Shown here: piece by piece, positions 1 through 64,000 of the stretch
Layout of the letters: every line of letters starts with the position of its first letter
Numbering within the stretch: position 1 is the first letter of the stretch
Assembly (NCBI GenBank): GCA_902587125.1
Contig: CACIJW010000007.1
Coordinates: forward strand, 1-64,000
Origin: an uncultured Bacteroidota bacterium
GTDB taxonomy: Bacteria; Bacteroidota; Bacteroidia; Flavobacteriales; BACL11
Reading direction: 5' to 3'
Length of the DNA: 64,000 nt
Notes under the pieces: generated by a model
Database searches by the model: none
Told to the model about the DNA's origin: nothing
Seen by the model: only the letters and a program-made list of their open reading frames with translations
Made by a program: the position numbers and the translations under genes

Positions 1-2306
1 GAAATATTGGTATTAAAATCACTTTCAAAAATTGACTTTCTAAGATCGATCATATAATATGATAGTTCGTAATTGTTTCCATACTTAGTTGAATTAGTAA
101 TTCTTAATAAAACATTTCTATTAAGTAAGTGATCAAGTAGTCTTTTCTGATAAGTTAAAATTCTTTGATGAATCTCAGGATCAGCTGAAATACTAAACCC
201 TCTCCTTTGCTTTTGCAGATATGGAAAAATTTCTGGTTCTAATAAAATCTTGTTGCTGAATGCATAATCAGAAAGAATTTGCATAGCTTTTTTTTGTGTT
301 TTAATATCAACACTCTCAAAAGGTTTTTTTGTTGATTCTTGATTTGTATGTGATAAATCAACTTTAACACCTCCAATCTGTCTTGTAACTATATTTAGAG
401 CTTGGTAATATGAAAAGAGTAATGTACGATATGATCTGTACAATTCTTCATACGTGTCGTTGTCCTTAGTATATTTATCTTTTATTTCAGAAACAATTCT
501 ATTTACCATTTCTATTTTATCTAAAGAATGATTTAGTGGGTCTCTAGCAAGGTCATATATCATTGCATCTGGATCGGTTCCCTTTCCAGCGGATCTCATA
601 TCATACGCATCGTTAGCAAATGCTAGTTCTCTATTAGTAGATTTAGATAAAATCTTCTCAATTTCCTCATCCTCATTGTTTTGAAAAACTGAATATCCAA
701 ATTGAATTGCCCACCTGTCATAAACGCCAGGTTTAATATCAAAATATAAACCTTGATCATCTGGATTTTTAGCAATATTTATTGCAGGATATTCCATTAC
801 AGATGAACAAACACCCTTTTCATTTACTATTTCCTTGTTATTTAACTCCTCTGTTGTTAAAAGCAAACTTCCTTTAAAATTATGACTTAGTCCTAAAGTA
901 TGACCCACCTCATGAAGAACAAGTCTGTATAATGACTGTTTTACAAGTTCTTTCTCCATTTCCTCGGACAAACTCATAGACTTGATGTAGTTCATTCCTA
1001 AAGATGTTTCAATGTTTTGATAATGTGCTGCATTACAACATTGATCTGTTGAAGTTAAGTTCATAGGATTATTAAATAATTCATCAGATCTTATACGATT
1101 AGTTATATATGTCCATTCGAGCATTATATCTGCACCTAATATTTCTCCTGTTCTAGGATTTACAAAAGATGGTCCATAACCTCCCCAAGGTGGACTAGGA
1201 GATGAAGTCCATCTCAAAACATTATATCTAATGTCACCAGCATCCCAATCTGCAGTATCAGGTTGTATCTTTACTTGAATTGCATTAGTAAATCCAGCAT
1301 CCTCAAACGCAATATTCCATGATTCAACACCATTCTTAATAATTTGTCTGTACTCTACTGGTGTTGTGTTCTCGATCCACCAAACAATAGGTTTAATAGG
1401 ATCTGATAATTCTGCCTCAGGATTTATTTTTTCTAATCTCCATCTATTGATAAAGTCTCTATAATTTACTTGATCTATACTTGTCATGTGGTTTGTCTGA
1501 GTATTGAAAAAACCAACTCTTGTATCATCTTTTCTAGGCACATAGTTTGAATCTGGCAACTCAACGAGACTATGTTGAACTTTTATTGAAACACTTCTAG
1601 AGTCTGTCATTGCACTCCCACCTCTTGAAGAAGGATATTTATTTTCAAAAACATAATTAACTACTACATCAGTGTTTTCAGGGTAGCTTTTTATTTTATC
1701 ATACCTCGTTTTAGTTTTGCTAATCGAACCTAATCGATACCCTCTGTAAGTTTTTGGATATGAGTATTTCACTTGTTGAAATGATTCATTTAAAAACAAA
1801 TTATCAGCACTAATTAAAAACTTCGATTTACAATTTCCTGTTGCAATAATTTTCTCAGAAATAATAATTGGTGTATTAATATTAGTGTTTGAAGCCTTAC
1901 TTAGAGCACTATTTTTGTCAAAATAATACTTAGTATTCTCGATAACTATGTCTATTTTTTCATAAAACTTTGAGATTTTTATAATTTTTGAGCCACGATA
2001 TCTTCCTTTTACAACACCTGCATCCCCTACTCCATTTTCAAAATAACTGAAATAAATAAATTCTTTGTTTAAATGGTTACTATCAATTTCTAAAAATGCT
2101 TTTCCGTCTTTTTTACTTTGATAAATTTTGAATAGTCCATCAAATTCAATGCAGTTCTTTGTTTTTTCAATGATTTGATCTTTCTTTTCAGTAGGCTTTT
2201 TGGATTCAATTTTGGCCTTTTTCTTTTTGTTGTAAAATTCACTTTTGAACTGGGCATGTGAGTTAATAGAGGTTAATATAGCAATAGATAAAATTATTTG
2301 CTTCAT
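1..2306 (-). CDS. Zinc-dependent metalloprotease, metzincin-like (DUF5117/DUF4953 type), 3' end missing
   Basis: Partial gene: the reading frame is open from an ATG at 2306 to the window edge (768 codons), so the C-terminus is outside. The N-terminus is a signal peptide (MKQIILSIAILTSINSHAQ), so the product is exported. The zinc site HEVGHTLGLSH at residues about 465-475 fits the metzincin pattern HExxHxxGxxH, and it is followed by NFKGS, typical of the large Bacteroidota family annotated with DUF5118, DUF5117 and DUF4953. Substrate is unknown; cell-surface or periplasmic proteolysis is inferred. It lies 18 bases after the TPR gene and is probably the last visible gene of the gyrA run. Length fits the family (usually about 800 residues or more). 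Confidence 0.88.
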   Translation of the reverse strand, partial: MKQIILSIAILTSINSHAQFKSEFYNKKKKAKIESKKPTEKKDQIIEKTKNCIEFDGLFKIYQSKKDGKAFLEIDSNHLNKEFIYFSYFENGVGDAGVVKGRYRGSKIIKISKFYEKIDIVIENTKYYFDKNSALSKASNTNINTPIIISEKIIATGNCKSKFLISADNLFLNESFQQVKYSYPKTYRGYRLGSISKTKTRYDKIKSYPENTDVVVNYVFENKYPSSRGGSAMTDSRSVSIKVQHSLVELPDSNYVPRKDDTRVGFFNTQTNHMTSIDQVNYRDFINRWRLEKINPEAELSDPIKPIVWWIENTTPVEYRQIIKNGVESWNIAFEDAGFTNAIQVKIQPDTADWDAGDIRYNVLRWTSSPSPPWGGYGPSFVNPRTGEILGADIMLEWTYITNRIRSDELFNNPMNLTSTDQCCNAAHYQNIETSLGMNYIKSMSLSEEMEKELVKQSLYRLVLHEVGHTLGLSHNFKGSLLLTTEELNNKEIVNEKGVCSSVMEYPAINIAKNPDDQGLYFDIKPGVYDRWAIQFGYSVFQNNEDEEIEKILSKSTNRELAFANDAYDMRSAGKGTDPDAMIYDLARDPLNHSLDKIEMVNRIVSEIKDKYTKDNDTYEELYRSYRTLLFSYYQALNIVTRQIGGVKVDLSHTNQESTKKPFESVDIKTQKKAMQILSDYAFSNKILLEPEIFPYLQKQRRGFSISADPEIHQRILTYQKRLLDHLLNRNVLLRITNSTKYGNNYELSYYMIDLRKSIFESDFNTNI

Positions 2307-2324
2307 AAAAAATATGTTTTAAAA

Positions 2325-3527
2325 TTATTGAGATTTGATAAGACCGTCCATTTCCTTGGACTTCTTATAATCTCCTTTAAGATAATAAAGTTGTTTTAAA
2401 GATAATAGTGTGTTCTTGTCATTTGGATCTAATGAAAGAGATGTTTCAAGAAATGGCAAGGCATCATCAAAAAAAACTTCAGATTCTTTTTTTAGTTTAT
2501 TATATAATTTGTCGCTTGATGAATTATTAGCTTCATTTCTAAGCTCTACTCCCCTATTAAAAAATAATGCCCCAAGGTTATAATTAGAATTGAAATTATC
2601 AGGATTTAATTCAATAGATTTTTTGTAATCAATTATCGCTTCATCAAGCATACCTTTTTGATCATAAACAGTAGCTCTGTTAAAGAAAAGTAAATCATTC
2701 ATATCATCAAGTTCAATTGCATCGCTAAGCTTATCAATTAACTCGTCAGTACGATTTAATTTTATGTATAAATTAATTTGGGAATTAATTAAAACAGGAT
2801 CATTTTCAAAATAATCTCTACCAAGCGAAAGATATTTTAATGCATCATCATCATTTCCTTCCTCTTGTAAAATGTCACTCATATGAACATAAATAGAAGG
2901 ATCATTAAAATTTAAATCAATTAAATTTTGAAGTAAAACCTTAGATCTTTCGTTATCTTCCATTCTTCTAGCAGCAAAAAAAGAATTATGAAGAACAGTC
3001 TCTTTTGTTATATTTCCTCTTTTTAATTGATCTTCAGAATCATAATCAAAGATTTCAAAAATTTCATCATATAATTTTAAAGCCTTAGAATTATTCTCGT
3101 TGTTGTATTCATCAATTGCCATATTAAATAGTTTATAGCCACATTGAATTAAACCTGCTACAACATCTTCCTCTTTGGTCCACTTTCGAACAACAACTCT
3201 ACCTTTTTTGTCTCTACCGAGACATCGAATGTGTGATTGCTTGGCCTTAAAAATCGCATCATTATCAATTTTTTGATCTTTTAATAGTGCAATCTTTAAA
3301 TAAACTTTGGCTCTATAATTCCACATTTTTGGTTCATCACTAGTTGATGTATTTAAAAATGCTTCATCAATATAATTTTTAGCGTCTATTAGATTAGAAA
3401 CCATTTCTTCTCCATCTGTTTTGTTAGCATTTTTTAATGCTATTGATGAATTTACAATATTATGTTTTTGAGCATTTACTACAAAAACAAAGCAAGCAAA
3501 ACCAAACAATAGAACGAATTTTCTCAT
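2325..3527 (-). CDS. Exported tetratricopeptide-repeat protein
   Basis: 400 residues. An N-terminal signal peptide (to about residue 20, ending VVNAQ) predicts export. The body is helical repeats; the clearest TPR units run through roughly residues 195-320 (for example AIIDYKKSIELNPDN) with another near the C-terminus (FLETSLSLDPND). TPRs bind other proteins, but no enzymatic motif is visible, so the partner is unknown. It sits 8 bases after the M16 peptidase and 18 bases before the metalloprotease, so it is probably co-transcribed with gyrA. A TPR protein near gyrA is common in Flavobacteriia, as far as I recall; no precise function follows from that. Confidence 0.85.
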   Translation of the reverse strand: MRKFVLLFGFACFVFVVNAQKHNIVNSSIALKNANKTDGEEMVSNLIDAKNYIDEAFLNTSTSDEPKMWNYRAKVYLKIALLKDQKIDNDAIFKAKQSHIRCLGRDKKGRVVVRKWTKEEDVVAGLIQCGYKLFNMAIDEYNNENNSKALKLYDEIFEIFDYDSEDQLKRGNITKETVLHNSFFAARRMEDNERSKVLLQNLIDLNFNDPSIYVHMSDILQEEGNDDDALKYLSLGRDYFENDPVLINSQINLYIKLNRTDELIDKLSDAIELDDMNDLLFFNRATVYDQKGMLDEAIIDYKKSIELNPDNFNSNYNLGALFFNRGVELRNEANNSSSDKLYNKLKKESEVFFDDALPFLETSLSLDPNDKNTLLSLKQLYYLKGDYKKSKEMDGLIKSQ

Positions 3528-3535
3528 AACTAAAA

Positions 3536-6403
3536 TTATTTTATGTCAATTACTTCAAAATTAAATCTTTTACCTTCATTAGAAGATAAATTTTCCAACT
3601 TTTCTTTAATAAGATATTTATTTCCAACAACAACGATTGCAAGTTCATCTTTTCTTATTTCATTCGACGCTATATCATTAATTTCACCTAAAGTCATAGA
3701 ACTTAAAATATTTGATTGCTCATCTATGTATGAAGCATCCAAATCGTTAGATAAAATTCGATTTAAAAAACCTATTTTTTGATTCGGCGTTTCATATTTC
3801 ATTGAAGCAGAATTTAAAAAAGAATTTTTCGTTGAAATTAGCTCATCATTAGAAAGTCCAGTTGTTGTATAATCGTTAATAATTGTAAAAATATCTGCAA
3901 TTGCACTATCGGTTGCTTGTGTTTTTACACTTGTTTGTATTGCAAAAACTCCAGTATTTTCATCTCCACTAAAAAATGAATAGGCTCCATATGTGTATCC
4001 CTTATCTTCTCTTAATTTTAGAAACAATCTTCCACTGGCTCCTCCACCAAGTGACTTATTCATCACTTGGGATTTAAAAAACTTATCATTGACATCAAAA
4101 GAATTACTTCTATGTCCCATTAATATCAAAGATTGTGTTGAACCCTCAATGTCCTTTAAATAAATACGATTTTTAGCTACTGTGGGAAATTCAAATTTGG
4201 ATGGCAAGCTAATATCTTTATTCAACCAACTTTTTAAGAAATTGAGTTTTGAGTAAATAACATCTTTTTTAACATTTCCAACTATTATTAACTCGCTTAA
4301 ATTTGGCGAATAAAAATCATAAAATTCTTGAACATCTTTAAGCTTGATTTTTTTTATAGTTTTTTTATTCATTTCTCTGCCAAATGGAGTGTCACCATAA
4401 AGTACATTTGAAAAGCTTGATCTAGCAAGGAATTGCGAGTTTTTTTTCATTGACTCTAAACCTTCTAAATTAGTATTCTTTATTCTCTTAAAGTCATCAT
4501 TGTTGAAGCCTGGATTAAGTAATTTTTCTTCGAAGATTTTTAAACTTTCATCTAATTTATCACTTAAACATTCAAAATATACTAATGTTTCATTGTCTTC
4601 AGAGGAAAATTGAATAGTTGCACCTAATTTTTGCATTTCAACGCTGATTTCTTCTGAAGATTTTAAAGATGTACTTTCGTTCATCATTTGTGCAGTAATA
4701 CTGGCCACACCAACCTTTTTTTTATCTTCCAATAATTTTCCTCCTTTAATTTTTAATCTCATATAAACTTTTGGAACTTCGTTTGTTTCAGAAAAGATTG
4801 TCTTTAGTCCATTGCCAAATGTTTCTTTATAAAAAGATGGGATTTTTGGCGTTCTGGGTTTGCCTGCCTCAGGTTGATCTTTTCTACAGCAAATATCATA
4901 TTCTGAGCTAGCCTTATCATAAACTAAATTTGAATATTGTGGGTCCTGATCAAGAATTAAATCAGCATTAGGATTCTTACTAATGATGGAATCTAATTCT
5001 TTAACAAAAGGACTTTTTGGCTTAACTTGATTAATAACAGCATTTTTGTTTTTGATATATTTATTAAATACTCTAATAACATCTTCTTTTGTTACATCTT
5101 GATATCTTTTTATTTCTGAAGAAACATTGTAACGTCCTCTAGCCAACCATTCCCATCTGGAAATCAAAGTAGCTTTTGAGGCTATTGAAGTTATCATATC
5201 ATAATTTTGGCTAATTATTTTTGTTTTAACCATTTCTAAATCCTCTTCTGAAAAACCCTTTTCTTCCCAATCAGCGATTGAGTTTCTTATATCAGCCTCA
5301 ATATTATTAAAATAAACTCCTTGGTCTTCTTGCCAGTCTGGAAAGGTTAAAACCGTGAAGTGAAACTCACCTGACAACTCTCTGCATGGGTGACTTACGC
5401 TAGCTTGAATAGCCTTTTCAGATTTAATAAAGTTTTTATAAAAAATAGAATTTTTTCCATCTCCCATCAAAGATGCTAGTATATCCAAAGCGGCCTCGTC
5501 TCTATGATAATTCGGAACTGTTGGAAAAACGATATCAGTCATAGGTAAATAAACGTTGTCAGTATAGCCCGTATATATATCGCTTGAAAGTCTAGGTACC
5601 ATTGGACTAAGTTTCCTTACCTCAGAACCTCTTGGTATTGAACCAAAATATTTTTCCACTAAAGGAATAACAGTTTCACTATTAACATCACCCGTTATTG
5701 TTAAAATAGCATTATTTGGTCCATACCACCTCAGAAAAAAATTTTTTAAATCTTCTAATGATGCTCTATATAAATCATCCACATATCCAATTACAGGCCA
5801 ATTATATGGATGTGACGGTGGATAAAGACTTTGACCAAGAATTTCGTAACTCATTCCATATTGCCTACTAACTTGCATTTGATACTTTTCATTTTTAACA
5901 ACCTCCCTTTGGTTTTCAAACTTTTCACTAGTAACAGCATCTAACAGAAAACCCATACGGTCAGCCTCTAGCCACAATGCGGTTTCAAGATAGTTTGATG
6001 GGACAGTCTGAAAATAAACAGTTCTGTCAGAGCTAGTATTTCCATTCATCATTCCACCAGCATCATTAATAATTTTAAAATGTTTTTCATCTGGAACATT
6101 TTCTGAGCCTTGGAACATCATATGTTCAAAGAAATGTGCAAAACCTGATTTTCCAGCAGATTCTCTACTTGAACCTACGTGGTAAGTTATGTGCACGTGT
6201 ACTAAAGGGTCAGAATTATCTTCATGTACGATAACTTTTAATCCGTTAGGGAGCTTCCATTTTTCAAATTTAATATCTAATGGATTTGTACTTGCTTCTT
6301 TAACGAGATCTGCTTGAGAAAAAATTTTATTTGAGCAAAAAACTATTAAATAAAACGTTAAAAGTGTTTTTAATATTCTTTTATTAGTCCTCAAAGTCGT
6401 CAT
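3536..6403 (-). CDS. M16 family zinc peptidase (pitrilysin/insulinase type), two-copy form
   Basis: About 955 residues if started at the ATG at 6403. The frame is open further upstream to 6574, but that part lies wholly inside gyrA and is lysine-rich nonsense. The 6403 start gives a normal signal peptide ending near FSQ. The inverted zinc motif HFFEH is at about residues 90-94, followed by a downstream glutamate region (REVVKNE). A second M16 domain fills the C-terminal half ([11 protein letters not shown], then [19 protein letters not shown]), as in the usual approximately 900-residue two-domain periplasmic proteins. It probably degrades peptides in the periplasm. It overlaps the end of gyrA by 20 bases, implying co-transcription. 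Confidence 0.93.
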
Positions 6404-9146
6404 CAAAAAATAAAGTGTTTTGTGATTTATTTTCTTTGTTATTTTCATCTTTTTTGATGTTATCTTCAGTATTATTTGTTTTTTGGATTTCAGTATCTTC
6501 AGAACTATCAATTTCCCCTTCATCACTTTCTTTAATATCAAGCTCTTCAGTACTAGACGTATCATTATTGTCATCGTTATCTAAATCACTAGAAACAATT
6601 TTGTCCATTGATTGCTCAGATTTTACTTCATCATCTACAATATTATTTTCGTCTATTTGATCAGTAATTTCATCATCCAGAAGTTCATCTTCATTTGATC
6701 TAGTAACCTTAGCAACTGATGCAATGCTATCATCATCTTTTAATTTAATAATTCTAACTCCCTGAGTAGCTCTACCCATTACTCGCAATGATTCAACAGA
6801 AGTTCTAATTGTAATACCACTTTTGTTAATAATCATTAATTCGTCTTCATCACTCACATTTTTTAAAGCAATCAAGTCTCCAGTTTTATCAGTTATACTG
6901 ATTGTTTTAACACCTTTTCCACCTCTGTTAGTTACTCTATAACCATCTATTTGAGATCTTTTACCATAACCATTTTTTGAAACTACCAATACCGAGGAAT
7001 CGATATCATTAACACAAATCATTCCAATTACCTCGTCATTATCATTTGCTAATCTTATACCTCTTACTCCAGAAGCTGTTCTGCCCATGGCCCTGACTTT
7101 TTCTTCCTCAAATCTTATTGCCTTACCGGACTTGACAGCCATCATAATTTGAGACACACCATTTGTCATTTTGGCCTCTAAAAGCTGATCTCCATCTTTA
7201 ATTGTAATTGCATTTATTCCGTTAGACCTTGGCCTGGAGTAAGATTCGAGTCTTGTCTTCTTGATTACACCTTTTTTAGTACACATAACAATATAATTTG
7301 AGTTAATGTATTCTTCATCCTTCAAGTCCTTGGTATTAATATAAGCCATAACCTTATCATCGCTTGGGATATTGATAAGGTTTTGTATTGCTCTACCTTT
7401 TGAAATTTTACTGCCTTCAGGAATTTCATATACTCTCATCCAAAAACATTTTCCTTGCTCAGTAAAAAATAGCATATAATCATGATTGTTAGCCATAAAA
7501 ATTTCCTCAACAAAATCCTCATCTCTAGTAGTGGCTCCTCGTGATCCAACTCCACCTCTAGCCTGTGATCTATACTCAGATAAAGAAGTTCTTTTTATGT
7601 AGCCAAGATTTGAAATAGTTATCAAAACTCTTTCGTTTGGTATCATATCTTCGATACTTACTTCAGATGAAGAATACTCAATTTGAGTTCTTCTTTCATC
7701 TCCATACTTTTCTTTAACCTCTAATAAATCATCTTTAAGTATATCATATCTGAGACCCTCATTTGATAAAATTTCATTGAGTTCCTTGATCTTTTGCATA
7801 ATCTCTGCATGCTCATCTTTAATTTTATCTCTCTCTAAGCCTGTTAACTTTTGTAGTCTTAAATCAAGTATCGCTTTTGCCTGTTCTTCTGATAATTTAA
7901 AATTATCAATCAAACCTGTTCTAGCAATTTCAGGGGTTCTTGATGAACGAATAAGGTTTATTATGTCATCAAGATTATCTAAAGCAATTAATAAACCTTC
8001 GAGAATGTGAGCTCTTTTCTCAGCTTGCTTTAATTCAAAATTTGTTTTTCTGACCAATACATCAAGCCTATGCTCAACAAAGAAGTTTATTAAATCCTTG
8101 AGGTTTAGAAGCTTTGGTCGACCCTTAACAAGTGCAATATTATTAACACTGAATGATGATTGTAAAGAAGTGTATTTATACAATTTATTTAGTACAATAT
8201 TTGGAATTGCATCTCTTTTTAGCTCATAAACAATTCTCATTCCGTTTCTATCAGATTCATCTCTAATATCAGAGATTCCCTCCAATTTTTTACTATTGAC
8301 TAAATCTGCTGTTTTTTTAATTAAATCTGATTTATTCACCATGTATGGGATTTCATCAACAATAATTAAATCTCTATTTCCAGATTCTTCAAATCTTACT
8401 TTTCCTCTAACAACTACTCTCCCTCTTCCAGTTTCAAAAGCAGATTTTACCCCCTCATAGCCATATATTGTACCTCCAGTTGGAAAATCAGGAGCAGTAA
8501 TATGTTCCATTAAATCACTAACCTCAACGTTGCCTCTTTTGTCAATAAACCTAATTATTCCATTTACTACCTCGGTCAAGTTATGCGGTGGCATATTTGT
8601 TGCCATACCAACTGCAATTCCAGTTGTTCCATTTAGTAATAAATTTGGTAATCTAGAAGGTAAAACTGCAGGCTCTTTTAGAGTATCATCAAAATTATTT
8701 TCCCATTCTACAGTATCTTTATCAATATCACGAAGCATATCCTCTGAAGTTTTTCTCATTCTTGCTTCAGTGTATCTCATGGCAGCTGGATTATCACCAT
8801 CAATAGATCCAAAGTTTCCTTGGCCATCAACCATTAAATATCTTAAACTCCATTCTTGGGCCATTCTAACCATCGCATCATATACTGCAGTATCTCCGTG
8901 TGGATGAAATTTTCCAAGTACTTCACCGACTATTCTTGCTGATTTTTTATAAGATGTATTTGATTTTACACCAAGTTCATGCATTCCATAAAGAATTCTT
9001 CTGTGAACGGGTTTCAAACCATCTCTGACGTCAGGTAAAGCTCTGGAGACTATTACTGACATAGAATAATCAATATATTTAGACTTCATTTCCTCCTCAA
9101 TATTGATAGGAATTATTCTCTCTCCATTATTTTCAAATTTTAACAT
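6384..9146 (-). CDS. gyrA: DNA gyrase subunit A
   Basis: 920 residues. GyrA cuts and rejoins DNA during negative supercoiling with GyrB. The catalytic tyrosine is in RYTEAR (Y125). The quinolone-resistance region reads GDTAVYDAM, with T86 and D90 at the places of E. coli S83 and D87. The C-terminal pinwheel carries a GyrA-box-like NRGGKG, which separates it from ParC. After about residue 845 comes a long acidic tail ending DDDFED, longer than in E. coli; its last codons overlap the M16 start. It is the first gene of a four-gene minus-strand run; a promoter-like element lies just upstream. Confidence 0.97.
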
Positions 9147-9170
9147 AAAATTTTGTTTTAATTACCATAA

Positions 9171-9200
9171 CAAATTAAACAAATTTGCGTTTTTAACAAA
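9171..9200 (-). promoter_or_regulatory. Candidate gyrA promoter
   Basis: Reading the minus strand, TTTG (9197-9200) is followed, with 18 bases between TTG and the next box, by TTAATTTG (9171-9178), one mismatch from the Bacteroidota -7 consensus TAnnTTTG. The box ends 24 bases before the gyrA ATG. The -33/-7 arrangement is as expected for the vegetative sigma factor of this phylum. The same 164-base gap must also hold the clpC promoter, for which I see no convincing box. Confidence 0.4.
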
Positions 9201-9310
9201 GAGAAATAAGCTAAATAATGACATTAAAGTTATGAACATTTTTTGTTAAAAAAAAGGGTAAATTAGAGAGTTGAAAAAAGCTTAAATTAACTAATTATAT
9301 AAAAAAAAAT

Positions 9311-11845
9311 ATGATCACAGGTTTTTCAAAAAGAATGTCAAAAGTTTTTAAGTTTATGAACGAAGAAACTATACGACTTGGTGATACAAGCTCAGGAGTC
9401 GAGCATCTTTTTTTAGCTATACTCAGAGAAGGTAGTGGAAGCGCTGTTCAAGTACTAAAAAGGTTAGGTATTGATGTCAAAGACATAAAGATTATCATAG
9501 AAGGTGCTCTAAAAAAGCAAGAAAAATTTATGCAAAAAAAGAATACAACGCTAAACTTAACAAAACAAACTGAAAGAATTCTCAGAAAATCGATACTTGA
9601 AAGAAAAAATTTGGAAGAAGAAGAAATTAAAACTATTCATGTTTTGTTAGCTATTCTACTTGACAAAAACAATATTGTATCCTCAGCCTTACGTCACATG
9701 AAAATTGATTATGATTCTGTTTTAGAGGAATACCTTAACATTTCTGATATCAAATCAAAATTAGATGATAGCATTGAGAATGATGACGACATTTTTGGAC
9801 CATCTGAAAGTGACTATCAAAAAACAGAAAAAAGTAAATCTTCTGGCTCAACGCCAACACTTGATAATTTTGGAAGAGATCTAACTAAATACGCAGAAGA
9901 AAACAGATTAGATCCAATCGTTGGAAGAATATCTGAAATTGAAAGAGTTGCTCAAATCCTTAGCAGAAGAAAAAAGAACAATCCAATTCTAGTAGGTGAA
10001 CCTGGCGTCGGAAAATCTGCAATAGCTGAAGGCCTAGCTATTAGAATAGTTAAAAGAAAAGTGTCAAGAGTTCTTTTTGATAAAAGAGTTGTAATGCTCG
10101 ACCTTGCTGCTTTAGTTGCAGGAACCAAATACAGAGGACAATTTGAAGAAAGAATGAAAGCTTTAATATCAGAGCTAGAAAACAATCCCAATGTAATTTT
10201 ATTTATAGACGAAATTCATACTTTAGTTGGTGCAGGCGGAGCAACTGGTTCTCTTGATGCATCAAATATGTTTAAACCAGCACTAGCGAGAGGAGAAATT
10301 CAATGTATTGGAGCTACAACAATAGACGAATACAGACAGTATATCGAAAAAGATGGCGCATTAGAAAGAAGATTTCAGAAGGTCCTTATAGATCCTACAT
10401 CAATTTCTGAAACAATAGAAATTCTAAATAATATTAAAGAAAGATATGAAGAACATCACAATGTAGAATATACTGAGGATGCAATAAACTCATGCGTTGT
10501 TTTGACAGATAGGTACATGAACGACAGATACCTTCCAGACAAGGCTATAGATGCTCTAGACGAAGCTGGTTCCAGAGTGCACATAACAAATATAAAGGTT
10601 CCAAAAAAAATATCTTCTCTTGAGGAAAAAATCGAAGATCTTGTCAAATTAAAAAAGAATGCTATTTCTCAACAAAAGTTTGAAGAGGCAGCCAAACTTA
10701 GAGACTATGAAAAAAACTCAATAAAAGAGCTTAATGAAGCAAAAAAGCAATGGGAGAATGAAATTAAGTCTAATAAAATTATTGTGAACGGAGATAATGT
10801 TGCAGAAGTTGTTTCATTAATGACTGGAATACCGGTACAGAGAATTGCTTCTAAGGAGATAAAAAAACTATCTAAAATGTCTAATAACATAAAAAAGAAG
10901 ATTATTGGACAAGATGATGCAATAACTAAAATATCTAGAGCAATACAAAGAAATAGAGTTGGACTTAAAGATCCAAAAAAACCAATTGGGACATTCATTT
11001 TTTTAGGCTCTACAGGTGTAGGAAAAACACAATTAGCTAAAGCTCTTTCTGAAGAGATGTTTGATTCAACAGATTCTCTTATTAGAATAGACATGAGTGA
11101 GTATATGGAAAAATTCTCAGTCTCAAGATTGGTTGGCGCTCCTCCTGGCTATGTTGGATATGAAGAAGGTGGTCAATTAACTGAAAAGGTTAGAAAAAAG
11201 CCATACTCCGTGATTTTATTAGACGAAATTGAAAAGGCTCATCCAGATGTATTCAATTTATTACTTCAAGTTCTTGATGACGGCCAAGTAACTGATAGCT
11301 TAGGACGAAAAATAGATTTTAAAAACACTGTTATAATAATGACATCAAATATTGGTACTAGGCAACTAAAAGATTTTGGACAAGGTGTCGGTTTTAATAC
11401 ATCTGCTAGAAAAAATAATGCTTCTGAACATTCTAAAGGAGTGATTGAAAATGCTCTTAAAAGAACATTCGCCCCTGAATTTTTAAATAGAATTGATGAT
11501 GTTGTTCTTTTCAATAGCCTAGATAAGGAAGACATTAATAAAATTATTGATATTGAACTAAAGCATGTAGTTGAAAGAATCAACAATCTAGGCTATGAAA
11601 TCAATATTTCAAAAGGAGCAAAGGATTTTGTTGCAACTAAAGGTTTTGATTCAAAATTTGGTGCTAGACCTTTGAAACGAGCAATTCAAAAGTATATTGA
11701 AGATCCTCTAGCTGAAAAAATAATAAATATTGAACTATCATTAGGAGACAAAATAAACATCAAAATCTCGAAATCTAGTGACGAATTAATATTTACTATC
11801 CAAAAACAAGAAGAGCAAAAACCTAAAAATAAAGCTAAAAGTTAG
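9311..11845 (+). CDS. clpC: ATP-dependent Clp protease ATP-binding subunit, ClpC type
   Basis: 844 residues. Class 1 Hsp100 unfoldase with two AAA+ modules. The Clp-N repeat domain occupies about residues 1-145 (EHLFLAILREG). The first Walker A is GEPGVGKS (229-236) and the second GSTGVGKT (566-573). A UVR-like segment (FEEAAKLRD, near 457) in the middle region marks it as ClpC rather than ClpA or ClpB. It would feed substrates to ClpP, which is not in the window. It stands alone on the plus strand, divergent from gyrA and convergent with the methyltransferase (13-base gap). The start is the ATG after an A-rich stretch. Confidence 0.96.
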   Translation: MITGFSKRMSKVFKFMNEETIRLGDTSSGVEHLFLAILREGSGSAVQVLKRLGIDVKDIKIIIEGALKKQEKFMQKKNTTLNLTKQTERILRKSILERKNLEEEEIKTIHVLLAILLDKNNIVSSALRHMKIDYDSVLEEYLNISDIKSKLDDSIENDDDIFGPSESDYQKTEKSKSSGSTPTLDNFGRDLTKYAEENRLDPIVGRISEIERVAQILSRRKKNNPILVGEPGVGKSAIAEGLAIRIVKRKVSRVLFDKRVVMLDLAALVAGTKYRGQFEERMKALISELENNPNVILFIDEIHTLVGAGGATGSLDASNMFKPALARGEIQCIGATTIDEYRQYIEKDGALERRFQKVLIDPTSISETIEILNNIKERYEEHHNVEYTEDAINSCVVLTDRYMNDRYLPDKAIDALDEAGSRVHITNIKVPKKISSLEEKIEDLVKLKKNAISQQKFEEAAKLRDYEKNSIKELNEAKKQWENEIKSNKIIVNGDNVAEVVSLMTGIPVQRIASKEIKKLSKMSNNIKKKIIGQDDAITKISRAIQRNRVGLKDPKKPIGTFIFLGSTGVGKTQLAKALSEEMFDSTDSLIRIDMSEYMEKFSVSRLVGAPPGYVGYEEGGQLTEKVRKKPYSVILLDEIEKAHPDVFNLLLQVLDDGQVTDSLGRKIDFKNTVIIMTSNIGTRQLKDFGQGVGFNTSARKNNASEHSKGVIENALKRTFAPEFLNRIDDVVLFNSLDKEDINKIIDIELKHVVERINNLGYEINISKGAKDFVATKGFDSKFGARPLKRAIQKYIEDPLAEKIINIELSLGDKINIKISKSSDELIFTIQKQEEQKPKNKAKS

Positions 11846-11858
11846 TTTCCAAAATCAT

Positions 11859-12659
11859 TTAAATAGACTTGAGGACATACATGTGGTATACTAGTTCTCT
11901 ATTGACAAATGATTCGTAAAGTTCACTTTCCTTAATACCTGCAAAAGACGAAGAAATATTGGATAGGAAATTAGGTAAGAAATATTTAATCTGTTTCTTT
12001 CTTTTTTCTGACATCTCATCCAATGCTAGTAAAATATTATCAGTTATATCTTCATATGATATAATTTCAAAATTTTCATTTATTAGTTTATCAAAATCGG
12101 AAAACTCAGAGCTAGATCTGAAATCAGTTATTAGAAGTTGTCCGTCTGACTTCAAAACTCTCTTAACTTCTAAAAGAAACTTATTAAAATTTGGATAACA
12201 GTGAGATGATTCAACATTTATAACAACATCAAAAAATTGATTGTCAAAAGGCAATTCATCCGCACTTCCAACATAAAAACTTAAATTATCACTTTTATAG
12301 AAATTATTACATAATTGAATAGCTGTAGGTGAAATATCTAATGCATGATACTGTTTTGGAGTGAAAGTTCTTGAGATATAGTCTGCACCGCCTCCTCGAC
12401 CACAACCAACCTCTAAAACTCTTACATTATTTAGAGAAGATTTGCTGCACAAGTAGTGATATAAATGAATTGGAAATCTTTCTTTTTCATCTTCTAGAGA
12501 CAACTGGGGTTTAAAATCATTTCTGAAATAACCATAGTTCATGAATTTTAGTTCTGGAGTTATTACTTTAGAACCTAAGTATGTATACCAAAATTTCCAC
12601 AATTTTCCTTTTAGAACAGGAAAATTTCTGAAAATTAGCTTTAATAATTTAGATATCAA
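11859..12659 (-). CDS. SAM-dependent class I methyltransferase
   Basis: 266 residues. Motif I, VLEVGCGRGG, is at 81-90, followed by the acidic ribose-binding position in HALDIS and a motif around FDVVINVESSH, so S-adenosylmethionine binding is secure; the methyl acceptor is not evident. The sequence around motif I with the N-terminal helical region resembles methyltransferases acting on lipid or polyketide-like small molecules; that is inference. The start is a TTG at 12659 that overlaps the fabI stop as TTGA, indicating translational coupling to fabI; the next methionine (residue 40) would shorten the N-terminus. Last gene of the bamD run. Confidence 0.85.
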   Translation of the reverse strand: MISKLLKLIFRNFPVLKGKLWKFWYTYLGSKVITPELKFMNYGYFRNDFKPQLSLEDEKERFPIHLYHYLCSKSSLNNVRVLEVGCGRGGGADYISRTFTPKQYHALDISPTAIQLCNNFYKSDNLSFYVGSADELPFDNQFFDVVINVESSHCYPNFNKFLLEVKRVLKSDGQLLITDFRSSSEFSDFDKLINENFEIISYEDITDNILLALDEMSEKRKKQIKYFLPNFLSNISSSFAGIKESELYESFVNRELVYHMYVLKSI

Positions 12660-13462
12660 CTAGTGAATTCTTTTATCAAATCTTCACTAATACCAGTGTT
12701 AGAAAAACCACCATCATGAAAAATGTTTTGCATGGTTACACTTTTAGTCAAATCAGAAAAAAGAGCAATACAAAAATTAGCACAATCTTCAGCTGTAGCA
12801 TTTCCTAATGGAGACATTTTATCAGCATAATTAAAAAAAGTATCAAACCCCTTAACTCCGCTACCAGCTGTAGTAATTGTTGGTGATTGTGATATTGTAT
12901 TAATTCTTACTTTATTTCTATTTCCAAAATGATATCCAAAACTTCTAGCAATACTCTCTAGATAAGCTTTATTTTCTGCCATATCATTGTAGTCAGGAAA
13001 AGTTTTCTGTGCTGCTATATAAGATAATGCAACAATAGAGCCATAGTCATTCATTGATTCATTCTTCCAAGCACTTTGAAGAACTTTGTGAAATGACAAA
13101 GCGGAAACATCAAATCCTTTAATTGTAAAATCATAATTTTGATCAGTATACTCCCTTCCTTTTCTAACATTAACAGACATTCCAATAGAATGTAAAACAA
13201 AATCAAGTTTTCCTCCTAATAACTTTACAGACTCCTCAAAAAGCTTATTTAAATCATCAACACTTGTTGCATCAGCAGGTATAACTCTAGAACCTGTTTT
13301 TTCAGCTAGTTCATTTATTTTTCCCATTCTCAAGGCTATAGGTGCGTTGGATAAAACAAATTTAGCACCTTGTTCATGTGCATTTTGAGCAACTTTCCAA
13401 GCTATGGACTTTTCGTCAAGCGCACCAAATATTAATCCTCTTTTTCCTTCTAAAATTTTCAT
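12656..13462 (-). CDS. fabI: Enoyl-[acyl-carrier-protein] reductase (NADH)
   Basis: 268 residues. It reduces enoyl-ACP in the last step of each fatty-acid elongation cycle. It is a short-chain dehydrogenase fold with the divergent FabI catalytic pair Y158-X6-K165 (YNDMAENK) and the outer tyrosine Y148 in LSYIAAQ. The nucleotide-binding start KRGLIFGALDEKSIAW is that of FabI. Length is normal. It lies 21 bases after recN and is coupled to the methyltransferase by a 4-base overlap. A TAnnTTTG box in the recN-fabI gap suggests its own promoter in addition to read-through. Confidence 0.96.
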   Translation of the reverse strand: MKILEGKRGLIFGALDEKSIAWKVAQNAHEQGAKFVLSNAPIALRMGKINELAEKTGSRVIPADATSVDDLNKLFEESVKLLGGKLDFVLHSIGMSVNVRKGREYTDQNYDFTIKGFDVSALSFHKVLQSAWKNESMNDYGSIVALSYIAAQKTFPDYNDMAENKAYLESIARSFGYHFGNRNKVRINTISQSPTITTAGSGVKGFDTFFNYADKMSPLGNATAEDCANFCIALFSDLTKSVTMQNIFHDGGFSNTGISEDLIKEFTS

Positions 13463-13472
13463 GATTTTATTA

Positions 13473-13480
13473 CAAATATA
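13473..13480 (-). promoter_or_regulatory. -7 box upstream of fabI
   Basis: On the minus strand this reads TATATTTG, an exact TAnnTTTG match, ending 10 bases before the fabI ATG. The gap between recN and fabI is only 21 bases and the box nearly fills its middle. No TTG is found 17-20 bases upstream, so the -33 part is weak. It would give a leader of roughly 6 bases. Confidence 0.5.
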
Positions 13481-13483
13481 TTA

Positions 13484-15121
13484 TTATTGATTTAAAAGTT
13501 CTATAGCATTGCTTATTGACACATCAGTTACCTTACTTCCGCTAAGAAGCTTTGCAATTTCATTTATTCTTTGCTCAGTATCCAGTTCGTTTACATCAAT
13601 AAGAGTCTTGTTGTCAACGATTTTTTTTGTAACAACATAATGCCTATCCCCTTTTGAGGCAATTTGAGGTAAGTGAGTAATTGAAAAAACTTGAATGCTA
13701 GATGTAATTTTTCTTAAAAATTGAGCAAGTTTATGAGCTATTTCTCCAGAAACACCTGTATCGATTTCATCAAAAACTAAAATGGATAATTTTGATTTTT
13801 CACTTGACATGTATCTTAAACAAAGCATAATTCGAGAAATCTCTCCACCAGAAGCGACAGATTCAATATTTTTTAGTGCTGTATTAGAAGTTGAACTAAA
13901 TTGAAAAGAAATGTCATCAACACCAAAACTATTCAAAGAATCAAAAGTTTTAATATAAACATAAAACTGAGGTGATGAAAATCCAAGTTCAGAAAGTAGC
14001 TGACAAATTCTTGTTTCAAAATTTTTAGAAAAACTTTTTCTTTTTTTGGACATCTTTTGAGCAATTGATTCACATTTTTTTCTATATCCAATAATCTTGT
14101 TTTTTAAATCAGACATTAGAAACTCAGACTGTTCATTATTTTCAAATTTACTTTTAATGGTTAATTTTAAATTTAAGAGTTCCTTGATAGAATCTTTTTT
14201 GTGCTTAAAAAGTAAACTATTAATCAAATCAAATCTCTTGTATATATGATCTGAATTGTTAGAGTATGAATCGATATTTCCTACTAATTCAGAGATATCT
14301 TGAAAAATATCATCTATCTCAATACCGACAGATTCAATTCTAGAAGAAAACTTATTTAATAATGAAACTTTAGATATTTGTTTATTAAGCCTGGTCAAAG
14401 AATTAATAGCACCATTTTCAGAGTGAATATATGTTTTTAAATCATTGAGGATTTCATTCAATTGTTGATTATTTTCTATTGCATTAATTTGAGACTTTAG
14501 CTTTTCTAACTCTCCCTCATGTAAATTAGCATTTTCAAGTTCATCGTACAAAAACTTATAAAACTCCAACTCATCGTCTGAGTAAAGATTTTTAGACTTA
14601 AAATCATCTAAATCTTTAATTGAATTTCTAAGATGATTATAATTACTAACATACTCATCTTTTAAATCAGTAATTCCAATGAACGAATCAAAGATCTCAA
14701 TTTGAAAATCTTTTTTCTTAAGTAAAAGTGATTGATTCTGAGAATGAATTTCTATTATATTTGAAAAAATCTCTGAAACAACAAATTTTGTTGTTAAACA
14801 ATCATTTATAAAGACTCTTGCTTTGCCCTTGCAACTTATTTCTTTGCGAACGATACATTCATTGTAAAAATCTATTTCATGTTCTTCAAAATAGCTTTTA
14901 TAAGAATCATTTAAAATGAATTGCCCCTCAATAATTGTTTTTTTATCAGCATTGGTAAATGAACTATATTTTATTTTACCTCCAACTAAAGTAGCAAGGG
15001 CATTAAGCATAAGTGATTTACCCGAACCTGTTTCTCCAGTAATAACTGAAAAATCATCCTCGAAGTTAACAACAATATCCCTAATTAATGAGAAATTTTT
15101 TATGTGTAATCTTTTTAGCAT
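13484..15121 (-). CDS. recN: DNA repair protein RecN
   Basis: 545 residues, normal for the family. RecN is an SMC-like ATPase acting early in double-strand-break repair. The N-terminal Walker A is GETGSGKS (29-36) in the AAA half; a long helical coiled-coil middle (about 150-360) follows; the C-terminal half carries the ABC signature region (SVASGGEISRIMLCLR) and Walker B LSILVFDEIDTG. The stop of the preceding porD-like gene and the recN start share one base, so the two are translationally coupled. Confidence 0.96.
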   Translation of the reverse strand: MLKRLHIKNFSLIRDIVVNFEDDFSVITGETGSGKSLMLNALATLVGGKIKYSSFTNADKKTIIEGQFILNDSYKSYFEEHEIDFYNECIVRKEISCKGKARVFINDCLTTKFVVSEIFSNIIEIHSQNQSLLLKKKDFQIEIFDSFIGITDLKDEYVSNYNHLRNSIKDLDDFKSKNLYSDDELEFYKFLYDELENANLHEGELEKLKSQINAIENNQQLNEILNDLKTYIHSENGAINSLTRLNKQISKVSLLNKFSSRIESVGIEIDDIFQDISELVGNIDSYSNNSDHIYKRFDLINSLLFKHKKDSIKELLNLKLTIKSKFENNEQSEFLMSDLKNKIIGYRKKCESIAQKMSKKRKSFSKNFETRICQLLSELGFSSPQFYVYIKTFDSLNSFGVDDISFQFSSTSNTALKNIESVASGGEISRIMLCLRYMSSEKSKLSILVFDEIDTGVSGEIAHKLAQFLRKITSSIQVFSITHLPQIASKGDRHYVVTKKIVDNKTLIDVNELDTEQRINEIAKLLSGSKVTDVSISNAIELLNQ

Positions 15122-16026
15122 TAGTTACCTTTATTTTCAGTAGTAATAGTTTGATATTTGGACGAATTTGTTGGATCAATTTCAACTAAAGTATTTACAA
15201 TTCTTGCCTTTTCATTTGGAAATGATTCTGAGTAAATCTTAACAATTTCTTCGTTTTTTGCATCAAAAAAAATCTTCAATAAAAAAGCTGAAGGATTTTC
15301 TCTGTAAATTGATTTCAATGATTCCAAAGACTCTGTTATTTCAAATCTAGCATCTTCTGGTTCTTCTGAGAGTTTATCCATACCCAGTCTATGATAAGAA
15401 TACATTGCAGTTAAATAATTAGCATACCTAGAATCCATCAAATCGTATGCAAGCCAATATCTATTTCTATCACTTTCAAATGCTTTCCATCCTGTCTCAG
15501 GTGCATTTTGAGCATTGTTTACAATTTTCAAAGCATTATTAAAATATTCATATCCTCCATTTTCGGAATATGTTGAAAAATCAATGCCCAAAATGATATT
15601 AACATAAAATGCAATGACTGCTGTTAAATTGGAACCATGAGTATTTGGATTATAATCAATAGATTGATACTCTAGGTACTTAAACCTAAAATTATTATCT
15701 ACGAAATTAAAAACATTTGATTTGTATGAAGTTCCGAAGATAGGTCTTGTACTTTGAATGTTAATACTCCCCTCATACTCATCATTAGAAATTTTCTTTC
15801 TTACATTTATTAAAATTGAACATTCTATTCTTTCTTCATTTGAAAATTTAGCATTTGTCCACTTAGTATTATTAATGAATTCATATAGATCCTTCTGCAA
15901 AGAATTAAACACCCTTCTATCGCTTGTTTGAATTTGTGAAGAATTAACTTGCAAGTTGCAAAAAAGCTCTTGAGAAAATGATTCATAAAATAATAGAGAT
16001 ATTAAAATAAATAATATAATTCTCAT
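15121..16026 (-). CDS. porD: DUF4835 protein, PorD-like (type IX secretion associated)
   Basis: 301 residues with a signal peptide (to about residue 18, YESFSQ). The start of the mature protein (ELFCNLQVNSSQIQTSDRRVF) and WLAYDLMDSRYANYLTAMYSYH near residue 200 are hallmarks of DUF4835, annotated as type IX secretion protein PorD in Bacteroidota. Its exact role in secretion is poorly defined. The coaBC-DUF4835-recN order is, to my knowledge, conserved in Flavobacteriia. It overlaps coaBC by 4 bases and recN by 1. The presence of a type IX substrate at the far end of this window fits. Confidence 0.82.
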   Translation of the reverse strand: MRIILFILISLLFYESFSQELFCNLQVNSSQIQTSDRRVFNSLQKDLYEFINNTKWTNAKFSNEERIECSILINVRKKISNDEYEGSINIQSTRPIFGTSYKSNVFNFVDNNFRFKYLEYQSIDYNPNTHGSNLTAVIAFYVNIILGIDFSTYSENGGYEYFNNALKIVNNAQNAPETGWKAFESDRNRYWLAYDLMDSRYANYLTAMYSYHRLGMDKLSEEPEDARFEITESLESLKSIYRENPSAFLLKIFFDAKNEEIVKIYSESFPNEKARIVNTLVEIDPTNSSKYQTITTENKGN

Positions 16027-17210
16027 TTTGTTTTGATTATATGATTTACAATATCTTTAGCAACTAATTTTTTTGATTTTAAATCAAAATTAATGGTATT
16101 ATGATTATCTATAATTGTAATCTTATTTTTAAATGATTCAAAGCAAGTGTCTTTATTTTCAAGTGAATTTAATACAATGAAATTAAAGTTTTTTTCTTTC
16201 AATTTTTTTTGAGCATTTTTAATATTATTATTATCCTCAAGAGCAAAACCAACACAAAATTGCTCTTCTTTCTTGTTTTTACAAAGCTCTTTTGCAATAT
16301 CAATATTTTTTTCAAGTTCTAGATTAATAAAATCAGATTTCTTAATTTTTCTACTGAACTTATTACTGATTTTGTAATCAGAAACAGCAGCGGAAAATAT
16401 GCAGATATCTGATTTGCTAAATAATTTATGTGCTTCAATATACATCTCATCACATGATTCAACAGATATCAAATTAACATTTGGATAATTAATTTTATAT
16501 GAGGAAGGACCTAAAATTAAATTTACCTCTGAACCATTACGTGCTAACTCCTTAGCAATACTAAGACCCATTAATCCTGTCGATCGATTACTTAGATACC
16601 TTACTGAATCAATACTCTCCCTTGTTGGTCCTGCAGTGACTAACGAAACTGTACCTGAAAGTGGTAAATCAGAGGATAAAGTTTTAATCACATAATCTAT
16701 TATTTTTTTTGCTTCACTTAATCTACCAAATCCAGTTAAACCGCTAGCTAATTCACCAAATTCACTATCGATAATAAAGTTACCTTGAGAAACTAAAGTT
16801 TTGATATTATTATTTGTAGTTACATGCTCATTCATTTCAGCATCCATTGCAGGAGCAATGAAAACAAAACTATTGTATGATAAGAAAGTTGCTATTAAAA
16901 GATTTTCGCATTTGCCATTAGCCAAATTAGAAAGTGTTTTACTACTTGCTGGTGCAATTAAGAATACATCTGCCCACTCAGCAAGCTTTACATGACTATT
17001 CCATGATTTATCATCGTTGACCATTTCGATATTAACCTCGTTTTTTGTAAGTACAGATAGAGTAAGTTCACTTACAAAATTAGTTGCATCTTTGGTCAAT
17101 ATTACCTTTACATTACAATCATACTTTACTAGCTCTCTTACTATGTAGGGTGTTTTATATGCAGCAATACTTCCAGAAATTCCCAGTAGGATGTTCTTTC
17201 CACTAACCAT
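16023..17210 (-). CDS. coaBC: Bifunctional phosphopantothenoylcysteine decarboxylase / phosphopantothenate-cysteine ligase
   Basis: 395 residues, two domains. The N-terminal CoaC half (about 1-180) is an FMN flavoprotein with GISGSIAAYK, the catalytic histidine region (NSHVKLAEWAD, H73) and PAMDAEM. The C-terminal CoaB half contains VTAGPTRESIDSVRYLSNRS. Together they make 4'-phosphopantetheine for coenzyme A. The position of the E. coli reductive cysteine (C158, in ACG) is S156 here, within ELASGLTGFGRL. It lies 8 bases after rpoZ and overlaps the porD-like gene by 4. Confidence 0.95.
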   Translation of the reverse strand: MVSGKNILLGISGSIAAYKTPYIVRELVKYDCNVKVILTKDATNFVSELTLSVLTKNEVNIEMVNDDKSWNSHVKLAEWADVFLIAPASSKTLSNLANGKCENLLIATFLSYNSFVFIAPAMDAEMNEHVTTNNNIKTLVSQGNFIIDSEFGELASGLTGFGRLSEAKKIIDYVIKTLSSDLPLSGTVSLVTAGPTRESIDSVRYLSNRSTGLMGLSIAKELARNGSEVNLILGPSSYKINYPNVNLISVESCDEMYIEAHKLFSKSDICIFSAAVSDYKISNKFSRKIKKSDFINLELEKNIDIAKELCKNKKEEQFCVGFALEDNNNIKNAQKKLKEKNFNFIVLNSLENKDTCFESFKNKITIIDNHNTINFDLKSKKLVAKDIVNHIIKTK

Positions 17211-17218
17211 GTGAGATA

Positions 17219-17554
17219 CTATACTTCCTCAGACTCTTCTTCTTCGGTATCTCTCATGTATATTTTATCCTCAAGAAGCTCTTTTGTTGCTATTGACCAT
17301 GGTTTAGGGAGTTTTTCGTAGTATTTTGAAACAGCAATTTGTTCTGCATTTTCAAAAACCTCATCGAGCTGCTCATGATTTAATGCAAATTCGTCGAGCT
17401 TTGAATCTAACTCTTCTTTCATTCTTTCATTAATTTGAGAAGTTCTCTTAGCTAATACTGATACAGCCTGAAATATATTTCCAGTTTTGTCGATAAATTC
17501 ATTAACATCTCTTGTTTTTGTAGTTATTGAAGCTCCTGTTTTTTTAAATTCCAT
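17219..17554 (-). CDS. rpoZ: DNA-directed RNA polymerase omega subunit, Bacteroidota form
   Basis: 111 residues. The central block TGNIFQAVSVLAKRTSQIN corresponds to the omega helix that packs on beta prime, and YEKLPKPWSIATKELL with KIYMRD is the typical Bacteroidota C-terminal signature. Omega helps assemble and stabilise RNA polymerase. The gene begins 1 base after the bamD stop and is followed by coaBC at 8 bases. The same order is found in many Flavobacteriia. Confidence 0.9.
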   Translation of the reverse strand: MEFKKTGASITTKTRDVNEFIDKTGNIFQAVSVLAKRTSQINERMKEELDSKLDEFALNHEQLDEVFENAEQIAVSKYYEKLPKPWSIATKELLEDKIYMRDTEEEESEEV

Positions 17555-17555
17555 A

Positions 17556-18350
17556 TTAATTATTTTTGATTAGGTTTAATTGTTTTTGTGTATTTTCTTT
17601 TATTTGGTTAGCATCTTTTAACCTACTACTTTTATCATAATTATCAACAAACATTTGATAAGACATTAAAGTTTCCTTAAGTCTCTCCTCTTTTTTACTA
17701 GAAATACTATTAATAGCAAGAAGATAATTAGATTCAAGAATAAGATATAATATTTCATCTCTTTCATTATAGTTTGGATAATCAATTAACGCATTATTCA
17801 AAGCAATAACTGCTGATTTATAGTTTTCAGTTTTATGATATTGCTTTGCATTTTCAAATTGTTTTTTAGCTAATTTTCCTCTTAATTCATTTATTAATTT
17901 ATCAGACTCTTCCACTCTTTCGCTACTTGGGAACCTATTGATAAAATCATTAAGCTTATTAATTGCAGTTTCAGTATTTTTTGAATCCAGAGAGTATCTA
18001 GGTGAATCTTTATAATAACAAAAAGCGCTCATGAAATTACACTCTTCAACGTATTTACCTTTAGGAAAATATGATAAATATTTGTTAAATAAGTACGAAG
18101 AAAGCATATAATCTTCTAAACCAAAATTACAGTATGCGTAATAATAAGATATTTCTTCGGACTTATCTGTTCCTCTGTACACTGATGAAAGTTCTTCTAA
18201 AAGTGGTAATGCTCGATTAAAATCACCTTTATTGTAAAATTCAATTGCTTTATCATATTTCATGCTAAAATCAGTGCTTTTCAGAACTTTTTGATATTTA
18301 CTGCAAGAAAGTAAAATTAAAGACAACGATATGAAAATTATTTTCTTCAT
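17556..18350 (-). CDS. bamD: Outer membrane protein assembly factor BamD
   Basis: 264 residues. A lipoprotein signal ending LLSC (Cys 16) anchors it to the outer membrane, where BamD works with BamA in beta-barrel insertion. After SKYQKVLKSTD come TPR-like helices, including FYNKGDFNRALPLLEEL and a fold-typical YYAYCNFGLEDY. Length matches the family. It is first in the bamD-rpoZ-coaBC-porD-recN-fabI run and has a well-matched promoter directly upstream. Confidence 0.92.
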   Translation of the reverse strand: MKKIIFISLSLILLSCSKYQKVLKSTDFSMKYDKAIEFYNKGDFNRALPLLEELSSVYRGTDKSEEISYYYAYCNFGLEDYMLSSYLFNKYLSYFPKGKYVEECNFMSAFCYYKDSPRYSLDSKNTETAINKLNDFINRFPSSERVEESDKLINELRGKLAKKQFENAKQYHKTENYKSAVIALNNALIDYPNYNERDEILYLILESNYLLAINSISSKKEERLKETLMSYQMFVDNYDKSSRLKDANQIKENTQKQLNLIKNN

Positions 18351-18364
18351 AAATTTTAGAGCTG

Positions 18365-18395
18365 CAAAGATAAAATGTAATTTTTAAATTCCCAA
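18365..18395 (-). promoter_or_regulatory. bamD promoter
   Basis: On the minus strand a TTG (18393-18395) is separated by 20 bases from TATCTTTG (18365-18372), an exact TAnnTTTG box. The box ends 14 bases before the bamD ATG and sits in the 53-base gap after dapA. Both boxes and the spacing agree with the Bacteroidota vegetative promoter. It divides the long minus-strand run into an upstream prmC-dapA part and a downstream bamD-methyltransferase part. Confidence 0.65.
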
Positions 18396-18403
18396 TTTTT
18401 TTT

Positions 18404-19300
18404 TCATACTAGCTTTTTAGAGATCTTTTTAATTCTTGTTAGTTCAGAAATCAGTTCATTGAAATCGTCATTTTTCAATGATGTAAGAGGTAGTCTTAAT
18501 ACATTTTTGCATATATTTAAGTGGTTTAAAGCTGATTTAATTCCACTAGGATTTCCATTTTTAAATAATGACTTAATAAAATAAGATAGCTCAAAAGAAA
18601 TTTTATCAGAAATAGAAAAATTTTTATTTAACGCCTCATGCACCATTTTAGAAAATAATTTTGGGAAACATTGCCCTACAACTGAAATAACTCCATCTCC
18701 ACCATTTTTAATTATTTGATTAGTTAAATCATCATCCCCTGAAACGACATTAAAATTTTTTGGCTTATTTTTTATTATTTCACTTATCTGTCTTAAATCT
18801 CCAGAAGCTTCCTTAATACCTATAATATTAGAAAATTTTGATGCTAGCTTTAAAGTTGTTGAAGCTTCTATATTTGAAGAAGTTCTTCCGGGAACATTGT
18901 ATAGTATAATAGGCACATTTGAACTTTCTGAAATTAATTTATAATGTAAAAAAATCCCTTCTTGAGACGGTTTGTTATAGTAAGGAGACACTGAAAGTAT
19001 TGCTGAAATATTCGAAAAGTTTGTTTTTTTTATTTTATCAACTATGGCCATTGTATTATTTCCACCAATACCTAAACATATTGGGACTCTTTTTTCGACT
19101 GTATTTATAGTATGTTCAATGACTGATGCCTTTTCTTGATTATTTAATACAACACTCTCACCAGTAGTTCCTAAACTAACTATATAATCAACACCACCGT
19201 CGATTACATGATTAATTAACTTAGTTAAAGCTCTAAAATCTACAGAAAAATCTTCTTTAAACGGAGTAATAATTGCAACCCCAAGGCCCTTTAAATTCAT
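18404..19300 (-). CDS. dapA: 4-hydroxy-tetrahydrodipicolinate synthase
   Basis: 298 residues, standard length. It condenses pyruvate with aspartate semialdehyde, the first committed step to diaminopimelate and lysine. The Schiff-base lysine is K163 in GIKEASGD, the catalytic tyrosine Y134 in LYNVPGRT, and the threonine pair is in GTTGES (45-46). It overlaps the stop of the DUF6913-like gene by one base. After it comes a 53-base gap containing the bamD promoter. Confidence 0.96.
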   Translation of the reverse strand: MNLKGLGVAIITPFKEDFSVDFRALTKLINHVIDGGVDYIVSLGTTGESVVLNNQEKASVIEHTINTVEKRVPICLGIGGNNTMAIVDKIKKTNFSNISAILSVSPYYNKPSQEGIFLHYKLISESSNVPIILYNVPGRTSSNIEASTTLKLASKFSNIIGIKEASGDLRQISEIIKNKPKNFNVVSGDDDLTNQIIKNGGDGVISVVGQCFPKLFSKMVHEALNKNFSISDKISFELSYFIKSLFKNGNPSGIKSALNHLNICKNVLRLPLTSLKNDDFNELISELTRIKKISKKLV

Positions 19301-19842
19301 TATTTGTTAATTAAATTAATGTAATGCTTAATTTCGTCCATTAGCTTTAGTATTGATTTCTCTTTTTTTAACTCAATCATCAAATCATAGATATCAAAAT
19401 TTTCTTCATACATTCCTATTTTAAATCTAGCAATTGATTTGGCAACTAAATACTTGATCGGTATGCAGCTACTGTCACAAAGATTGATTAAAATATCATA
19501 GTCTCTCTTGACAAAATTATCAATGATATAGTTTTGAGGTTTATAAAACCAGTTCAAATCTTTTTGATAAAAGAAATCATATTGCAACTTGGGAGTGTGA
19601 CAGTATGACAATTTCTTGTCATTAACATAACCAAGTGCTTTAACATCTTTTCTTAGTTCAAAAAAATATGAAACAAAAGGCTTTATTTTATTAATATTTT
19701 CTTCTGAAGTTGCATCATAAAGAATACCTATTGATTTAGCTTCATCAATATTACAAACGCTCTTTACTCTCTGATTTAATTTTAATTCTCTTAAGAACAG
19801 AAATTGATTTATTTTGAGTCTAAAATTTTGAATATAACTCAT
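19300..19842 (-). CDS. Conserved protein, DUF6913-like
   Basis: 180 residues, no signal peptide or membrane segment. The pattern GILYDATSEENINKI near residue 40 and NLCDSSCIPIKYLVAKS near residue 120 resembles the short Flavobacteriia proteins labelled DUF6913, which often lie between ligA and dapA as here. Function is unknown. It overlaps ligA by 4 bases and dapA by 1, so it is tightly coupled to both. The family name is from memory of the context and should be confirmed by profile search. Confidence 0.7.
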   Translation of the reverse strand: MSYIQNFRLKINQFLFLRELKLNQRVKSVCNIDEAKSIGILYDATSEENINKIKPFVSYFFELRKDVKALGYVNDKKLSYCHTPKLQYDFFYQKDLNWFYKPQNYIIDNFVKRDYDILINLCDSSCIPIKYLVAKSIARFKIGMYEENFDIYDLMIELKKEKSILKLMDEIKHYINLINK

Positions 19843-21836
19843 TTTTTAATCATATTTAAAAAATCATCAATACCGATTATTGGTATATTCAAAGACAATG
19901 CTTTTTCTTTTTTTGATGGCCCCATGCTATCTCCAGACAATACAAAAGATGTTTTTTTTGAAATAGATGATAGTGACTCCCCACCATTTTCTTTAATAAT
20001 ATGTTTTAAATCCTCTCTAGAATAATCAGTAAATACGCCACTTACTACTATTTTTTTTCCACTGAGCAAGCTAGAAACTTGAATATTTTTTGTTTCATTT
20101 ATTTCAAATTGAATCCCATGATATTTTAATTTATTTACAATTTCAATATTTCTAGGCTCTTTAAAAAAATCAAAAATAGATATCGCAGTCGTTTCTGCAA
20201 TTTCATCCATCTCAACCAAAGTTTCAATATCAGCACCAATCAAATTTTCAATATTTTTAAAACAATTAGCTAACTTCTTGGACATTGTTTGTCCAACATG
20301 TCTTATTCCTAATGAAAAGAGAACCTTGTCAAAAGTTATTTTTTTTGATTCATTAATACCGTTAATTATGTTTTCAGCCCATTTCCTACCCTCTTTTTTG
20401 AACGGCAACAACTGATCTATTTTTAAATCGTACAAATCTGAAATATTTGAAACTAAATTATTATCAAAAAATAAATCAATTGTTTTCTTGCCTATTGAAT
20501 CAATATTCATTGCATTTCTGCTTATATAATGTTCAATAGCTCCTTTTATTTGAGGTCCACAATTATATCTATTAAGACAATAATGTTTGGCATCTCCTAT
20601 TTTTCTTTGTAGGACAGAACCACATGCAGGACAATTTTTAATAAAATTAAATGTATTTGAAAATAAGTCATTTCTTGAGTCAATTACTCTAACAACTTTA
20701 GGAATAATCTCACCTCCTTTCTCAATAATAACGTTAGAACCTATTTGAACTCCTAACTTAATTATTTGATCGTAATTGTGAAGTGATGCTCTTTTAATGA
20801 TAGTGCCCGATAATTTAACTGGCTTTAAGTTTGCTACAGGAGTTATAGCTCCTGTTCTACCAACTTGATAATCAATATTGGTAACAATTGTATTTGCTTG
20901 TTCAGCCTGAAATTTGTAGGCAATTGCCCATCTTGGACTTTTAGCTGTATTACCTAATTCATTTTGAAGATTAATATTGTCAACCTTTACAACTACACCA
21001 TCAATTTCAAATGGCAAAGTATCTCTAACTTGATTTAAATCTTTAATGTATTTTATTACATCTTCAATTGAGCTAAATTTTTTGGAATAAGAAGAAGTAT
21101 TAAATCCCCATGACTTAGCATATTCAAGATTTTCTATATGGCTTTCACTTGGAAGATCATTTCCTAACAAAGAAAATAAGAAACAATCTAGAGGGCGTTC
21201 AGCAACCTCAGATACATCTAAAATTTTAATACTTCCTGATGCAGTATTCCTTGGATTGGAAAAAAGTTCCTTTCCTTCTTTTTCTCTTTTAAGATTTAAT
21301 TCTAAGAAAGAAGATTTTGAAATAAAAATTTCACCCCTAATCTCAAACAAATTTGGAAAATTTCCAAAAATCTTTCTTGGGATGCTTTTAATAGTTTTTA
21401 TGTTTTCAATGACATTATCTCCATTTATTCCATCTCCCCTTGTTAATGCTCTTATTAAAACTCCATTTTCATATTTTAGACTAATTGATACTCCATCAAA
21501 CTTAAGTTCACATACATACTCAATATTTTTGTCTGTTAACTTTTTAATTCTTTTTTCAAAGTCAAAAAGTTCTTCATTAGAATATGTATTAGACAATGAC
21601 AACATTGGATAATCATGATTCATTGATTCAAAAGAATTCATCAATTGTCCCCCAACATTTTGAGTGGGAGAATTAACATCAAATAGCTGAGGATATTTAG
21701 ACTCTAACTCAGTAAGCTCATCTATTAACTTATCATATTCAAAATCAGAAATAGCAGGTTTGTCAAGAACATAATATTTATGGTTATGTTCTTCAATTAA
21801 TTTTCTGAGGCTATTAATTTGTTCTCTTATATCCAA
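19839..21836 (-). CDS. ligA: NAD-dependent DNA ligase
   Basis: 665 residues, full length. It seals nicks in replication and repair using NAD+. The adenylated lysine is K112 in ELKFDG. The NTase domain is followed by an OB fold (GRTGAITPVANLKPV), a four-cysteine zinc finger (CPAC and CLNRYNC, near 405-430), helix-hairpin-helix repeats (FSLGIRHVGQTMSKKL), and a C-terminal BRCT domain (SLLSGKKIVVSGVF onward). It starts 2 bases after the preceding gene and overlaps the next by 4. Confidence 0.97.
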   Translation of the reverse strand: MDIREQINSLRKLIEEHNHKYYVLDKPAISDFEYDKLIDELTELESKYPQLFDVNSPTQNVGGQLMNSFESMNHDYPMLSLSNTYSNEELFDFEKRIKKLTDKNIEYVCELKFDGVSISLKYENGVLIRALTRGDGINGDNVIENIKTIKSIPRKIFGNFPNLFEIRGEIFISKSSFLELNLKREKEGKELFSNPRNTASGSIKILDVSEVAERPLDCFLFSLLGNDLPSESHIENLEYAKSWGFNTSSYSKKFSSIEDVIKYIKDLNQVRDTLPFEIDGVVVKVDNINLQNELGNTAKSPRWAIAYKFQAEQANTIVTNIDYQVGRTGAITPVANLKPVKLSGTIIKRASLHNYDQIIKLGVQIGSNVIIEKGGEIIPKVVRVIDSRNDLFSNTFNFIKNCPACGSVLQRKIGDAKHYCLNRYNCGPQIKGAIEHYISRNAMNIDSIGKKTIDLFFDNNLVSNISDLYDLKIDQLLPFKKEGRKWAENIINGINESKKITFDKVLFSLGIRHVGQTMSKKLANCFKNIENLIGADIETLVEMDEIAETTAISIFDFFKEPRNIEIVNKLKYHGIQFEINETKNIQVSSLLSGKKIVVSGVFTDYSREDLKHIIKENGGESLSSISKKTSFVLSGDSMGPSKKEKALSLNIPIIGIDDFLNMIKK

Positions 21837-21838
21837 TT

Positions 21839-22294
21839 TTAATAATTGTATGGTAGATGAGAGTCATGAAGAACAATCTTTAATTTTTTTTCATCATCAA
21901 GAATATAAACAAAAGAAAATTCAACCTTTAACTCTTGACCACTAGAATCTTTGAAATAATAGTTTCCCATTGCATAAGCCATATTGTTTATTATTCTAAT
22001 TCCTTTGTTTTCCCATCGAACATTGTTCCAACATTTTAATGCAAAGCCTTTGTCCTCAGAATAAAGTTCATTATTGCCGATAAAATAAGAAAGAGCTGAT
22101 TCAAAATTAGTTCTAAATTGAGTTTCGCTTGCCAATGTTGGTTTGAATAGTAAAGGCTTAGTAAAATCATAAAAATTTTTCACGAATTCTTTGGCAGTTT
22201 TAGCATAGTCTTTTTTGCTTGAAAAGTCTTCACCAATTTTAATAACTCCCTTACCCCACTGTTCTTGAAAGCTAATTATGTCTTTTTCTGTCAT
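21839..22294 (-). CDS. Iota-class carbonic anhydrase-like protein (COG4337 / CaMKII association-domain fold)
   Basis: 151 residues, no signal peptide, so probably cytoplasmic. The blocks WGKGVIKIG (13-21), LLFKPTLAS (48-56), FRTNFESALSYFIG (60-73), GFALKCWNNVRWEN (83-96), AYAMGNYYF (106-114) and HDSHLPY (143-149) match what I recall of the bacterial and algal family that includes iota carbonic anhydrases, which reversibly hydrate CO2. That family normally ends with HHSSLP; here it is HDSHLP, keeping the first His and the first Ser. Activity is therefore inferred, and a non-catalytic NTF2-like relative is possible. It lies between prmC (24-base gap) and ligA (2 bases). Confidence 0.68.
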   Translation of the reverse strand: MTEKDIISFQEQWGKGVIKIGEDFSSKKDYAKTAKEFVKNFYDFTKPLLFKPTLASETQFRTNFESALSYFIGNNELYSEDKGFALKCWNNVRWENKGIRIINNMAYAMGNYYFKDSSGQELKVEFSFVYILDDEKKLKIVLHDSHLPYNY

Positions 22295-22318
22295 TAAGAA
22301 ATCTTTTAGCTAATTTAA

Positions 22319-23152
22319 CTAATTCAGTACTGCTTTAAGCATTCTATTTCTATTGTTTAAATCTTTTTTTAACTCAATATTAACAAATTTATTTTTTTTT
22401 AAAACCTCTATTGTTTCCTCACAAAAATTGGGATTAATTTCCAAAAACAACATACCTCCTTTTTTTAAATTATTTAGTGAAAAAAATGATATTGTTTTGT
22501 AAAAAAAAGTTGGATCATCATTTTCGACGAAAATTGCTGATTTAGGCTCATTCAATAAAACATTATTATGCATGTAAATTGATTCATCTTTAGTTACATA
22601 TGGCGGATTACTTACAATTAAATCAAATTTTTTATTGGGTTCGTAACTATTAATATCAGCCACAAAAAAATCAATATGAACTTCATTCTTTATGGCATTA
22701 TTTTTTGCAATTTCAATTGCTGAGGCACTTATATCAATAGCTGTAAATGAAGTTTTTTTATACTTTGATATTGCTATTGGTATACAACCACTACCAGTAC
22801 CAATATCTAAAGCTAGATTAAAATCATGTTTTTTAATCCATTCAACTAACTCTTCAGTCTCTTGCCTCGGAATCAAAACATTCTTATCAACATAAAAAGT
22901 TAAACCATTAAATACACACTTGTTTAATATATATTCGATTGGAACATTTTTTTTTAGTTTTTTTACGATTTCTACAATTAATAAGTAATCTTTTTCTGCT
23001 AATGTTTTTTGTTTGTTGATTATAAATTCAGCATAGTTTAATTTCAGAACTTCTTTAACTATTATTCGCAAAAGAGAATCAATTTCTCTTGAATTATAAA
23101 TTTCTAATAATTCATCAAAAAAATAATCTGAAATTTGACCAATCAATAACAC
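22319..23152 (-). CDS. prmC: Peptide chain release factor N5-glutamine methyltransferase
   Basis: 277 residues. It methylates the GGQ glutamine of release factors RF1 and RF2. SAM motif I DIGTGSGCI is at 116-124 and the amide-methyltransferase motif NPPY at 182-185; the N-terminal helical domain includes VPIEYILN. The start is a GTG at 23152. No closer ATG exists, and a TAnnTTTG box ends 4 bases upstream, which supports this start. First gene of the twelve-gene minus-strand run; divergent from ribD with a 33-base gap. Confidence 0.93.
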   Translation of the reverse strand: MLLIGQISDYFFDELLEIYNSREIDSLLRIIVKEVLKLNYAEFIINKQKTLAEKDYLLIVEIVKKLKKNVPIEYILNKCVFNGLTFYVDKNVLIPRQETEELVEWIKKHDFNLALDIGTGSGCIPIAISKYKKTSFTAIDISASAIEIAKNNAIKNEVHIDFFVADINSYEPNKKFDLIVSNPPYVTKDESIYMHNNVLLNEPKSAIFVENDDPTFFYKTISFFSLNNLKKGGMLFLEINPNFCEETIEVLKKNKFVNIELKKDLNNRNRMLKAVLN

Positions 23153-23181
23153 TTGGCAAATTTATAAAAACGGTATTTTTG
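23153..23181 (+). promoter_or_regulatory. ribD promoter, -7 box 4 bases from start codon
   Basis: TTG (23153-23155), an 18-base spacer, and TATTTTTG (23174-23181) give a complete -33/-7 promoter. The -7 box is followed by AATT and the GTG start of ribD. There is no room for a leader, which argues against an FMN riboswitch on this gene. Confidence 0.65.
23157..23164 (-). promoter_or_regulatory. -7 box of prmC, 4 bases from start codon
   Basis: On the minus strand the sequence is TAAATTTG, then CCAA, then the GTG start. This exact TAnnTTTG match implies transcription starting at or next to the start codon. It lies back-to-back with the ribD box (23174-23181) in the same 33-base gap. A -33 TTG is not evident. 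Confidence 0.6.
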
Positions 23182-23185
23182 AATT

Positions 23186-24211
23186 GTGAAAAATCATGAA
23201 TTTTATATGAGAAGATGTTTGGAGCTAGCATCAAAAGGCAAAGGGTCTGTTAATCCAAACCCCCTTGTTGGATGTGTAATTGTACATGATTCAAAAATAA
23301 TATCTGAAGGCTTTCATGAAAGATTTGGAGGATCGCATGCAGAAGTTAATGCTATCACAAAAGTTAATAATAAAAAAACTCTCAAAGATTCCACATTATA
23401 TGTTAATCTTGAGCCATGTTGCCATCATGGAAAAACTCCACCCTGTACAGATCTTATTATCAGCTCTGGGATCCAAAATGTTGTTATAGGCTCAAAAGAT
23501 CCTAATTCAAAAGTTAATGGAAAAGGAATCAAAAGATTACAAGCAAACAATATTAAAGTTACTTATGATATCTTAGTAAAAGAGTGTATTGAACTAAATT
23601 ATCTATTCTATTTTTTTCATTCAAATACAAGACCATTTATTACTTTAAAATGGGCTGAAAGTAAAGATGGCTTTACTGCACCCCATAATCAAAACCAAAA
23701 ATTTTGGATGACAAATGAAAAAAGTAAAAAAATTGCACATCAGATCAGATCAGAAAGAAATATAATTTTAGTAGGAAACAAAACAGTTATAAAGGATAAC
23801 CCTTTTCTTACTGATAGATACTACAATAACAATCCAATCAGAGCATTGATTGATTTGAATCTAAAAGTGGATCTCAATCATAACATTTTTAATAGTGATA
23901 CAAAAACTTATATTTTTAATCTTGTCAAAAACGAAATAAATGACTCAAATATTTTTGTCAAAATCTCAAAAGAAAATACAATTCGGGATATTATAAAATT
24001 TTGCTATGATAATAATTACCACTCTTTACTTGTCGAAGGGGGGGCATATACTCACAATGAATTCATTAAAATTGGATTGTGGGACGAAATAGTAATTTTT
24101 AAAACCAATAAAATTTTAAATACTGGTACAAAAGCACCTAATTTTTCAGGTAGGATTATCGAAGAGAAACAATTAAATGATAACATCAAATTTAAAATAA
24201 AACCTGATTAA
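23186..24211 (+). CDS. ribD: Bifunctional riboflavin biosynthesis deaminase/reductase RibD
   Basis: 341 residues. The N-terminal deaminase domain has HAE (51-53) and the zinc cysteines C78 and C87 in PCCHHGKTPPC; the C-terminal reductase domain (from about 150: FITLKWAESKDG) carries LLVEGGAY. It converts the GTP-derived pyrimidine into the ribitylamino precursor of riboflavin. The start is GTG; the internal ATG (residue 8) would cut the conserved EFYMRRCLELA block. It shares one base with the next gene (TAATG), so they are coupled. Confidence 0.95.
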   Translation: MKNHEFYMRRCLELASKGKGSVNPNPLVGCVIVHDSKIISEGFHERFGGSHAEVNAITKVNNKKTLKDSTLYVNLEPCCHHGKTPPCTDLIISSGIQNVVIGSKDPNSKVNGKGIKRLQANNIKVTYDILVKECIELNYLFYFFHSNTRPFITLKWAESKDGFTAPHNQNQKFWMTNEKSKKIAHQIRSERNIILVGNKTVIKDNPFLTDRYYNNNPIRALIDLNLKVDLNHNIFNSDTKTYIFNLVKNEINDSNIFVKISKENTIRDIIKFCYDNNYHSLLVEGGAYTHNEFIKIGLWDEIVIFKTNKILNTGTKAPNFSGRIIEEKQLNDNIKFKIKPD

Positions 24212-25038
24212 TGCTGTACTTAACAATTTCGATTTTCTTTGTAGTGTCATTATTTCTTTTTTTTAAAGAGTTCAAAAGGTTTGAGATTTCAAATCATCAA
24301 GCAATCACCATAAATTATTTAGTCTCATTCTTAGTTTCATTTATTTTAATTCCAGATAAACAAATTATAAGTCTTGAACTAATCAACTCTTGGATTTTAC
24401 CAACAATTTTTTTAGGCAGCATGTTCTTTGTAATGTTTAATGTAATGGGAGTTGCAACTCAAAAACTTGGACTTCCTGCTGTGTCTGTAGCTGGTAAAAT
24501 GTCATTAATTATACCAGTAATTTCGTCTTATTTATTTTTAGATGGAAATTTAGAGTTTATTGGCTGGATCGGTATTCTCATTGGAATAGTATCAATATTT
24601 TTAACTCTTTACACAGATAACTTTAAGATTTCAAAGCTTGCCATAATCCTTTTTTTTGGCTCAGGACTTTTAGATTCACTTCTAGCCTATATTGAGAACA
24701 AATTACTTTTTGGACAAAACTTTGAAATATTTACTAGTGTTGTTTTTTTCACAGCATTCAGTTCTGGAATAATATATCTAAAAATAAATAAAACTAAATG
24801 GTGTAAAAAAAGTATTATCGGAGGTGCTTTACTGGGAATATTTAATTATTTCTCACTTTATTTTGTACTAATTACTTTTAGAGATATAGGTAGCATAATT
24901 ACTTTTCCAATTTTAAACATAAGTGTAGTTTTAATTACTTCAATCATTGGATGGATTTATTATAAAGAAAAGTATAGAAGTATTAATTTTTATGGTGTTA
25001 TCTTGGCCTGCATATCTATTTATCTAATTTCAAATTAA
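24211..25038 (+). CDS. EamA/DMT-family inner membrane transporter
   Basis: 275 residues, almost entirely hydrophobic helices (about nine or ten), as in the drug/metabolite transporter superfamily. A second EamA half ends with IGWIYYKEKYRSINFYGVI, typical of the final repeat. Substrate cannot be read from sequence; being coupled to ribD (one shared base) hints at nothing more than co-expression. It abuts the next gene with no gap. Confidence 0.82.
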   Translation: MLYLTISIFFVVSLFLFFKEFKRFEISNHQAITINYLVSFLVSFILIPDKQIISLELINSWILPTIFLGSMFFVMFNVMGVATQKLGLPAVSVAGKMSLIIPVISSYLFLDGNLEFIGWIGILIGIVSIFLTLYTDNFKISKLAIILFFGSGLLDSLLAYIENKLLFGQNFEIFTSVVFFTAFSSGIIYLKINKTKWCKKSIIGGALLGIFNYFSLYFVLITFRDIGSIITFPILNISVVLITSIIGWIYYKEKYRSINFYGVILACISIYLISN

Positions 25039-25638
25039 ATGTTATTTAAAAATAATTATTGTGAAATTGTTGACGAAAATTTCAATTCATTGATCATTCA
25101 AAAAAGTAAATTTATTTCTTACGCGTTTAAAGTATATGACTTAAATCAAGTCAAAAGAAAATTAGATTTACTTAAAAAGAAACATAAAAAAGCTAATCAC
25201 CACTGCTATGCTTATGTTTTATCACTGGACTCATCAATACAAAAGAGCTCGGATGATGGAGAGCCAAGTTCTACTGCGGGTAAACCTATTCTAAATCAAA
25301 TTAAAATAAATGATTTAACAAATATTTTAATTGTAGTTATTAGATATTTTGGGGGAAAGAAATTAGGGATATCAGGGCTTATAGGCGCATATAAAACTTC
25401 ATCAAATGAATTAATAAAAAAATGTGCAATACAATCAAAAGAAATCATAGATATTTATGAAATTGAGTTCGAAGAAAGTAACAAGCATAATCTATTAAAT
25501 GCCATAAAAAAAAATAATTTTAAATATGAAAATTTAAATCAAAGAGCATGCAATATTCATGTTAAAAGATCTTATACTAAATCATTAGAAAATTTAAACA
25601 TATTTTTGACAAACAAAAAATATTTAAGTAGTGAGTGA
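25039..25638 (+). CDS. YigZ/IMPACT family protein
   Basis: 199 residues. The N-terminal UPF0029 domain shows KSKFISYAF, HHCYAYVL, SSDDGEPSSTAGKPIL and VIRYFGGKKLGISGLIGAY, the signature of the YigZ/IMPACT family; a short C-terminal domain follows. Eukaryotic IMPACT regulates translation; the bacterial role is not established. The ATG directly follows the EamA stop codon, and the 3' end overlaps the M42 peptidase start by 8 bases. Confidence 0.9.
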   Translation: MLFKNNYCEIVDENFNSLIIQKSKFISYAFKVYDLNQVKRKLDLLKKKHKKANHHCYAYVLSLDSSIQKSSDDGEPSSTAGKPILNQIKINDLTNILIVVIRYFGGKKLGISGLIGAYKTSSNELIKKCAIQSKEIIDIYEIEFEESNKHNLLNAIKKNNFKYENLNQRACNIHVKRSYTKSLENLNIFLTNKKYLSSE

Positions 25639-26548
25639 TTATAATCTTTTAAAAAAACTTTGTGAAATAAATGCAACTTCAGGAAGCGAACATAAACTAA
25701 CTTCCTTTTTAATCAATCATATTAAAAAAAACCAAAAAAATTGGAAACAAGTACCCAAAATTTATCATGGAGAAAATTTTCAAAATAATATCGTCTTATC
25801 TTTTGGAAAGCCTAAAACTGCAATTTTTGCTCACATTGATTCAATTGGCTATACAGTTTCTTACAATAATAACGTCGTTAAAATTGGTGGCTCTAAATTT
25901 GAAAATGATATCAGTTTAGTTGGAGAAGATTCACAAGGAAATATTGAGACAACTTTAAAAATTGAAAAAGAAAGAGCTTTTGTTAAGTACTCAAGAATTA
26001 TCGACAGGGGAACTCCTCTTTCATACAAAGTAGATTTCAAATTGAATAATGAATATGTACAGTCCGCATATTTAGATAATCGTTTGGGCGTTTACTCTGC
26101 ATTAAAAGTAGCAGAAAATTTAACAAACGGTGTTATAGTTTTTTCTACGTGGGAAGAACATGGAGGTGGTTCAGTATCATATCTTTCGAAATTTATCTTC
26201 GAGAAGCTTGGAATTAATAAAGCACTTATTTCAGATGTCACATGGGTTACAAAAGGCATTAAACACAATAAAGGTGTTGTAATATCATTGCGTGATAGTG
26301 CAATACCACGTAAAATTTTTCTTGATTCAGTTATTGAAATTGCTAAAAAACACAAAATAAAGTACCAATTAGAAGTTGAATCATCAGGTGGTAGTGATGG
26401 AAATGAAATTCAAAAAAGCCCCTTTCCTATTGACTGGTGTTTTATTGGAGCTGCTGAAGATAATGTGCATACTCCGATTGAAAAAGTTCATCTAAATGAC
26501 ATAGAGTCAATGATTGAATTTTACAAAGTTTTGATGAGAGAACTTTAA
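25631..26548 (+). CDS. M42-type metallo-aminopeptidase
   Basis: 305 residues. Candidate metal ligands appear in family order: H68 and D70 (AHID), D149 (LDNRLG), E175-E176 (WEEHGG, with the catalytic glutamate), D202 (SDVTW) and H280 (NVHTP). This fits the M42/M28 co-catalytic two-metal aminopeptidases that trim peptides in the cytoplasm; no signal peptide is present. The start is GTG inside the end of the YigZ-family gene, an 8-base overlap. It converges on and overlaps the propeller lipoprotein by 4 bases. Confidence 0.85.
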   Translation: MSDYNLLKKLCEINATSGSEHKLTSFLINHIKKNQKNWKQVPKIYHGENFQNNIVLSFGKPKTAIFAHIDSIGYTVSYNNNVVKIGGSKFENDISLVGEDSQGNIETTLKIEKERAFVKYSRIIDRGTPLSYKVDFKLNNEYVQSAYLDNRLGVYSALKVAENLTNGVIVFSTWEEHGGGSVSYLSKFIFEKLGINKALISDVTWVTKGIKHNKGVVISLRDSAIPRKIFLDSVIEIAKKHKIKYQLEVESSGGSDGNEIQKSPFPIDWCFIGAAEDNVHTPIEKVHLNDIESMIEFYKVLMREL

Positions 26549-27624
26549 TTTCCTCTAAAAATAAAATCAATTACATTACTTGAAAAAGTTATCGTATCAG
26601 TAATTGAATCAAGAAATGGATTATACTTATAAATCGAATTAGGGTTATTCAAATCATTTGAATATATCATTTCTGTATAAACAAAAGTTGTGTCAGTATC
26701 ATAATACTTTTCAACATTTAAGGCTATCTTGTTAGCTTGAAGATCTAAAATTTTAGAGTATGATAACGATGGGTAATAAATTCTGTAGATACCATCTGAT
26801 GCGGTAAAAAATAATGCTGAACCATTATAATTTTCAACTAGTGACTGAGCATTATATACATTGTTTAAGTTGACGCTAGAAATTACATAATGGTCCCAAG
26901 GATTAACAACATAAAAGGAAGACTCACTATCATTTGAATTATTATTTATATTGTAAATACCCTTACATAGAACTTTAAGTTGATCAGAAAAAACTGCTGA
27001 TGAAGGGTTGTCACCAACTATTACTTCACCTGAGAAGTCAGCGATCGAAACTAGACCGTCTTTGTAGTCGATTGAAACAATTGTAGTATCTTTTTTAGAT
27101 GATGTTTGACCACCTGAATTCAAAACGTAAGCTCTCCAAAATTTGTTAACTATAAAATTTGGTTTAGTACTGTCTCCTGTTTCAATTATTGTAGTTATAT
27201 CATTTGTTGTTAAGTCAATAACTTTAACCTTTGAATCACCTCTGTCTGTAACAAAAATTCTTCCATAATCAAGATACTGACAATCAGTTGGGTTGATTAA
27301 TCCATTAAAAGAATTTCCACTTATAGAGTTTTCAATAAATAAATTATTCAAGTTGACAATATCAATCTTATTTGAAGTAACATACATTTTGTTGGAAGTA
27401 ATTCTAATTTTTTTTGGGTTATTAAATGATAACCCTATTTGTGATGTTATATCAATTGGGTCATTTGAATTATTATTTAGAGGAGCGTAAAAAGATACAT
27501 TATTTTCACAAAGGATGTATAAACCATCACCGGGTCCAACTAAAGATGGCACCTCACTCTCCTCCTCAGTACTACAGGAAATAATTATTGATAAACAAAA
27601 AAAGCATGTAAGCCATTTATTCAT
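26545..27624 (-). CDS. Lipoprotein with predicted beta-propeller (YncE/DUF5074-like)
   Basis: 359 residues. Lipoprotein signal MNKWLTCFFCLSIIISC with the lipid-modified Cys about residue 17, then a low-complexity linker (STEEESE). The rest is short beta-rich repeats with blade-like patterns such as RIFVTDRGDSKVKVIDLTTN and AYVLNSGG, resembling YncE-type or DUF5074 surface propellers. Function is unknown; a surface or periplasmic location is inferred. It is 3 bases after the HMG-CoA lyase gene. Confidence 0.78.
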   Translation of the reverse strand: MNKWLTCFFCLSIIISCSTEEESEVPSLVGPGDGLYILCENNVSFYAPLNNNSNDPIDITSQIGLSFNNPKKIRITSNKMYVTSNKIDIVNLNNLFIENSISGNSFNGLINPTDCQYLDYGRIFVTDRGDSKVKVIDLTTNDITTIIETGDSTKPNFIVNKFWRAYVLNSGGQTSSKKDTTIVSIDYKDGLVSIADFSGEVIVGDNPSSAVFSDQLKVLCKGIYNINNNSNDSESSFYVVNPWDHYVISSVNLNNVYNAQSLVENYNGSALFFTASDGIYRIYYPSLSYSKILDLQANKIALNVEKYYDTDTTFVYTEMIYSNDLNNPNSIYKYNPFLDSITDTITFSSNVIDFIFRGN

Positions 27625-27627
27625 ATC

Positions 27628-28467
27628 TCAAAAATAATTAAAATTTTCTACTACTTCATTAAGTCTACTTAATGATAGATTATGCCCACGGCCATGATTT
27701 TCCAGAAATGATATTAATTTTTCAGTTGGTAAATTTCCAACTAAGTCATTATTTGCCATAGGACAACCACCAAACCCCTTAATCGTTGAATCAAATCTTC
27801 TACAACCACTTTTATATGCAGAACGTAGTATTGCATCGCAATTTGACAGAGACGTGTGAAAATGAGCTCCAAATTCGATATTAGGATAGCTGTTTGTTAA
27901 GTTGCTAAATAATTTTTCAATTAGATGAGGCGAAGAGACTCCTATTGTATCAGAGAGAGATATTGTTTTTATATCAAGTAAACTTAAATCATTACAGAAT
28001 TTTTCAACCATATCACTACTATAATGCTCTTTGTATGGGTTACCAAATGCCATGGATAAATAAACAACCAAATTTTTATCTTTTTTTTCAGCTATCTCTT
28101 TAATTCTACTCACTTCTTTCAGAGCCTCGACACAAGTCATTCCAGTATTTCTTAATTGAAATTCGTTTGATATGGACAATGGATAGCCTAAATATTCAAT
28201 TTTATCATATTCACATGCTTTATTTGCCCCTCTTGAATTAGCGATTATCGCCAACAATTTACTTTTAGTCTCGTTTAGATCTAATGCATCGATTACTTTC
28301 GAGGTATCTCTCATCTGTGGAACAGCTTTTTCTGAAACAAATGAACCAAAGTCTATTGTATCAAAGCCTATTTTCAAAAGTTTATTGATATAATGAATTT
28401 TTGTTTCAGTTGGAATAAATTTTTCTATCCCCTGCATAGCATCTCTTGGGCACTCAATTATTTTCAT
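27628..28467 (-). CDS. Hydroxymethylglutaryl-CoA lyase
   Basis: 279 residues from the ATG at 28467; a TTG two codons upstream (28473) is less likely. It is a TIM-barrel HMGL-like enzyme splitting HMG-CoA into acetyl-CoA and acetoacetate in leucine catabolism. It shows the substrate-binding arginine and metal aspartate (CPRDAMQG, R8/D9), the metal-binding HFH motif and the catalytic-cysteine loop GFGGCPMA. Short Bacteroidota-type version. It overlaps the pyrD stop by 14 bases; other leucine-degradation genes are not nearby. Confidence 0.9.
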
Positions 28468-29575
28468 AATCAACTATCTTTTTGGATATATTTTTGATCA
28501 ATGAAGGTCCTTTGTAAATAAAGCCAGTATATATTTGTAAAAGATCAGCTCCTGCTCTTATTTTTTCAAGAGCATCATCACCATTCAAAATTCCTCCAAC
28601 GCCAATGATTACAAATCCTTTTCTAGTATTTTTTCTTATGTAACTTATGATTTCATTAGATTTTTGTGTTAAAGGCTTCCCACTGATACCTCCATTTCCA
28701 AGATTATCAATTTTGTTTTTTTCATAATTTAAATTATCTCTGCTGATAGTAGTATTGGTTGCAATTATTCCATCTATTTTTGATTTATTCACGGTATCTA
28801 TAAGCGAGTCGAGTTGTTCAAAGCTAATATCAGGTGATATCTTAACCAGGATTGGCTTTCTTTTTATTTTTTTGCTGTTTAGTTGTTGTAACTTATTTAA
28901 GATTTTGAGCAAAGGTTCTGCTTTCTGTAGTTCTCTTAAATTTGGAGTATTGGGAGAGCTTACATTTACTACAAAATAATCAACATAATCAAACAGTTTT
29001 TCAAAACAAATACAATAGTCGTTTATAGCATCAGAGTTAGGAGTAGTTTTATTTTTGCCTATGTTTCCGCCAATAATTAGATTAGAACTCTTACGTCTTA
29101 ATCTTGAAACTACAAGCTCCAGACCATCATTGTTAAAACCCATTCTATTAAGAATCGCTTCATCTTTTTTTAATCTAAATAGTCTTGGCTTAGGATTACC
29201 ATCTTGTGGCTCAGGAGTGACAGTACCAATCTCTATGAAACCAAAACCAAAACATTGAAGTTCATCAAACAGCTTAGCATCTTTGTCAAATCCTGCAGCT
29301 AAACCTATAGGATTACTAAAATTAAGTCCTAATATTTCCTTTTCTAGAGATTTATGATTTAAAGTGAATAAATACCTGATAATGTTTTTAATTGGGAAAA
29401 ACATTATAATTTTTATAAAAGAAAATGAAAGATGATGAACAGTTTCTGGGTTAAATAGAAATAAAAAACTTCTTAGGAATTTATAACGAAAAACAATGGA
29501 GGATAAAATTAATACTAGTAATAAAAGAAAAATTAAGTAAAAATCTTGATCTAAACCTGTGATGAATACCGTCAT
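28454..29575 (-). CDS. pyrD: Dihydroorotate dehydrogenase (quinone), class 2
   Basis: 373 residues. It oxidises dihydroorotate to orotate in pyrimidine synthesis, passing electrons to membrane quinone. Class 2 features are [20 protein letters not shown] and the catalytic serine region [16 protein letters not shown]-binding glycines (GVGGI) are near the C-terminus. The N-terminus carries an extra hydrophobic helix (about residues 12-28, [18 protein letters not shown]) before the usual membrane-associating helices, giving a longer protein than E. coli PyrD. A -7 box 12 bases upstream supports this start. Confidence 0.95.
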
Positions 29576-29587
29576 TTATTTTTTTTA

Positions 29588-29595
29588 CAAAAATA
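29588..29595 (-). promoter_or_regulatory. -7 box upstream of pyrD
   Basis: On the minus strand it reads TATTTTTG, exact for TAnnTTTG, ending 12 bases before the pyrD ATG, within the 36-base gap after the XRE gene. A -33 TTG at standard distance is not seen. Confidence 0.5.
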
Positions 29596-29611
29596 TAAGA
29601 ATGCATGATAA

Positions 29612-29902
29612 TTAAGGTTGTAATTCATCAAAAGATTTATCGTTATACATTACTACAATTTTATCAACAGATTTACCCAATTTACTAGATGATTTCGAAT
29701 AAGAAGTCTTTTGTCCACTAATAATCCAGTTTAAATCCAAATCAGTATAATATTCTTTTAATTTTATAAAAAAATCAATACTCGGTTTGTTTCTACCAGA
29801 CATTATGTGAGAGATTGTAGCCTTATTAACACCAATATTTTCAGCAAGATTAGTTTGACTAATATTAATTTTATTCATCCAAATTTTAATTCTTTCTAGC
29901 AT
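29612..29902 (-). CDS. XRE-family helix-turn-helix regulator
   Basis: 96 residues. The helix-turn-helix is at about 13-40 (SQTNLAENIGVNKATISHIMSGRNKPS), that is, a Cro/C1-type DNA-binding fold, with the usual following segment (FFIKLKEYY, LDLNWIISGQ). The C-terminal 35 residues are polar with no known domain. Small regulators of this form often repress their own promoters; the palindrome at 29912-29925 lies 10 bases upstream of its start. Targets are unknown. It is separated from pyrD by 36 bases. Confidence 0.88.
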   Translation of the reverse strand: MLERIKIWMNKINISQTNLAENIGVNKATISHIMSGRNKPSIDFFIKLKEYYTDLDLNWIISGQKTSYSKSSSKLGKSVDKIVVMYNDKSFDELQP

Positions 29903-29911
29903 TTATTTTCG

Positions 29912-29925
29912 GTTTACATATGTTA
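29912..29925. promoter_or_regulatory. Palindromic operator candidate, copy 1
   Basis: GTTTACATATGTTA, with the self-complementary core ACATATGT extended to an imperfect palindrome (TTTACATATGTTAA). It is identical to the element at 30081-30094 and lies 10 bases upstream of the XRE start, where a repressor would block that promoter. Confidence 0.5.
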
Positions 29926-30080
29926 ATGCAATTTATTAAAATTTATTGATTAATGATTTATTTATAATTAAAAAATCCATAATTATAAATAAAAAAAGAT
30001 TCAAATGTAATATCTTATATTATTGATATACAGTGGTTTATAAAAATAATAAAAAAAAATATAGTTAATTTAAAATATTA

Positions 30081-30094
30081 GTTTACATATGTTA
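30081..30094. promoter_or_regulatory. Palindromic operator candidate, copy 2
   Basis: Exact second copy of GTTTACATATGTTA, about 88 bases before the DtxR-type gene's start. A further half-like TATGTTAA follows at 30095-30102, overlapping the inverted repeat listed next. Two identical 14-base sites flanking a 155-base stretch suggest a shared regulator. Confidence 0.5.
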
Positions 30095-30096
30095 TA

Positions 30097-30116
30097 TGTT
30101 AATTTAAATATTAACA
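30097..30116. repeat. Inverted repeat upstream of the DtxR-type gene
   Basis: Seven-base arms TGTTAAT and ATTAACA separated by six bases. It could be a dimer-binding site for the XRE or the DtxR-type regulator. In such AT-rich DNA an inverted repeat of this size may also arise by chance. Confidence 0.35.
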
Positions 30117-30170
30117 AATAATTATATTTAGACAAGGCTAAAAAAATATTAAGACATACTTAAAATTTAG

Positions 30171-30178
30171 TATATTTG
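30171..30178 (+). promoter_or_regulatory. -7 box of the DtxR-type gene, 3 bases from start codon
   Basis: TATATTTG is followed by TTT and then the ATG at 30182. Exact TAnnTTTG match; a TTA rather than TTG lies 19 bases upstream. Transcription would begin at or near the ATG. Confidence 0.6.
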
Positions 30179-30181
30179 TTT

Positions 30182-30838
30182 ATGTTTTCAAAATCAGAAG
30201 AAAATTATTTAAAGTCTATATTCTCGCTAAAGCAAAAAACTAACAACGCTATATCAACTAACGATATTGCTAAGGATATAAATATTTCTCCCTCCTCTGT
30301 TTCTGATATGCTAAAGAAATTAGAAAAAAAAGATTTAATCAGTTACACAAAATATAAGGGAGTCGATTTAACTAGTAAAGGCTATCTACACGCAAAAATA
30401 ATTCTAAGAAAGCATAGATTGTGGGAAACATTTCTAGTAAAAAAGCTCGATTTCAGTTGGCATGAGGTTCATGAAATTGCTGAACAATTAGAACATATTA
30501 AATCTGATAAACTAATCAATAAGATAGATGAGTTTCTAGACTTTCCTAAATACGACCCTCACGGAGAACCTATACCCTCTGAAGAAGGTTTGATACCTAG
30601 CAATAATTATTCAGTGCTAGCAGATTCTGAAATAGGATGTAAAGCCACAATTATGGGAGTAAATAATGATGATTCTTTATTTTTAATTTACTTAGATGAG
30701 GTAGGCATAAATATTGGAAACAAGATTGAAATCATTAAAAAAATAAACTTTGATAATTCAATTGAAATTAAAATCAATCAAAAAAAATTACACATAACTG
30801 ATCAAGTAGCAAAACATTTATTAATTAAAAAACATTAA
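30182..30838 (+). CDS. DtxR/MntR-family metal-dependent transcriptional regulator
   Basis: 218 residues from the ATG at 30182; a TTG six bases upstream overlaps the -7 box and is rejected. An N-terminal winged helix (SEENYLKSIFSL, STNDIAKDINISPSSVSDMLKKL) is followed by the dimerisation and metal-binding domain (HRLWETFLV, HEVHEIAEQLEHI), DPHGEPIPS, and a C-terminal FeoA/SH3-like domain. Such proteins repress metal importers when Mn or Fe is sufficient. One base separates it from the ZIP transporter, so it probably controls that gene and itself. Which metal it senses cannot be told. Confidence 0.92.
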   Translation: MFSKSEENYLKSIFSLKQKTNNAISTNDIAKDINISPSSVSDMLKKLEKKDLISYTKYKGVDLTSKGYLHAKIILRKHRLWETFLVKKLDFSWHEVHEIAEQLEHIKSDKLINKIDEFLDFPKYDPHGEPIPSEEGLIPSNNYSVLADSEIGCKATIMGVNNDDSLFLIYLDEVGINIGNKIEIIKKINFDNSIEIKINQKKLHITDQVAKHLLIKKH

Positions 30839-30839
30839 A

Positions 30840-31706
30840 ATGGAAAAATTAGAGGCATACAAATGGTTTATTGAACAAAATCCTATCTTACAAGCACTTT
30901 TAGCTGGTTTATTTACATGGGGACTAACTGCAACAGGAGCTGCACTGGTCTTTTTGTTCAAAACAACCAACAGAAAAGTTTTAGATATGGCACTAGGCTT
31001 TACAGGAGGTGTCATGATCGCAGCAAGCTTTTGGTCTTTATTAGCACCAGCAATATCGTATGTTGAAATGCAAAATGAAATGGGATTATCAAATCTACCC
31101 GCTTTTCTACCTCCCGCAATAGGTTTTTTTCTTGGTGCTTTGTTTTTGTACTACTTGGATAAAATTATTCCTCACCTACACTTATTTAAAAAGAAAGAGG
31201 AAGCTGAAGGTATCAGTACTACTTGGAGGAAGACAATTCTTTTGGTGCTAGCCATAGCTTTACACAATATCCCTGAAGGATTAGCTGTTGGAGTTGCTTT
31301 TGGAGCCTTAGCTAACCCAGACTTATTAGCATTGTCTGAGAATAATGTTTTTACAATAGGATCGGCAATAGCCCTTGGCATTGGTATTGGAATTCAAAAT
31401 TTTCCTGAGGGGTTTGCTGTTTCAATGCCACTTAGAAGACAAGGTGCTAGCAGATGGACCTCATGGAAATGGGGTCAAATGTCTGCAATAGTAGAGCCAA
31501 TTTTTGCTGTAATCGGAGCTGCTATTGTAATGCAAATTTTGCCTGTACTAGCTTACGCTTTAGCTTTTTCTGCTGGAGCTATGATATTTATTGTTGTCGA
31601 AGAAGTAATTCCCGAAAGCCAAAGCGGAGGTAATACTGATTTAGCTACAATGGGACTTATTGCTGGATTCATCGTAATGATGATTCTTGATGTATCATTA
31701 GGCTAG
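30840..31706 (+). CDS. ZIP-family metal transporter (GufA type)
   Basis: 288 residues, about eight membrane helices. The two metal-site helices are recognisable as HNIPEGLAVGVAFG (near 141) and QNFPEGFAVSMPLRR (near 186), the ZIP signature, with a variable loop rich in charged residues around 110-125. It moves divalent metal ions (zinc, manganese or iron) into the cytoplasm. It starts one base after the DtxR-type regulator, which suggests metal-dependent repression. Confidence 0.93.
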   Translation: MEKLEAYKWFIEQNPILQALLAGLFTWGLTATGAALVFLFKTTNRKVLDMALGFTGGVMIAASFWSLLAPAISYVEMQNEMGLSNLPAFLPPAIGFFLGALFLYYLDKIIPHLHLFKKKEEAEGISTTWRKTILLVLAIALHNIPEGLAVGVAFGALANPDLLALSENNVFTIGSAIALGIGIGIQNFPEGFAVSMPLRRQGASRWTSWKWGQMSAIVEPIFAVIGAAIVMQILPVLAYALAFSAGAMIFIVVEEVIPESQSGGNTDLATMGLIAGFIVMMILDVSLG

Positions 31707-31724
31707 TCATAAATACATAATATC

Positions 31725-31732
31725 TATCTTTG
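31725..31732 (+). promoter_or_regulatory. -7 box of smpB, 4 bases from start codon
   Basis: TATCTTTG, then TAAG, then the GTG start at 31737. It is an exact TAnnTTTG match within the 30-base gap after the ZIP gene. No -33 TTG at the standard distance. Confidence 0.58.
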
Positions 31733-31736
31733 TAAG

Positions 31737-32195
31737 GTGAGATCAAAGATTAATATATTAAACAGAAAAGTAAAATATGAGTATTTTATATTAAGCAGCT
31801 TTAATGCAGGTATCATGCTTACTGGTAGTGAAATTAAATCTATCAGAAATAATGATGCTAATATTTCTGACTGTTACTGCCTATTTAAAGACAAAGAATT
31901 ATTCGCCAGAAATATTTACATATCAGAATACAAAAACTCGGGCTATTCAGACCATGACTGTACTAGAGACAGAAAATTATTATTAAATAAAACAGAGCTT
32001 GATAAGATCTTTGATAAAGTCAGAGAAAAAGGAATTTCGGTTGTAGCCAAAAGACTATATATTAATGAGAAAGGTCTTGCCAAAATTGAAATTTCAATTG
32101 TAAAGGGTAAGAAACTTTATGATAAAAGAAATAGCATCAAGGATAGGGACAATAAGATTAAGTTAGATAAATTAAAGAAAAACTTTAATGCTTAG
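31737..32195 (+). CDS. smpB: SsrA-binding protein SmpB
   Basis: 152 residues. SmpB carries tmRNA to stalled ribosomes for trans-translation. It shows NRKVKYEYFILSSFNAGIMLTGSEIKSIR at the N-terminus (OB fold) and the basic tail KGKKLYDKR that mimics the anticodon arm. The start is GTG; the -7 box 4 bases upstream supports it, although the N-terminus is a few residues shorter than many homologues. It overlaps the next gene by 8 bases. The tmRNA gene itself is not in the window. Confidence 0.95.
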   Translation: MRSKINILNRKVKYEYFILSSFNAGIMLTGSEIKSIRNNDANISDCYCLFKDKELFARNIYISEYKNSGYSDHDCTRDRKLLLNKTELDKIFDKVREKGISVVAKRLYINEKGLAKIEISIVKGKKLYDKRNSIKDRDNKIKLDKLKKNFNA

Positions 32196-33669
32196 ATACC
32201 TATTTTTTATTTGTCTAACAATTACATTATTTTCTTGTAAAAAAGATATCTCAAATGAAGGTAGTTGGCAAAATCTAAGATTTTCTAATGATACGATAAT
32301 ATTTGATACGACTTTTCAATCAATTGGAACAACAACTAAAACACTGAAAGTCTACAATCGTTCAAGAGGGGATATATACACTAACATTTCTCTTGAAGAA
32401 AATACGCAAGGTAGCTTTAGAATAAATGTTGATGGATTATCTGGTAACAATTTTGAAAATATTTTTATTGGAGCCAAAGACAGTATATTCATATTCATAG
32501 AAGTCACTCCCAACATTTCTAGTAATAATTTTCTTCTTGAAAATAAACTTCAATTTAATACAAACGGAAACATACAAAATGTTCCAATTATCTCACCTTA
32601 TAGAGATGCCTATTTCCATATTAGAAAGAAGAATTTTTTCTTAAATGGCAGTGATACTATAGTTTACAGGTACTACCCAATAAGTACTAACACTTTATGG
32701 ACTAATGATAAGCCACATGTAATTGTCGGAGACCTAGTTATTGAACCTAATGCAACTTTGACTATTGAAGCAGGAACTCAAATTCACTTTTACGAAAATT
32801 CAAGCTTTTATGTTGGTAATCCAATATTAGTCAGCTCAAGCTCTGTGCCACAAAATAATGGCTCATTAATTTTAAATGGAAGCCTTGGTGATGAAATTAT
32901 ATTTCAAGGATATAGAACTGAAGAATGGTATAAAGATATGCCAGGACAATGGGGATTCATTTATTTTGCCCCTGGTTCATCAAATAATGCTATTAATCAT
33001 GTAATAATAAAAAATGGCACAACTGGATTAAGAGCTGATTCTTCAGTGAGCTCCTCTGCTGTCTTGACAATAAATAATACCGAGATAAAAAATATGTCAG
33101 CAATAGGTATTGATGCCAGAGGTTCTAGCATAAAGGCTTACAATACTGAGATATCTAATTGTGGATTGTATTCTGTTTCATTAAGATGGGGAGGAAATTA
33201 CTCATTTGCACACTGCACTTTTGCTAATTATTGGAGTATAATGAATATAAGTAGTATTAGAAGCACACCGTCATTATTACTTAATAATTATTATGAGGAT
33301 ATAAATGGTGTTCAGATAAATAGAAATCTTGATGAGGCAACATTTACCAACTGCATAATATATGGAAATCTTGTGACAGAAGTTTCATTTCAAAATGGTA
33401 ATCAAAGTAATTTCAATTATCAATTTGATCACTGCTTATTAAAATTAGACAATAGTATTAATTTATCAACTCCTGAGTTCATTAATTGTATTAGAAATGA
33501 AAATCCAAATTTTGTTGATTTATTTGAACATAATTTTAATATTGACTCAATCTCACCAGCTAGATATTCAGGTAACTCAAGTGCATTAAATGAATTTATT
33601 TTGATGTCTGATAAAAATGGAGTTTTACGAACATCGCCCCCAGATGTTGGTGCATACCAATATAATTAA
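32188..33669 (+). CDS. Lipoprotein with right-handed beta-helix repeats
   Basis: 493 residues. Lipoprotein signal ending LFSC (Cys 17). An N-terminal beta-sandwich-like part (to about 160) is followed by parallel beta-helix coils, with segments such as GDLVIEPNATLTIEAGTQIHF, INHVIIKNGTTGLRAD and GIDARGSSIKAYNTEISNCG. Such proteins are surface or periplasmic and sometimes bind glycans; no catalytic motif is evident. It overlaps smpB by 8 bases and converges with the LuxC-like gene with a 4-base overlap. Confidence 0.82.
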   Translation: MLRYLFFICLTITLFSCKKDISNEGSWQNLRFSNDTIIFDTTFQSIGTTTKTLKVYNRSRGDIYTNISLEENTQGSFRINVDGLSGNNFENIFIGAKDSIFIFIEVTPNISSNNFLLENKLQFNTNGNIQNVPIISPYRDAYFHIRKKNFFLNGSDTIVYRYYPISTNTLWTNDKPHVIVGDLVIEPNATLTIEAGTQIHFYENSSFYVGNPILVSSSSVPQNNGSLILNGSLGDEIIFQGYRTEEWYKDMPGQWGFIYFAPGSSNNAINHVIIKNGTTGLRADSSVSSSAVLTINNTEIKNMSAIGIDARGSSIKAYNTEISNCGLYSVSLRWGGNYSFAHCTFANYWSIMNISSIRSTPSLLLNNYYEDINGVQINRNLDEATFTNCIIYGNLVTEVSFQNGNQSNFNYQFDHCLLKLDNSINLSTPEFINCIRNENPNFVDLFEHNFNIDSISPARYSGNSSALNEFILMSDKNGVLRTSPPDVGAYQYN

Positions 33670-34655
33670 TCAGTTATAAAAGAAATAGTATCAATACCGT
33701 CTGGGTAATCAGAGATTTTGGGTTTTTGACTATTTCCAAAAGCTAGGTGATTGCTTGAAATAATACATTGTATTTCATTAGATCGTTGTTCAATTTTAGA
33801 GTAAATTTCTTCCAAATTATTATAAAACTCATAATTAATAACAGATACTGGAGAACCAATTGATACATCTTCTTTAAAGATAAAAAACAATCCATCAGAA
33901 TACGTTAAACCATCTAGTTGGTAAATTGCTTTGTAGTAATTATAATTGTTCATATAAGTTGCATTTTTACTAACATATGAGAACTTTTTAGTAAAAATTT
34001 TTATTAAACCATTTAGTGAAAATCCCTTTTTAACATACAATTTAGAAACATTTCTGCAACCCATTCCATAGTAAGTAAAAATATCATCTCCGAGATTCTC
34101 CAACTCATTGTCAGTTTCTTCACCATTAATAATTGCAATTGAATTTTTATTTCTTCTTATAAGTTTACTAGTATTTTTAAATTTATATTCTACAATCTGA
34201 GTTGAAATATTATTACCTGACATTATCAATTTTTCACACAAAACATCCTCTACAGAATTCAAAATTTTTATGGGAAGTTTATTAATTGATGAACTAATAC
34301 ATCTTGATATAATTTTTGGAAAAAGTACTGAATCATTACTTGACATCTTAATTATTGGTGTGTTTCCTGTAAGAAATACACAAAGAAAATCATGAAATCC
34401 AGCAAGAGGAATATTTCCTGCATTTAAAACTAATATTTTTTTGTGGTCAAAAAATTTTAACTGATCATAATTATTTAACCATTCATTTAATGAATCAAAA
34501 TTTAAGATGTTTCTCCAATGATTCAAGCTAAACAATACTGACTTTTTATCAAACCAAGAGTTATTTTTATGAACTAATTGCAATAATTCATCATCTAATT
34601 TTCCAAACTCTTCAACTATTTTTATTACAAACTCAATCCTTTCTCTTAAGTTCAT
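33666..34655 (-). CDS. LuxC-like acyl-CoA reductase
   Basis: 329 residues from the ATG at 34655. It belongs to the aldehyde-dehydrogenase superfamily branch of LuxC, which reduces acyl-CoA to fatty aldehyde. The probable catalytic cysteine is C200 in YYGMGCRNVSK; VLNAGNIPLAGFHDF (77-90) is a conserved cofactor-side motif. A TTG start at 34676 is also in frame, overlapping the opposite gene's start, but the ATG gives the normal N-terminus. No luxE or luxAB genes are present, so bioluminescence is not implied; the biological role in Bacteroidota is unclear. Confidence 0.85.
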   Translation of the reverse strand: MNLRERIEFVIKIVEEFGKLDDELLQLVHKNNSWFDKKSVLFSLNHWRNILNFDSLNEWLNNYDQLKFFDHKKILVLNAGNIPLAGFHDFLCVFLTGNTPIIKMSSNDSVLFPKIISRCISSSINKLPIKILNSVEDVLCEKLIMSGNNISTQIVEYKFKNTSKLIRRNKNSIAIINGEETDNELENLGDDIFTYYGMGCRNVSKLYVKKGFSLNGLIKIFTKKFSYVSKNATYMNNYNYYKAIYQLDGLTYSDGLFFIFKEDVSIGSPVSVINYEFYNNLEEIYSKIEQRSNEIQCIISSNHLAFGNSQKPKISDYPDGIDTISFITD

Positions 34656-34658
34656 TAT

Positions 34659-34666
34659 TATATTTG
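34659..34666 (+). promoter_or_regulatory. -7 box of gene at 34671, 4 bases from start codon
   Basis: TATATTTG, then TATT, then the ATG at 34671. Exact TAnnTTTG match lying in the 15-base gap between two divergent genes, so its -33 region must be inside the LuxC-like gene. Confidence 0.58.
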
Positions 34667-34670
34667 TATT

Positions 34671-35567
34671 ATGCAATTATTAAAAATCAAAAATATATTT
34701 TTTTGCTTTCTTCTAATGTCGTTTTCAACTAACATTTATGGGCAAAAAGCATCTAAGTCCTTATTTGGTGAATACGAGGATACTTTAAAATATTTACATA
34801 ACAAAATTGTTTTTACTAAAGATGACGATGTAAAATTAAATTTTAATAATTCATTTAAAAATATACTTAATGAGGTTTTAGAATTTGACAACTCCTTTCA
34901 ATACCCCTTTGACTCACTAAAAAATATTTCAAGACTTTACTCACCAGACAAAAAATTAAGGATTTATAATTGGTTTCTAGAAAAAGAAAATAAAGAAATC
35001 TTATACTATTGTATAATTCAATATTACGACAAAAGAAAAAAAGAATTTTTGACCCAAGATCTTTACGATAATTCAAAAAATTTGAGAAATGTTGAAAAAA
35101 AAATTTTAGATTCAGATAATTGGTTCGGTTGCTTGTATTATGAAATAATTCAAGAAAAGAAAAATGGCAAGCAATATTATACCCTACTTGGCTGGGACGG
35201 AATTGATGAATATAGCACACAAAAAATTATTGATGTGCTTCATTTTACAAGAAACAAAATCACATTTGGTCATCCTATATTCATTAAAGAAAAAAATAAA
35301 GATAATAGAGTTTTGATAGAATATGATGAAAGAACAAGTGTATCTCTTTCATACAATAAAAAAGAGAAGAAGATTATTTTTAACAATCTCATTCCAATTA
35401 AAAAAGAGCTAGAGGGACTTCATGAGTACTATGTTCCTGATGGATCTAATAACAGTTACAATTACAAAAGTGGTAAATGGATTTTTGAGAAAGATATAGA
35501 TGCTAGAAATGATAAAAATAATAGTTCCAGAAAAAAACCCAAAATGGGCCTACTACCCTCCAGATGA
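34671..35567 (+). CDS. Exported protein of unknown function
   Basis: 298 residues with a signal peptide (to about residue 25, STNIYGQ). I do not recognise a named domain. Visible features are YSPDKKLRIYNWFLEKENKEILYYCIIQYY and YYTLLGWDGIDEYSTQKIIDVL, a mixed alpha/beta protein seen in Bacteroidota as a conserved hypothetical. The C-terminus is basic and polar (SSRKKPKMG). It overlaps rnhB by 4 bases, so the two are coupled. The divergent start of the LuxC-like gene is only 15 bases away. Confidence 0.75.
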   Translation: MQLLKIKNIFFCFLLMSFSTNIYGQKASKSLFGEYEDTLKYLHNKIVFTKDDDVKLNFNNSFKNILNEVLEFDNSFQYPFDSLKNISRLYSPDKKLRIYNWFLEKENKEILYYCIIQYYDKRKKEFLTQDLYDNSKNLRNVEKKILDSDNWFGCLYYEIIQEKKNGKQYYTLLGWDGIDEYSTQKIIDVLHFTRNKITFGHPIFIKEKNKDNRVLIEYDERTSVSLSYNKKEKKIIFNNLIPIKKELEGLHEYYVPDGSNNSYNYKSGKWIFEKDIDARNDKNNSSRKKPKMGLLPSR

Positions 35568-36163
35568 TTAAATCATCACACACTGCAAACCTTATTGAAG
35601 TTGGATGTGATGAGGCTGGAAGAGGTTCATTAGCTGGACCTGTTGTCTCATGCTCAGTTATTTTTCCAAAAAAAATTAAAATCAAAGAAATAAATGACTC
35701 AAAACTTTTGTCTATAAACAAAAGAATAAAGCTAGAAAAGATAATTAAAGAAAAAGCTGTTAATTACTCATTTGGAATAGCTAATGTTGAAGAAATTGAC
35801 AAAATTAATATTTTAAATGCATCTATTTTGTCAATGCATAGGTCTCTTTCTCAAATTAAAAATGATTTTGATTTAATTTTAGTAGATGGTAATAGATTTA
35901 AAAATTATAAGGACAAAAAACATATTTGTATTGTAAAAGGAGATTCAAAATATGTTAGCATAGCTGCAGCTTCAATTTTAGCCAAAAATTTTAGAGATAG
36001 ATTAATGATAGAATTAAGCAAGAGGTATGACAAATATGATTTTGATAAAAATAAAGGCTACCCAACTAAAAATCATAAGAAATTTCTAATGCAACATGGA
36101 TATTCATTAGTTCATAGGAAAACTTTTAAAATCAAAGAATTACAACATAAACTATTTTATTAA
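35564..36163 (+). CDS. rnhB: Ribonuclease HII
   Basis: 199 residues. It removes ribonucleotides from DNA and RNA from RNA-DNA hybrids. The signature GCDEAGRGSLAGPV gives active-site D16 and E17; further catalytic acidic residues are in LILVDGNRF and FRDRLM; the C-terminal GYPTKNHKKFL is conserved. Normal length. It overlaps the preceding unknown gene by 4 bases and is followed by a 24-base gap. Confidence 0.95.
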   Translation: MIKSSHTANLIEVGCDEAGRGSLAGPVVSCSVIFPKKIKIKEINDSKLLSINKRIKLEKIIKEKAVNYSFGIANVEEIDKINILNASILSMHRSLSQIKNDFDLILVDGNRFKNYKDKKHICIVKGDSKYVSIAAASILAKNFRDRLMIELSKRYDKYDFDKNKGYPTKNHKKFLMQHGYSLVHRKTFKIKELQHKLFY

Positions 36164-36187
36164 TTTTAAACAGAATATTATTAACAA

Positions 36188-38785
36188 ATGAGAATTCTTA
36201 AATATTTAATCCCTATTCTTTTAATTTTTACAATTTTTTTGATTGGATTTAAGGAATATAAGAATATAAAATCTTCTGATTTTCAGATTTTGAATGTTGT
36301 TCCTGATAATGCATCAGTAATATTTGGGTTTAATAATAAACAAGATTTTTATAATCAATTAAACTCTACTCCGATTTGGATTGAACTAACAAGAACCAGT
36401 ATGTTCAAGAAAATTAATTTTGATTTGAAAAAAATAAGCAATCAACTTAACTCGAATCAAAAAATATTTGGAAACAAATTCGTAATCTCTATTCATAGAT
36501 CTGGAGCTAACAAAATATCACCACTCATATCAGTTGAAATAAATGTTTCTGAAATTGAAAATTATCTAAGTCAACTAAAAAAAACAAAATATGACAATAA
36601 TAATTTATATGAAGTTCTTGAATCTAATGATGTTCTTTATTTTTCAATTGCAAAAAATATACTTTTCGCCAGCAGAGATAAGATAATTGTTGAAGATGCT
36701 ATCAGACAGTTTAATTCAAAATCTAGCTACTTAGACGACCCATCATTTAAGAGAGTGAATAAAACTATTGGAAATTCAAATAATTTCACTCTTTACAACA
36801 TTGAGGAAATTATTGATCAATTGTCATTGAACTTACAGTCAGTTGTCAATACAAAAAAATTCATTAAAAAATTTGGCGGTTGGACAGGTTCAGACATTAA
36901 GATTAAAGATGATTTAATTTCAACATATGGATTTGGAGCTAACTCTGAAAATTTCGAATATGCAACTGATATTATATTTGATCAAAAAAGTATCTCCAGT
37001 GAAATTTTTAATTACATACCAGAGTCAGTATTTTTTATTGCTGCTATTGGATTTGATAATGCAACTAAAATTGAAAAAAATAAAAATTTATTTTCAGAAA
37101 AAAATAATATGCATTGGCAATATCAAAAGGATAAAAATGAGTTTGAAAAAAGATATGATTTGAGCTTTGATGAAATTAGAAAGTTATATTCAAATGAAAT
37201 TGGATATTTTAATGTTAATATTAATAATGTTAGTGAATTATTTACTTACATTAAATTTAAGAATTCAATTACTGCAAGTTCAATCCTACAAGATATTTTT
37301 ATTGACTCCCTGTCAACAAAATATAATAATCGAAAAATAAATGTTATTGAAAATGGCGAGTTTCTAAATTTTTCAACTTTTAATCTTTCTTTCTCAAATA
37401 GAAAATTATACTGTATGTTCCTAGATGATTATTTAATTTTTTCATACAATTTGAAAAGTTTGCACTTTATTTCAGATCAATATATTTCTGGATTAACAGT
37501 TGACAAAAAAAGTAGTTTCCAAAAGCTTTACAATAAACAAAAAAACAAATCCAATTTAAGTCTTTTTGTTTCTGCAAATGAAGTCGCAAAAGCAATAAAT
37601 AAAAATTTTAAAAGCCCTATGCTTGAAATGGATTCATTAGAAAAAATATGTTGGATATCAATGAATATTTCTAGCTATAATAATAATTTACTTTCTTCAG
37701 ACATTAATATTTTTTATGATCAGAACTCTAAAGACAATAAAAAAGAAATATGGAACTTCCAACTTGATACTACAAATGGAAATAATATTAACATTGTTTA
37801 TAATTTTTTTACAAAAGAATATGACATTCTTGTTCAGGACTCTGAAAATATTATTTATTTGATTGATAACAATGGTAATCTAAAATGGAAAAAATCTGTT
37901 GAGGAAAAAATAATTGGTAAAATAAGCTATCTAGATTACTACAAAAACAACAAGTATCAATTTCTTTTTAACACAACCAGTAAACTTTTTTTAGTAGATA
38001 GGCTTGGTAGGAGTGTTAAAGATTATCCATTTAAAATTGAAGGTGGGACTAAGTTGCAACATTCTCTTTTTGACTATGATAATAACAAAGATTATAGAAT
38101 AATAATTGCAAATAGTAAAGGTAAAATCTTTAATTACAAAAAAAATGGAAATAGAGTTACTGGATGGAAACACACAGACAACAATATTGTTAATTACCCA
38201 TTAGAACATTTTAAAGTAAGCGAAAAGGATTTTATCATAAAGCTAGATAAAAATAATAAGATTGAACTATTTGCTAGAAACGGAAGCTCTAGAACTAAAT
38301 TCAAAGAAAAAATTCGTAATTACAGAATTGATAATAATTCAAAAATTTATTCTTTAAAGAAAAATTATTTTTGGAAAGGTGATAATTTTGGAAATGAAAA
38401 TAAATTTGTCACTGAACTTCCTGACTCATCAAATAACTTTTTAGTAATCTCTAAAGACAAAGAAAATTATATTAATAATTATATAGTATCATCATCAAAT
38501 AAGCTTTATTTATTAGACACAGATTTCAATATTTCCTCAACATATTTTGAACTGGAATATTTTGTTGATAAATTATCATTAGTTAGAATAAAAGATGAAA
38601 GTTTAATTGTTTGTAAAGGTGTAAATCAATTTGACATTTTTAATGATAAATTAGAGAGACAAACACAAGTTTCACTTGACTACAACGACTTTCTAACTGT
38701 TTTTGATATCGACAACAATAATAAATTAAATTACTTCACTAATTCAAAGAACTTTATTTTCAATAATGAAATATTGTTAGATTAG
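36188..38785 (+). CDS. Large membrane-anchored protein with DUF3352-like and propeller-like parts
   Basis: 865 residues. One N-terminal transmembrane anchor (about 5-21) leaves the rest in the periplasm. The first half (IVPDNASVIFGFNN-like start, here VVPDNASVIFGF at 37-48) resembles DUF3352-type envelope proteins. From about residue 535 there are repeated beta motifs of the PQQ-like propeller kind (VYLIDNNGNLKWKKSV-like, here IIYLIDNNGNLKWKKSV; LFLVDRLGRSVKDYPF; GKIFNYKKNGNRVTGW). No enzyme motif is visible. Follows rnhB and converges on the glucosaminidase gene with a 9-base overlap. Confidence 0.72.
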   Translation: MRILKYLIPILLIFTIFLIGFKEYKNIKSSDFQILNVVPDNASVIFGFNNKQDFYNQLNSTPIWIELTRTSMFKKINFDLKKISNQLNSNQKIFGNKFVISIHRSGANKISPLISVEINVSEIENYLSQLKKTKYDNNNLYEVLESNDVLYFSIAKNILFASRDKIIVEDAIRQFNSKSSYLDDPSFKRVNKTIGNSNNFTLYNIEEIIDQLSLNLQSVVNTKKFIKKFGGWTGSDIKIKDDLISTYGFGANSENFEYATDIIFDQKSISSEIFNYIPESVFFIAAIGFDNATKIEKNKNLFSEKNNMHWQYQKDKNEFEKRYDLSFDEIRKLYSNEIGYFNVNINNVSELFTYIKFKNSITASSILQDIFIDSLSTKYNNRKINVIENGEFLNFSTFNLSFSNRKLYCMFLDDYLIFSYNLKSLHFISDQYISGLTVDKKSSFQKLYNKQKNKSNLSLFVSANEVAKAINKNFKSPMLEMDSLEKICWISMNISSYNNNLLSSDINIFYDQNSKDNKKEIWNFQLDTTNGNNINIVYNFFTKEYDILVQDSENIIYLIDNNGNLKWKKSVEEKIIGKISYLDYYKNNKYQFLFNTTSKLFLVDRLGRSVKDYPFKIEGGTKLQHSLFDYDNNKDYRIIIANSKGKIFNYKKNGNRVTGWKHTDNNIVNYPLEHFKVSEKDFIIKLDKNNKIELFARNGSSRTKFKEKIRNYRIDNNSKIYSLKKNYFWKGDNFGNENKFVTELPDSSNNFLVISKDKENYINNYIVSSSNKLYLLDTDFNISSTYFELEYFVDKLSLVRIKDESLIVCKGVNQFDIFNDKLERQTQVSLDYNDFLTVFDIDNNNKLNYFTNSKNFIFNNEILLD

Positions 38786-39622
38786 AAATGATAAACTAAT
38801 GTTTGGAAGAAAACGAATATTGTCTTTAAAATCAAATGTGTACATCATTTCTATATCAATCATGTAGTTTTTTAAGTCGTTAAAATAACTACATCCTATT
38901 AATGCTTGATTAAAAAATGAATTACCTTCAATTGGATAAAATAAAAAGCCATACGAAGAGGATACATATATTTTATCCATTAATTTCCTTTTAAATTTAA
39001 CTGATGATTGAGAAAATAAAAATGAGGTTTTTAAATCAAGAGAATAAATATATTTACCAGAAAATAGATTAGCACTGTAGCCAGCTAAAAATGGGAATCC
39101 GTAGTAGTATGCAAATGAAAAAGATCTTTTTTTTAAATCAAAATCATCTAGATTATATTTTTTTATAAGTTTAATTAATAATTTATCGTACTCTTTGTTC
39201 GTTGCATAGCCTGCTTTTTTAAGTCCACTAGCCCATTTTTTATAATCATTATTATCAAAAAGTTCAGAGTATCTTCCTCTGCTTGACAAAAAAATCGAAT
39301 GGTCTCTGTAAGATTCAATATCACTATCATATTTTCTAAAACATTCATTTTTTTCATCGTCGTCCATAAAAATCTTTTCACCTTCCCATGAGTTATGACA
39401 TTTAATTCCAAAATGATTATTAGCATTTTTTGATAATTTACTCGTACCACTGGCTGATTCAAGTATTGCTTGAGCTAATTTAATACTGGCAGGAATATTA
39501 TAGAGTTTCATTTCCTCAATTGCAAGGCTTTTATATTTGCCGATATAGTCCAGAGTTTTGTTTTGAGAAAATGATAATACTGAAAATGACAAAAAAAATA
39601 ATAAAGAATTAATTGCTTTCAT
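38777..39622 (-). CDS. Glucosaminidase (GH73-type) with unusual beta-rich C-terminus
   Basis: 281 residues. Signal peptide to about residue 19 (SVLSFSQ). The GH73-type domain (about 25-155) has the catalytic glutamate E55 in LAQAILESASGTSKL, then NNHFGIKCH and GYATNKEYDKLL. It should cleave the glycan strands of peptidoglycan in the periplasm. Bacteroidota relatives usually end with LysM; here residues 165-281 instead show alternating aromatic/hydrophobic strands (SFAYYYGFPF, YIYSLDLKTSFLF, DIEMMYTFDF, ISLSFLI) like an outer-membrane barrel fragment. It overlaps the end of the deaminase gene by 14 bases. Confidence 0.83.
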   Translation of the reverse strand: MKAINSLLFFLSFSVLSFSQNKTLDYIGKYKSLAIEEMKLYNIPASIKLAQAILESASGTSKLSKNANNHFGIKCHNSWEGEKIFMDDDEKNECFRKYDSDIESYRDHSIFLSSRGRYSELFDNNDYKKWASGLKKAGYATNKEYDKLLIKLIKKYNLDDFDLKKRSFSFAYYYGFPFLAGYSANLFSGKYIYSLDLKTSFLFSQSSVKFKRKLMDKIYVSSSYGFLFYPIEGNSFFNQALIGCSYFNDLKNYMIDIEMMYTFDFKDNIRFLPNISLSFLI

Positions 39623-40508
39623 ATGGTAAGTCTAAGTCATACAAATAATTAAAACCCAGATTACCATAAATTCCTCCTGTGTGAATCAAAAGCACCTTTG
39701 ATTTTCTTTGAAAATATCTTCTATTAATTAATTCTTCAAAACCAAAGAACATCTTGGTAGTATAATTAAGATCCAAAGTTATCTTATTATTTGATTTAAA
39801 TTTTTTCAAGTATTTAGTTAATAAACTATCAAATTTAGCAAAACCACCAAAATTGAATTCATTTATTATTTTCCAATTATTTTTATTTGTTTTTTGGGAA
39901 ACGTTATTGTTTAGTTCGTTTATCTCATTGATACAATTAATTCCAATTATTTTTTGTGTGCTTTTGCTAGAATTAACAATTCCTGATATTGTGGCTCCAG
40001 TTCCTATTGGACAAATAATATAATCAAATGTCTTATCTTGTTTTTCTAATATTTCCTCGGCTCCTAAAACACCTAGTTTATTATTACCTCCTTCAGGAAC
40101 TATATATGCTTTTTTATATTTTCTAGCTAGTTCACTTACATATTTATTGTCGTTTCTTTTTGAATACTCTTTTCTTGAAACAAAACAAAACTTCATTCCA
40201 TATTCTTTTGCAAGAGTAAGTAATGGATTAAGTTCAAAATACTCCTCTCCTCTTACAATTGCAAGACAATCAATATTTTTTTTCTTTGCGTATGCTGCAG
40301 TAGCCAAAATATGATTTGAAAAAGCACCACCAAAAGTGATCAACATATTTTTTTTCTCTAATAAAGCGCGATCAACATTATACTTGAGCTTAAATAATTT
40401 ATTGCCTGAAATAAGTGGGTCTATTAAATCTAATCTTTTAACAAAAACTTCAATCTCATTATTTAAATATAGATCTGAGAAAATTTGTTGATTTAGTTTA
40501 GAGTTCAT
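39609..40508 (-). CDS. PLP-dependent deaminase, ACC deaminase / D-cysteine desulfhydrase family
   Basis: 299 residues from the ATG at 40508; a TTG two codons upstream overlaps the -7 box and is rejected. It is a fold-type II PLP enzyme: SGNKLFKLKYN carries the likely PLP lysine, GGAFSNHILA the substrate-binding Ser-Asn-His, and CPIGTGATISG the phosphate loop. Substrate (ACC, D-cysteine or another amino acid) cannot be set from sequence. A -7 box ends 3 bases before the ATG, and a divergent box serves the DUF5522 gene. Confidence 0.88.
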   Translation of the reverse strand: MNSKLNQQIFSDLYLNNEIEVFVKRLDLIDPLISGNKLFKLKYNVDRALLEKKNMLITFGGAFSNHILATAAYAKKKNIDCLAIVRGEEYFELNPLLTLAKEYGMKFCFVSRKEYSKRNDNKYVSELARKYKKAYIVPEGGNNKLGVLGAEEILEKQDKTFDYIICPIGTGATISGIVNSSKSTQKIIGINCINEINELNNNVSQKTNKNNWKIINEFNFGGFAKFDSLLTKYLKKFKSNNKITLDLNYTTKMFFGFEELINRRYFQRKSKVLLIHTGGIYGNLGFNYLYDLDLPYESN

Positions 40509-40511
40509 GCA

Positions 40512-40519
40512 CAAATATA
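40512..40519 (-). promoter_or_regulatory. -7 box of the PLP deaminase gene, 3 bases from start codon
   Basis: On the minus strand it reads TATATTTG, then TGC, then the ATG. Exact TAnnTTTG match, 13 bases away from the divergent box at 40533-40540. Confidence 0.6.
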
Positions 40520-40532
40520 TGATTGAATAGTG

Positions 40533-40540
40533 TAAATTTG
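40533..40540 (+). promoter_or_regulatory. -7 box of the DUF5522 gene, 3 bases from start codon
   Basis: TAAATTTG, then CAA, then the ATG at 40544. Exact TAnnTTTG match. The 35-base gap between the divergent starts holds both boxes, so each -33 region lies near or inside the opposite gene. Confidence 0.6.
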
Positions 40541-40543
40541 CAA

Positions 40544-40735
40544 ATGCATAATTTTGACAACAAAAAAGTTCTACAAAACGATGACTTTTACCAAAGTGAT
40601 GATGGATTCATTGTTTTCACTGAAAATTATCATCTAAAGAGAGGTTATTGTTGTAAAAACAATTGTAAACATTGTCCATATAATTACAAGAAAAATGATG
40701 AATCTAAAAGAGGAAATAAGAAAAGGGATTCCTAG
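40544..40735 (+). CDS. Small cysteine-rich protein, DUF5522
   Basis: 63 residues from the ATG at 40544 (a TTG start at 40523 would lie upstream of the -7 box and is rejected). The motif GYCCKNNCKHCPYNYK (about 37-52) is the hallmark of DUF5522, a short family with four clustered cysteines that could bind a metal or an iron-sulfur cluster. Function is unknown. Its last 41 bases overlap the start of hutU in another frame. Confidence 0.85.
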   Translation: MHNFDNKKVLQNDDFYQSDDGFIVFTENYHLKRGYCCKNNCKHCPYNYKKNDESKRGNKKRDS

Positions 40736-42692
40736 CAAAATCCCAAGTATGCCAAACTTCTTGCCTGGTGTTAGCCGCGCACCAAAGCGAAAGAAAATTT
40801 TAAATGCTAATGAAAAAAAACTTGCTATAAGAAATGCTCTTAGATATTTTCCTTCAAGTTTTCATTCTGAACTTTCCAAAGAATTTCTAGCTGAATTAGA
40901 AGAATATGGGAGAATTTACATGTATAGATTTATGCCCAATTACAAAATCCAAGCTTGCTCAATAAATGAACTCCCATACAAAAGTAAAGAGGCCGCATCA
41001 ATACAACTCATGATTCTTAATAACTTAAGTCATGAAATAGCACAACATCCATACGAACTTATCACTTACGGCGGTAATGGCTCAGTTTTTCAAAACTGGG
41101 CTCAATATTTAATTACAATGAAGTTTCTTTCTGAAATGACTGATGAACAAACACTTGTATTGTATTCTGGACATCCAATGGGTTTATTCCCATCTTCAAA
41201 AAATGCACCCAGAGTTGTTGTTTCAAACGGAATGATGATCCCTAACTATTCAAAAAAGGATGATCTTGAAAAATTTTCTGCTTTAGGTGTTACTCAATAT
41301 GGTCAAATGACAGCTGGATCATTTATGTACATTGGTCCACAAGGAATTGTTCATGGTACTAACATAACTTTACTAAATGCAGCCAGAAAGTTAGATAATA
41401 ATTGTTACGATCTTTCTGGAAAAGTTTTCGTAACAGCTGGTTTGGGAGGTATGTCCGGCGCTCAACCCAAGGCCTGTGTAATAGCTGGGGGAATTTGTGT
41501 TGTTGCAGAAATAAATGAAAAAGCAACAGTTAAACGTCATCAACAAAAATGGGTGGATGAAATTTACAATGATCTTAGCAAACTATTCAAAAGAGTAGAA
41601 ATTGCAAGAAAAAATAAAGAATCTATTTCAATAGCCTATCAAGGGAATATCGTTGATTGTTGGGAATATATATCAGCGAACAACATTGAAATTGAGCTTG
41701 GTTCTGACCAAACTTCTTTACATAATCCATATTCTGGAGGATACTATCCTGTAGGTTTGTCTTTTGATGAGTCAAATGAGATGATAAAAAATGACCCCAA
41801 GAAATTTAAATTGAAAGTACAAGAGAGTTTAATTAGACATGTAAATGCAATAAATAAGCTTACAGATAAAGGCATGTATTTTTTTGATTATGGAAATGCT
41901 TTTCTTCTTGAATCAAAAAAAGCTGGTGCAGATATAACTAATAATGAAGATGAATTTAAATACCCCTCTTATGTTCAAGATATTATGGGACCAATGTGTT
42001 TTGACTACGGATATGGCCCTTTTAGATGGGTATGCACTTCAAATTCAAAGGAAGATTTATCGACAACTGACGAAATTGCAATTAAGGTTCTCGAAGATAT
42101 GCTTCCAGATAGTCCAAAAGAAATAAAATTACAGCTACAAGACAATATTAATTGGATCAAAGATGCCATGAAAAACAATCTTGTTGTTGGTAGTCAAGCA
42201 AGAATTCTATACGCTGATAGCAGCGGAAGAATTAATATTGCTAAAGCATTTAATAAAGCTATTAAAGAAGGGAGAATTAGTGGTCCCATTGTTTTAGGAA
42301 GAGATCATCATGATGTTTCAGGTGTTGATTCACCATATAGAGAAACATCTAACATTTATGACGGGTCTAAATATACTGCAGATATGGCTATACAAAACGT
42401 AATTGGTGATAGTTTCAGAGGTGCCACGTGGGTATCTATACACAATGGTGGTGGTGTTGGATGGGGTGAAGTAATCAATGGTGGTTTTGGTCTATTTATA
42501 GACGGTAGTGATAAATCTGAAAATGATATTCAAAAAATGCTTTTCTGGGATGTTAATAATGGAATAGCTAGAAGAAATTGGGCTAGAAATAAAGAAGCAA
42601 CATTTGCGATTAAACGAGCTATGGAAAATGAGCCTTTATTAAACGTTTTAGTGCCTAGCTTAGTTGATGACAAAATAATTGAAAACTTATAA
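40695..42692 (+). CDS. hutU: Urocanate hydratase
   Basis: 665 residues (664 from the second ATG of the ATGATG pair). It converts urocanate to imidazolone propionate in histidine degradation, using tightly bound NAD+. Recognisable are YGGNGSVFQNWAQY, VVVSNGMMIPNYS, the dinucleotide loop GLGGMSGAQPKA and YSGGYYPVGLSFDES. It is the longer Bacteroidota-type urocanase (E. coli-type enzymes are about 555 residues). No other hut gene is nearby. It overlaps DUF5522 by 41 bases and ends 9 bases from the convergent AlkA-like gene. Confidence 0.95.
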   Translation: MMNLKEEIRKGIPSKIPSMPNFLPGVSRAPKRKKILNANEKKLAIRNALRYFPSSFHSELSKEFLAELEEYGRIYMYRFMPNYKIQACSINELPYKSKEAASIQLMILNNLSHEIAQHPYELITYGGNGSVFQNWAQYLITMKFLSEMTDEQTLVLYSGHPMGLFPSSKNAPRVVVSNGMMIPNYSKKDDLEKFSALGVTQYGQMTAGSFMYIGPQGIVHGTNITLLNAARKLDNNCYDLSGKVFVTAGLGGMSGAQPKACVIAGGICVVAEINEKATVKRHQQKWVDEIYNDLSKLFKRVEIARKNKESISIAYQGNIVDCWEYISANNIEIELGSDQTSLHNPYSGGYYPVGLSFDESNEMIKNDPKKFKLKVQESLIRHVNAINKLTDKGMYFFDYGNAFLLESKKAGADITNNEDEFKYPSYVQDIMGPMCFDYGYGPFRWVCTSNSKEDLSTTDEIAIKVLEDMLPDSPKEIKLQLQDNINWIKDAMKNNLVVGSQARILYADSSGRINIAKAFNKAIKEGRISGPIVLGRDHHDVSGVDSPYRETSNIYDGSKYTADMAIQNVIGDSFRGATWVSIHNGGGVGWGEVINGGFGLFIDGSDKSENDIQKMLFWDVNNGIARRNWARNKEATFAIKRAMENEPLLNVLVPSLVDDKIIENL

Positions 42693-42701
42693 AGTTTTAA
42701 A

Positions 42702-43328
42702 TCACCAATCAAAGTCTTCCCCCTCTAATATTTTCCATAAATATAAAGAAGCAATTGTTCTGTAGGGACTCCATCTTTTAGCAATTTTATCTGCCTCATC
42801 AAAATTTGGTCTTACTTCAAGATTGAATATAATTTTTATAGCATTCAACAAACCTATGTCTTTATTTGAAAAAACATCAATTCTTCCCATAGAAAAGATT
42901 AAAAACATTTCTGAGGTCCATGTACCAATTCCCTTTATCGATGATAGAGTTTTTATAATATCATCATTTGACATTTTTTTTAGACCTACATATGAACTAT
43001 TATCAAGAAATGACTGACTTAGGATTCTCAAATATTCTACTTTCCTGAAGCTCATACCAGTATCTTTTAATTTGTTCTCTTTTTGCTTTAGAACTTGCTC
43101 AGCCGAAATATTGTTATTTAATAAGGAGGTAAATCTAGAAAATGTAGCTGAGGCTGATTTTATACTTAATTGTTGAAAAATTATATACCTACACAAAGAG
43201 AAAAAATAATCTTCATTAATGTTGATTTTTGGTGGTTCTATGTTTTTCACATATTTTCCAAGAATATCATCTTTTCCCAAAAATTTTATTGCATCTATAA
43301 ACGAAGTTTTATTTATCTCTAATTTCAA
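42702..43328 (-). CDS. DNA-3-methyladenine glycosylase, AlkA-like (HhH-GPD)
   Basis: 208 residues. Base-excision-repair glycosylase that removes alkylated bases. The helix-hairpin-helix is at about 129-141 (LSSIKGIGTWTSE), and the catalytic aspartate is D157 in DVFSNKDIGL. IIFQQLSIKSA (49-59) is the typical glycosylase helix. The N-terminal AlkA domain is missing, as in the shorter single-domain family members. It overlaps the 3' end of pheT by 20 bases, so the two are probably co-transcribed. Confidence 0.92.
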   Translation of the reverse strand: MKLEINKTSFIDAIKFLGKDDILGKYVKNIEPPKININEDYFFSLCRYIIFQQLSIKSASATFSRFTSLLNNNISAEQVLKQKENKLKDTGMSFRKVEYLRILSQSFLDNSSYVGLKKMSNDDIIKTLSSIKGIGTWTSEMFLIFSMGRIDVFSNKDIGLLNAIKIIFNLEVRPNFDEADKIAKRWSPYRTIASLYLWKILEGEDFDW

Positions 43329-45732
43329 TTGAAAAATCTGACTGTAATTTAGTTATTATCCTTTCGATGCATTTATCTATCTGAAAATCTGTTAATGTTT
43401 TTTCAAGATGCTGGAAAGTAATATAAATACTATAAGATTTCTTATCATCTTTTTTATTACTGTAAACATCAAAGAGAGAGACTGACGTAATTAATTCAAT
43501 ATTAAGCTCTTTTATAGACTTTTCGATCTTGTAGTAGTTAATATCACTTTGTACATAAAATGATAAATCTCGTCTCACTGAAGGAAATTTTGAAAAAGGA
43601 GAGAATGAAATATTATGACCTGAAACTATTTTTGATAAGTTTTCTAAATTGATATTTGAACAAAAAACATCATTTTTAATATCAAAATTTTTATTTGTTT
43701 CAGTACTTATCTTTCCTATATCTAAAATAAATAAATCACCTTTGAAATAAGACAAGCCATATTCAAAATAATCTTTTTTGTTGTTGATTAATTTCAAGTT
43801 GTCAATTGAAAGGCTTTGTAATAATTTATCTACGTATTCTTTTAAATCATAGAAATCATATAATTTATTTTCTTTATTCCAATTAATTTTTTCTTTAACG
43901 TTTGATAAAGAAATAATTAAATTCTCTTTTTCATTATAGTTATCACCTTCTTTGAGGTATGTTTTGCCAAATTCAAAAAGCCTTATGTCTTTATTATTTC
44001 TTTTGAAATTGTATGAAATATTATTCAAAGCAGATATGAGCATATTAGATCGCATTGAATTTAACTCTTTGCTTTTAGGGTTAATAATATTCACAATTTT
44101 AGACTCGTCACTAAACAACATGTTGATTTCTTTATTAACTAAAGAATTACTCATTGCCTCACTAAAACCATTTGAAACAAAAAAATGATTTATATTATTT
44201 ATAAATTTTGAATCAAAATTTTGTTGTGAAGATTCTTTAAAATTGTATGAAATATTTACGGTTTCTGGATTATATGAATTGTAGCCAAAAATTCTTAAAT
44301 ACTCTTCAACTAGATCGATTTCTCTATTTACGTCATACCTGTAGGCTGGAATACTAACCTTTAAGTTATTGTTGAATTCTTCTAAAATTTTGATATCCAA
44401 ACTTGAAAAAATATTCAACACATCAGATTTATTCGCCTTAAAACCACAGATTTTGCTTAAATTATCAATACTAAAATTTATTTCTTTATCAATTAGCTCT
44501 TTGGGGTAAATATCAATTATTTCAGAAATTTCTTTTGTTTCACAAATATCGCAGATGAGACTAGCTGCATATTTTAATGATTTAATTGTAATTGAAGGAT
44601 CTACACCTCTTTCAAATCTAAATGATGCATCAGAACTAATAGAATGGTTTTTTGCACTTTTCCTTACTGAAATTTGGTCAAAAAGAGCTGACTCTAAAAA
44701 AATTGATTTAGTTCCAGAATTGACTGATGATTCTATTCCTCCCATCACACCTGCAATACACATAGGGTTTTTATCATTACAAATAAGTAAATCCTCATTG
44801 TTAAGATCTCTATTGATTTCATCAAGTGTTACAATTTTTTCTCCAATTCTAGCATTTCTTACAATAATTTCTTTTCCATTAATCTTATTGTAATCAAATG
44901 CATGTAAAGGTTGACCAATGTCATGCAAAACATAATTTGTTATATCTACAACATTGTTTATAGACTTAACACCAATTGATGTTAATCTTTTCTTTAACCA
45001 GTCTGGTGACTCCTTAATTTTTAAATCTTTAATGATTAATCCCGAGTATCTTAAGCAGTTATCATTTTGAATAGTTACATTTAAGTCTAATTTATCTTTA
45101 AATTCAATACCACTGATTTGATTATAATCTTTTAGTAGCTGATTACTCTTTCCCGATTGAAAGTTTAAATATGCATTAATATCTCTAGCTACTCCAAGAT
45201 GAGACATTGCATCACATCGATTTGGGGTAAGACCTATTTCAAAGATGTAGTCAAACTCTGATTTATAAAAATCAATAAGCCTTTTACCAATTTTGAATTT
45301 ATCATCTAAAATCATGATGCCATCATTATCACTGCCTAGGTTAATTTCTTTTTCCGAGCATATCATTCCCTCGGAGACTACTCCTCTAAGTTTTGATCTT
45401 TTTATTTTAAATTTTTTATCACCATCGTGTAAGGATGTTCCAATTTTTGCAATAGGTACATTAATATTCTTTTTTACATTAGGAGCACCGCATACGATAT
45501 TCAAAATTTCTCCTCCAACATCGACTTTAGTGACCTTCAGCCTGTCTGCGTTTGGATGTTGATCGATGTCAATGATTTTACCTACAACGATACCTTCCAA
45601 ATCACCAACGATATTAGAGCTTTTAGTAATAGATTCTACCTCTAAACCTATTGAAGTTAAAATTTCAGCTAGTTCATCTGAACTTAAGTCTAAATTTATA
45701 TGTTCTTTAATCCAGGAATAAGAAATTTTCAT
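43309..45732 (-). CDS. pheT: Phenylalanyl-tRNA synthetase beta subunit
   Basis: 807 residues, full length. With PheS it charges tRNA-Phe. Domains in order: N-terminal tRNA-binding OB fold (about 40-150, DQHPNADRLKVTKVD), B3/B4 editing domain, B5 domain, a catalytic-like core, and the C-terminal FDX-ACB anticodon-binding domain (SKFPSVRRDLSFYV onward). pheS is not adjacent, which is common in Bacteroidota. A -7 box ends 4 bases before the ATG. Confidence 0.97.
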   Translation of the reverse strand: MKISYSWIKEHINLDLSSDELAEILTSIGLEVESITKSSNIVGDLEGIVVGKIIDIDQHPNADRLKVTKVDVGGEILNIVCGAPNVKKNINVPIAKIGTSLHDGDKKFKIKRSKLRGVVSEGMICSEKEINLGSDNDGIMILDDKFKIGKRLIDFYKSEFDYIFEIGLTPNRCDAMSHLGVARDINAYLNFQSGKSNQLLKDYNQISGIEFKDKLDLNVTIQNDNCLRYSGLIIKDLKIKESPDWLKKRLTSIGVKSINNVVDITNYVLHDIGQPLHAFDYNKINGKEIIVRNARIGEKIVTLDEINRDLNNEDLLICNDKNPMCIAGVMGGIESSVNSGTKSIFLESALFDQISVRKSAKNHSISSDASFRFERGVDPSITIKSLKYAASLICDICETKEISEIIDIYPKELIDKEINFSIDNLSKICGFKANKSDVLNIFSSLDIKILEEFNNNLKVSIPAYRYDVNREIDLVEEYLRIFGYNSYNPETVNISYNFKESSQQNFDSKFINNINHFFVSNGFSEAMSNSLVNKEINMLFSDESKIVNIINPKSKELNSMRSNMLISALNNISYNFKRNNKDIRLFEFGKTYLKEGDNYNEKENLIISLSNVKEKINWNKENKLYDFYDLKEYVDKLLQSLSIDNLKLINNKKDYFEYGLSYFKGDLFILDIGKISTETNKNFDIKNDVFCSNINLENLSKIVSGHNISFSPFSKFPSVRRDLSFYVQSDINYYKIEKSIKELNIELITSVSLFDVYSNKKDDKKSYSIYITFQHLEKTLTDFQIDKCIERIITKLQSDFSIEIRDK

Positions 45733-45736
45733 TTAA

Positions 45737-45744
45737 CAAAAATA
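45737..45744 (-). promoter_or_regulatory. -7 box of pheT, 4 bases from start codon
   Basis: On the minus strand TATTTTTG is followed by TTAA and the ATG. Exact TAnnTTTG match in the 32-base gap after the substrate-binding protein gene. A TTG is present 15 bases upstream, a little closer than the normal spacing. Confidence 0.58.
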
Positions 45745-45764
45745 ATAATTAGAATTCATCAACA

Positions 45765-47318
45765 CTACTTTATATTTTTTTTTGCTTCTTTAAGTAATAA
45801 TGCATTAAATGAGTTAGTCTTAAAATCACTTAAATCATTACTGTAGAATCTGTAAACTTCATCGTAATATAGAGGTACCAATACTGATTTTTCTTCAATA
45901 ATATCATTCATTTTTTTAAAAACTTTATTTCTTTCATTTAAATCATTTAATGAAACACTTAAGGTATATAAACTATCAAATTTAGAGTCATTAAAATTAA
46001 AATAATTAGGACCATTAGGAGTCAAATTTTTGCTGTAGAATAGAGCAAAATAATTTTCAGGATCTGCGTAGTCAGCTATCCAGCTACCCCTAAAAAAATT
46101 TAGCTTATTACTAGCAACCATTTGCCTATGTACATATGGTGGATTTACTTCAATAGAAATATTTATACCAATTTCTGACAGTGATTTTTGTATGTACTCG
46201 CAAAGACTGAGGTATGAAGAAGTAGTGTTTAATTTTATTTCTTGGCCTTGGTATTTGCTATTTTCTAAAAACTTTTTTGCTAATTCAATGTTGTACTTAT
46301 AACTATCATATTCTTTTGCAAAGCTGTTCATACCGTTAGGTACAAAACCTTTGCTAGCAGGTTGTCCAATATCTTTTCTTAAATATTTAATCATATATTC
46401 TCTATCAAAACCACAATTAATCGCTTTTCTCAAATTATTATCAATTATACTTGAATCGTTTATCAAAAAGCCTAAATATTCTGTATTTAAATATGATGTT
46501 TTTTTAAGTTTAAATCTTGATTTATATGATTCTCTGAGCTGTCTATTGTCATTTAGTAATTCATCAATGTAAGACTCATCCAGTCCTGATACGAGATCTA
46601 GATCACCTTGCAAAAATTTTAAAAAAGCTGTGTTTTTATCTTTGATGAATGAAATAGATATTCCATCTAGAAATGGCAAATTATTTTCAAAATAATTATC
46701 ATTTTTTCTAAATACTAATTTGTTTCCATAATCCCATTTATGAAATTTGAATGGACCAGTTCCAATAGGATTTTTGTTAAAATTTGAATTTTCAACTACC
46801 TCATGAGGAACAACAGAGCAATATTGCATGGCGAGTATTCCAAGAAATGGAGAAAAAGGCTCTATCAATTTAATAATCAATGTTGAATCATCTGTTGAAT
46901 AATATTTATCAACTAAATTGAAAACCCATTTTCCGGGCGATAAGTTATTTTTATCAAGTATTCTGTCAAAGCTGTAAACAAAATCATCAGCAATTACTCT
47001 TCTATTATTGTTTTCAAAGAACTCGCTACTGTGAAAGTATATATTTGTATTTAAATCAAATCTATATTCAAGTTTATTCTTAGAAATAGACCAACTTTTT
47101 GCAACTGATGGTATAATTTGCATATTAGTGTCAAAAGTTACAAGACCATTATATAGTTGAGAGACTACCCATACATGAGCCAAGTCTCTGGAGTATATCG
47201 GATCCAAAGTATTTATCTCAGAAATTTCATTGTATTTAAAAACTTTCTTGTCAGAGATGACATTTAAATCATTGCATGAAAAAGAAAATAAAACAAGTAA
47301 AAAGAAAAAGTATCTCAT
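45765..47318 (-). CDS. Peptide-type ABC transporter substrate-binding lipoprotein
   Basis: 517 residues. Lipoprotein signal MRYFFFLLVLFSFSC (Cys 15), then the SBP_bac_5 fold of oligopeptide-binding proteins: NEISEINTLDPIYSRDLAHVW, the family segment VVSQLYNGLVTFD, the helix block DFVYSFDRIL, and GTGPFKFHKWDYG. It would deliver peptides to an ABC permease, but no permease or ATPase gene is beside it. A TATCTTTA element (one mismatch to TAnnTTTG) ends 8 bases before its ATG, at 47327-47334. Confidence 0.9.
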   Translation of the reverse strand: MRYFFFLLVLFSFSCNDLNVISDKKVFKYNEISEINTLDPIYSRDLAHVWVVSQLYNGLVTFDTNMQIIPSVAKSWSISKNKLEYRFDLNTNIYFHSSEFFENNNRRVIADDFVYSFDRILDKNNLSPGKWVFNLVDKYYSTDDSTLIIKLIEPFSPFLGILAMQYCSVVPHEVVENSNFNKNPIGTGPFKFHKWDYGNKLVFRKNDNYFENNLPFLDGISISFIKDKNTAFLKFLQGDLDLVSGLDESYIDELLNDNRQLRESYKSRFKLKKTSYLNTEYLGFLINDSSIIDNNLRKAINCGFDREYMIKYLRKDIGQPASKGFVPNGMNSFAKEYDSYKYNIELAKKFLENSKYQGQEIKLNTTSSYLSLCEYIQKSLSEIGINISIEVNPPYVHRQMVASNKLNFFRGSWIADYADPENYFALFYSKNLTPNGPNYFNFNDSKFDSLYTLSVSLNDLNERNKVFKKMNDIIEEKSVLVPLYYDEVYRFYSNDLSDFKTNSFNALLLKEAKKNIK

Positions 47319-47378
47319 AATTTTTCTAAAGATAGCGATGTTTTAAAAAAAATTGAACTTAATATTAGTAAGTGTTTA

Positions 47379-47386
47379 TATTTTTG
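47379..47386 (+). promoter_or_regulatory. -7 box of mtaB, 4 bases from start codon
   Basis: TATTTTTG, then CAAA, then the ATG at 47391. Exact TAnnTTTG match in the 72-base gap between divergent genes. A TTG lies 23 bases upstream and a TTA 17 bases upstream. Confidence 0.58.
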
Positions 47387-47390
47387 CAAA

Positions 47391-48689
47391 ATGAAAACTG
47401 TAGCATTTCATACATTAGGATGTAAACTTAATTTCTCAGAAACATCTACGATAAAAAGACAACTAATTGCAAGTGGATTAATCGAAAGTTCTTTTCATAA
47501 GGGGGCTGATTTATTTATAATTAATACGTGCTCCGTTACTGAGAATGCAAACAAAGAATGTAGAAGATTAATCAGAAAAGCAAAAAAAATATCGCCTAAC
47601 TCTAGAGTTATCATAACTGGTTGTTATGCACAATTAAAGCCTGAATCTATTATTGAAATTGATGGTGTTGACTTAGTTGTAGGTGCTAAAGAAAAGTTTA
47701 ATATTTTCAAATATTTAAACAATTTTAAAAAAGGAATTCACGGATGTGAAATAAATAATCTTGATTACTTCCCATCTTTTAGTATTGAAGAAAGATCAAG
47801 ATCATATGTTAAAGTTCAAGATGGCTGTAATTATCCTTGCACTTATTGTACAATCCCGCTAGCTAGAGGTAAAAGTAGATCTGATTTTATAAAAAATATA
47901 ATATCCAAAATTGAAGATATTGGAAGCAAAGGAACTAAAGAAGTTGTTTTAACTGGTGTAAACATTGGTGATTATAAAGAACCGATTAGTAACAAAAATT
48001 TCTTTGACCTGATTAATGAAATTGAGAAAGTTGATGTAATTGATAGGTTCAGAATTTCATCAATAGAACCAAACCTCATAACAGATGAAATCATTGATTT
48101 TGTTAAAAATTCAAAGAAATTTGTTCCTCATTTTCACATACCACTTCAATCTGGGTCTGATAATATTCTCAAATCTATGAAGAGAAGATACAACACAAGT
48201 ATCTACATAAATAGAATTAAGAGAATTAAAGAAAAAATTGAAAATGTTTGTATAGGTGCTGATGTTATCGTTGGTTTTCCTAACGAAACTGAAGAAGAAT
48301 TTGAAAAAACTTTTAAACTCATAAAAAATTTAAAACTGTCTTATCTACATGTTTTTTCATTCTCTGAAAGAGAAAATACACTTGCAAATGAGATGAAAGG
48401 TAAAATAGACAAGTTTATTATTTCTAAAAGATCGAAAAGATTAAGAATTCTTTCTGAAAAACTCAAATACAGTTACTACAGAAAGTTCTCCAATATAAAA
48501 AAGGAAATTATAGTTGAGGGTAAAAATAAAAATGGTTATCAATATGGTTTCACTGACAATTATCTCAAAGTTAGAATTCCATCCTCCAAAGATTTTACCA
48601 ATAAAAAAATCAAAGTTCAACTTGGTAAAATTAAAGAAGATTGTATTTTTGAAGGAAACCCAATTCTAGAGGATGTATCCAAATATTAG
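47391..48689 (+). CDS. mtaB: tRNA t6A37 methylthiotransferase MtaB
   Basis: 432 residues. Radical-SAM enzyme that adds a methylthio group to t6A at position 37 of tRNAs. The N-terminal UPF0004 domain has conserved cysteines (TLGCKLN, INTCSVT, ITGCYAQ) for one [4Fe-4S] cluster; the radical-SAM motif is DGCNYPCTYCTIPLARG (CxxxCxxC); a C-terminal TRAM-like domain follows. The cysteine spacing and CKLN start fit MtaB rather than MiaB or RimO. It overlaps lgt by 17 bases. Confidence 0.92.
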   Translation: MKTVAFHTLGCKLNFSETSTIKRQLIASGLIESSFHKGADLFIINTCSVTENANKECRRLIRKAKKISPNSRVIITGCYAQLKPESIIEIDGVDLVVGAKEKFNIFKYLNNFKKGIHGCEINNLDYFPSFSIEERSRSYVKVQDGCNYPCTYCTIPLARGKSRSDFIKNIISKIEDIGSKGTKEVVLTGVNIGDYKEPISNKNFFDLINEIEKVDVIDRFRISSIEPNLITDEIIDFVKNSKKFVPHFHIPLQSGSDNILKSMKRRYNTSIYINRIKRIKEKIENVCIGADVIVGFPNETEEEFEKTFKLIKNLKLSYLHVFSFSERENTLANEMKGKIDKFIISKRSKRLRILSEKLKYSYYRKFSNIKKEIIVEGKNKNGYQYGFTDNYLKVRIPSSKDFTNKKIKVQLGKIKEDCIFEGNPILEDVSKY

Positions 48690-49827
48690 TTACTTAATAG
48701 AAGATTTAACAGGTATTTACATACCACTACCAATACAAACATTTGGATTCTGTGTTGCTCTAGCTTTTTTATTTGGATCATATTTTATTTCTCTTGAACT
48801 AAAAAGAAAAGAAAAACTTGGTTTAATTGGTTCAACAAAAGTTGATAAAATAATTGGACAAAAGATTTCTAATCAACAAATATTAATTAGCCTACTCATT
48901 GGTTTTTTAATTGGTTATAAGCTTTTAGACGCAATTATACATTATTCGGACTTTGTAAATAATCCGCAAACATTTATTTTATCTTCAAGAGGCTCATTAA
49001 TTGGAGGTATTTTAGGCTCCTTATTCTCCTGCTTTAGAGATATTAGAAATAATAAAAAAACAAGACTTAAAAAACCAAAAAAAATTACTATTGATGTTCA
49101 CCCCCATGAACTAGTGGGGAATTTAATAATGGTTGCAGCTATTTCAGGTATAATTGGTGCTAAAATTTTTCATAATCTTGAAAATATTGACGATTTCATG
49201 AGAGATCCGATAAATCAAATATTAAGCTTTAGCGGATTAACTTTCTATGGAGGTTTAATATTTGGAGTATATTTCGTTTTAAGATATGCAAAAAAATATA
49301 ACCTAAATAACTTTCATTTGTTTGATGCATTTGCTCCATCATTAATTTTAGCATATGGTATTGGAAGAATGGGATGTCATCTTTCAGGAGACGGTGATTG
49401 GGGAATTGTAAATTTAAATCCAAAACCAGAAACACTAAACTTTCTGCCGGACTGGATGTGGAGTTACAACTACCCAAATAATGTTATAAATGCGGGTATT
49501 CCAATAGAGGGATGTACTGGCAACTTCTGTATGCAATTAGCTGAGCCAGTCTATCCTACTCCATTTTACGAAATCATTTTAAGCCTATTAATCTTTTCTC
49601 TACTTTGGAAATTAAGAAAAAAAATTTCCACACCTGGGCTACTTTTTAGTATTTATCTTTTTTTTAATGGATTAGAGAGATTCTTTATTGAAAAAATAAG
49701 AGTAAACACAGAATACCAAATACTAGGTGGAATAACTCAAGCTGAGATTATTTCCTCGATGCTTATGTTGACATCAATTGTTCTAGCACTTCACGTAACT
49801 AGAAAAATTAATTTTTTCTACAAATAA
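48673..49827 (+). CDS. lgt: Prolipoprotein diacylglyceryl transferase
   Basis: 384 residues, polytopic inner-membrane protein. It attaches diacylglycerol to the lipobox cysteine, the first step in lipoprotein maturation, and so serves the several lipoproteins in this window. Typical elements are LPIQTFGFCVALAF near the N-terminus, FSGLTFYGGLIFG, the active-site region GRMGCHLSGDGDWG and YPTPFYE. The GDGDWG form and greater length (E. coli Lgt is about 290) are typical of Bacteroidota. It overlaps mtaB by 17 bases and the convergent symporter gene by 20. Confidence 0.94.
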   Translation: MYPNISYLIEDLTGIYIPLPIQTFGFCVALAFLFGSYFISLELKRKEKLGLIGSTKVDKIIGQKISNQQILISLLIGFLIGYKLLDAIIHYSDFVNNPQTFILSSRGSLIGGILGSLFSCFRDIRNNKKTRLKKPKKITIDVHPHELVGNLIMVAAISGIIGAKIFHNLENIDDFMRDPINQILSFSGLTFYGGLIFGVYFVLRYAKKYNLNNFHLFDAFAPSLILAYGIGRMGCHLSGDGDWGIVNLNPKPETLNFLPDWMWSYNYPNNVINAGIPIEGCTGNFCMQLAEPVYPTPFYEIILSLLIFSLLWKLRKKISTPGLLFSIYLFFNGLERFFIEKIRVNTEYQILGGITQAEIISSMLMLTSIVLALHVTRKINFFYK

Positions 49828-51232
49828 GTAATAAAAGAAAAGTTATTAAACCATTTATTATTAAAAGCTCGAACCCTATTGAGCTAAATCTCATTTTGAT
49901 AAAGTAGCAGATAACTGGTGAAACAATGCAAATTAAAGGAACCAGCTTGTCTCTTATATTAATTTTTGTGAACATACCAAATGAATAAAGTCCAAGCAAG
50001 GGACCATATGTATAACCGGCCACAGTGAAAAGCGATTTTATTACACTTTGATCATTAATAGAACGGAATAATAAAATCACAACTAATAAAACTAATGATA
50101 ACAGCAAATGTGAATACTTTCTAATAAAAATTTGCTTTTCAGAATTATACTTTTTAAAATCAATAATATCAACACAAAATGATGTAGTAAGAGAGGTAAG
50201 AGCAGAATCAGCTGAAGAATATGCAGCAGCAATTATTCCAATAATAAATAAAATACCTACATACTCAGGTAGTCCTGAGTTTAAAGCAATATTAGGAAAT
50301 AACATATCAGCATCAGAGGGAATAGCTAAGCCTATCTCAGATGAATAAATATAAAGTAGTGCTCCCAGTGATAGAAAGAGCAAATCAACAACAATTAAAA
50401 TCGTACTAAAAACAAACATATTTTTCTTTGCTTCACCTAAATTTTTACAACTAAGATTTTTTTGCATTTGATCTTGATCAAGCCCTGTCATAACAATTGC
50501 CATAAAAACACCAGAAAGGAATTGTTTTAAAAAATGTTTTTGATCACCAAAATCATCAAAAAAGAAAACTTTAGAATAAGACGAATTTTGTATTGTGTCA
50601 ATAACTTGAGAGAAATTTAGTCCCAAGCTTTTGGAAACAGAAATAGCAATAATTAGTACAGTAGCTAACATAAATGTAGTTTGTAAAGTATCTGTCCAAA
50701 TAATTGTCTTTATTCCACTTCTGTATGTATATATCCAGATTAATGAAAGTGTAATTATGACTGTGAGAAAAAATGGAAAGTTCCAACTATCAAAAATTGC
50801 AAATTGCAAAACACTTGCTATTAAATAAAGACGAAAAGATGCACCAATGGTTCTAGAAATTAAAAAACATATTGACCCGGATTTGTATGAAAATTTACCA
50901 AATCTATCTTCTAAATAGGTATAAATGCTGGTTAATCCAAGCTTATAATAAAGTGGTAATAATAATCTAGCAATAACTTGGTATCCAAAAAAGAATCCAA
51001 AAACCATTTGCATGTAGCTAAATTGACTTGACTCAACCCATCCAGGAACAGAAATAAATGTAATCCCTGAAAGTGTTGTCCCAATCATTCCATAGGCAAC
51101 AATGTACCAAGGTGAATTTCTATTTCCTAAAAAGAATGCTTCATTACTATCATTTCTACTAGTAAAATATGAAACAATAAAAAGAATTGTGAAATATATT
51201 AATATGCATGTTAAAATTACACTTGGATTCAT
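49808..51232 (-). CDS. Sodium:solute symporter (SSS family)
   Basis: 474 residues with about thirteen membrane helices. Family motifs include FFLGNRNSPWYIVAYGMIGTTLSGITF near the N-terminus and AAAYSSADSALTSLTTSF in the region corresponding to the sodium-binding helix 8. Substrate is not identifiable. The gene stands alone. Its start has a -7 box 4 bases upstream, back-to-back with that of recR. The 3' end overlaps lgt by 20 bases. Confidence 0.93.
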   Translation of the reverse strand: MNPSVILTCILIYFTILFIVSYFTSRNDSNEAFFLGNRNSPWYIVAYGMIGTTLSGITFISVPGWVESSQFSYMQMVFGFFFGYQVIARLLLPLYYKLGLTSIYTYLEDRFGKFSYKSGSICFLISRTIGASFRLYLIASVLQFAIFDSWNFPFFLTVIITLSLIWIYTYRSGIKTIIWTDTLQTTFMLATVLIIAISVSKSLGLNFSQVIDTIQNSSYSKVFFFDDFGDQKHFLKQFLSGVFMAIVMTGLDQDQMQKNLSCKNLGEAKKNMFVFSTILIVVDLLFLSLGALLYIYSSEIGLAIPSDADMLFPNIALNSGLPEYVGILFIIGIIAAAYSSADSALTSLTTSFCVDIIDFKKYNSEKQIFIRKYSHLLLSLVLLVVILLFRSINDQSVIKSLFTVAGYTYGPLLGLYSFGMFTKINIRDKLVPLICIVSPVICYFIKMRFSSIGFELLIINGLITFLLLLICRKN

Positions 51233-51236
51233 TAAA

Positions 51237-51244
51237 CAAAAATA
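51237..51244 (-). promoter_or_regulatory. -7 box of the sodium:solute symporter gene, 4 bases from start codon
   Basis: On the minus strand TATTTTTG is followed by TTTA and the ATG. Exact TAnnTTTG match. It shares the 53-base divergent gap with the recR box. Confidence 0.58.
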
Positions 51245-51273
51245 TATATTTAGAATTTTCTAATATTAATATT

Positions 51274-51281
51274 TAATTTTG
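51274..51281 (+). promoter_or_regulatory. -7 box of recR, 4 bases from start codon
   Basis: TAATTTTG, then TTTT, then the ATG at 51286. Exact TAnnTTTG match. Confidence 0.58.
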
Positions 51282-51285
51282 TTTT

Positions 51286-51903
51286 ATGAACTTTCCATCA
51301 AAACTTGTTGAAAAAGCAGCTGAAAATCTTTCTTTTTTGCCTGGTATTGGCAAAAAGACAGCCTTGAGACTTGTTTTATACTTACTTAGGAACGAGAAAA
51401 AATATAGCGTTGGTATAGGACAATCAATTATTGACCTTACCAATAATATCAAATTTTGTAAAAAGTGTAATTGCATTTCAGATGAAGAAATTTGTGAAAT
51501 ATGCAAAGATCCCAAAAGAAACAGTCATATTATTTGTGTTGTAGAGGATGTAAGAACGATCATGGCAATTGAAGGTACAATGCAATTCAATGGACATTAT
51601 CATGTCTTAGGAGGATTGATATCACCTATGGACGGAATCGGTCCTGAAAAGCTAAAGATTCAAGAATTATTGGATAAAATTGATAAAAACCAAGTTACAG
51701 AAATTATTTTTGCTCTAAGCTCAACAATGGAAGGTGATACAACCAATTATTATTTGTTTAAAAAACTAAATGAATTTAATATTAAAATATCATCAATTGC
51801 AAGAGGTATTTCTATTGGAAATGAACTTGAGTACATAGACGAATTAACACTTGGAACTGCTATAACAAGTAGAGTCCCATATGAAAACTCTTTTTCTAAT
51901 TAA
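51286..51903 (+). CDS. recR: Recombination protein RecR
   Basis: 205 residues. RecR works with RecO (and RecF) in loading RecA during gap repair. It has an N-terminal helix-hairpin-helix (FLPGIGKKTALRLV), the zinc-finger cysteines in FCKKCNC...CEIC (about 60-77), and a Toprim domain beginning IICVVEDVRTIMAIE and carrying YHVLGGLISPMDGIGPE. The -7 box is 4 bases upstream. A 38-base gap separates it from the acyltransferase gene. Confidence 0.96.
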   Translation: MNFPSKLVEKAAENLSFLPGIGKKTALRLVLYLLRNEKKYSVGIGQSIIDLTNNIKFCKKCNCISDEEICEICKDPKRNSHIICVVEDVRTIMAIEGTMQFNGHYHVLGGLISPMDGIGPEKLKIQELLDKIDKNQVTEIIFALSSTMEGDTTNYYLFKKLNEFNIKISSIARGISIGNELEYIDELTLGTAITSRVPYENSFSN

Positions 51904-51921
51904 GATTTAACCTATTTTGTT

Positions 51922-51929
51922 TAATTTTG
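51922..51929 (+). promoter_or_regulatory. -7 box upstream of the E2 acyltransferase gene
   Basis: TAATTTTG ends 12 bases before the ATG at 51942. Exact TAnnTTTG match, placed between recR and the E2 gene, so this gene probably has its own promoter. A leader of roughly 8 bases would result. Confidence 0.5.
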
Positions 51930-51941
51930 CAAAAAAAATTT

Positions 51942-53288
51942 ATGGCTAGAATTGAACTAATCATGCCTAAAATGGGCGAAAGCGTTTCAGAAGCTACAAT
52001 AATTTCATGGTCAAAAAAGGTCGGTGATCTTGTAGAAATTGACGAGACAATTATTGAAATTGCTACTGACAAAGTAGATTCTGAAGTCCCATCAACTCAT
52101 GAAGGAAAATTAGTTGAAATGTTATTTAACGTCGATGATGTTGTTAATGTTGGACAAGCTTTCGCAATCTTAGAAACTACACATGAAAGTGATTCTGTCG
52201 GTCAATTGGAAGCTGAAGAAGTCAAGCAAGATATAGCCGTTGAAGAATTAAGTCAAAGCATTGAGCAATCTGTTGAAAAAATAGTTGAAGAAGTAAATGA
52301 AACTAAAGCAGTTCAGAGCTCTAGTGACAGGTTCTATTCTCCACTTGTAAAAAATATTGCGAAAAAAGAAAATGTTTCAAAGTACGAGCTAGACTCAATT
52401 ATTGGTTCAGGTAAAGAAGGTAGAGTAACTAAATCTGATATACTATCTTTTATTGAAAATAGAACAAAAACTCCTTCTGAAGAAATTACTGTTGAGCAGA
52501 CAAAAGATGAAGAACCTAAAATAAAAGAGGAAAAGGTTAAGCATGATAAGCATCAACAGGTTCCAATTCACAATACTGGAGATGTAGAAATAATTGAAAT
52601 GGATCGTATGAGAAAGCTCATATCTTCACACATGACAATGTCTAAAGCGACATCTGCTCATATCACCTCAATGGTAGAATGTGATATGACAAACATTGTC
52701 AATTGGAGAAACTCTATCAAAGAAGATTTCAAAAAAAGAGAAGGTCAAAACATAACATTTACCCCTATAATCATTGAAGCAATGGCCAAGGCAGTCAAGG
52801 ATTTTCCTATGATAAACGTATCTGTTGAAGGAACAAATATTCATATTCATAAAAATGTAAATATTGGAATGGCTGCAGCTTTACCTGATGGTAATTTAAT
52901 TGTACCTGTGATTAAAGAATGTCAAAACAAAAATCTCATTGGAATTACCAAGTCCGTAAATGATTTAGCAACAAGAGCTCGTTCGAGTAACTTAAACCCA
53001 GACGATATTCAAGGTGGAACAATTACCATGACTAATGTTGGAACATTTGGTAACGTTATGGGAACTCCGATTATAAACCAACCACAGGTTGCAATCATGG
53101 CAGCAGGTGCAATAAGAAAAAAGCCCGCTGTTCTAGAGACAGAATACGGTGATGTGATTGCTATCAGACACATGATGTTTTTATCACTTTCATATGACCA
53201 TAGAGTTGTTGACGGAGCTTTAGGTGGGCAATTTGTCAGAAAAGTTGCTGATTATTTAGAAAATTTTGATGTTAATCAAAAAATTTAG
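51942..53288 (+). CDS. 2-oxo acid dehydrogenase E2 (dihydrolipoyl acyltransferase)
   Basis: 448 residues from the ATG at 51942; an in-frame TTG at 51927 overlaps the -7 box and is rejected. A lipoyl domain (K44 in TDKVDSE) is followed by a charged linker, the E1/E3-binding domain (YSPLVKNIAKKENVSKYELDSI-like block near 130), another linker and the catalytic domain ending in SYDHRVVDGALGG, with the catalytic histidine. It transfers an acyl group to CoA; whether pyruvate, 2-oxoglutarate or branched-chain type is unclear. No E1 or E3 gene is adjacent. Confidence 0.92.
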   Translation: MARIELIMPKMGESVSEATIISWSKKVGDLVEIDETIIEIATDKVDSEVPSTHEGKLVEMLFNVDDVVNVGQAFAILETTHESDSVGQLEAEEVKQDIAVEELSQSIEQSVEKIVEEVNETKAVQSSSDRFYSPLVKNIAKKENVSKYELDSIIGSGKEGRVTKSDILSFIENRTKTPSEEITVEQTKDEEPKIKEEKVKHDKHQQVPIHNTGDVEIIEMDRMRKLISSHMTMSKATSAHITSMVECDMTNIVNWRNSIKEDFKKREGQNITFTPIIIEAMAKAVKDFPMINVSVEGTNIHIHKNVNIGMAAALPDGNLIVPVIKECQNKNLIGITKSVNDLATRARSSNLNPDDIQGGTITMTNVGTFGNVMGTPIINQPQVAIMAAGAIRKKPAVLETEYGDVIAIRHMMFLSLSYDHRVVDGALGGQFVRKVADYLENFDVNQKI

Positions 53289-53297
53289 TTCAAGAAC

Positions 53298-54080
53298 TTG
53301 CTTAAATTAAAAAGACCATTAGTTTTTTTTGACTTAGAAACAACAGGTACAAATATCAGTAAGGACAGAATCGTAGAGATTTGTATTGTCAAGCTATTTC
53401 CAAATCAAAAAAAAACAGTATCAACCTTTTTAGTTAATCCGCAAATAGAAATTCCAAAAGAGGTTATAGAAATACATGGTATAACAAATGAGAAAGTTAA
53501 AAATGCTCCCTCCTTCAATGAAATTGGCAAGGAAATAAAATCACTCATTGAAAATTGTGATTTGGCAGGCTTTAATTCAAATAAATTTGATGTCCCTCTT
53601 CTAGCTGAAGAATTTCTGAGATCTGATATCAATTTTGATTTTTCAAAGACTAAGTTCGTTGACGTTCAAAATATCTTTCATAAGATGGAGAAAAGAAATC
53701 TCTCGGCTGCTTATGAATTTTATTGTGACAAACCCTTAGAAAATGCTCACTCAGCTGAGGCTGATACATTAGCAACATACGAGATATTACTCAAACAAGT
53801 TAAAATGTATGACAATTTACAAAGTGACATAGATTTTTTATCAGAATTTTCCAATCGTAATCAAAACAATGTAGATTTAGCAGGGTTTTTAAGAAAAAAT
53901 AGTAAAAATGAAGTTTATATTAGTTTTGGGAAATATAAAAACAAAACACTTGAAGAAATTTACAATTTAAATCCAGGATATTTTTCTTGGATTTTAAGAT
54001 CAGAATTTCCATTATTCACAAAAAATATTATCATTGATTTTCTCAATGAAAAAAAACTCAAAAAAAAATTTGAATCCTAA
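53298..54080 (+). CDS. DnaQ-type 3'-5' exonuclease
   Basis: 260 residues. DEDDh exonuclease: Exo I FFDLETTG (D12, E14), Exo II around AGFNSNKFDVPLL, and Exo III HSAEADTLAT (His and Asp). The C-terminal part (about 205-250, YISFGKYKNKTLEEI...GYFSWIL) is an ExoX-like C-terminal domain. It could act in DNA repair or as a proofreading-type nuclease. The start appears to be TTG at 53298, 9 bases after the E2 stop. It shares a base with the next gene's ATG. Confidence 0.9.
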   Translation: MLKLKRPLVFFDLETTGTNISKDRIVEICIVKLFPNQKKTVSTFLVNPQIEIPKEVIEIHGITNEKVKNAPSFNEIGKEIKSLIENCDLAGFNSNKFDVPLLAEEFLRSDINFDFSKTKFVDVQNIFHKMEKRNLSAAYEFYCDKPLENAHSAEADTLATYEILLKQVKMYDNLQSDIDFLSEFSNRNQNNVDLAGFLRKNSKNEVYISFGKYKNKTLEEIYNLNPGYFSWILRSEFPLFTKNIIIDFLNEKKLKKKFES

Positions 54081-54691
54081 TGAAAATAATTTGTATTGGT
54101 AGAAATTATGCTGGTCATATTAAGGAGTTAAATAACATGAAGGAAAGTAAGCCACTAATTTTTCTCAAGCCTGAAACTGCAGTTCAACCAAAGAATCACC
54201 CTTTTTTCATTCCAGATTTTTCCGATAATATACAGTATGAATCAGAGATATTATTAAAAATATGCAAGCTTGGCAAAAATATTGAGGAGAAATTTGCATA
54301 CAAATACTATAATGAAATTGGTTTAGGTATAGATTTTACTGCAAGGGACTTACAAAACAATTTAAAAACAAAAGGAAAGCCCTGGGAAATTGCGAAAGGC
54401 TTTGATGGTTCTGCTAAAATTTCCAATGAATTTATAAATAAGAATGAATTAATTTTAGATGACATAGATTTTTCTCTAAAGCTAAATAATGAAATTGTTC
54501 AGAACGGAAATTCATCTGATATGATCTTTAGCTTCGACGAAATAATTTCTTATGTATCAAAGTTTTTTACACTTAAAATAGGTGATATAATTTTTACTGG
54601 AACTCCAGCTGGTGTTGGTAGAATTAAGAAAAATGATATTCTAGAGGGATTTTTAAATAAAAAAAAAATATTAGAAGTAAAAATTAAATAA
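54080..54691 (+). CDS. Fumarylacetoacetate hydrolase family protein
   Basis: 203 residues. The FAH fold is shown by CIGRNYAGHIKELN, PLIFLKPETAV, YESEILLKI (metal-ligand glutamates), GIDFTARDLQ, KGFDGSA and GDIIFTGTPAGVG. Single-domain members hydrolyse acylpyruvates or decarboxylate oxaloacetate; the exact substrate is not known. It shares one base with the exonuclease gene and converges with def with an 8-base overlap. Confidence 0.92.
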   Translation: MKIICIGRNYAGHIKELNNMKESKPLIFLKPETAVQPKNHPFFIPDFSDNIQYESEILLKICKLGKNIEEKFAYKYYNEIGLGIDFTARDLQNNLKTKGKPWEIAKGFDGSAKISNEFINKNELILDDIDFSLKLNNEIVQNGNSSDMIFSFDEIISYVSKFFTLKIGDIIFTGTPAGVGRIKKNDILEGFLNKKKILEVKIK

Positions 54692-55232
54692 ATTTCATAT
54701 TGTAGTCAACTTCAATATCACCATTTTTTATTTTATTGAGCTTACTTTTCAAAAGTTTCTTTTTTAATGTAGAAACTCTATCTGTAAATAACACACCCAT
54801 TAGATGATCATATTCATGCTGTATAACTCTTGAATTTATTCCTTCATATTTTTCAGTATGCTCATTAAAATTTTTATCATAGTATCTAATTTTTATCTGG
54901 TCCTTTCTAATAACATCTTCTCTTAGACCAGGAATGCTCAAACAACCTTCATTAAAACTCTCATCTTTACCACCATAATCAATAATTTCAGGATTAATAA
55001 ATTCTTTTTTTAGAGGTCTGAGATTGTTTTCATCATCACAAAAAGGAGTTGTATCAATTATGAAAATTGATAAATCTAGTCCTATTTGTGGTGCTGCTAA
55101 GCCAACACCTTGAGCATTGTACATTGTCTCATACATATTTTTTAAAATATCCTCAACGGGCTGATTTTCTTGTACTGGACTACATTTGCATCTTAAAATG
55201 GAATTACCAAAAGAAACAATCGGCAAAATCAT
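54684..55232 (-). CDS. def: Peptide deformylase
   Basis: 182 residues. It removes the formyl group from new N-terminal methionines. All three motifs are present: GVGLAAPQIG (42-51), EGCLSIPG with metal ligand C97, and QHEYDHLMG with H139, E140 and H143. It is the last gene of the guaB run; its ATG shares one base with the MoxR stop. Its 3' end overlaps the FAH-family gene by 8 bases. Confidence 0.96.
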   Translation of the reverse strand: MILPIVSFGNSILRCKCSPVQENQPVEDILKNMYETMYNAQGVGLAAPQIGLDLSIFIIDTTPFCDDENNLRPLKKEFINPEIIDYGGKDESFNEGCLSIPGLREDVIRKDQIKIRYYDKNFNEHTEKYEGINSRVIQHEYDHLMGVLFTDRVSTLKKKLLKSKLNKIKNGDIEVDYNMKFI

Positions 55233-56197
55233 TATAGTATTTTTTCAATAATTTGATCAATTGAAATACCCTCTGACTCGGCTTTATAATTTTTTATTAC
55301 TCTGTGTCTTAAAATAGGTTTAGAAACTGCTTTAACATCTTCAATATCAGGTGAATATTTTCCATTTATAAGCGCATGACACTTGGATGCTAAAATAATG
55401 TTCTTTGAAGCTCTTGGACCAGCTCCCCAATCTACATAATTAGTAATAAATTCATTCATTTTTAATTTAGGTCTTGTGCTAGAAACCAAGTTTACAGCAT
55501 ACCTTACTACGTTATCAGGTACAGGAAGTTTTGATACAATTTTTTGATAATTAATTATTTCTGTTCCAGATAAAATAGGATTTACTTTTAACAAACTATT
55601 GTTTTGATCATTTTTAACAACTAAAATTTCCTCTTCTATGCTTGGATAGTCAAGAATAATGTTAAACATAAATCTATCAAGCTGTGCCTCAGGTAGTGGA
55701 TATGTTCCCTCTTGTTCAATTGGATTTTGTGTTGCTAGAACAAAAAAAGGTTTTTCAAGTGTATATTTATTACCTGCATTTGTAATTGAACGTTCCTCCA
55801 TAGCTTCTAGAAGAGCCGATTGGGTTTTTGGTGGTGTTCGATTAATTTCATCAGCAAGAATTAGATTTCCAAATAAAGGGCCTTTAATGAATTTAAAATC
55901 TTTATTTTCATCAAGAACCTCAGTTCCAACAATATCAGAGGGCATAAGATCAGGAGTAAATTGAATTCTTTTGAAATCAAGACCTAGCGATTTAGAAATT
56001 GTTCTCACTAGTAATGTTTTAGCAAGCCCAGGAACACCTTCAATTATGCAATGTCCATTACAGAATATTGATATTAATAATTGTTTTATGATTTCATCTT
56101 GTCCTACAATAACTTTTTTTATTTCGTTAGAAAAAAGTTCATAATCTCTAATAAAATCTTTTGTTAAATCAATATCACTTTTCTTATTTTCTACCAT
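55232..56197 (-). CDS. MoxR-type AAA+ ATPase
   Basis: 321 residues. Chaperone-like ATPase; Walker A is GVPGLAKT (54-61), Walker [23 protein letters not shown] and sensor [22 protein letters not shown], all MoxR signatures. MoxR proteins usually work with von Willebrand A-domain partners (BatA/BatB type); none is in this window. It overlaps the surA-like gene by 7 bases and def by 1. Its placement with periplasmic foldases suggests an envelope role; this is inference. Confidence 0.93.
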
Positions 56198-57507
56198 TTG
56201 TATCTAGATTTACAGTTTTTATCTATTTCTTTTAATTCTACATAAGTATTTTTTATTCTTTTTTCTATCCATTCATCTAACTTATCTTGTTTTTTAAAAT
56301 TTAATGCTTGAGTTTGGAAATAATCATAGTCTAAATCTAAATTTGCAGTATGCGAACTAATCTTTTCAACTACGTTTAATATTCTATAGATGGCCCCCTC
56401 ATTAGACTCAACTTTTACTGGTTTTGTGAAATCATTCTCATCTAGTCCTTCAATTAAGTACTTTATTGATGATCCTAGCTCTGAAATTGAATATGTTGAA
56501 GAACCGTTTGATGGATTTATGAGCAATCCATCATTATTTTTAGTATCGTCATCTGAGTATCTTTTTATTGCTTGTGAAAAACTAATTTCATTATTTTTTA
56601 TTTTATTGTAAATGCTATCTATTCTTAATCTAGCGTTTTGTAATGACGTTGAGGAATACTTGGGTTTGAGCAAAATATGTCTAACATTTACTTGATCTCC
56701 CCTTCTTTCTATAAGTTGAATTATGTGATATCCAAAATTAGTTTTAACTATTTCTGACACTTCGTCTTTTTTTAATCTAAAAGCAACTTTTTCAAATTCA
56801 GGGAAGAATGTACCTCTTGAAACAAAACCAATTTCACCACCGTTATTTGCTGAACCAGGATCATCAGAGTAGAGAGCTGCAAGAACCTTAAAATCTTCAC
56901 CGTTTAGAACTCTTTTTCTAAAAGTATTTAATCTGTCAGTTAACTTATTAATTTGATCTTCAGACATTTTTGGCTTTACTATAATCTGAGATAGCTTGTA
57001 CCTATCCTCTATTAGCGGAAGTTCTGTTTTGTCCATTTTCTCATAATACTCATTTACATCAAAAGGAGTGATCTTTACGTCTTTCGTAATGCTTGATTGC
57101 ATTCTCTGAATTAAAAATTGGTCTTGAACTAGTTCAGAAAGGACTCTCTTAATTTGATATATATCTTTTTCAAAATATTGCTCAACTTTTTCAATACTAC
57201 CAATTTGATCAATATAATAATTAACTCTAGTTTCAACTTCTTGTTCTATTTCTTCTTTAGTGACAGAAATACTGTCCTGTTTACATGAAAAAATCAATAA
57301 CTTTTGTGTCATTAGATCTTCAAAAACTTGACATCTAAGCTCCTCATTACTAGTAACTCCTTGCGAAATATATTGTAAATACTGATTTTCTACTTCAGAA
57401 CGAAGAACAATTTCGTCTCCAACAACCGCAATAATCTTATCAATTTCTTGAGCATTAATTATCATTGAAAAAGTTGTAATTATAATTATTAAAAAAAATC
57501 TTTTCAT
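56191..57507 (-). CDS. SurA-like periplasmic peptidyl-prolyl isomerase
   Basis: 438 residues. Signal peptide to about residue 19 (SMIINAQ), then the SurA N-terminal chaperone domain ([19 protein letters not shown]). A first parvulin domain follows (about 165-275, [28 protein letters not shown]) and a second ([13 protein letters not shown] onward). It would escort unfolded outer-membrane proteins toward the Bam complex. It is the fourth gene of the guaB run, overlapping the upstream lipoprotein gene by 4 bases and moxR by 7. Confidence 0.92.
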
Positions 57508-58325
57508 CTGTTAATCTTTAGTTTATTATTAGTAATGGCTTGCATGTACAATTTATTATCTAACTCATTCAAATATCTTAATTTATTTTCATTGACTATA
57601 GTAGATCTAATATTTTCTTTAACTAAACTAATTGGGGATGACTCGCCTATTCCTTTCTTGTCAAAAATTTTAAGAAAGTAAAAATTTTCTTCATCTTCAA
57701 AAATATTATTCTTAATATTAGTTAAATACTTTCTTTCTTTAACAATATCAATAGGTAAATATTTTAGAATTTCATTAAAATATACCCATGTTGTATCAAA
57801 TAAATAAAATTTATCAGCAAATTGATTACAATACTCATTAATAAATTCAACATCTGCATTATCAAAAAAAACTGTTCTTAATTTATCTAAATTTGGGGCA
57901 CTCTTTTTTAACGAAACAAAATTTATTTTTACAATTTCATTTTTAAGAACAAAATTTTCTTTGTTCTTGATATAATATTCTAAAATTTTAATAGAACTAA
58001 CATTTGTGTCGATTTTCTGGCTTATTAATTCCTTTTGATATTTATGTATTAGTAGTCGATTATAATAATCTTGTGTTTTTCTGTCTATTTGTTTTTGTTT
58101 TGATGCTAAATTTATTTTTGCATTATTTAAAAGCAGATTTTCTCTTATCCAAAAATTAATGTAATTATCAATAAAATAACTAGTGTCAATCTCATTTTTA
58201 GGCAACTCATTAATTATTTCATCATAATAAAGTTTTTGATCATATAGTTCAACAATTGGTTCGCTTTGAAATCTGTTTTTGCAAGAAACTAATACGAAAA
58301 CAAATAAGAAGTATTGGTATCTCAA
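57504..58325 (-). CDS. SurA/PpiC-related lipoprotein, degenerate
   Basis: 273 residues. Lipoprotein signal [15 protein letters not shown] (Cys 15). The segments [12 protein letters not shown] and [20 protein letters not shown] look like the SurA N-terminal helices, and [17 protein letters not shown] and [16 protein letters not shown] sit where a parvulin domain would be, but no clear active-site pattern remains. A chaperone without isomerase activity is a reasonable guess. It lies between two PPIase genes and starts directly after the upstream stop codon. Confidence 0.75.
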
Positions 58326-60254
58326 TTATTTGTTTATTATTGAGTAAAGAACATCATAGTTTACAGAAAATTTATATTTCTTTCTTAAATCTTTAATCCA
58401 GTTTTTATCTAACTCATTTTGATATTCTGAGATAACCTTTCCTTTAACCTCGCTTAATGTTTTAGTTGAGGAAGGTAATACTGATTCAATATGAACTATA
58501 ATAATTTGATTTTTTTCAGATTTAATATCATTAGAAATACCTTTTTTCCATTTTACATTGTCTAAAATCTTATTTTCTCCTTTTTCGAACTTTCCAGTTT
58601 CTATTTTTAAATTTAACGAGTTGTTCTTGTTAATTTTTTTAATAATGTCCGAATTCTCGATTTGATTTCTTTGTTTTCTATAAATAGCTTTTCTTACTTG
58701 CTTTGCAATTTCTAGATTTGAGCAAGTATAAATTGATGCTTCTACTCGCTCATCCCATAAATAATCATTCTTTTTTGACTCATAAAAATTATTTAAACCA
58801 ATAGTATCTTCCACAGCTTTGCCCCAAACCAGTTTGTTGGTTAGATCAAACAATAGTATACCATCCCTGTATTCTTTGAGTAATGCTTTGTATTCTGGAT
58901 ATTTTTCTGATAAATTACTTTCCTCAACCTCAAGCAATTTAAGGTTAATAAAATCCTCATATAACTCATCAATAATAGAGCCCTTTTCTTGATTATCTAC
59001 TAAATACTTAACAAAATCTTGCTGGTTAATTTTCAAATCATCAATCATAAACAAAGTAAAAATTAATCCCTTGGCGTTTTTTCCATCCCAGTTTCCTTCA
59101 AAAACACTTTTCTCACCATACCCCTTGATTTGTTTAATTCTTTTACTAATTCTAACAATATTGTAGTCCTTTCTTAGCTTCTTAAACAAACTTTCTTGAC
59201 TAAGGTTTGCTCTGGAATCTCTTTCAATTTTTCTTTTTAACTCAGTCTTAAGTTCATCAAAAGGTAGGATCGGTTTTTTGCTAATTAATTTAACTATGTG
59301 CCAACCAAAATCAGATTCAAACGGCTGAGAGTAATCGTTTATTTTCTTTAAGTCAAATGAAGCATCTTCAAAAACTGGAACCATTTTACCAACTCCAAAT
59401 GGAGGCAATTTACCACCCTTTACTGCACTAGATTTATCTTCTGAAAATCTTTCTGCTAAATCTTCAAATTCTTGACCCTCATTTAATTTTTCATATATAT
59501 CGAAAATTTTTGTCTTAGCAGTTTCATTTATTTCTTTGTTTCCTTGCTGTGTTTTAAACATGATATGAGAAACTTGAACTTCCCCAATAGCATTTCTCTT
59601 ATCATTTAACTTTATGAGATGTAAACCATACTTTGTTCTGACTGGACCACAAATTTGTCCAACTTTACAATTGTAAGCAGCTGATTCAAATGGGTAAACC
59701 ATCATAAAACTTGTAAAGTATCCTAGATTTCCTTGGTTTATTTTTGAAGATCTATCATCAGAGTGCATAACAGCTGCTCTTTCAAAGGTTATATTACCAC
59801 TAAGAATTTTATCTCTAATGTTGTTAATTTTATCAAAAGCTTCCTTTTCAGTTCTTTTAGTGGAGCTGTTCTCAAATGCTATTAGTATGTGGCTGACATT
59901 TAAATCATACTTTGTTCTTTCATACGCTTCGTTAAGAAGGCTCTCCTCAAATTCTTTATCCTTTAAATATGGTTTAGAAAGTTGTTTTCTGTAACCTTCG
60001 AGCTCATTAACAAAAGTAGATAAAGTATCCATTCCAAGAGATTCTGCCTCTTTAACTTTTAATTTAAAATTAATAAAGAGTTCCATGTATTCATCAAGAT
60101 ACTCTTTGGTGAAAGATTCTAAATCGTTGTTTTTAAAAAATATATTTTCAAATTCTTTTAAGGATACATTTTCATCACCAATTGTTAAAACATTTTCATT
60201 GGCAAATGACTTGATACTAAAAGAAATAAGTAATAGTAAGATTATTTTTTTCAT
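58326..60254 (-). CDS. Peptidyl-prolyl isomerase with two parvulin domains
   Basis: 642 residues with a signal peptide (to about residue 17, KSFANE). After an N-terminal helical region come two parvulin/PpiC repeats: the first around 118-225 (NVSHILIAFENS ... GYFTSFMMVYPFESAAY ... KYGLHLIKL) and the second around 225-330 (EVQVSHIMFKTQ ... FGVGKMVPVFEDASF ... DFGWHIVKL). The C-terminal half is another helical chaperone-like region. A periplasmic foldase for secreted or outer-membrane proteins is inferred. It starts 3 bases after guaB. Confidence 0.92.
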   Translation of the reverse strand: MKKIILLLLISFSIKSFANENVLTIGDENVSLKEFENIFFKNNDLESFTKEYLDEYMELFINFKLKVKEAESLGMDTLSTFVNELEGYRKQLSKPYLKDKEFEESLLNEAYERTKYDLNVSHILIAFENSSTKRTEKEAFDKINNIRDKILSGNITFERAAVMHSDDRSSKINQGNLGYFTSFMMVYPFESAAYNCKVGQICGPVRTKYGLHLIKLNDKRNAIGEVQVSHIMFKTQQGNKEINETAKTKIFDIYEKLNEGQEFEDLAERFSEDKSSAVKGGKLPPFGVGKMVPVFEDASFDLKKINDYSQPFESDFGWHIVKLISKKPILPFDELKTELKRKIERDSRANLSQESLFKKLRKDYNIVRISKRIKQIKGYGEKSVFEGNWDGKNAKGLIFTLFMIDDLKINQQDFVKYLVDNQEKGSIIDELYEDFINLKLLEVEESNLSEKYPEYKALLKEYRDGILLFDLTNKLVWGKAVEDTIGLNNFYESKKNDYLWDERVEASIYTCSNLEIAKQVRKAIYRKQRNQIENSDIIKKINKNNSLNLKIETGKFEKGENKILDNVKWKKGISNDIKSEKNQIIIVHIESVLPSSTKTLSEVKGKVISEYQNELDKNWIKDLRKKYKFSVNYDVLYSIINK

Positions 60255-60257
60255 ATT

Positions 60258-61724
60258 TTATTTTCTACTGTAATTTGGTGCTTCCTTTGTAATGGTAACA
60301 TTATGAGGATGACTTTCAGTCATTCCTGAGGAACTTATCTTTGTAAAATAAGATTTCTGTAAGTCAATAATATCTTTTGAACCGGTATATCCCATACCTG
60401 CTCTTATACCACCTAAAATTTGATGAACAACTTCTGATAGGGTTCCCTTGTATGCCACTCTGCCAACTATTCCTTCAGGAACTAGCTTTTTATTATCACT
60501 TTGATCAGCTTGAAAATATCGGTCTTTAGACCCACTTTCCATAGCATCAATTGATCCCATTCCTCTGTAGCTTTTAAATTTTCTACCTTCAAAAATTATA
60601 GTTTTTCCTGGTCCCTCTTCAACTCCAGCAAACATTGAGCCAAGCATAACTGAACTTGCACCCGCTACTAATGCTTTTACAATATCGCCTGAATACCTGA
60701 TTCCTCCATCAGCGATAACAGGAACATTTGATTTTTTTGCAACTTCTGCAACATTTAATATTGCAGTCAATTGTGGAACTCCTATTCCTGCAATGATTCT
60801 AGTTGTACAAATAGAACCTGGTCCAATACCTACTTTTATTGCATCTGCACCATTTTTTATTAAAAGACTTGCTGCATCAGCTGTTGCCACATTACCAACT
60901 ACAAAATCTAAATTTGAAAATTTCTTTTTTAATTTTTTCAAAACTTCAACTACATTCTTAGAATGCCCGTGAGCAGTATCAATAACAATTGCATCGACTG
61001 ATGCTTGATTTAAAGCTGAAACTCTGTCTAAAACATCATTTGTGATGCCAACAGCAGCAGCAACCCTAAGTCTTCCTAGAGAATCTTTACACGAGTTGGG
61101 CATCATTTTATTTTTTGTGATGTCTTTAAATGTGATCAAACCAACTAGCTTATAATCATCATCAACGACTGGCAGTTTCTCAATCTTATTGATTTTAAGA
61201 ATATTTTCAGCGTTTTCTAGGTCTTTGAGCTTTGTAGTAACAAGATTTTCACTAGTCATAACATCTTTAACTGGTATATCATGCTTTTTTTGAAATCTGA
61301 GATCTCTGTTAGTAACGATACCTAAGAGATTTTGTTTTTCGTTTACAATTGGTATTCCACCAATTCTGTGTTCTCTCATTAGTTCTAAAGCATCACCAAC
61401 AGTAGAGTCAATTGACAAAGTAATAGGATCTTGTATCATACCGCTTTCAGATCTTTTTACCTTTCTAACTTCTGAAGCTTGCTGAATTATTGACATGTTT
61501 TTATGAAGAACACCTATTCCACCTTCTCTTGCCAAAGAAATTGCCATTTTAGACTCTGTGACTGTGTCCATAGCAGCACTTAAAATGGGTATGTTAATTT
61601 TGATGTTCTTTGAAAATAAAGTAGTGATATTGGTTTCACTAGGCATTATTTCAGAGTATGAAGGAATAACCAAAACATCATCAAAGGTTAAACCATTTTG
61701 CAATATTTTTTTATTATCTGTCAT
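60258..61724 (-). CDS. guaB: Inosine-5'-monophosphate dehydrogenase
   Basis: 488 residues. It oxidises IMP to XMP, the first step to GMP. The barrel (LTFDDVLVIPSYSEI at the N-terminus) is interrupted by two CBS domains (about 95-205). The catalytic cysteine is in GIGPGSICTTR, the phosphate loop in ADGGIRYSGDIVKAL, and the flap in the YFQADQ...EGIVGRV region. First gene of a six-gene run ending with def. A -7 box lies 11 bases upstream. Confidence 0.97.
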   Translation of the reverse strand: MTDNKKILQNGLTFDDVLVIPSYSEIMPSETNITTLFSKNIKINIPILSAAMDTVTESKMAISLAREGGIGVLHKNMSIIQQASEVRKVKRSESGMIQDPITLSIDSTVGDALELMREHRIGGIPIVNEKQNLLGIVTNRDLRFQKKHDIPVKDVMTSENLVTTKLKDLENAENILKINKIEKLPVVDDDYKLVGLITFKDITKNKMMPNSCKDSLGRLRVAAAVGITNDVLDRVSALNQASVDAIVIDTAHGHSKNVVEVLKKLKKKFSNLDFVVGNVATADAASLLIKNGADAIKVGIGPGSICTTRIIAGIGVPQLTAILNVAEVAKKSNVPVIADGGIRYSGDIVKALVAGASSVMLGSMFAGVEEGPGKTIIFEGRKFKSYRGMGSIDAMESGSKDRYFQADQSDNKKLVPEGIVGRVAYKGTLSEVVHQILGGIRAGMGYTGSKDIIDLQKSYFTKISSSGMTESHPHNVTITKEAPNYSRK

Positions 61725-61735
61725 AAGTAGGAATG

Positions 61736-61743
61736 CAAAATTA
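61736..61743 (-). promoter_or_regulatory. -7 box upstream of guaB
   Basis: On the minus strand TAATTTTG ends 11 bases before the guaB ATG. Exact TAnnTTTG match in the 58-base gap after the secreted-protein gene. No TTG at the standard -33 distance. Confidence 0.5.
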
Positions 61744-61782
61744 CTAAATAAAAATATTTCTTAAAGATGTGAGTGGAAAATA

Positions 61783-64000
61783 TTATTTAATAACATTGAC
61801 AGGACCTGTTTTATTGATTAGGTTGCCAACACCATTTATATACTTAAGAATATACACATAAGTACCATTTTGTACTAGATTACCTTTATATGAACCGTCC
61901 CAACCCTTTTTAGGATCATTGGTTTCAAAAATAAGATTACCAGAACGATCAAAAATTGAAAAAAGATAACCATCTTCAGAAACAAAATAAGTCACAGGTA
62001 TGTATAATTCATTATGTTCATCTCTGTTAGGGGTAAAGCTGTTAGGAAGATAAATAATAGGTGTTTGTGATATACAACTAATATTTGAATAAGATCCTAA
62101 ATTAGTCGGACCATAAATATTGTTTAGTCCTTCACTAGCTTTTAGATAGTAACAAAACCTTCCATTTCCTTGCTCTCCAAAATCAGTTACAACATCATTG
62201 TACTTTAAACTTTCATTTGGATTGCTATTTCTATCAAAAGTGTAAATTGGTAGAATGACAAAAGGTTGTCTGTTTGCAGATCTGTATAATTCATATTTTT
62301 CTACATTACCAAGCCAATTTCCATATTCATTGAAAGTGATTGTGTTTATATATTCATCACTTGAAAAAGTTAGAAGTTCCTCCTCTAAATTTATTTGAGT
62401 TTTCAATAGTATTGTAGTTGCAATTGATGTATCATTTGTTGATAAACCAGTGTTAGGGTCAAGAACTGAGCCTGTTGATATGGTTACCCCACAAGTGTCA
62501 ACTGGAAAGATCATATAATCGTAAGAATTTGTAGATGTTAATGCTGTATTATCAGTGTAAAAAATATTTTCTTGACCATCAAAAGGGATTTCTCCTATTT
62601 TAGTGAAATTATTAGTATTGGATATTGATCTGTAAATAGAATAATGATCAACTACTGCGCCGTTGTCTACGAGGCATGAGATATCAACATAACCATTATC
62701 CACATTTACGGATGCATATTCAATGTAGTTGTAATCAGGTTTTTTAGATAAATTTGGTGTAATACTAATTTTATTTGATATTGCTTGAAAAGTACTATCT
62801 AAATTGTAAGCTCTGATGAGAATTTCGTAATTATACTTATCAATTGCATCAGTAAAAACAAAAGGATTGTTACTTAATACTGAGTAACTGAAACTTTGAA
62901 TATTTCCAGAAGGACTTGTAGAAATGATATCAATTTCATAAGTACCAATACCACCAGACCAATTAATGTAATCGTTCCACTCAAGGGTGAGCGTTTGAAG
63001 ACATGCATCAAGAACAGTTTGCAAATGGATTGAATTGTGCTCAATTGAATAATCGCTAGCATTTTCACAGCTATCAAGAGCTCTTATTAAAAAAGTTTCA
63101 TATTTGTTTCCAGCTGTAGATTGAAGATAAGTATAGGAATTTGTGAATACTGTATCTAGTGTTCTTTGAGATCCGTCATCGTCTTTAATGTAAATAATAT
63201 ACATGTCAGCTCCAACGATTGGCAGCCAAGTGATGACTGCTTTGTTGTTGTTATCCACTGAAACATCAGAAATTAGAGGTATATCAGGAGGTAGCGTATC
63301 ATTTAAATTAACAGATGAAAATGAAGACTTAGATCTACATCCAGATAAATCCTCTAAATGAATCTGAAATACTGGATCATAATTACAAATTGGAACAATA
63401 AAGTCAGCATCATAAGTGTAAGTTAGTAATGAGGTTGAATCAATAATTTCTTGTGAGCTACTATTATTTCTTTTTATGTACACATCAAAAACTGTATCAG
63501 AAGTCAAAAGAAGTGGATTATGATTATTGTTCCAAGAAAGATTTGCAATTGTATTAAGATTTGATGTTGAAGTGTTTAATAAGATACTTGTTAAAGTATC
63601 AGATTGAAGTTGTCCTGTTGAAATACCACAGCTCTGATCAGTAGCTAAAAAATATTGATATTCATTTAAATTTCCATCTACGGAGGGATCAGTGTCTATA
63701 AATGATGTTGATGGGAAAAATACACTATCTACCAATTCAAAATTTGTTGATGAAGATGACTTTCTGTAGACAAAATAGGGTTCTAGTGTTGGTGGAGCAC
63801 CAGGAGCATACTGCCAGTTTAATTCAATGTTACCATTTTCTAAAACTGAGATACATCTTAAATCAGGAATTGGAGGGACAACAGTTATAGTTATAGTTGC
63901 AATTGTTATACCAAACGCTGGACAAAAATCATCATGAACCTTAACTAAAAAAGTAAATGTACTTGTTGTAGCTCCACAACCTAAAATGGCATTTATATGA
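61783..64000 (-). CDS. Type IX secretion substrate with gliding-motility-type C-terminal domain, 5' end missing
   Basis: The frame is open from the window's right edge (64000) to the stop at 61783, at least 739 residues; the N-terminus and signal peptide lie outside. The internal TTG at 63735 is not the start, since coding continues through it. The visible part is a series of fibronectin/Ig-like beta domains (for example AVITWLPIVGADMYIIYI, IELNWQYAPGAPP). The last 90 residues are the type B sorting domain (YLPNSFTPNRDEHNELYIPV, IFDRSGNLIFET, GWDGSYKGN, GTYVYILKY). It should be exported by the type IX system to the cell surface or medium. Ligand unknown. Confidence 0.9.
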   Translation of the reverse strand, partial: HINAILGCGATTSTFTFLVKVHDDFCPAFGITIATITITVVPPIPDLRCISVLENGNIELNWQYAPGAPPTLEPYFVYRKSSSSTNFELVDSVFFPSTSFIDTDPSVDGNLNEYQYFLATDQSCGISTGQLQSDTLTSILLNTSTSNLNTIANLSWNNNHNPLLLTSDTVFDVYIKRNNSSSQEIIDSTSLLTYTYDADFIVPICNYDPVFQIHLEDLSGCRSKSSFSSVNLNDTLPPDIPLISDVSVDNNNKAVITWLPIVGADMYIIYIKDDDGSQRTLDTVFTNSYTYLQSTAGNKYETFLIRALDSCENASDYSIEHNSIHLQTVLDACLQTLTLEWNDYINWSGGIGTYEIDIISTSPSGNIQSFSYSVLSNNPFVFTDAIDKYNYEILIRAYNLDSTFQAISNKISITPNLSKKPDYNYIEYASVNVDNGYVDISCLVDNGAVVDHYSIYRSISNTNNFTKIGEIPFDGQENIFYTDNTALTSTNSYDYMIFPVDTCGVTISTGSVLDPNTGLSTNDTSIATTILLKTQINLEEELLTFSSDEYINTITFNEYGNWLGNVEKYELYRSANRQPFVILPIYTFDRNSNPNESLKYNDVVTDFGEQGNGRFCYYLKASEGLNNIYGPTNLGSYSNISCISQTPIIYLPNSFTPNRDEHNELYIPVTYFVSEDGYLFSIFDRSGNLIFETNDPKKGWDGSYKGNLVQNGTYVYILKYINGVGNLINKTGPVNVIK

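What the first reader, a model, noticed from the sequence alone, without database searches (positions are those of the whole stretch)
21839..22294. Iota-class carbonic anhydrase homologue with an altered signature, inside a housekeeping run
Several blocks match the iota carbonic anhydrase family (COG4337), but the usual HHSSLP reads HDSHLP. Some iota enzymes act without a metal, with Ser, Thr and Tyr residues important, so the retained Ser145 may keep activity, or this may be a sub-type with other chemistry. It has no signal peptide, unlike several bacterial members. A cytoplasmic CO2/bicarbonate enzyme beside ligA and prmC would be new to me.
Basis: partly seen in the sequence, partly recalled or inferred. 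Interest (0 to 1): 0.62.

Follow-up and report, generated by a model that had tools for sequence, protein, structure and literature searches.

The report
Cytoplasmic metal-free carbonic anhydrase in marine flavobacteria
The gene encodes an intracellular relative of the metal-free iota (COG4337) carbonic anhydrases that keeps every residue shown to matter for catalysis, and across its marine flavobacterial family it appears to stand in for the usual zinc beta-carbonic anhydrase, which these genomes lack.

Summary
The 151-aa gene at 21839-22294 (-) is a real, conserved COG4337-type iota carbonic anhydrase homologue. The AlphaFold model (pLDDT 95.7) superposes on cyanobacterial 7c5v at 1.0 A over all 151 residues (Z 25.6; the best other NTF2-like fold scores Z 16). 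The altered signature is less alarming than feared. The residues that lose activity when mutated in all2909 (Thr106, Tyr124, His197, Ser199) map to Thr53, Tyr70, His143 and Ser145, all kept and invariant in 39 homologues. HDSH alters only the second His and second Ser, which also vary elsewhere (HHSA, HKSA, HQSS). HDSH[LF]P marks one GTDB family (34 of 35 copies); there the gene has no signal peptide and sits beside ligA wherever checked. Beta-CA is found in 1 of 52 genomes of that family, alpha-CA in 1 of 52. Across 296 genomes of the order, leaderless iota rarely co-occurs with beta-CA (2 of 25, versus 186 of 266 without iota). Where iota is missing, the slot holds a PCC-domain gene (5 genomes) or a deletion scar (2, one with a beta-CA). 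Best reading: the housekeeping cytoplasmic CO2 hydratase, metal-free. Caveats: PaaY-type gamma homologues are present; no assay was possible.

The parts
21839..22294 (-). COG4337-type iota carbonic anhydrase homologue, 151 aa, no signal peptide
22136..22138 (-). codon of Thr53 (= Thr106 of all2909, essential there)
   Evidence: alignment to 7c5v, mutations in PMC8132391, invariant in 39 of 39
22085..22087 (-). codon of Tyr70 (= Tyr124, essential, proposed proton shuttle)
22043..22045 (-). codon of Phe84 (= Phe138, proposed hydrophobic CO2 pocket)
21851..21868 (-). HDSHLP motif: His143 (= His197) and Ser145 (= Ser199) kept; Asp144 and His146 replace the second His and second Ser
22319..23152 (-). 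prmC, upstream neighbour, 24-bp gap
   Evidence: TIGR03534 213 bits over cut-off 199; synteny
19839..21836 (-). ligA, downstream neighbour, 2-bp gap
   Evidence: NF005932 771 bits; synteny
19300..19842 (-). DUF6913 protein, next gene of the same run
   Evidence: PF21857 E=4e-35
18404..19300 (-). dapA, last gene of the overlapping run examined
   Evidence: TIGR00674 298 bits
23186..24211 (+). ribD, divergent; bounds the run
   Evidence: TIGR00326 297 bits

Best explanation
It is a cytoplasmic, metal-independent CO2 hydratase of the COG4337 branch of iota carbonic anhydrases. By analogy with all2909, an active-site water is deprotonated by the hydroxyls of Thr53 and Tyr70, helped by Ser145 and with His143 in the pocket, while CO2 sits by Phe84; Tyr70 passes the proton towards the surface. 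No metal is needed. In this flavobacterial family it takes the housekeeping role that zinc beta-CA has in most of the order: supplying bicarbonate to enzymes such as biotin carboxylase and carbamoyl-phosphate synthase. The HDSH motif is a lineage signature outside the set of residues tested by mutation. Shown here: homology, predicted fold, retention of the four residues, no leader, fixed synteny, absence of alpha and beta CA. Inferred: activity, metal independence and physiological role.
For: Family match NF047901 E=4.6e-29; all 39 aligned homologues match that family. PDB sequence matches 7c5v and 7c5x. AF2 model pLDDT 95.7; VIA Z 25.6, rmsd 1.0 A over 151 residues to 7c5v, best fold outside the COG4337 entries Z 16.0; Foldseek TM 0.97. 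Residue mapping from mutagenesis in PMC8132391 onto T53, Y70, H143, S145, invariant in 39 of 39. No leader. Alpha and beta CA absent from this genome and each from 51 of 52 family genomes. Order-wide: leaderless iota with beta-CA in 2 of 25 genomes, iota-negative genomes 186 of 266, leader-bearing iota 5 of 5 (Fisher p=1e-9 over all, 6e-4 outside this family, not corrected for phylogeny). ligA adjacent in 33 of 33. In G072, which carries the family's only beta-CA, iota is reduced to about its first 15 codons. AccC and CarB motifs found in relative G013.
Against: No assay. The score is below the NF047901 curated cut-off. A PaaY-type gamma-CA homologue (P0002; best PDB hit 8gpm 'Carbonic anhydrase' E=3e-52; TIGR02287 235 bits, below cut-off 319.6) is in this genome and in most of the family, and many family members have a second gamma-like protein, so it is not the only candidate. 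Some genomes have neither iota nor alpha nor beta CA, so the role is not universally required or is met otherwise. Two genomes outside the family (G105, G201) have both leaderless iota and beta. Bicarbonate transporters were not surveyed.
Confidence: 0.78

Rival explanations
1. A COG4337 fold that has lost or changed carbonic anhydrase chemistry in this lineage: Asp144 and His146 form a new site and the protein binds or converts another small molecule.
For: Positions 144 and 146 switched together with position 129 in the clade and are then fixed (28 of 28 aligned); NTF2-like folds host many chemistries.
Against: Thr53, Tyr70, Phe84, His143 and Ser145 are invariant; second and fourth motif positions are free to vary in other lineages (HHSA, HKSA, HQSS, HNSA, HSST); beta-CA absence pattern.
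Confidence: 0.1
2. The gene is a carbonic anhydrase but a minor one; the housekeeping CA is the PaaY-type gamma homologue, and the loss of beta-CA is unrelated to iota.
For: P0002 relatives present in 44 of 52 family genomes, 14 of 15 good ones, with gamma-CA relatives in PDB.
Against: The PaaY-type gene lies beside a 3-oxoadipyl-CoA thiolase, pointing to phenylacetate-type metabolism; it is present also in a beta-bearing (G072) and an alpha-bearing (G065) relative, so it does not track CA loss.
Confidence: 0.12

Closest known systems
all2909 of Anabaena PCC7120 (COG4337, PDB 7c5v), metal-free iota carbonic anhydrase
   Same: Whole-length predicted fold (1.0 A, 36% identity) and all four residues whose mutation abolishes activity
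   Different: HDSH instead of HHSS; no signal peptide; run with prmC and ligA
Bn86287 of Bigelowiella natans (PDB 7c5x), three COG4337 domains, plastid
   Same: Domain fold (1.1 A, 40% identity) and active-site set
   Different: Single domain, bacterial, cytoplasmic, changed motif
COG4875-type iota-CA (T. pseudonana LCIP63, B. territorii)
   Same: Related C-terminal His-x-Ser motif and NTF2-like fold (their relative 3h51, Z 16)
   Different: Only 19% identity to 3h51; reported as metal-dependent; secreted or organellar

Membership tests
COG4337 metal-independent iota-CA | Sequence family match over the whole domain | tested here: met
   NF047901 E=4.6e-29, residues 2-150; 7c5v and 7c5x. Below the equivalog cut-off of 350 bits.
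COG4337 metal-independent iota-CA | Cone-shaped alpha+beta barrel fold of 7c5v | tested here: met
   AF2 model Z 25.6, 1.0 A over 151 residues
COG4337 metal-independent iota-CA | Active-site Thr, Tyr, His, Ser (106, 124, 197, 199 in all2909) | tested here: met
   T53, Y70, H143, S145
COG4337 metal-independent iota-CA | C-terminal motif: the His-x-Ser core that lines the pocket (literal His-His-Ser-Ser is a shared motif noted in PMC8132391, not a requirement shown by mutation) | tested here: met
   Core His143-x-Ser145 kept. The literal HHSS is not met (HDSH), but clear homologues read HHSA, HKSA, HQSS, HNSA and HSST, so positions 2 and 4 do not define the family.
COG4337 metal-independent iota-CA | CO2 hydration activity without metal | not testable with these tools
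   needs purified protein
Exported bacterial COG4337 members | N-terminal signal peptide (most bacterial members according to PMC8132391, not all) | tested here: not met
   no leader, upstream in-frame stop; leaderless members also in other families of the order and in Alphaproteobacteria
COG4875-type iota-CA | Closer to COG4875-like 3h51 than to COG4337 structures | tested here: not met
   3h51 Z 16.0, 19% identity, versus 7c5v Z 25.6, 36%

The most novel reading that the evidence does not exclude
The slot between prmC and ligA is a carbonic anhydrase slot: in at least two independent events the iota gene was exchanged there for a PCC-domain (PF03479) gene carrying an HxH...GGH histidine set. 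That PCC-domain protein would then be an unrecognised metal-dependent carbonic anhydrase, or another part of bicarbonate supply, interchangeable with the metal-free enzyme.
Probability: 0.1. Interest if true: 0.85.

Novelty: new variant of a known kind. Interest (0 to 1): 0.52.

Why it matters
Metal-free carbonic anhydrases were described as mostly exported enzymes in bacteria with an unclear role. Here is a streamlined marine lineage in which one sits in the cytoplasm, inside a housekeeping gene run, with the zinc alpha and beta enzymes gone. If active, it is natural evidence that a metal-free CA can carry the intracellular housekeeping role, which fits the idea in PMC8132391 that such enzymes suit metal-poor open ocean. 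It also shows that the HHSS signature should be relaxed to H-x-S when genomes are scanned for this class.

Tried and rejected
Pfam gave no hit. The PDB hits to SAKe designer proteins are short repeat matches and were ignored. Chance or pseudogene: rejected, since the frame is intact in relatives and all catalytic residues are invariant; pairwise dN/dS within the genus is about 0.4-0.6 on few changes, so weak by itself. A better match to another NTF2-like family: not found. Literature on bacterial PCC domain and zinc gave nothing useful. Promoter scan uninformative, fewer hits than shuffles. Beta-CA in genomes of the non-flavobacterial homologues: none in the two alphaproteobacterial genomes with leaderless iota, but these are partial assemblies of about 1.1-1.3 Mb.

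Full report
Observation. The ORF at 21839-22294 on the minus strand is real and reads as stated, with HDSHLP at residues 143-148. It has one copy in its genome. It lies in a tight same-strand run prmC - this gene - ligA - DUF6913 - dapA, with ribD divergent at the head. The gaps are 24 bp to prmC and 2 bp to ligA.

Family. Pfam has no model for it. NCBIfam's metal-independent carbonic anhydrase model matches from residue 2 to 150 at E=4.6e-29, though below the model's strict cut-off. The COG4337 crystal structures 7c5v and 7c5x are the best PDB sequences. An AlphaFold2 model from a 39-sequence alignment has mean pLDDT 95.7 and superposes on 7c5v over all 151 residues at 1.0 A, Z 25.6. The Xanthomonas COG4875-like protein 3h51 follows at Z 16.0 and other NTF2-like folds below 15.

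Active site. In all2909, alanine in place of Thr106, Tyr124, His197 or Ser199 abolished activity, and Lys180 was dispensable (PMC8132391). The phmmer alignment, with the chain numbering offset of 27 fixed by Thr106, Tyr124 and Phe138, places these at Thr53, Tyr70, His143 and Ser145; the VIA residue range 51..205 agrees. His197 and Ser199 are therefore the first His and first Ser of HHSS. HDSH changes only the second His and second Ser. In 39 homologues Thr53, Tyr70, Phe84, His143 and Ser145 are invariant, while positions 144 and 146 vary. Elsewhere the motif reads HHSA, HKSA, HQSS, HNSA or HSST. Position 129 (Gly to Val/Ala) on the neighbouring strand changes with 144 and 146, so the clade has a linked hairpin variant. 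What Asp144 and His146 do is not known; model coordinates could not be inspected.

Distribution. In the window's GTDB family, 35 of 52 genomes have the gene, 12 of 15 among good genomes, all 15 genera. 34 of the 35 copies read HDSH[LF]P; the exception, G011, reads HHSSIP and is not in the ligA locus, so it is probably a separate acquisition. All lack a leader. ligA is next door in 33 of 33 checked, and prmC in the 32 where the contig reaches; in G012 and G013 one extra gene separates prmC from it.

Other carbonic anhydrases. Beta-CA (PF00484) occurs in 1 of 52 family genomes, G072, which lacks iota. Alpha-CA (PF00194) occurs in 1 of 52, G065, which also lacks iota. In 296 genomes of the order, all at 90% completeness or more, 30 have iota, 193 beta and 20 alpha. 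Reading the N termini: of the 25 genomes with leaderless iota, 2 have beta (G105, G201); of the 5 with leader-bearing iota, 5 have beta; of 266 iota-negative genomes, 186 have beta. Fisher p is 1e-9 overall and 6e-4 without the window's family; these are not corrected for relatedness. Exclusion also holds inside genera: in g55 three genomes have iota and six others beta, in g58 two and four, with no overlap. Within family f8 the six leaderless-iota genomes all lack beta (p about 6e-4 on an upper estimate of 55 genomes in that family).

Gamma class. The genome has a PaaY-type gamma homologue beside a 3-oxoadipyl-CoA thiolase gene. Most of the family has it, and many have a second gamma-like protein that was not found in the window's genus. 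So 'only CA' cannot be claimed; 'only alpha-, beta- or iota-class CA found' can.

What happens when iota is lost. Of the iota-negative genomes where the prmC-ligA junction could be read, five (G023, G030, G032, G065, G071) have a 143-aa PCC-domain gene (PF03479 E=6e-28) exactly in the slot, and two sister genomes (G035, G072) have a deletion scar with about the first 15 codons of iota. None of the iota loci carries PCC. On the ligA tree PCC needs three changes, two forced by well-supported branches; G032 (PCC) is the close sister of G060 (iota). PCC proteins are 84-90% identical between G032 and the others, where ligA is 65-71% and prmC 48-53%, so the gene was probably transferred into the slot. 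The iota-bearing two-contig relative G013 has no PCC gene. Whether this is functional replacement or just a shared insertion site is open.

Conclusion. A new variant of a known kind: a leaderless COG4337 iota-CA in a housekeeping gene run, with a lineage-specific HDSH motif and an intact catalytic set, most likely the housekeeping cytoplasmic CO2 hydratase of a marine flavobacterial family without alpha or beta CA. Activity and metal independence remain to be measured.

Noticed in passing
L093:1804-2232, L094:1803-2231, L095:1803-2231, L097:1058-1486, L098:1061-1489: PCC-domain (PF03479) gene with an HxH...GGH histidine set occupies the prmC-ligA slot in five iota-lacking relatives; at least two independent swaps on the ligA tree.
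   Followed up: partly
L096:1100-1240 and L099:1371-1520: Scar of the iota gene (about the first 15 codons, then an internal deletion) between prmC and ligA in G035 and G072; G072 carries the family's only beta-CA.
   Followed up: partly
L053:1243-1836 (G000 contig C24): PaaY/gamma-CA-type hexapeptide protein directly after a 3-oxoadipyl-CoA thiolase gene in the window's own genome.
   Followed up: partly
L075 and L082 (G122): Two tandem leader-bearing iota-CA genes with HSSTLP and HNSALP motifs, in a genome that also has beta-CA.
   Followed up: no
L029 and L031 (G012, G013): Two genomes placed in different genera (g9, g10) share near-identical ligA and iota loci with an extra 381-codon open frame between prmC and iota; transfer or misplacement of one genome.
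   Followed up: no
window 19300-19842 (-): DUF6913 protein overlapping ligA and dapA by a few bases in the same run; function unknown.
   Followed up: no

Follow-up and report, generated by a model that had tools for sequence, protein, structure and literature searches.

Does transcription of many genes in this genome begin at the start codon itself? The question was raised by a window (the whole stretch of 64,000 nucleotides that was analysed) from an uncultured small-genome relative of Flavobacterium, in which an earlier note had reported exact TAnnTTTG boxes placed 3 or 4 bases before eleven start codons and had proposed widespread leaderless transcription, a departure from the usual mode of the phylum. 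Leaderless mRNAs are considered rare in Bacteroidota, which are treated as initiating translation on A-rich leaders. We examined the window together with an independent sample, 400 kb of the same genome outside it.

All eleven exact boxes are present in the sequence (Table 1), eight at a spacing of 4 bases and three at a spacing of 3, and three of the starts are indeed GTG. The gene names proposed earlier hold (PrmC, RibD, iron-dependent repressor, SmpB, PALP enzyme, DUF5522, PheT, MtaB, SSF symporter and RecR), and for the gene at 34671 neither Pfam nor NCBIfam gave a match at E 0.001. The description of all eleven as first genes or genes after a gap is also correct, with gaps of 32 bases before pheT and 30 bases before smpB. 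One more box at spacing 4 from a called start had been overlooked, that of an in-operon gene lying 3 bases from its neighbour; it is possibly an internal promoter or a chance match. At 112 against 116.9 expected, boxes are no more numerous in the window (29% GC) than chance would give; what is non-random is their position.

Table 1 Exact TAnnTTTG boxes close to gene starts in the window.
Gene	Box	Box position	Strand	Bases to start	Start codon	Gene coordinates	Relatives
prmC	TAAATTTG	23157..23164	-	4	GTG	22319-23152	family loci 17/18 at spacing 4
ribD	TATTTTTG	23174..23181	+	4	GTG	23186-24211	family loci 18/18 at spacing 4
DtxR-type repressor	TATATTTG	30171..30178	+	3	ATG	30182-30838	
smpB	TATCTTTG	31725..31732	+	4	GTG	31737-32195	
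gene at 34671	TATATTTG	34659..34666	+	4		34671-35567	kept in L022
PLP-dependent enzyme	TATATTTG	40512..40519	-	3	ATG	39609-40508	spacing 3 in L022-L024 too
DUF5522	TAAATTTG	40533..40540	+	3	ATG	40544-40735	spacing 3 in L022-L024 too
pheT	TATTTTTG	45737..45744	-	4	ATG	43309-45732	
mtaB	TATTTTTG	47379..47386	+	4	ATG	47391-48689	family loci 15/15 at spacing 4
sodium:solute symporter	TATTTTTG	51237..51244	-	4	ATG	49808-51232	
recR	TAATTTTG	51274..51281	+	4	ATG	51286-51903	family loci 18/20 at 4 or 5
in-operon gene	TATTTTTG	27629..27636	-	4	ATG	26545-27624	

We then tallied the spacing with genes called by a 3-periodic Markov model built for this work (of order 5 or 3, depending on the analysis), in which starts were set by coding potential only and which covered 88% of the DNA in the own-genome sample and 91% in the window. 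Outside the window, a box at spacing 4 preceded 15 of 136 first-like genes (1000 shuffles: mean 0.19, maximum 3), against 1 of 179 in-operon genes; the window alone gave 5 of 24 first-like genes (shuffle mean 0.03), and the pooled called starts 20 of 160. After in-frame correction of starts, the pooled counts were 25/160 for first-like and 2/205 for in-operon genes (Fisher p = 5e-8). The genome-wide excess that the earlier note had suggested looking for is thus strong, and the box exceeds shuffles at a fixed short distance from the start and favours first genes over the operon interior, two marks of leaderless genes. The peak is sharp: spacings 0, 1 and 2 held 0, 1 and 0 of the 160 first-like genes, as expected if a transcription start site (TSS) cannot fall within the start codon, and spacings 5-9 held one or two genes each. 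A second rise at spacing 10 (8/160) seems to consist of ordinary short leaders together with a single mis-called start, that of prmC. Boxes with one mismatch added little in the pooled set (8 at spacing 4, the other spacings averaging 3.1).

In the whole genome, TAnnTTTG-N4-ATG occurred 103 times, compared with 21 for the reversed pattern and 43 for a spacing-8 control, the two controls differing perhaps because spacing 8 can include true short-leader promoters. Only 6 of the 12 such matches in the window precede the start of a called gene, and on this basis roughly half of the 103 are probably due to chance. The start codons at spacing 4 were 18 ATG, 7 GTG and no TTG, whereas the in-frame candidates comprised 194 ATG, 29 GTG and 77 TTG; the first base of the start was always a purine. 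Transcription start sites prefer a purine, and mycobacteria tolerate GUG in leaderless initiation.

Judging from sequence, many genes most probably have a message that starts at the start codon itself, with the box placed for leaderless mRNA. The boxes would be -7 elements recognised by the housekeeping sigma factor of Bacteroidota (sigma-ABfr); with transcription beginning 4-5 bases downstream of the box, the first transcribed base would coincide with that of the start codon, and the resulting mRNAs, with AUG or GUG at the 5' end, would be recognised without a Shine-Dalgarno sequence or an A-rich leader. From published Flavobacterium maps we infer the position of the TSS, and we likewise infer direct initiation on the 5'-terminal start codon. 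This mode would operate alongside a larger class of leadered promoters, and any one gene may have a second, leadered promoter as well. Of the 81 exact boxes located no more than 45 bases from a called start, 28 lay at spacings 3-5 (contig-edge genes included), which makes leadered promoters the majority; the individual boxes near called starts included 22 at spacing 4 and 2 at spacing 3. The idea of widespread leaderlessness accordingly stands to the extent of about one-sixth of transcription-unit-first genes by the exact box, with leadered promoters still prevailing.

The arrangement was then followed through relatives (ribD and recR loci read in 30 of the 38 genomes searched, mtaB in 29, with mtaB of L207 excluded as a paralog), the loci being partly non-independent, as five ribD loci represent one genus and the flanks of L035 and L037 are identical. 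By our own yardstick, a spacing kept in orthologs whose flanks have diverged, it is conserved at ribD, recR, mtaB and prmC, whose family orthologs are nearly all at spacing 4-5 (Table 1). In every one of the 11 mtaB loci from other genera of the family, the gene starts three codons farther upstream, and the box has moved along with the shifted start, still at exactly 4 bases from it. The spacing of 3 at the PLP-dependent enzyme and DUF5522 genes is also preserved. At pheT the spacing is 4 in three close relatives and 19-22 in three more distant ones, and at smpB no exact box was found in the scanned range of L026, the single distant relative seen. The comparison shows that the distance from box to start has been kept from genus to genus.

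Beyond the family, the excess was strongest here and in one small-genome group, weaker elsewhere, and absent in families f10 and f16, in a tally of 178 of 196 genomes of the order in which the 18 omitted were all of f16; genera g64 and g72 were set apart post hoc as subgroup 'f8s', once their high counts had been seen. Spacing 4-5 occurs at ribD and recR in several families; prmC and mtaB show it in hardly any family but this one. By eye, ribD of f13 (L057) has its box 5 bases ahead of an in-frame ATG that lies two codons upstream, and ribD of f9 has spacing 3, resting on a GTG of unsure use as a start. An older set of such genes, shared across the order, seems to have been enlarged in this family.

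The alternative that survives best, though we consider it unlikely, is that the genome merely has the small percentage of leaderless genes already known from flavobacteria. Leaderless mRNAs are not unknown in the phylum and make up 5.5% in F. psychrophilum (PMC9723704); the recR and ribD boxes of other families and the graded excess across the order also favour this alternative. However, by the same measure of exact boxes and called starts, the 20/160 found here compares with 0/109 in G038 (f3), 1/110 in G054 (f6), 1/85 in G049 (f14) and 1/100 in G062 (f16). Two other genera of the family gave 10/85 (G013) but only 3/98 (G005, with 2 more at spacing 5), a point against our main reading; the rates of G013, G038 and G054 are less reliable because the caller covered only 72-76% of their DNA. 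The excess per Mb was likewise 30.9 in the family versus 6.8 in f3. Published flavobacterial TSS maps, although of other genera, also speak against the main reading, as they contain few leaderless mRNAs (PMC6847099, PMC9723704): 87% of predicted leaders in F. johnsoniae exceed 10 nt (PMC6847099). In Bacteroides thetaiotaomicron 3.7% of 5' UTRs are shorter than 10 nt (PMC7366714). The pattern is an expanded, conserved instance of already known leaderless transcription.

In F. johnsoniae the box-to-TSS distance is 4 or 5 nt (PMC6847099), which together with the nearly empty spacings 0-2 makes the start codon the predicted 5' end. In the 24 boxes at spacings 3-5, G occupied the free positions at 8% and 0%, in keeping with the -7 element, whose free positions are rarely G. 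The 24 aligned sites showed no clear column for the -33 TTTG element, which is also weak in F. johnsoniae (PMC6847099). The boxes could still be real promoters with the TSS a few bases off, yielding a mixture of leaderless, 1-5 nt leader and start-truncated transcripts, while translation would rely mainly on other mRNAs that have leaders. The spacing of recR alternates between 4 and 5 (9 of 20 family loci each), three of the eleven window boxes lie at spacing 3, outside the published 4-5, and TSS choice in F. johnsoniae spans two positions (PMC6847099), all of which lend it some weight; the single-base mode at 4, with so few genes at 5-9, suggests instead that exact placement has been selected, and we regard this mixture as improbable.

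Still less credible is a motif that acts in translation, as a U-rich contact of the ribosome or S1 within a longer leader, and that is no promoter. The motif is positioned relative to the start codon, and one proposed reading of upstream biases in Bacteroidetes invokes U-rich signals that bind S1 near -10 (PMC5397173). In-operon genes, however, are also translated and nearly lack the box, and another exact box 10-60 bases upstream was found at 1 of 25 spacing-4 genes versus 41 of 135 others (p = 0.005), a control weakened because many spacing-4 genes lie close to their neighbour, and such short gaps may contribute to the difference. We rejected a translation signal on these two controls; the boxes moreover carry the full six-base promoter consensus, with the same T-rich flanks as leadered boxes. 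Chance in AT-rich DNA, or starts picked by the reader to suit the box, agrees with the base composition and total box count of the window but is ruled out by the single-spacing peak in the independent sample, where starts came from coding potential, and is further opposed by the conservation across genera, leaving it a negligible prospect.

We also considered the ribosome side of leaderless initiation. The 16S tail reads AAUAUCUCUUUU, and its anti-Shine-Dalgarno is degenerate (UCUCU), close to the UCUCA form of Chryseobacterium and relatives (PMC9976891, PMC8710568, PMC6107228); Blattabacterium is among the genera without CCUCCU (PMC6107228). In a survey of 30 rpsU genes, apart from short or unclear loci, no complement to the tail was seen by eye in the rpsU leader of this genus, and the last known use of Shine-Dalgarno pairing thus appears to be lost too. 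Compared with Bacteroidota ribosomes whose anti-Shine-Dalgarno is sequestered or altered, the rpsU Shine-Dalgarno would here be gone as well. Loss of the anti-Shine-Dalgarno as the cause of the leaderless mode was rejected: f16 genomes read UCUCU yet show no excess, and G049 (f14) has CCUCC with an excess, so the state of the anti-Shine-Dalgarno does not predict leaderlessness. A bolder and rather doubtful extension is that in streamlined uncultured Flavobacteriales leaderless AUG/GUG initiation is a main mode, with anti-Shine-Dalgarno pairing abandoned altogether, resembling mycobacteria or Deinococcus; the true leaderless share would then lie well above the exact-box estimate, since many promoters would be off consensus.

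With about one-sixth of first genes leaderless-looking by the exact box, and a spacing fixed to one base across genera, the calling of starts in these genomes should change, above all for GTG. The lineage offers a natural test of start selection by ribosomes that lack Shine-Dalgarno pairing and have a degenerate anti-Shine-Dalgarno, and the predicted leaderless state of recR and ribD can be checked in existing Flavobacterium TSS maps. Among the open-licence papers searched, none was seen to describe such a spacing pattern for uncultured Flavobacteriales.

Compared with the Bacteroidota housekeeping promoter as described in PMC6847099, PMC7366714 and PMC9723704, the boxes share the -7 TAnnTTTG and the rarity of G at the free positions, and the distance from box to first base is the same, provided that the start codon is the first transcribed base; unlike the spacing-4 genes here, the promoters of the mapped species are mostly leadered. 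The TA-led genes of Zheng et al. 2011 (PMC3160421) are alike in having a TA-type element about 10-12 bases before the start, commoner than in dinucleotide shuffles and negatively associated with genes distal in operons. They were counted in 1 of 37 Bacteroidetes/Chlorobi genomes (2.4%), many Bacteroidetes genes being termed atypical, whereas here the full TAnnTTTG element occurs, in an uncultured lineage. As in mycobacteria, Streptomyces and Deinococcus-Thermus (PMC3160421, Table 2), many transcription units would open at the start codon; unlike in those groups, they would do so from another promoter, in a phylum without general Shine-Dalgarno use.

The 112 exact copies of the Bacteroidota -7 element TAnnTTTG in the window (29% GC) do not exceed chance expectation (116.9), and therefore information resides only in where the box stands. 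All eleven boxes listed in the earlier note are present in the sequence, with a spacing (bases between box end and start codon) of 4 at eight genes and 3 at three. We then called genes using a coding-potential model without upstream signal, in the window and in twenty 20-kb segments from other parts of its genome (1.54 Mb, 36 contigs). A gene was classed as first-like when its neighbour was divergent or when a codirectional gap measured 15 bases or more, and as in-operon when the gap was below 15. Of the 136 first-like genes beyond the window, 15 carried an exact box at spacing 4 before the called start, whereas 1000 dinucleotide shuffles averaged 0.19 and never exceeded 3; this is the genome-wide excess at short spacing that the earlier note anticipated. 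The corresponding in-operon count was 1/179, and the window gave 5/24 first-like and 1/26 in-operon genes. With in-frame alternative starts within 60 bases considered, the pooled data reached 25/160 first-like versus 2/205 in-operon genes, and spacings of 0, 1, 2, 3 and 5 yielded 0, 1, 0, 3 and 2 boxes. By pattern alone, TAnnTTTG-N4-ATG occurs 103 times in the whole genome, whereas the reversed pattern has 21 occurrences and the version with spacing 8 has 43; since 6 of the 12 matches in the window precede a called gene start, about half of the 103 are perhaps due to chance.

In F. johnsoniae, the published distance from the box to the transcription start is 4 or 5 nt (PMC6847099). The start codons at spacing 4 comprise 18 ATG, 7 GTG and no TTG. 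This usage, the sharp lower limit of the spacings, their single-base mode and the scarcity of spacings 5–9 fit transcription starting at the purine that opens the start codon. A further exact box 10–60 bases upstream was found at 1/25 spacing-4 genes versus 41/135 of the remaining first-like genes, which suggests that the spacing-4 box is the promoter of its gene. That these genes are transcribed without a leader, as had been proposed, is very probable. T-rich flanks and scarce G at the free positions are common to leaderless and leadered boxes. Leadered promoters also occur in this genome, many with A-rich leaders (rpsU among them, at spacing 19); the scale is moderate, leaderless initiation being a substantial second mode that does not replace the leadered one. 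As a raw count, 8 of the 25 spacing-4 genes function in translation or tRNA modification.

Coordinates of features discussed (L numbers are loci read; G000 is a genome of the window's genus and C13 its contig)
Feature	Location	Remark
prmC, smpB, pheT, mtaB	window	translation/tRNA genes
GlyS	L008:5373-6908	translation/tRNA gene
Tgt	L011:16019-17149	translation/tRNA gene
TadA-like protein	L018:8727-9173	translation/tRNA gene; score under NCBIfam cut-off
DusB	L019:4551-5546	translation/tRNA gene
prmC to ribD starts	window 23153-23185	divergent
Box before in-operon gene	window 27629-27636	spacing 4, gap 3 bases; possible internal leaderless promoter
16S anti-Shine-Dalgarno core and rpsU leader	L001 ~3007-3027 (G000:C13) and L086	core UCUCU, not CCUCC; no complement seen in the leader

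We investigated conservation by searching the RibD, RecR and MtaB proteins against 38 genomes each and reading the upstream DNA at 30, 30 and 29 returned loci, respectively (for mtaB, L207 was omitted as a paralog). Upstream of ribD, spacing 4 was seen in 18/18 loci of the window's family (f1), spanning 12 genera. Beyond f1, a box lay 3–5 bases before the aligned start in 6/12 loci (3 in family f9; 4 in f3, f15, f2 and f7; 5 in f5), and a seventh (f13) has its box at spacing 5 from an in-frame ATG that stands two codons upstream of the aligned start. Divergent prmC kept spacing 4 in 17/18 f1 loci, starting with GTG or ATG, the exception being a one-mismatch box at the unchanged position; outside f1, spacing 4 occurred in 0/5 loci with prmC beside ribD. 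Both boxes were kept together in 17/18 f1 loci. With the two starts 33 bases apart in the window and both boxes at spacing 4, the upstream part of each promoter therefore lies inside the opposite coding sequence. The DNA just upstream of ribD is identical in G012 (genus g9, L035) and G013 (genus g10, L037), near base 1500, whereas their mtaB and recR upstream regions are not alike; contamination, mis-binning or recent transfer may account for this.

For mtaB, all 15 f1 loci showed spacing 4. In the 11 of these that come from other genera, the start codon is displaced upstream by three codons, and the box has shifted along with it. The 14 loci beyond f1 comprised five at 6 or 7, four longer, four without a box, and one (f4) at spacing 4 solely relative to an alternative upstream start. 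Among 20 f1 recR loci, 18 had spacing 4 (9) or 5 (9) and two carried TAATTTTA at 4 and 5; beyond f1, 7/10 had spacing 4–5. The nearest named relatives by pheT, all uncultured records (Flavobacteriales MAG SP47, Bacteroidota AH-716-K08 and Bacteroidetes AG-453-C03) and presumably marine, share spacing 4 at this gene, whereas more distant ones (L025, L026, L027) show 19 (Paenimyroides and a Myroides MAG) or 22 (AG-390-J14), so pheT seems to have switched between the leadered and leaderless modes, in one direction or the other.

Spacing-4 and spacing-8 patterns were then counted in 196 order genomes and tallied for 178 of them, the remaining 18 all belonging to f16. Family f1 gave 2948 versus 1454, an excess of 30.9 per Mb, present in 31/31 genomes; the window's own genome ranked 6/178 by excess per Mb. 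Genera g64 and g72 of f8, set apart after the counts were seen, gave 479 versus 127 (29.8 per Mb). The spacing-4/spacing-8 ratio in these small genomes (G144, G151, G156, G160, G172, G176, G187) is even above that of f1. Lower excesses per Mb were obtained for f9 (15.8), f15 (13.7), f6 (13.6), f14 (12.8), the rest of f8 (11.6), f7 (11.6) and f3 (6.8), and none for f10 or f16 in the tallied genomes; from genome size and 16S tail, we infer f3, f6 and f16 to be Flavobacteriaceae, Weeksellaceae, and Blattabacterium and kin. Using called starts in 200-kb samples, first-like genes at spacing 4 numbered 10/85 (G013) and 3/98 (G005) in f1, and 1/85 (G049, f14), 0/109 (G038, f3), 1/110 (G054, f6) and 1/100 (G062, f16) in other families; the own genome, treated likewise, gave 20/160.

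The 16S 3' tail reads GGCTGGAATATCTCTTTT in the own genome and, within the reach of the pattern, in four further readable f1 genomes; that of f3 has a CCTCC core. The rpsU leader contains AAAGGAGGTG in f3 and TGAGATGT in f6, each complementary to its own tail, a match already described (PMC9976891). By eye, no complement to the tail was found in the rpsU leader of the window's genus (G000, G003, G004), so that Shine-Dalgarno pairing appears, from sequence, to be entirely lost there. The excess of leaderless-type spacing does not follow the anti-Shine-Dalgarno state, since f16 has UCUCU without an excess, and f14 has CCUCC with one.

Leaderless transcription is itself a known phenomenon. Published maps report 5.5% leaderless in F. 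psychrophilum (PMC9723704), 5' UTRs below 10 nt at 3.7% in B. thetaiotaomicron (PMC7366714) and leaders above 10 nt at 87% in F. johnsoniae (PMC6847099). Zheng et al. describe leaderless genes in 1/37 Bacteroidetes/Chlorobi genomes, noting that unusual promoters may make the Bacteroidetes figure an underestimate while deeming high hidden percentages unlikely (PMC3160421), and a 2017 survey mentions upstream biases in Bacteroidetes, possibly reflecting leaderless mRNAs or S1 sites (PMC5397173). The present data add a lineage in which the arrangement looks several times commoner, together with its gene-by-gene conservation.
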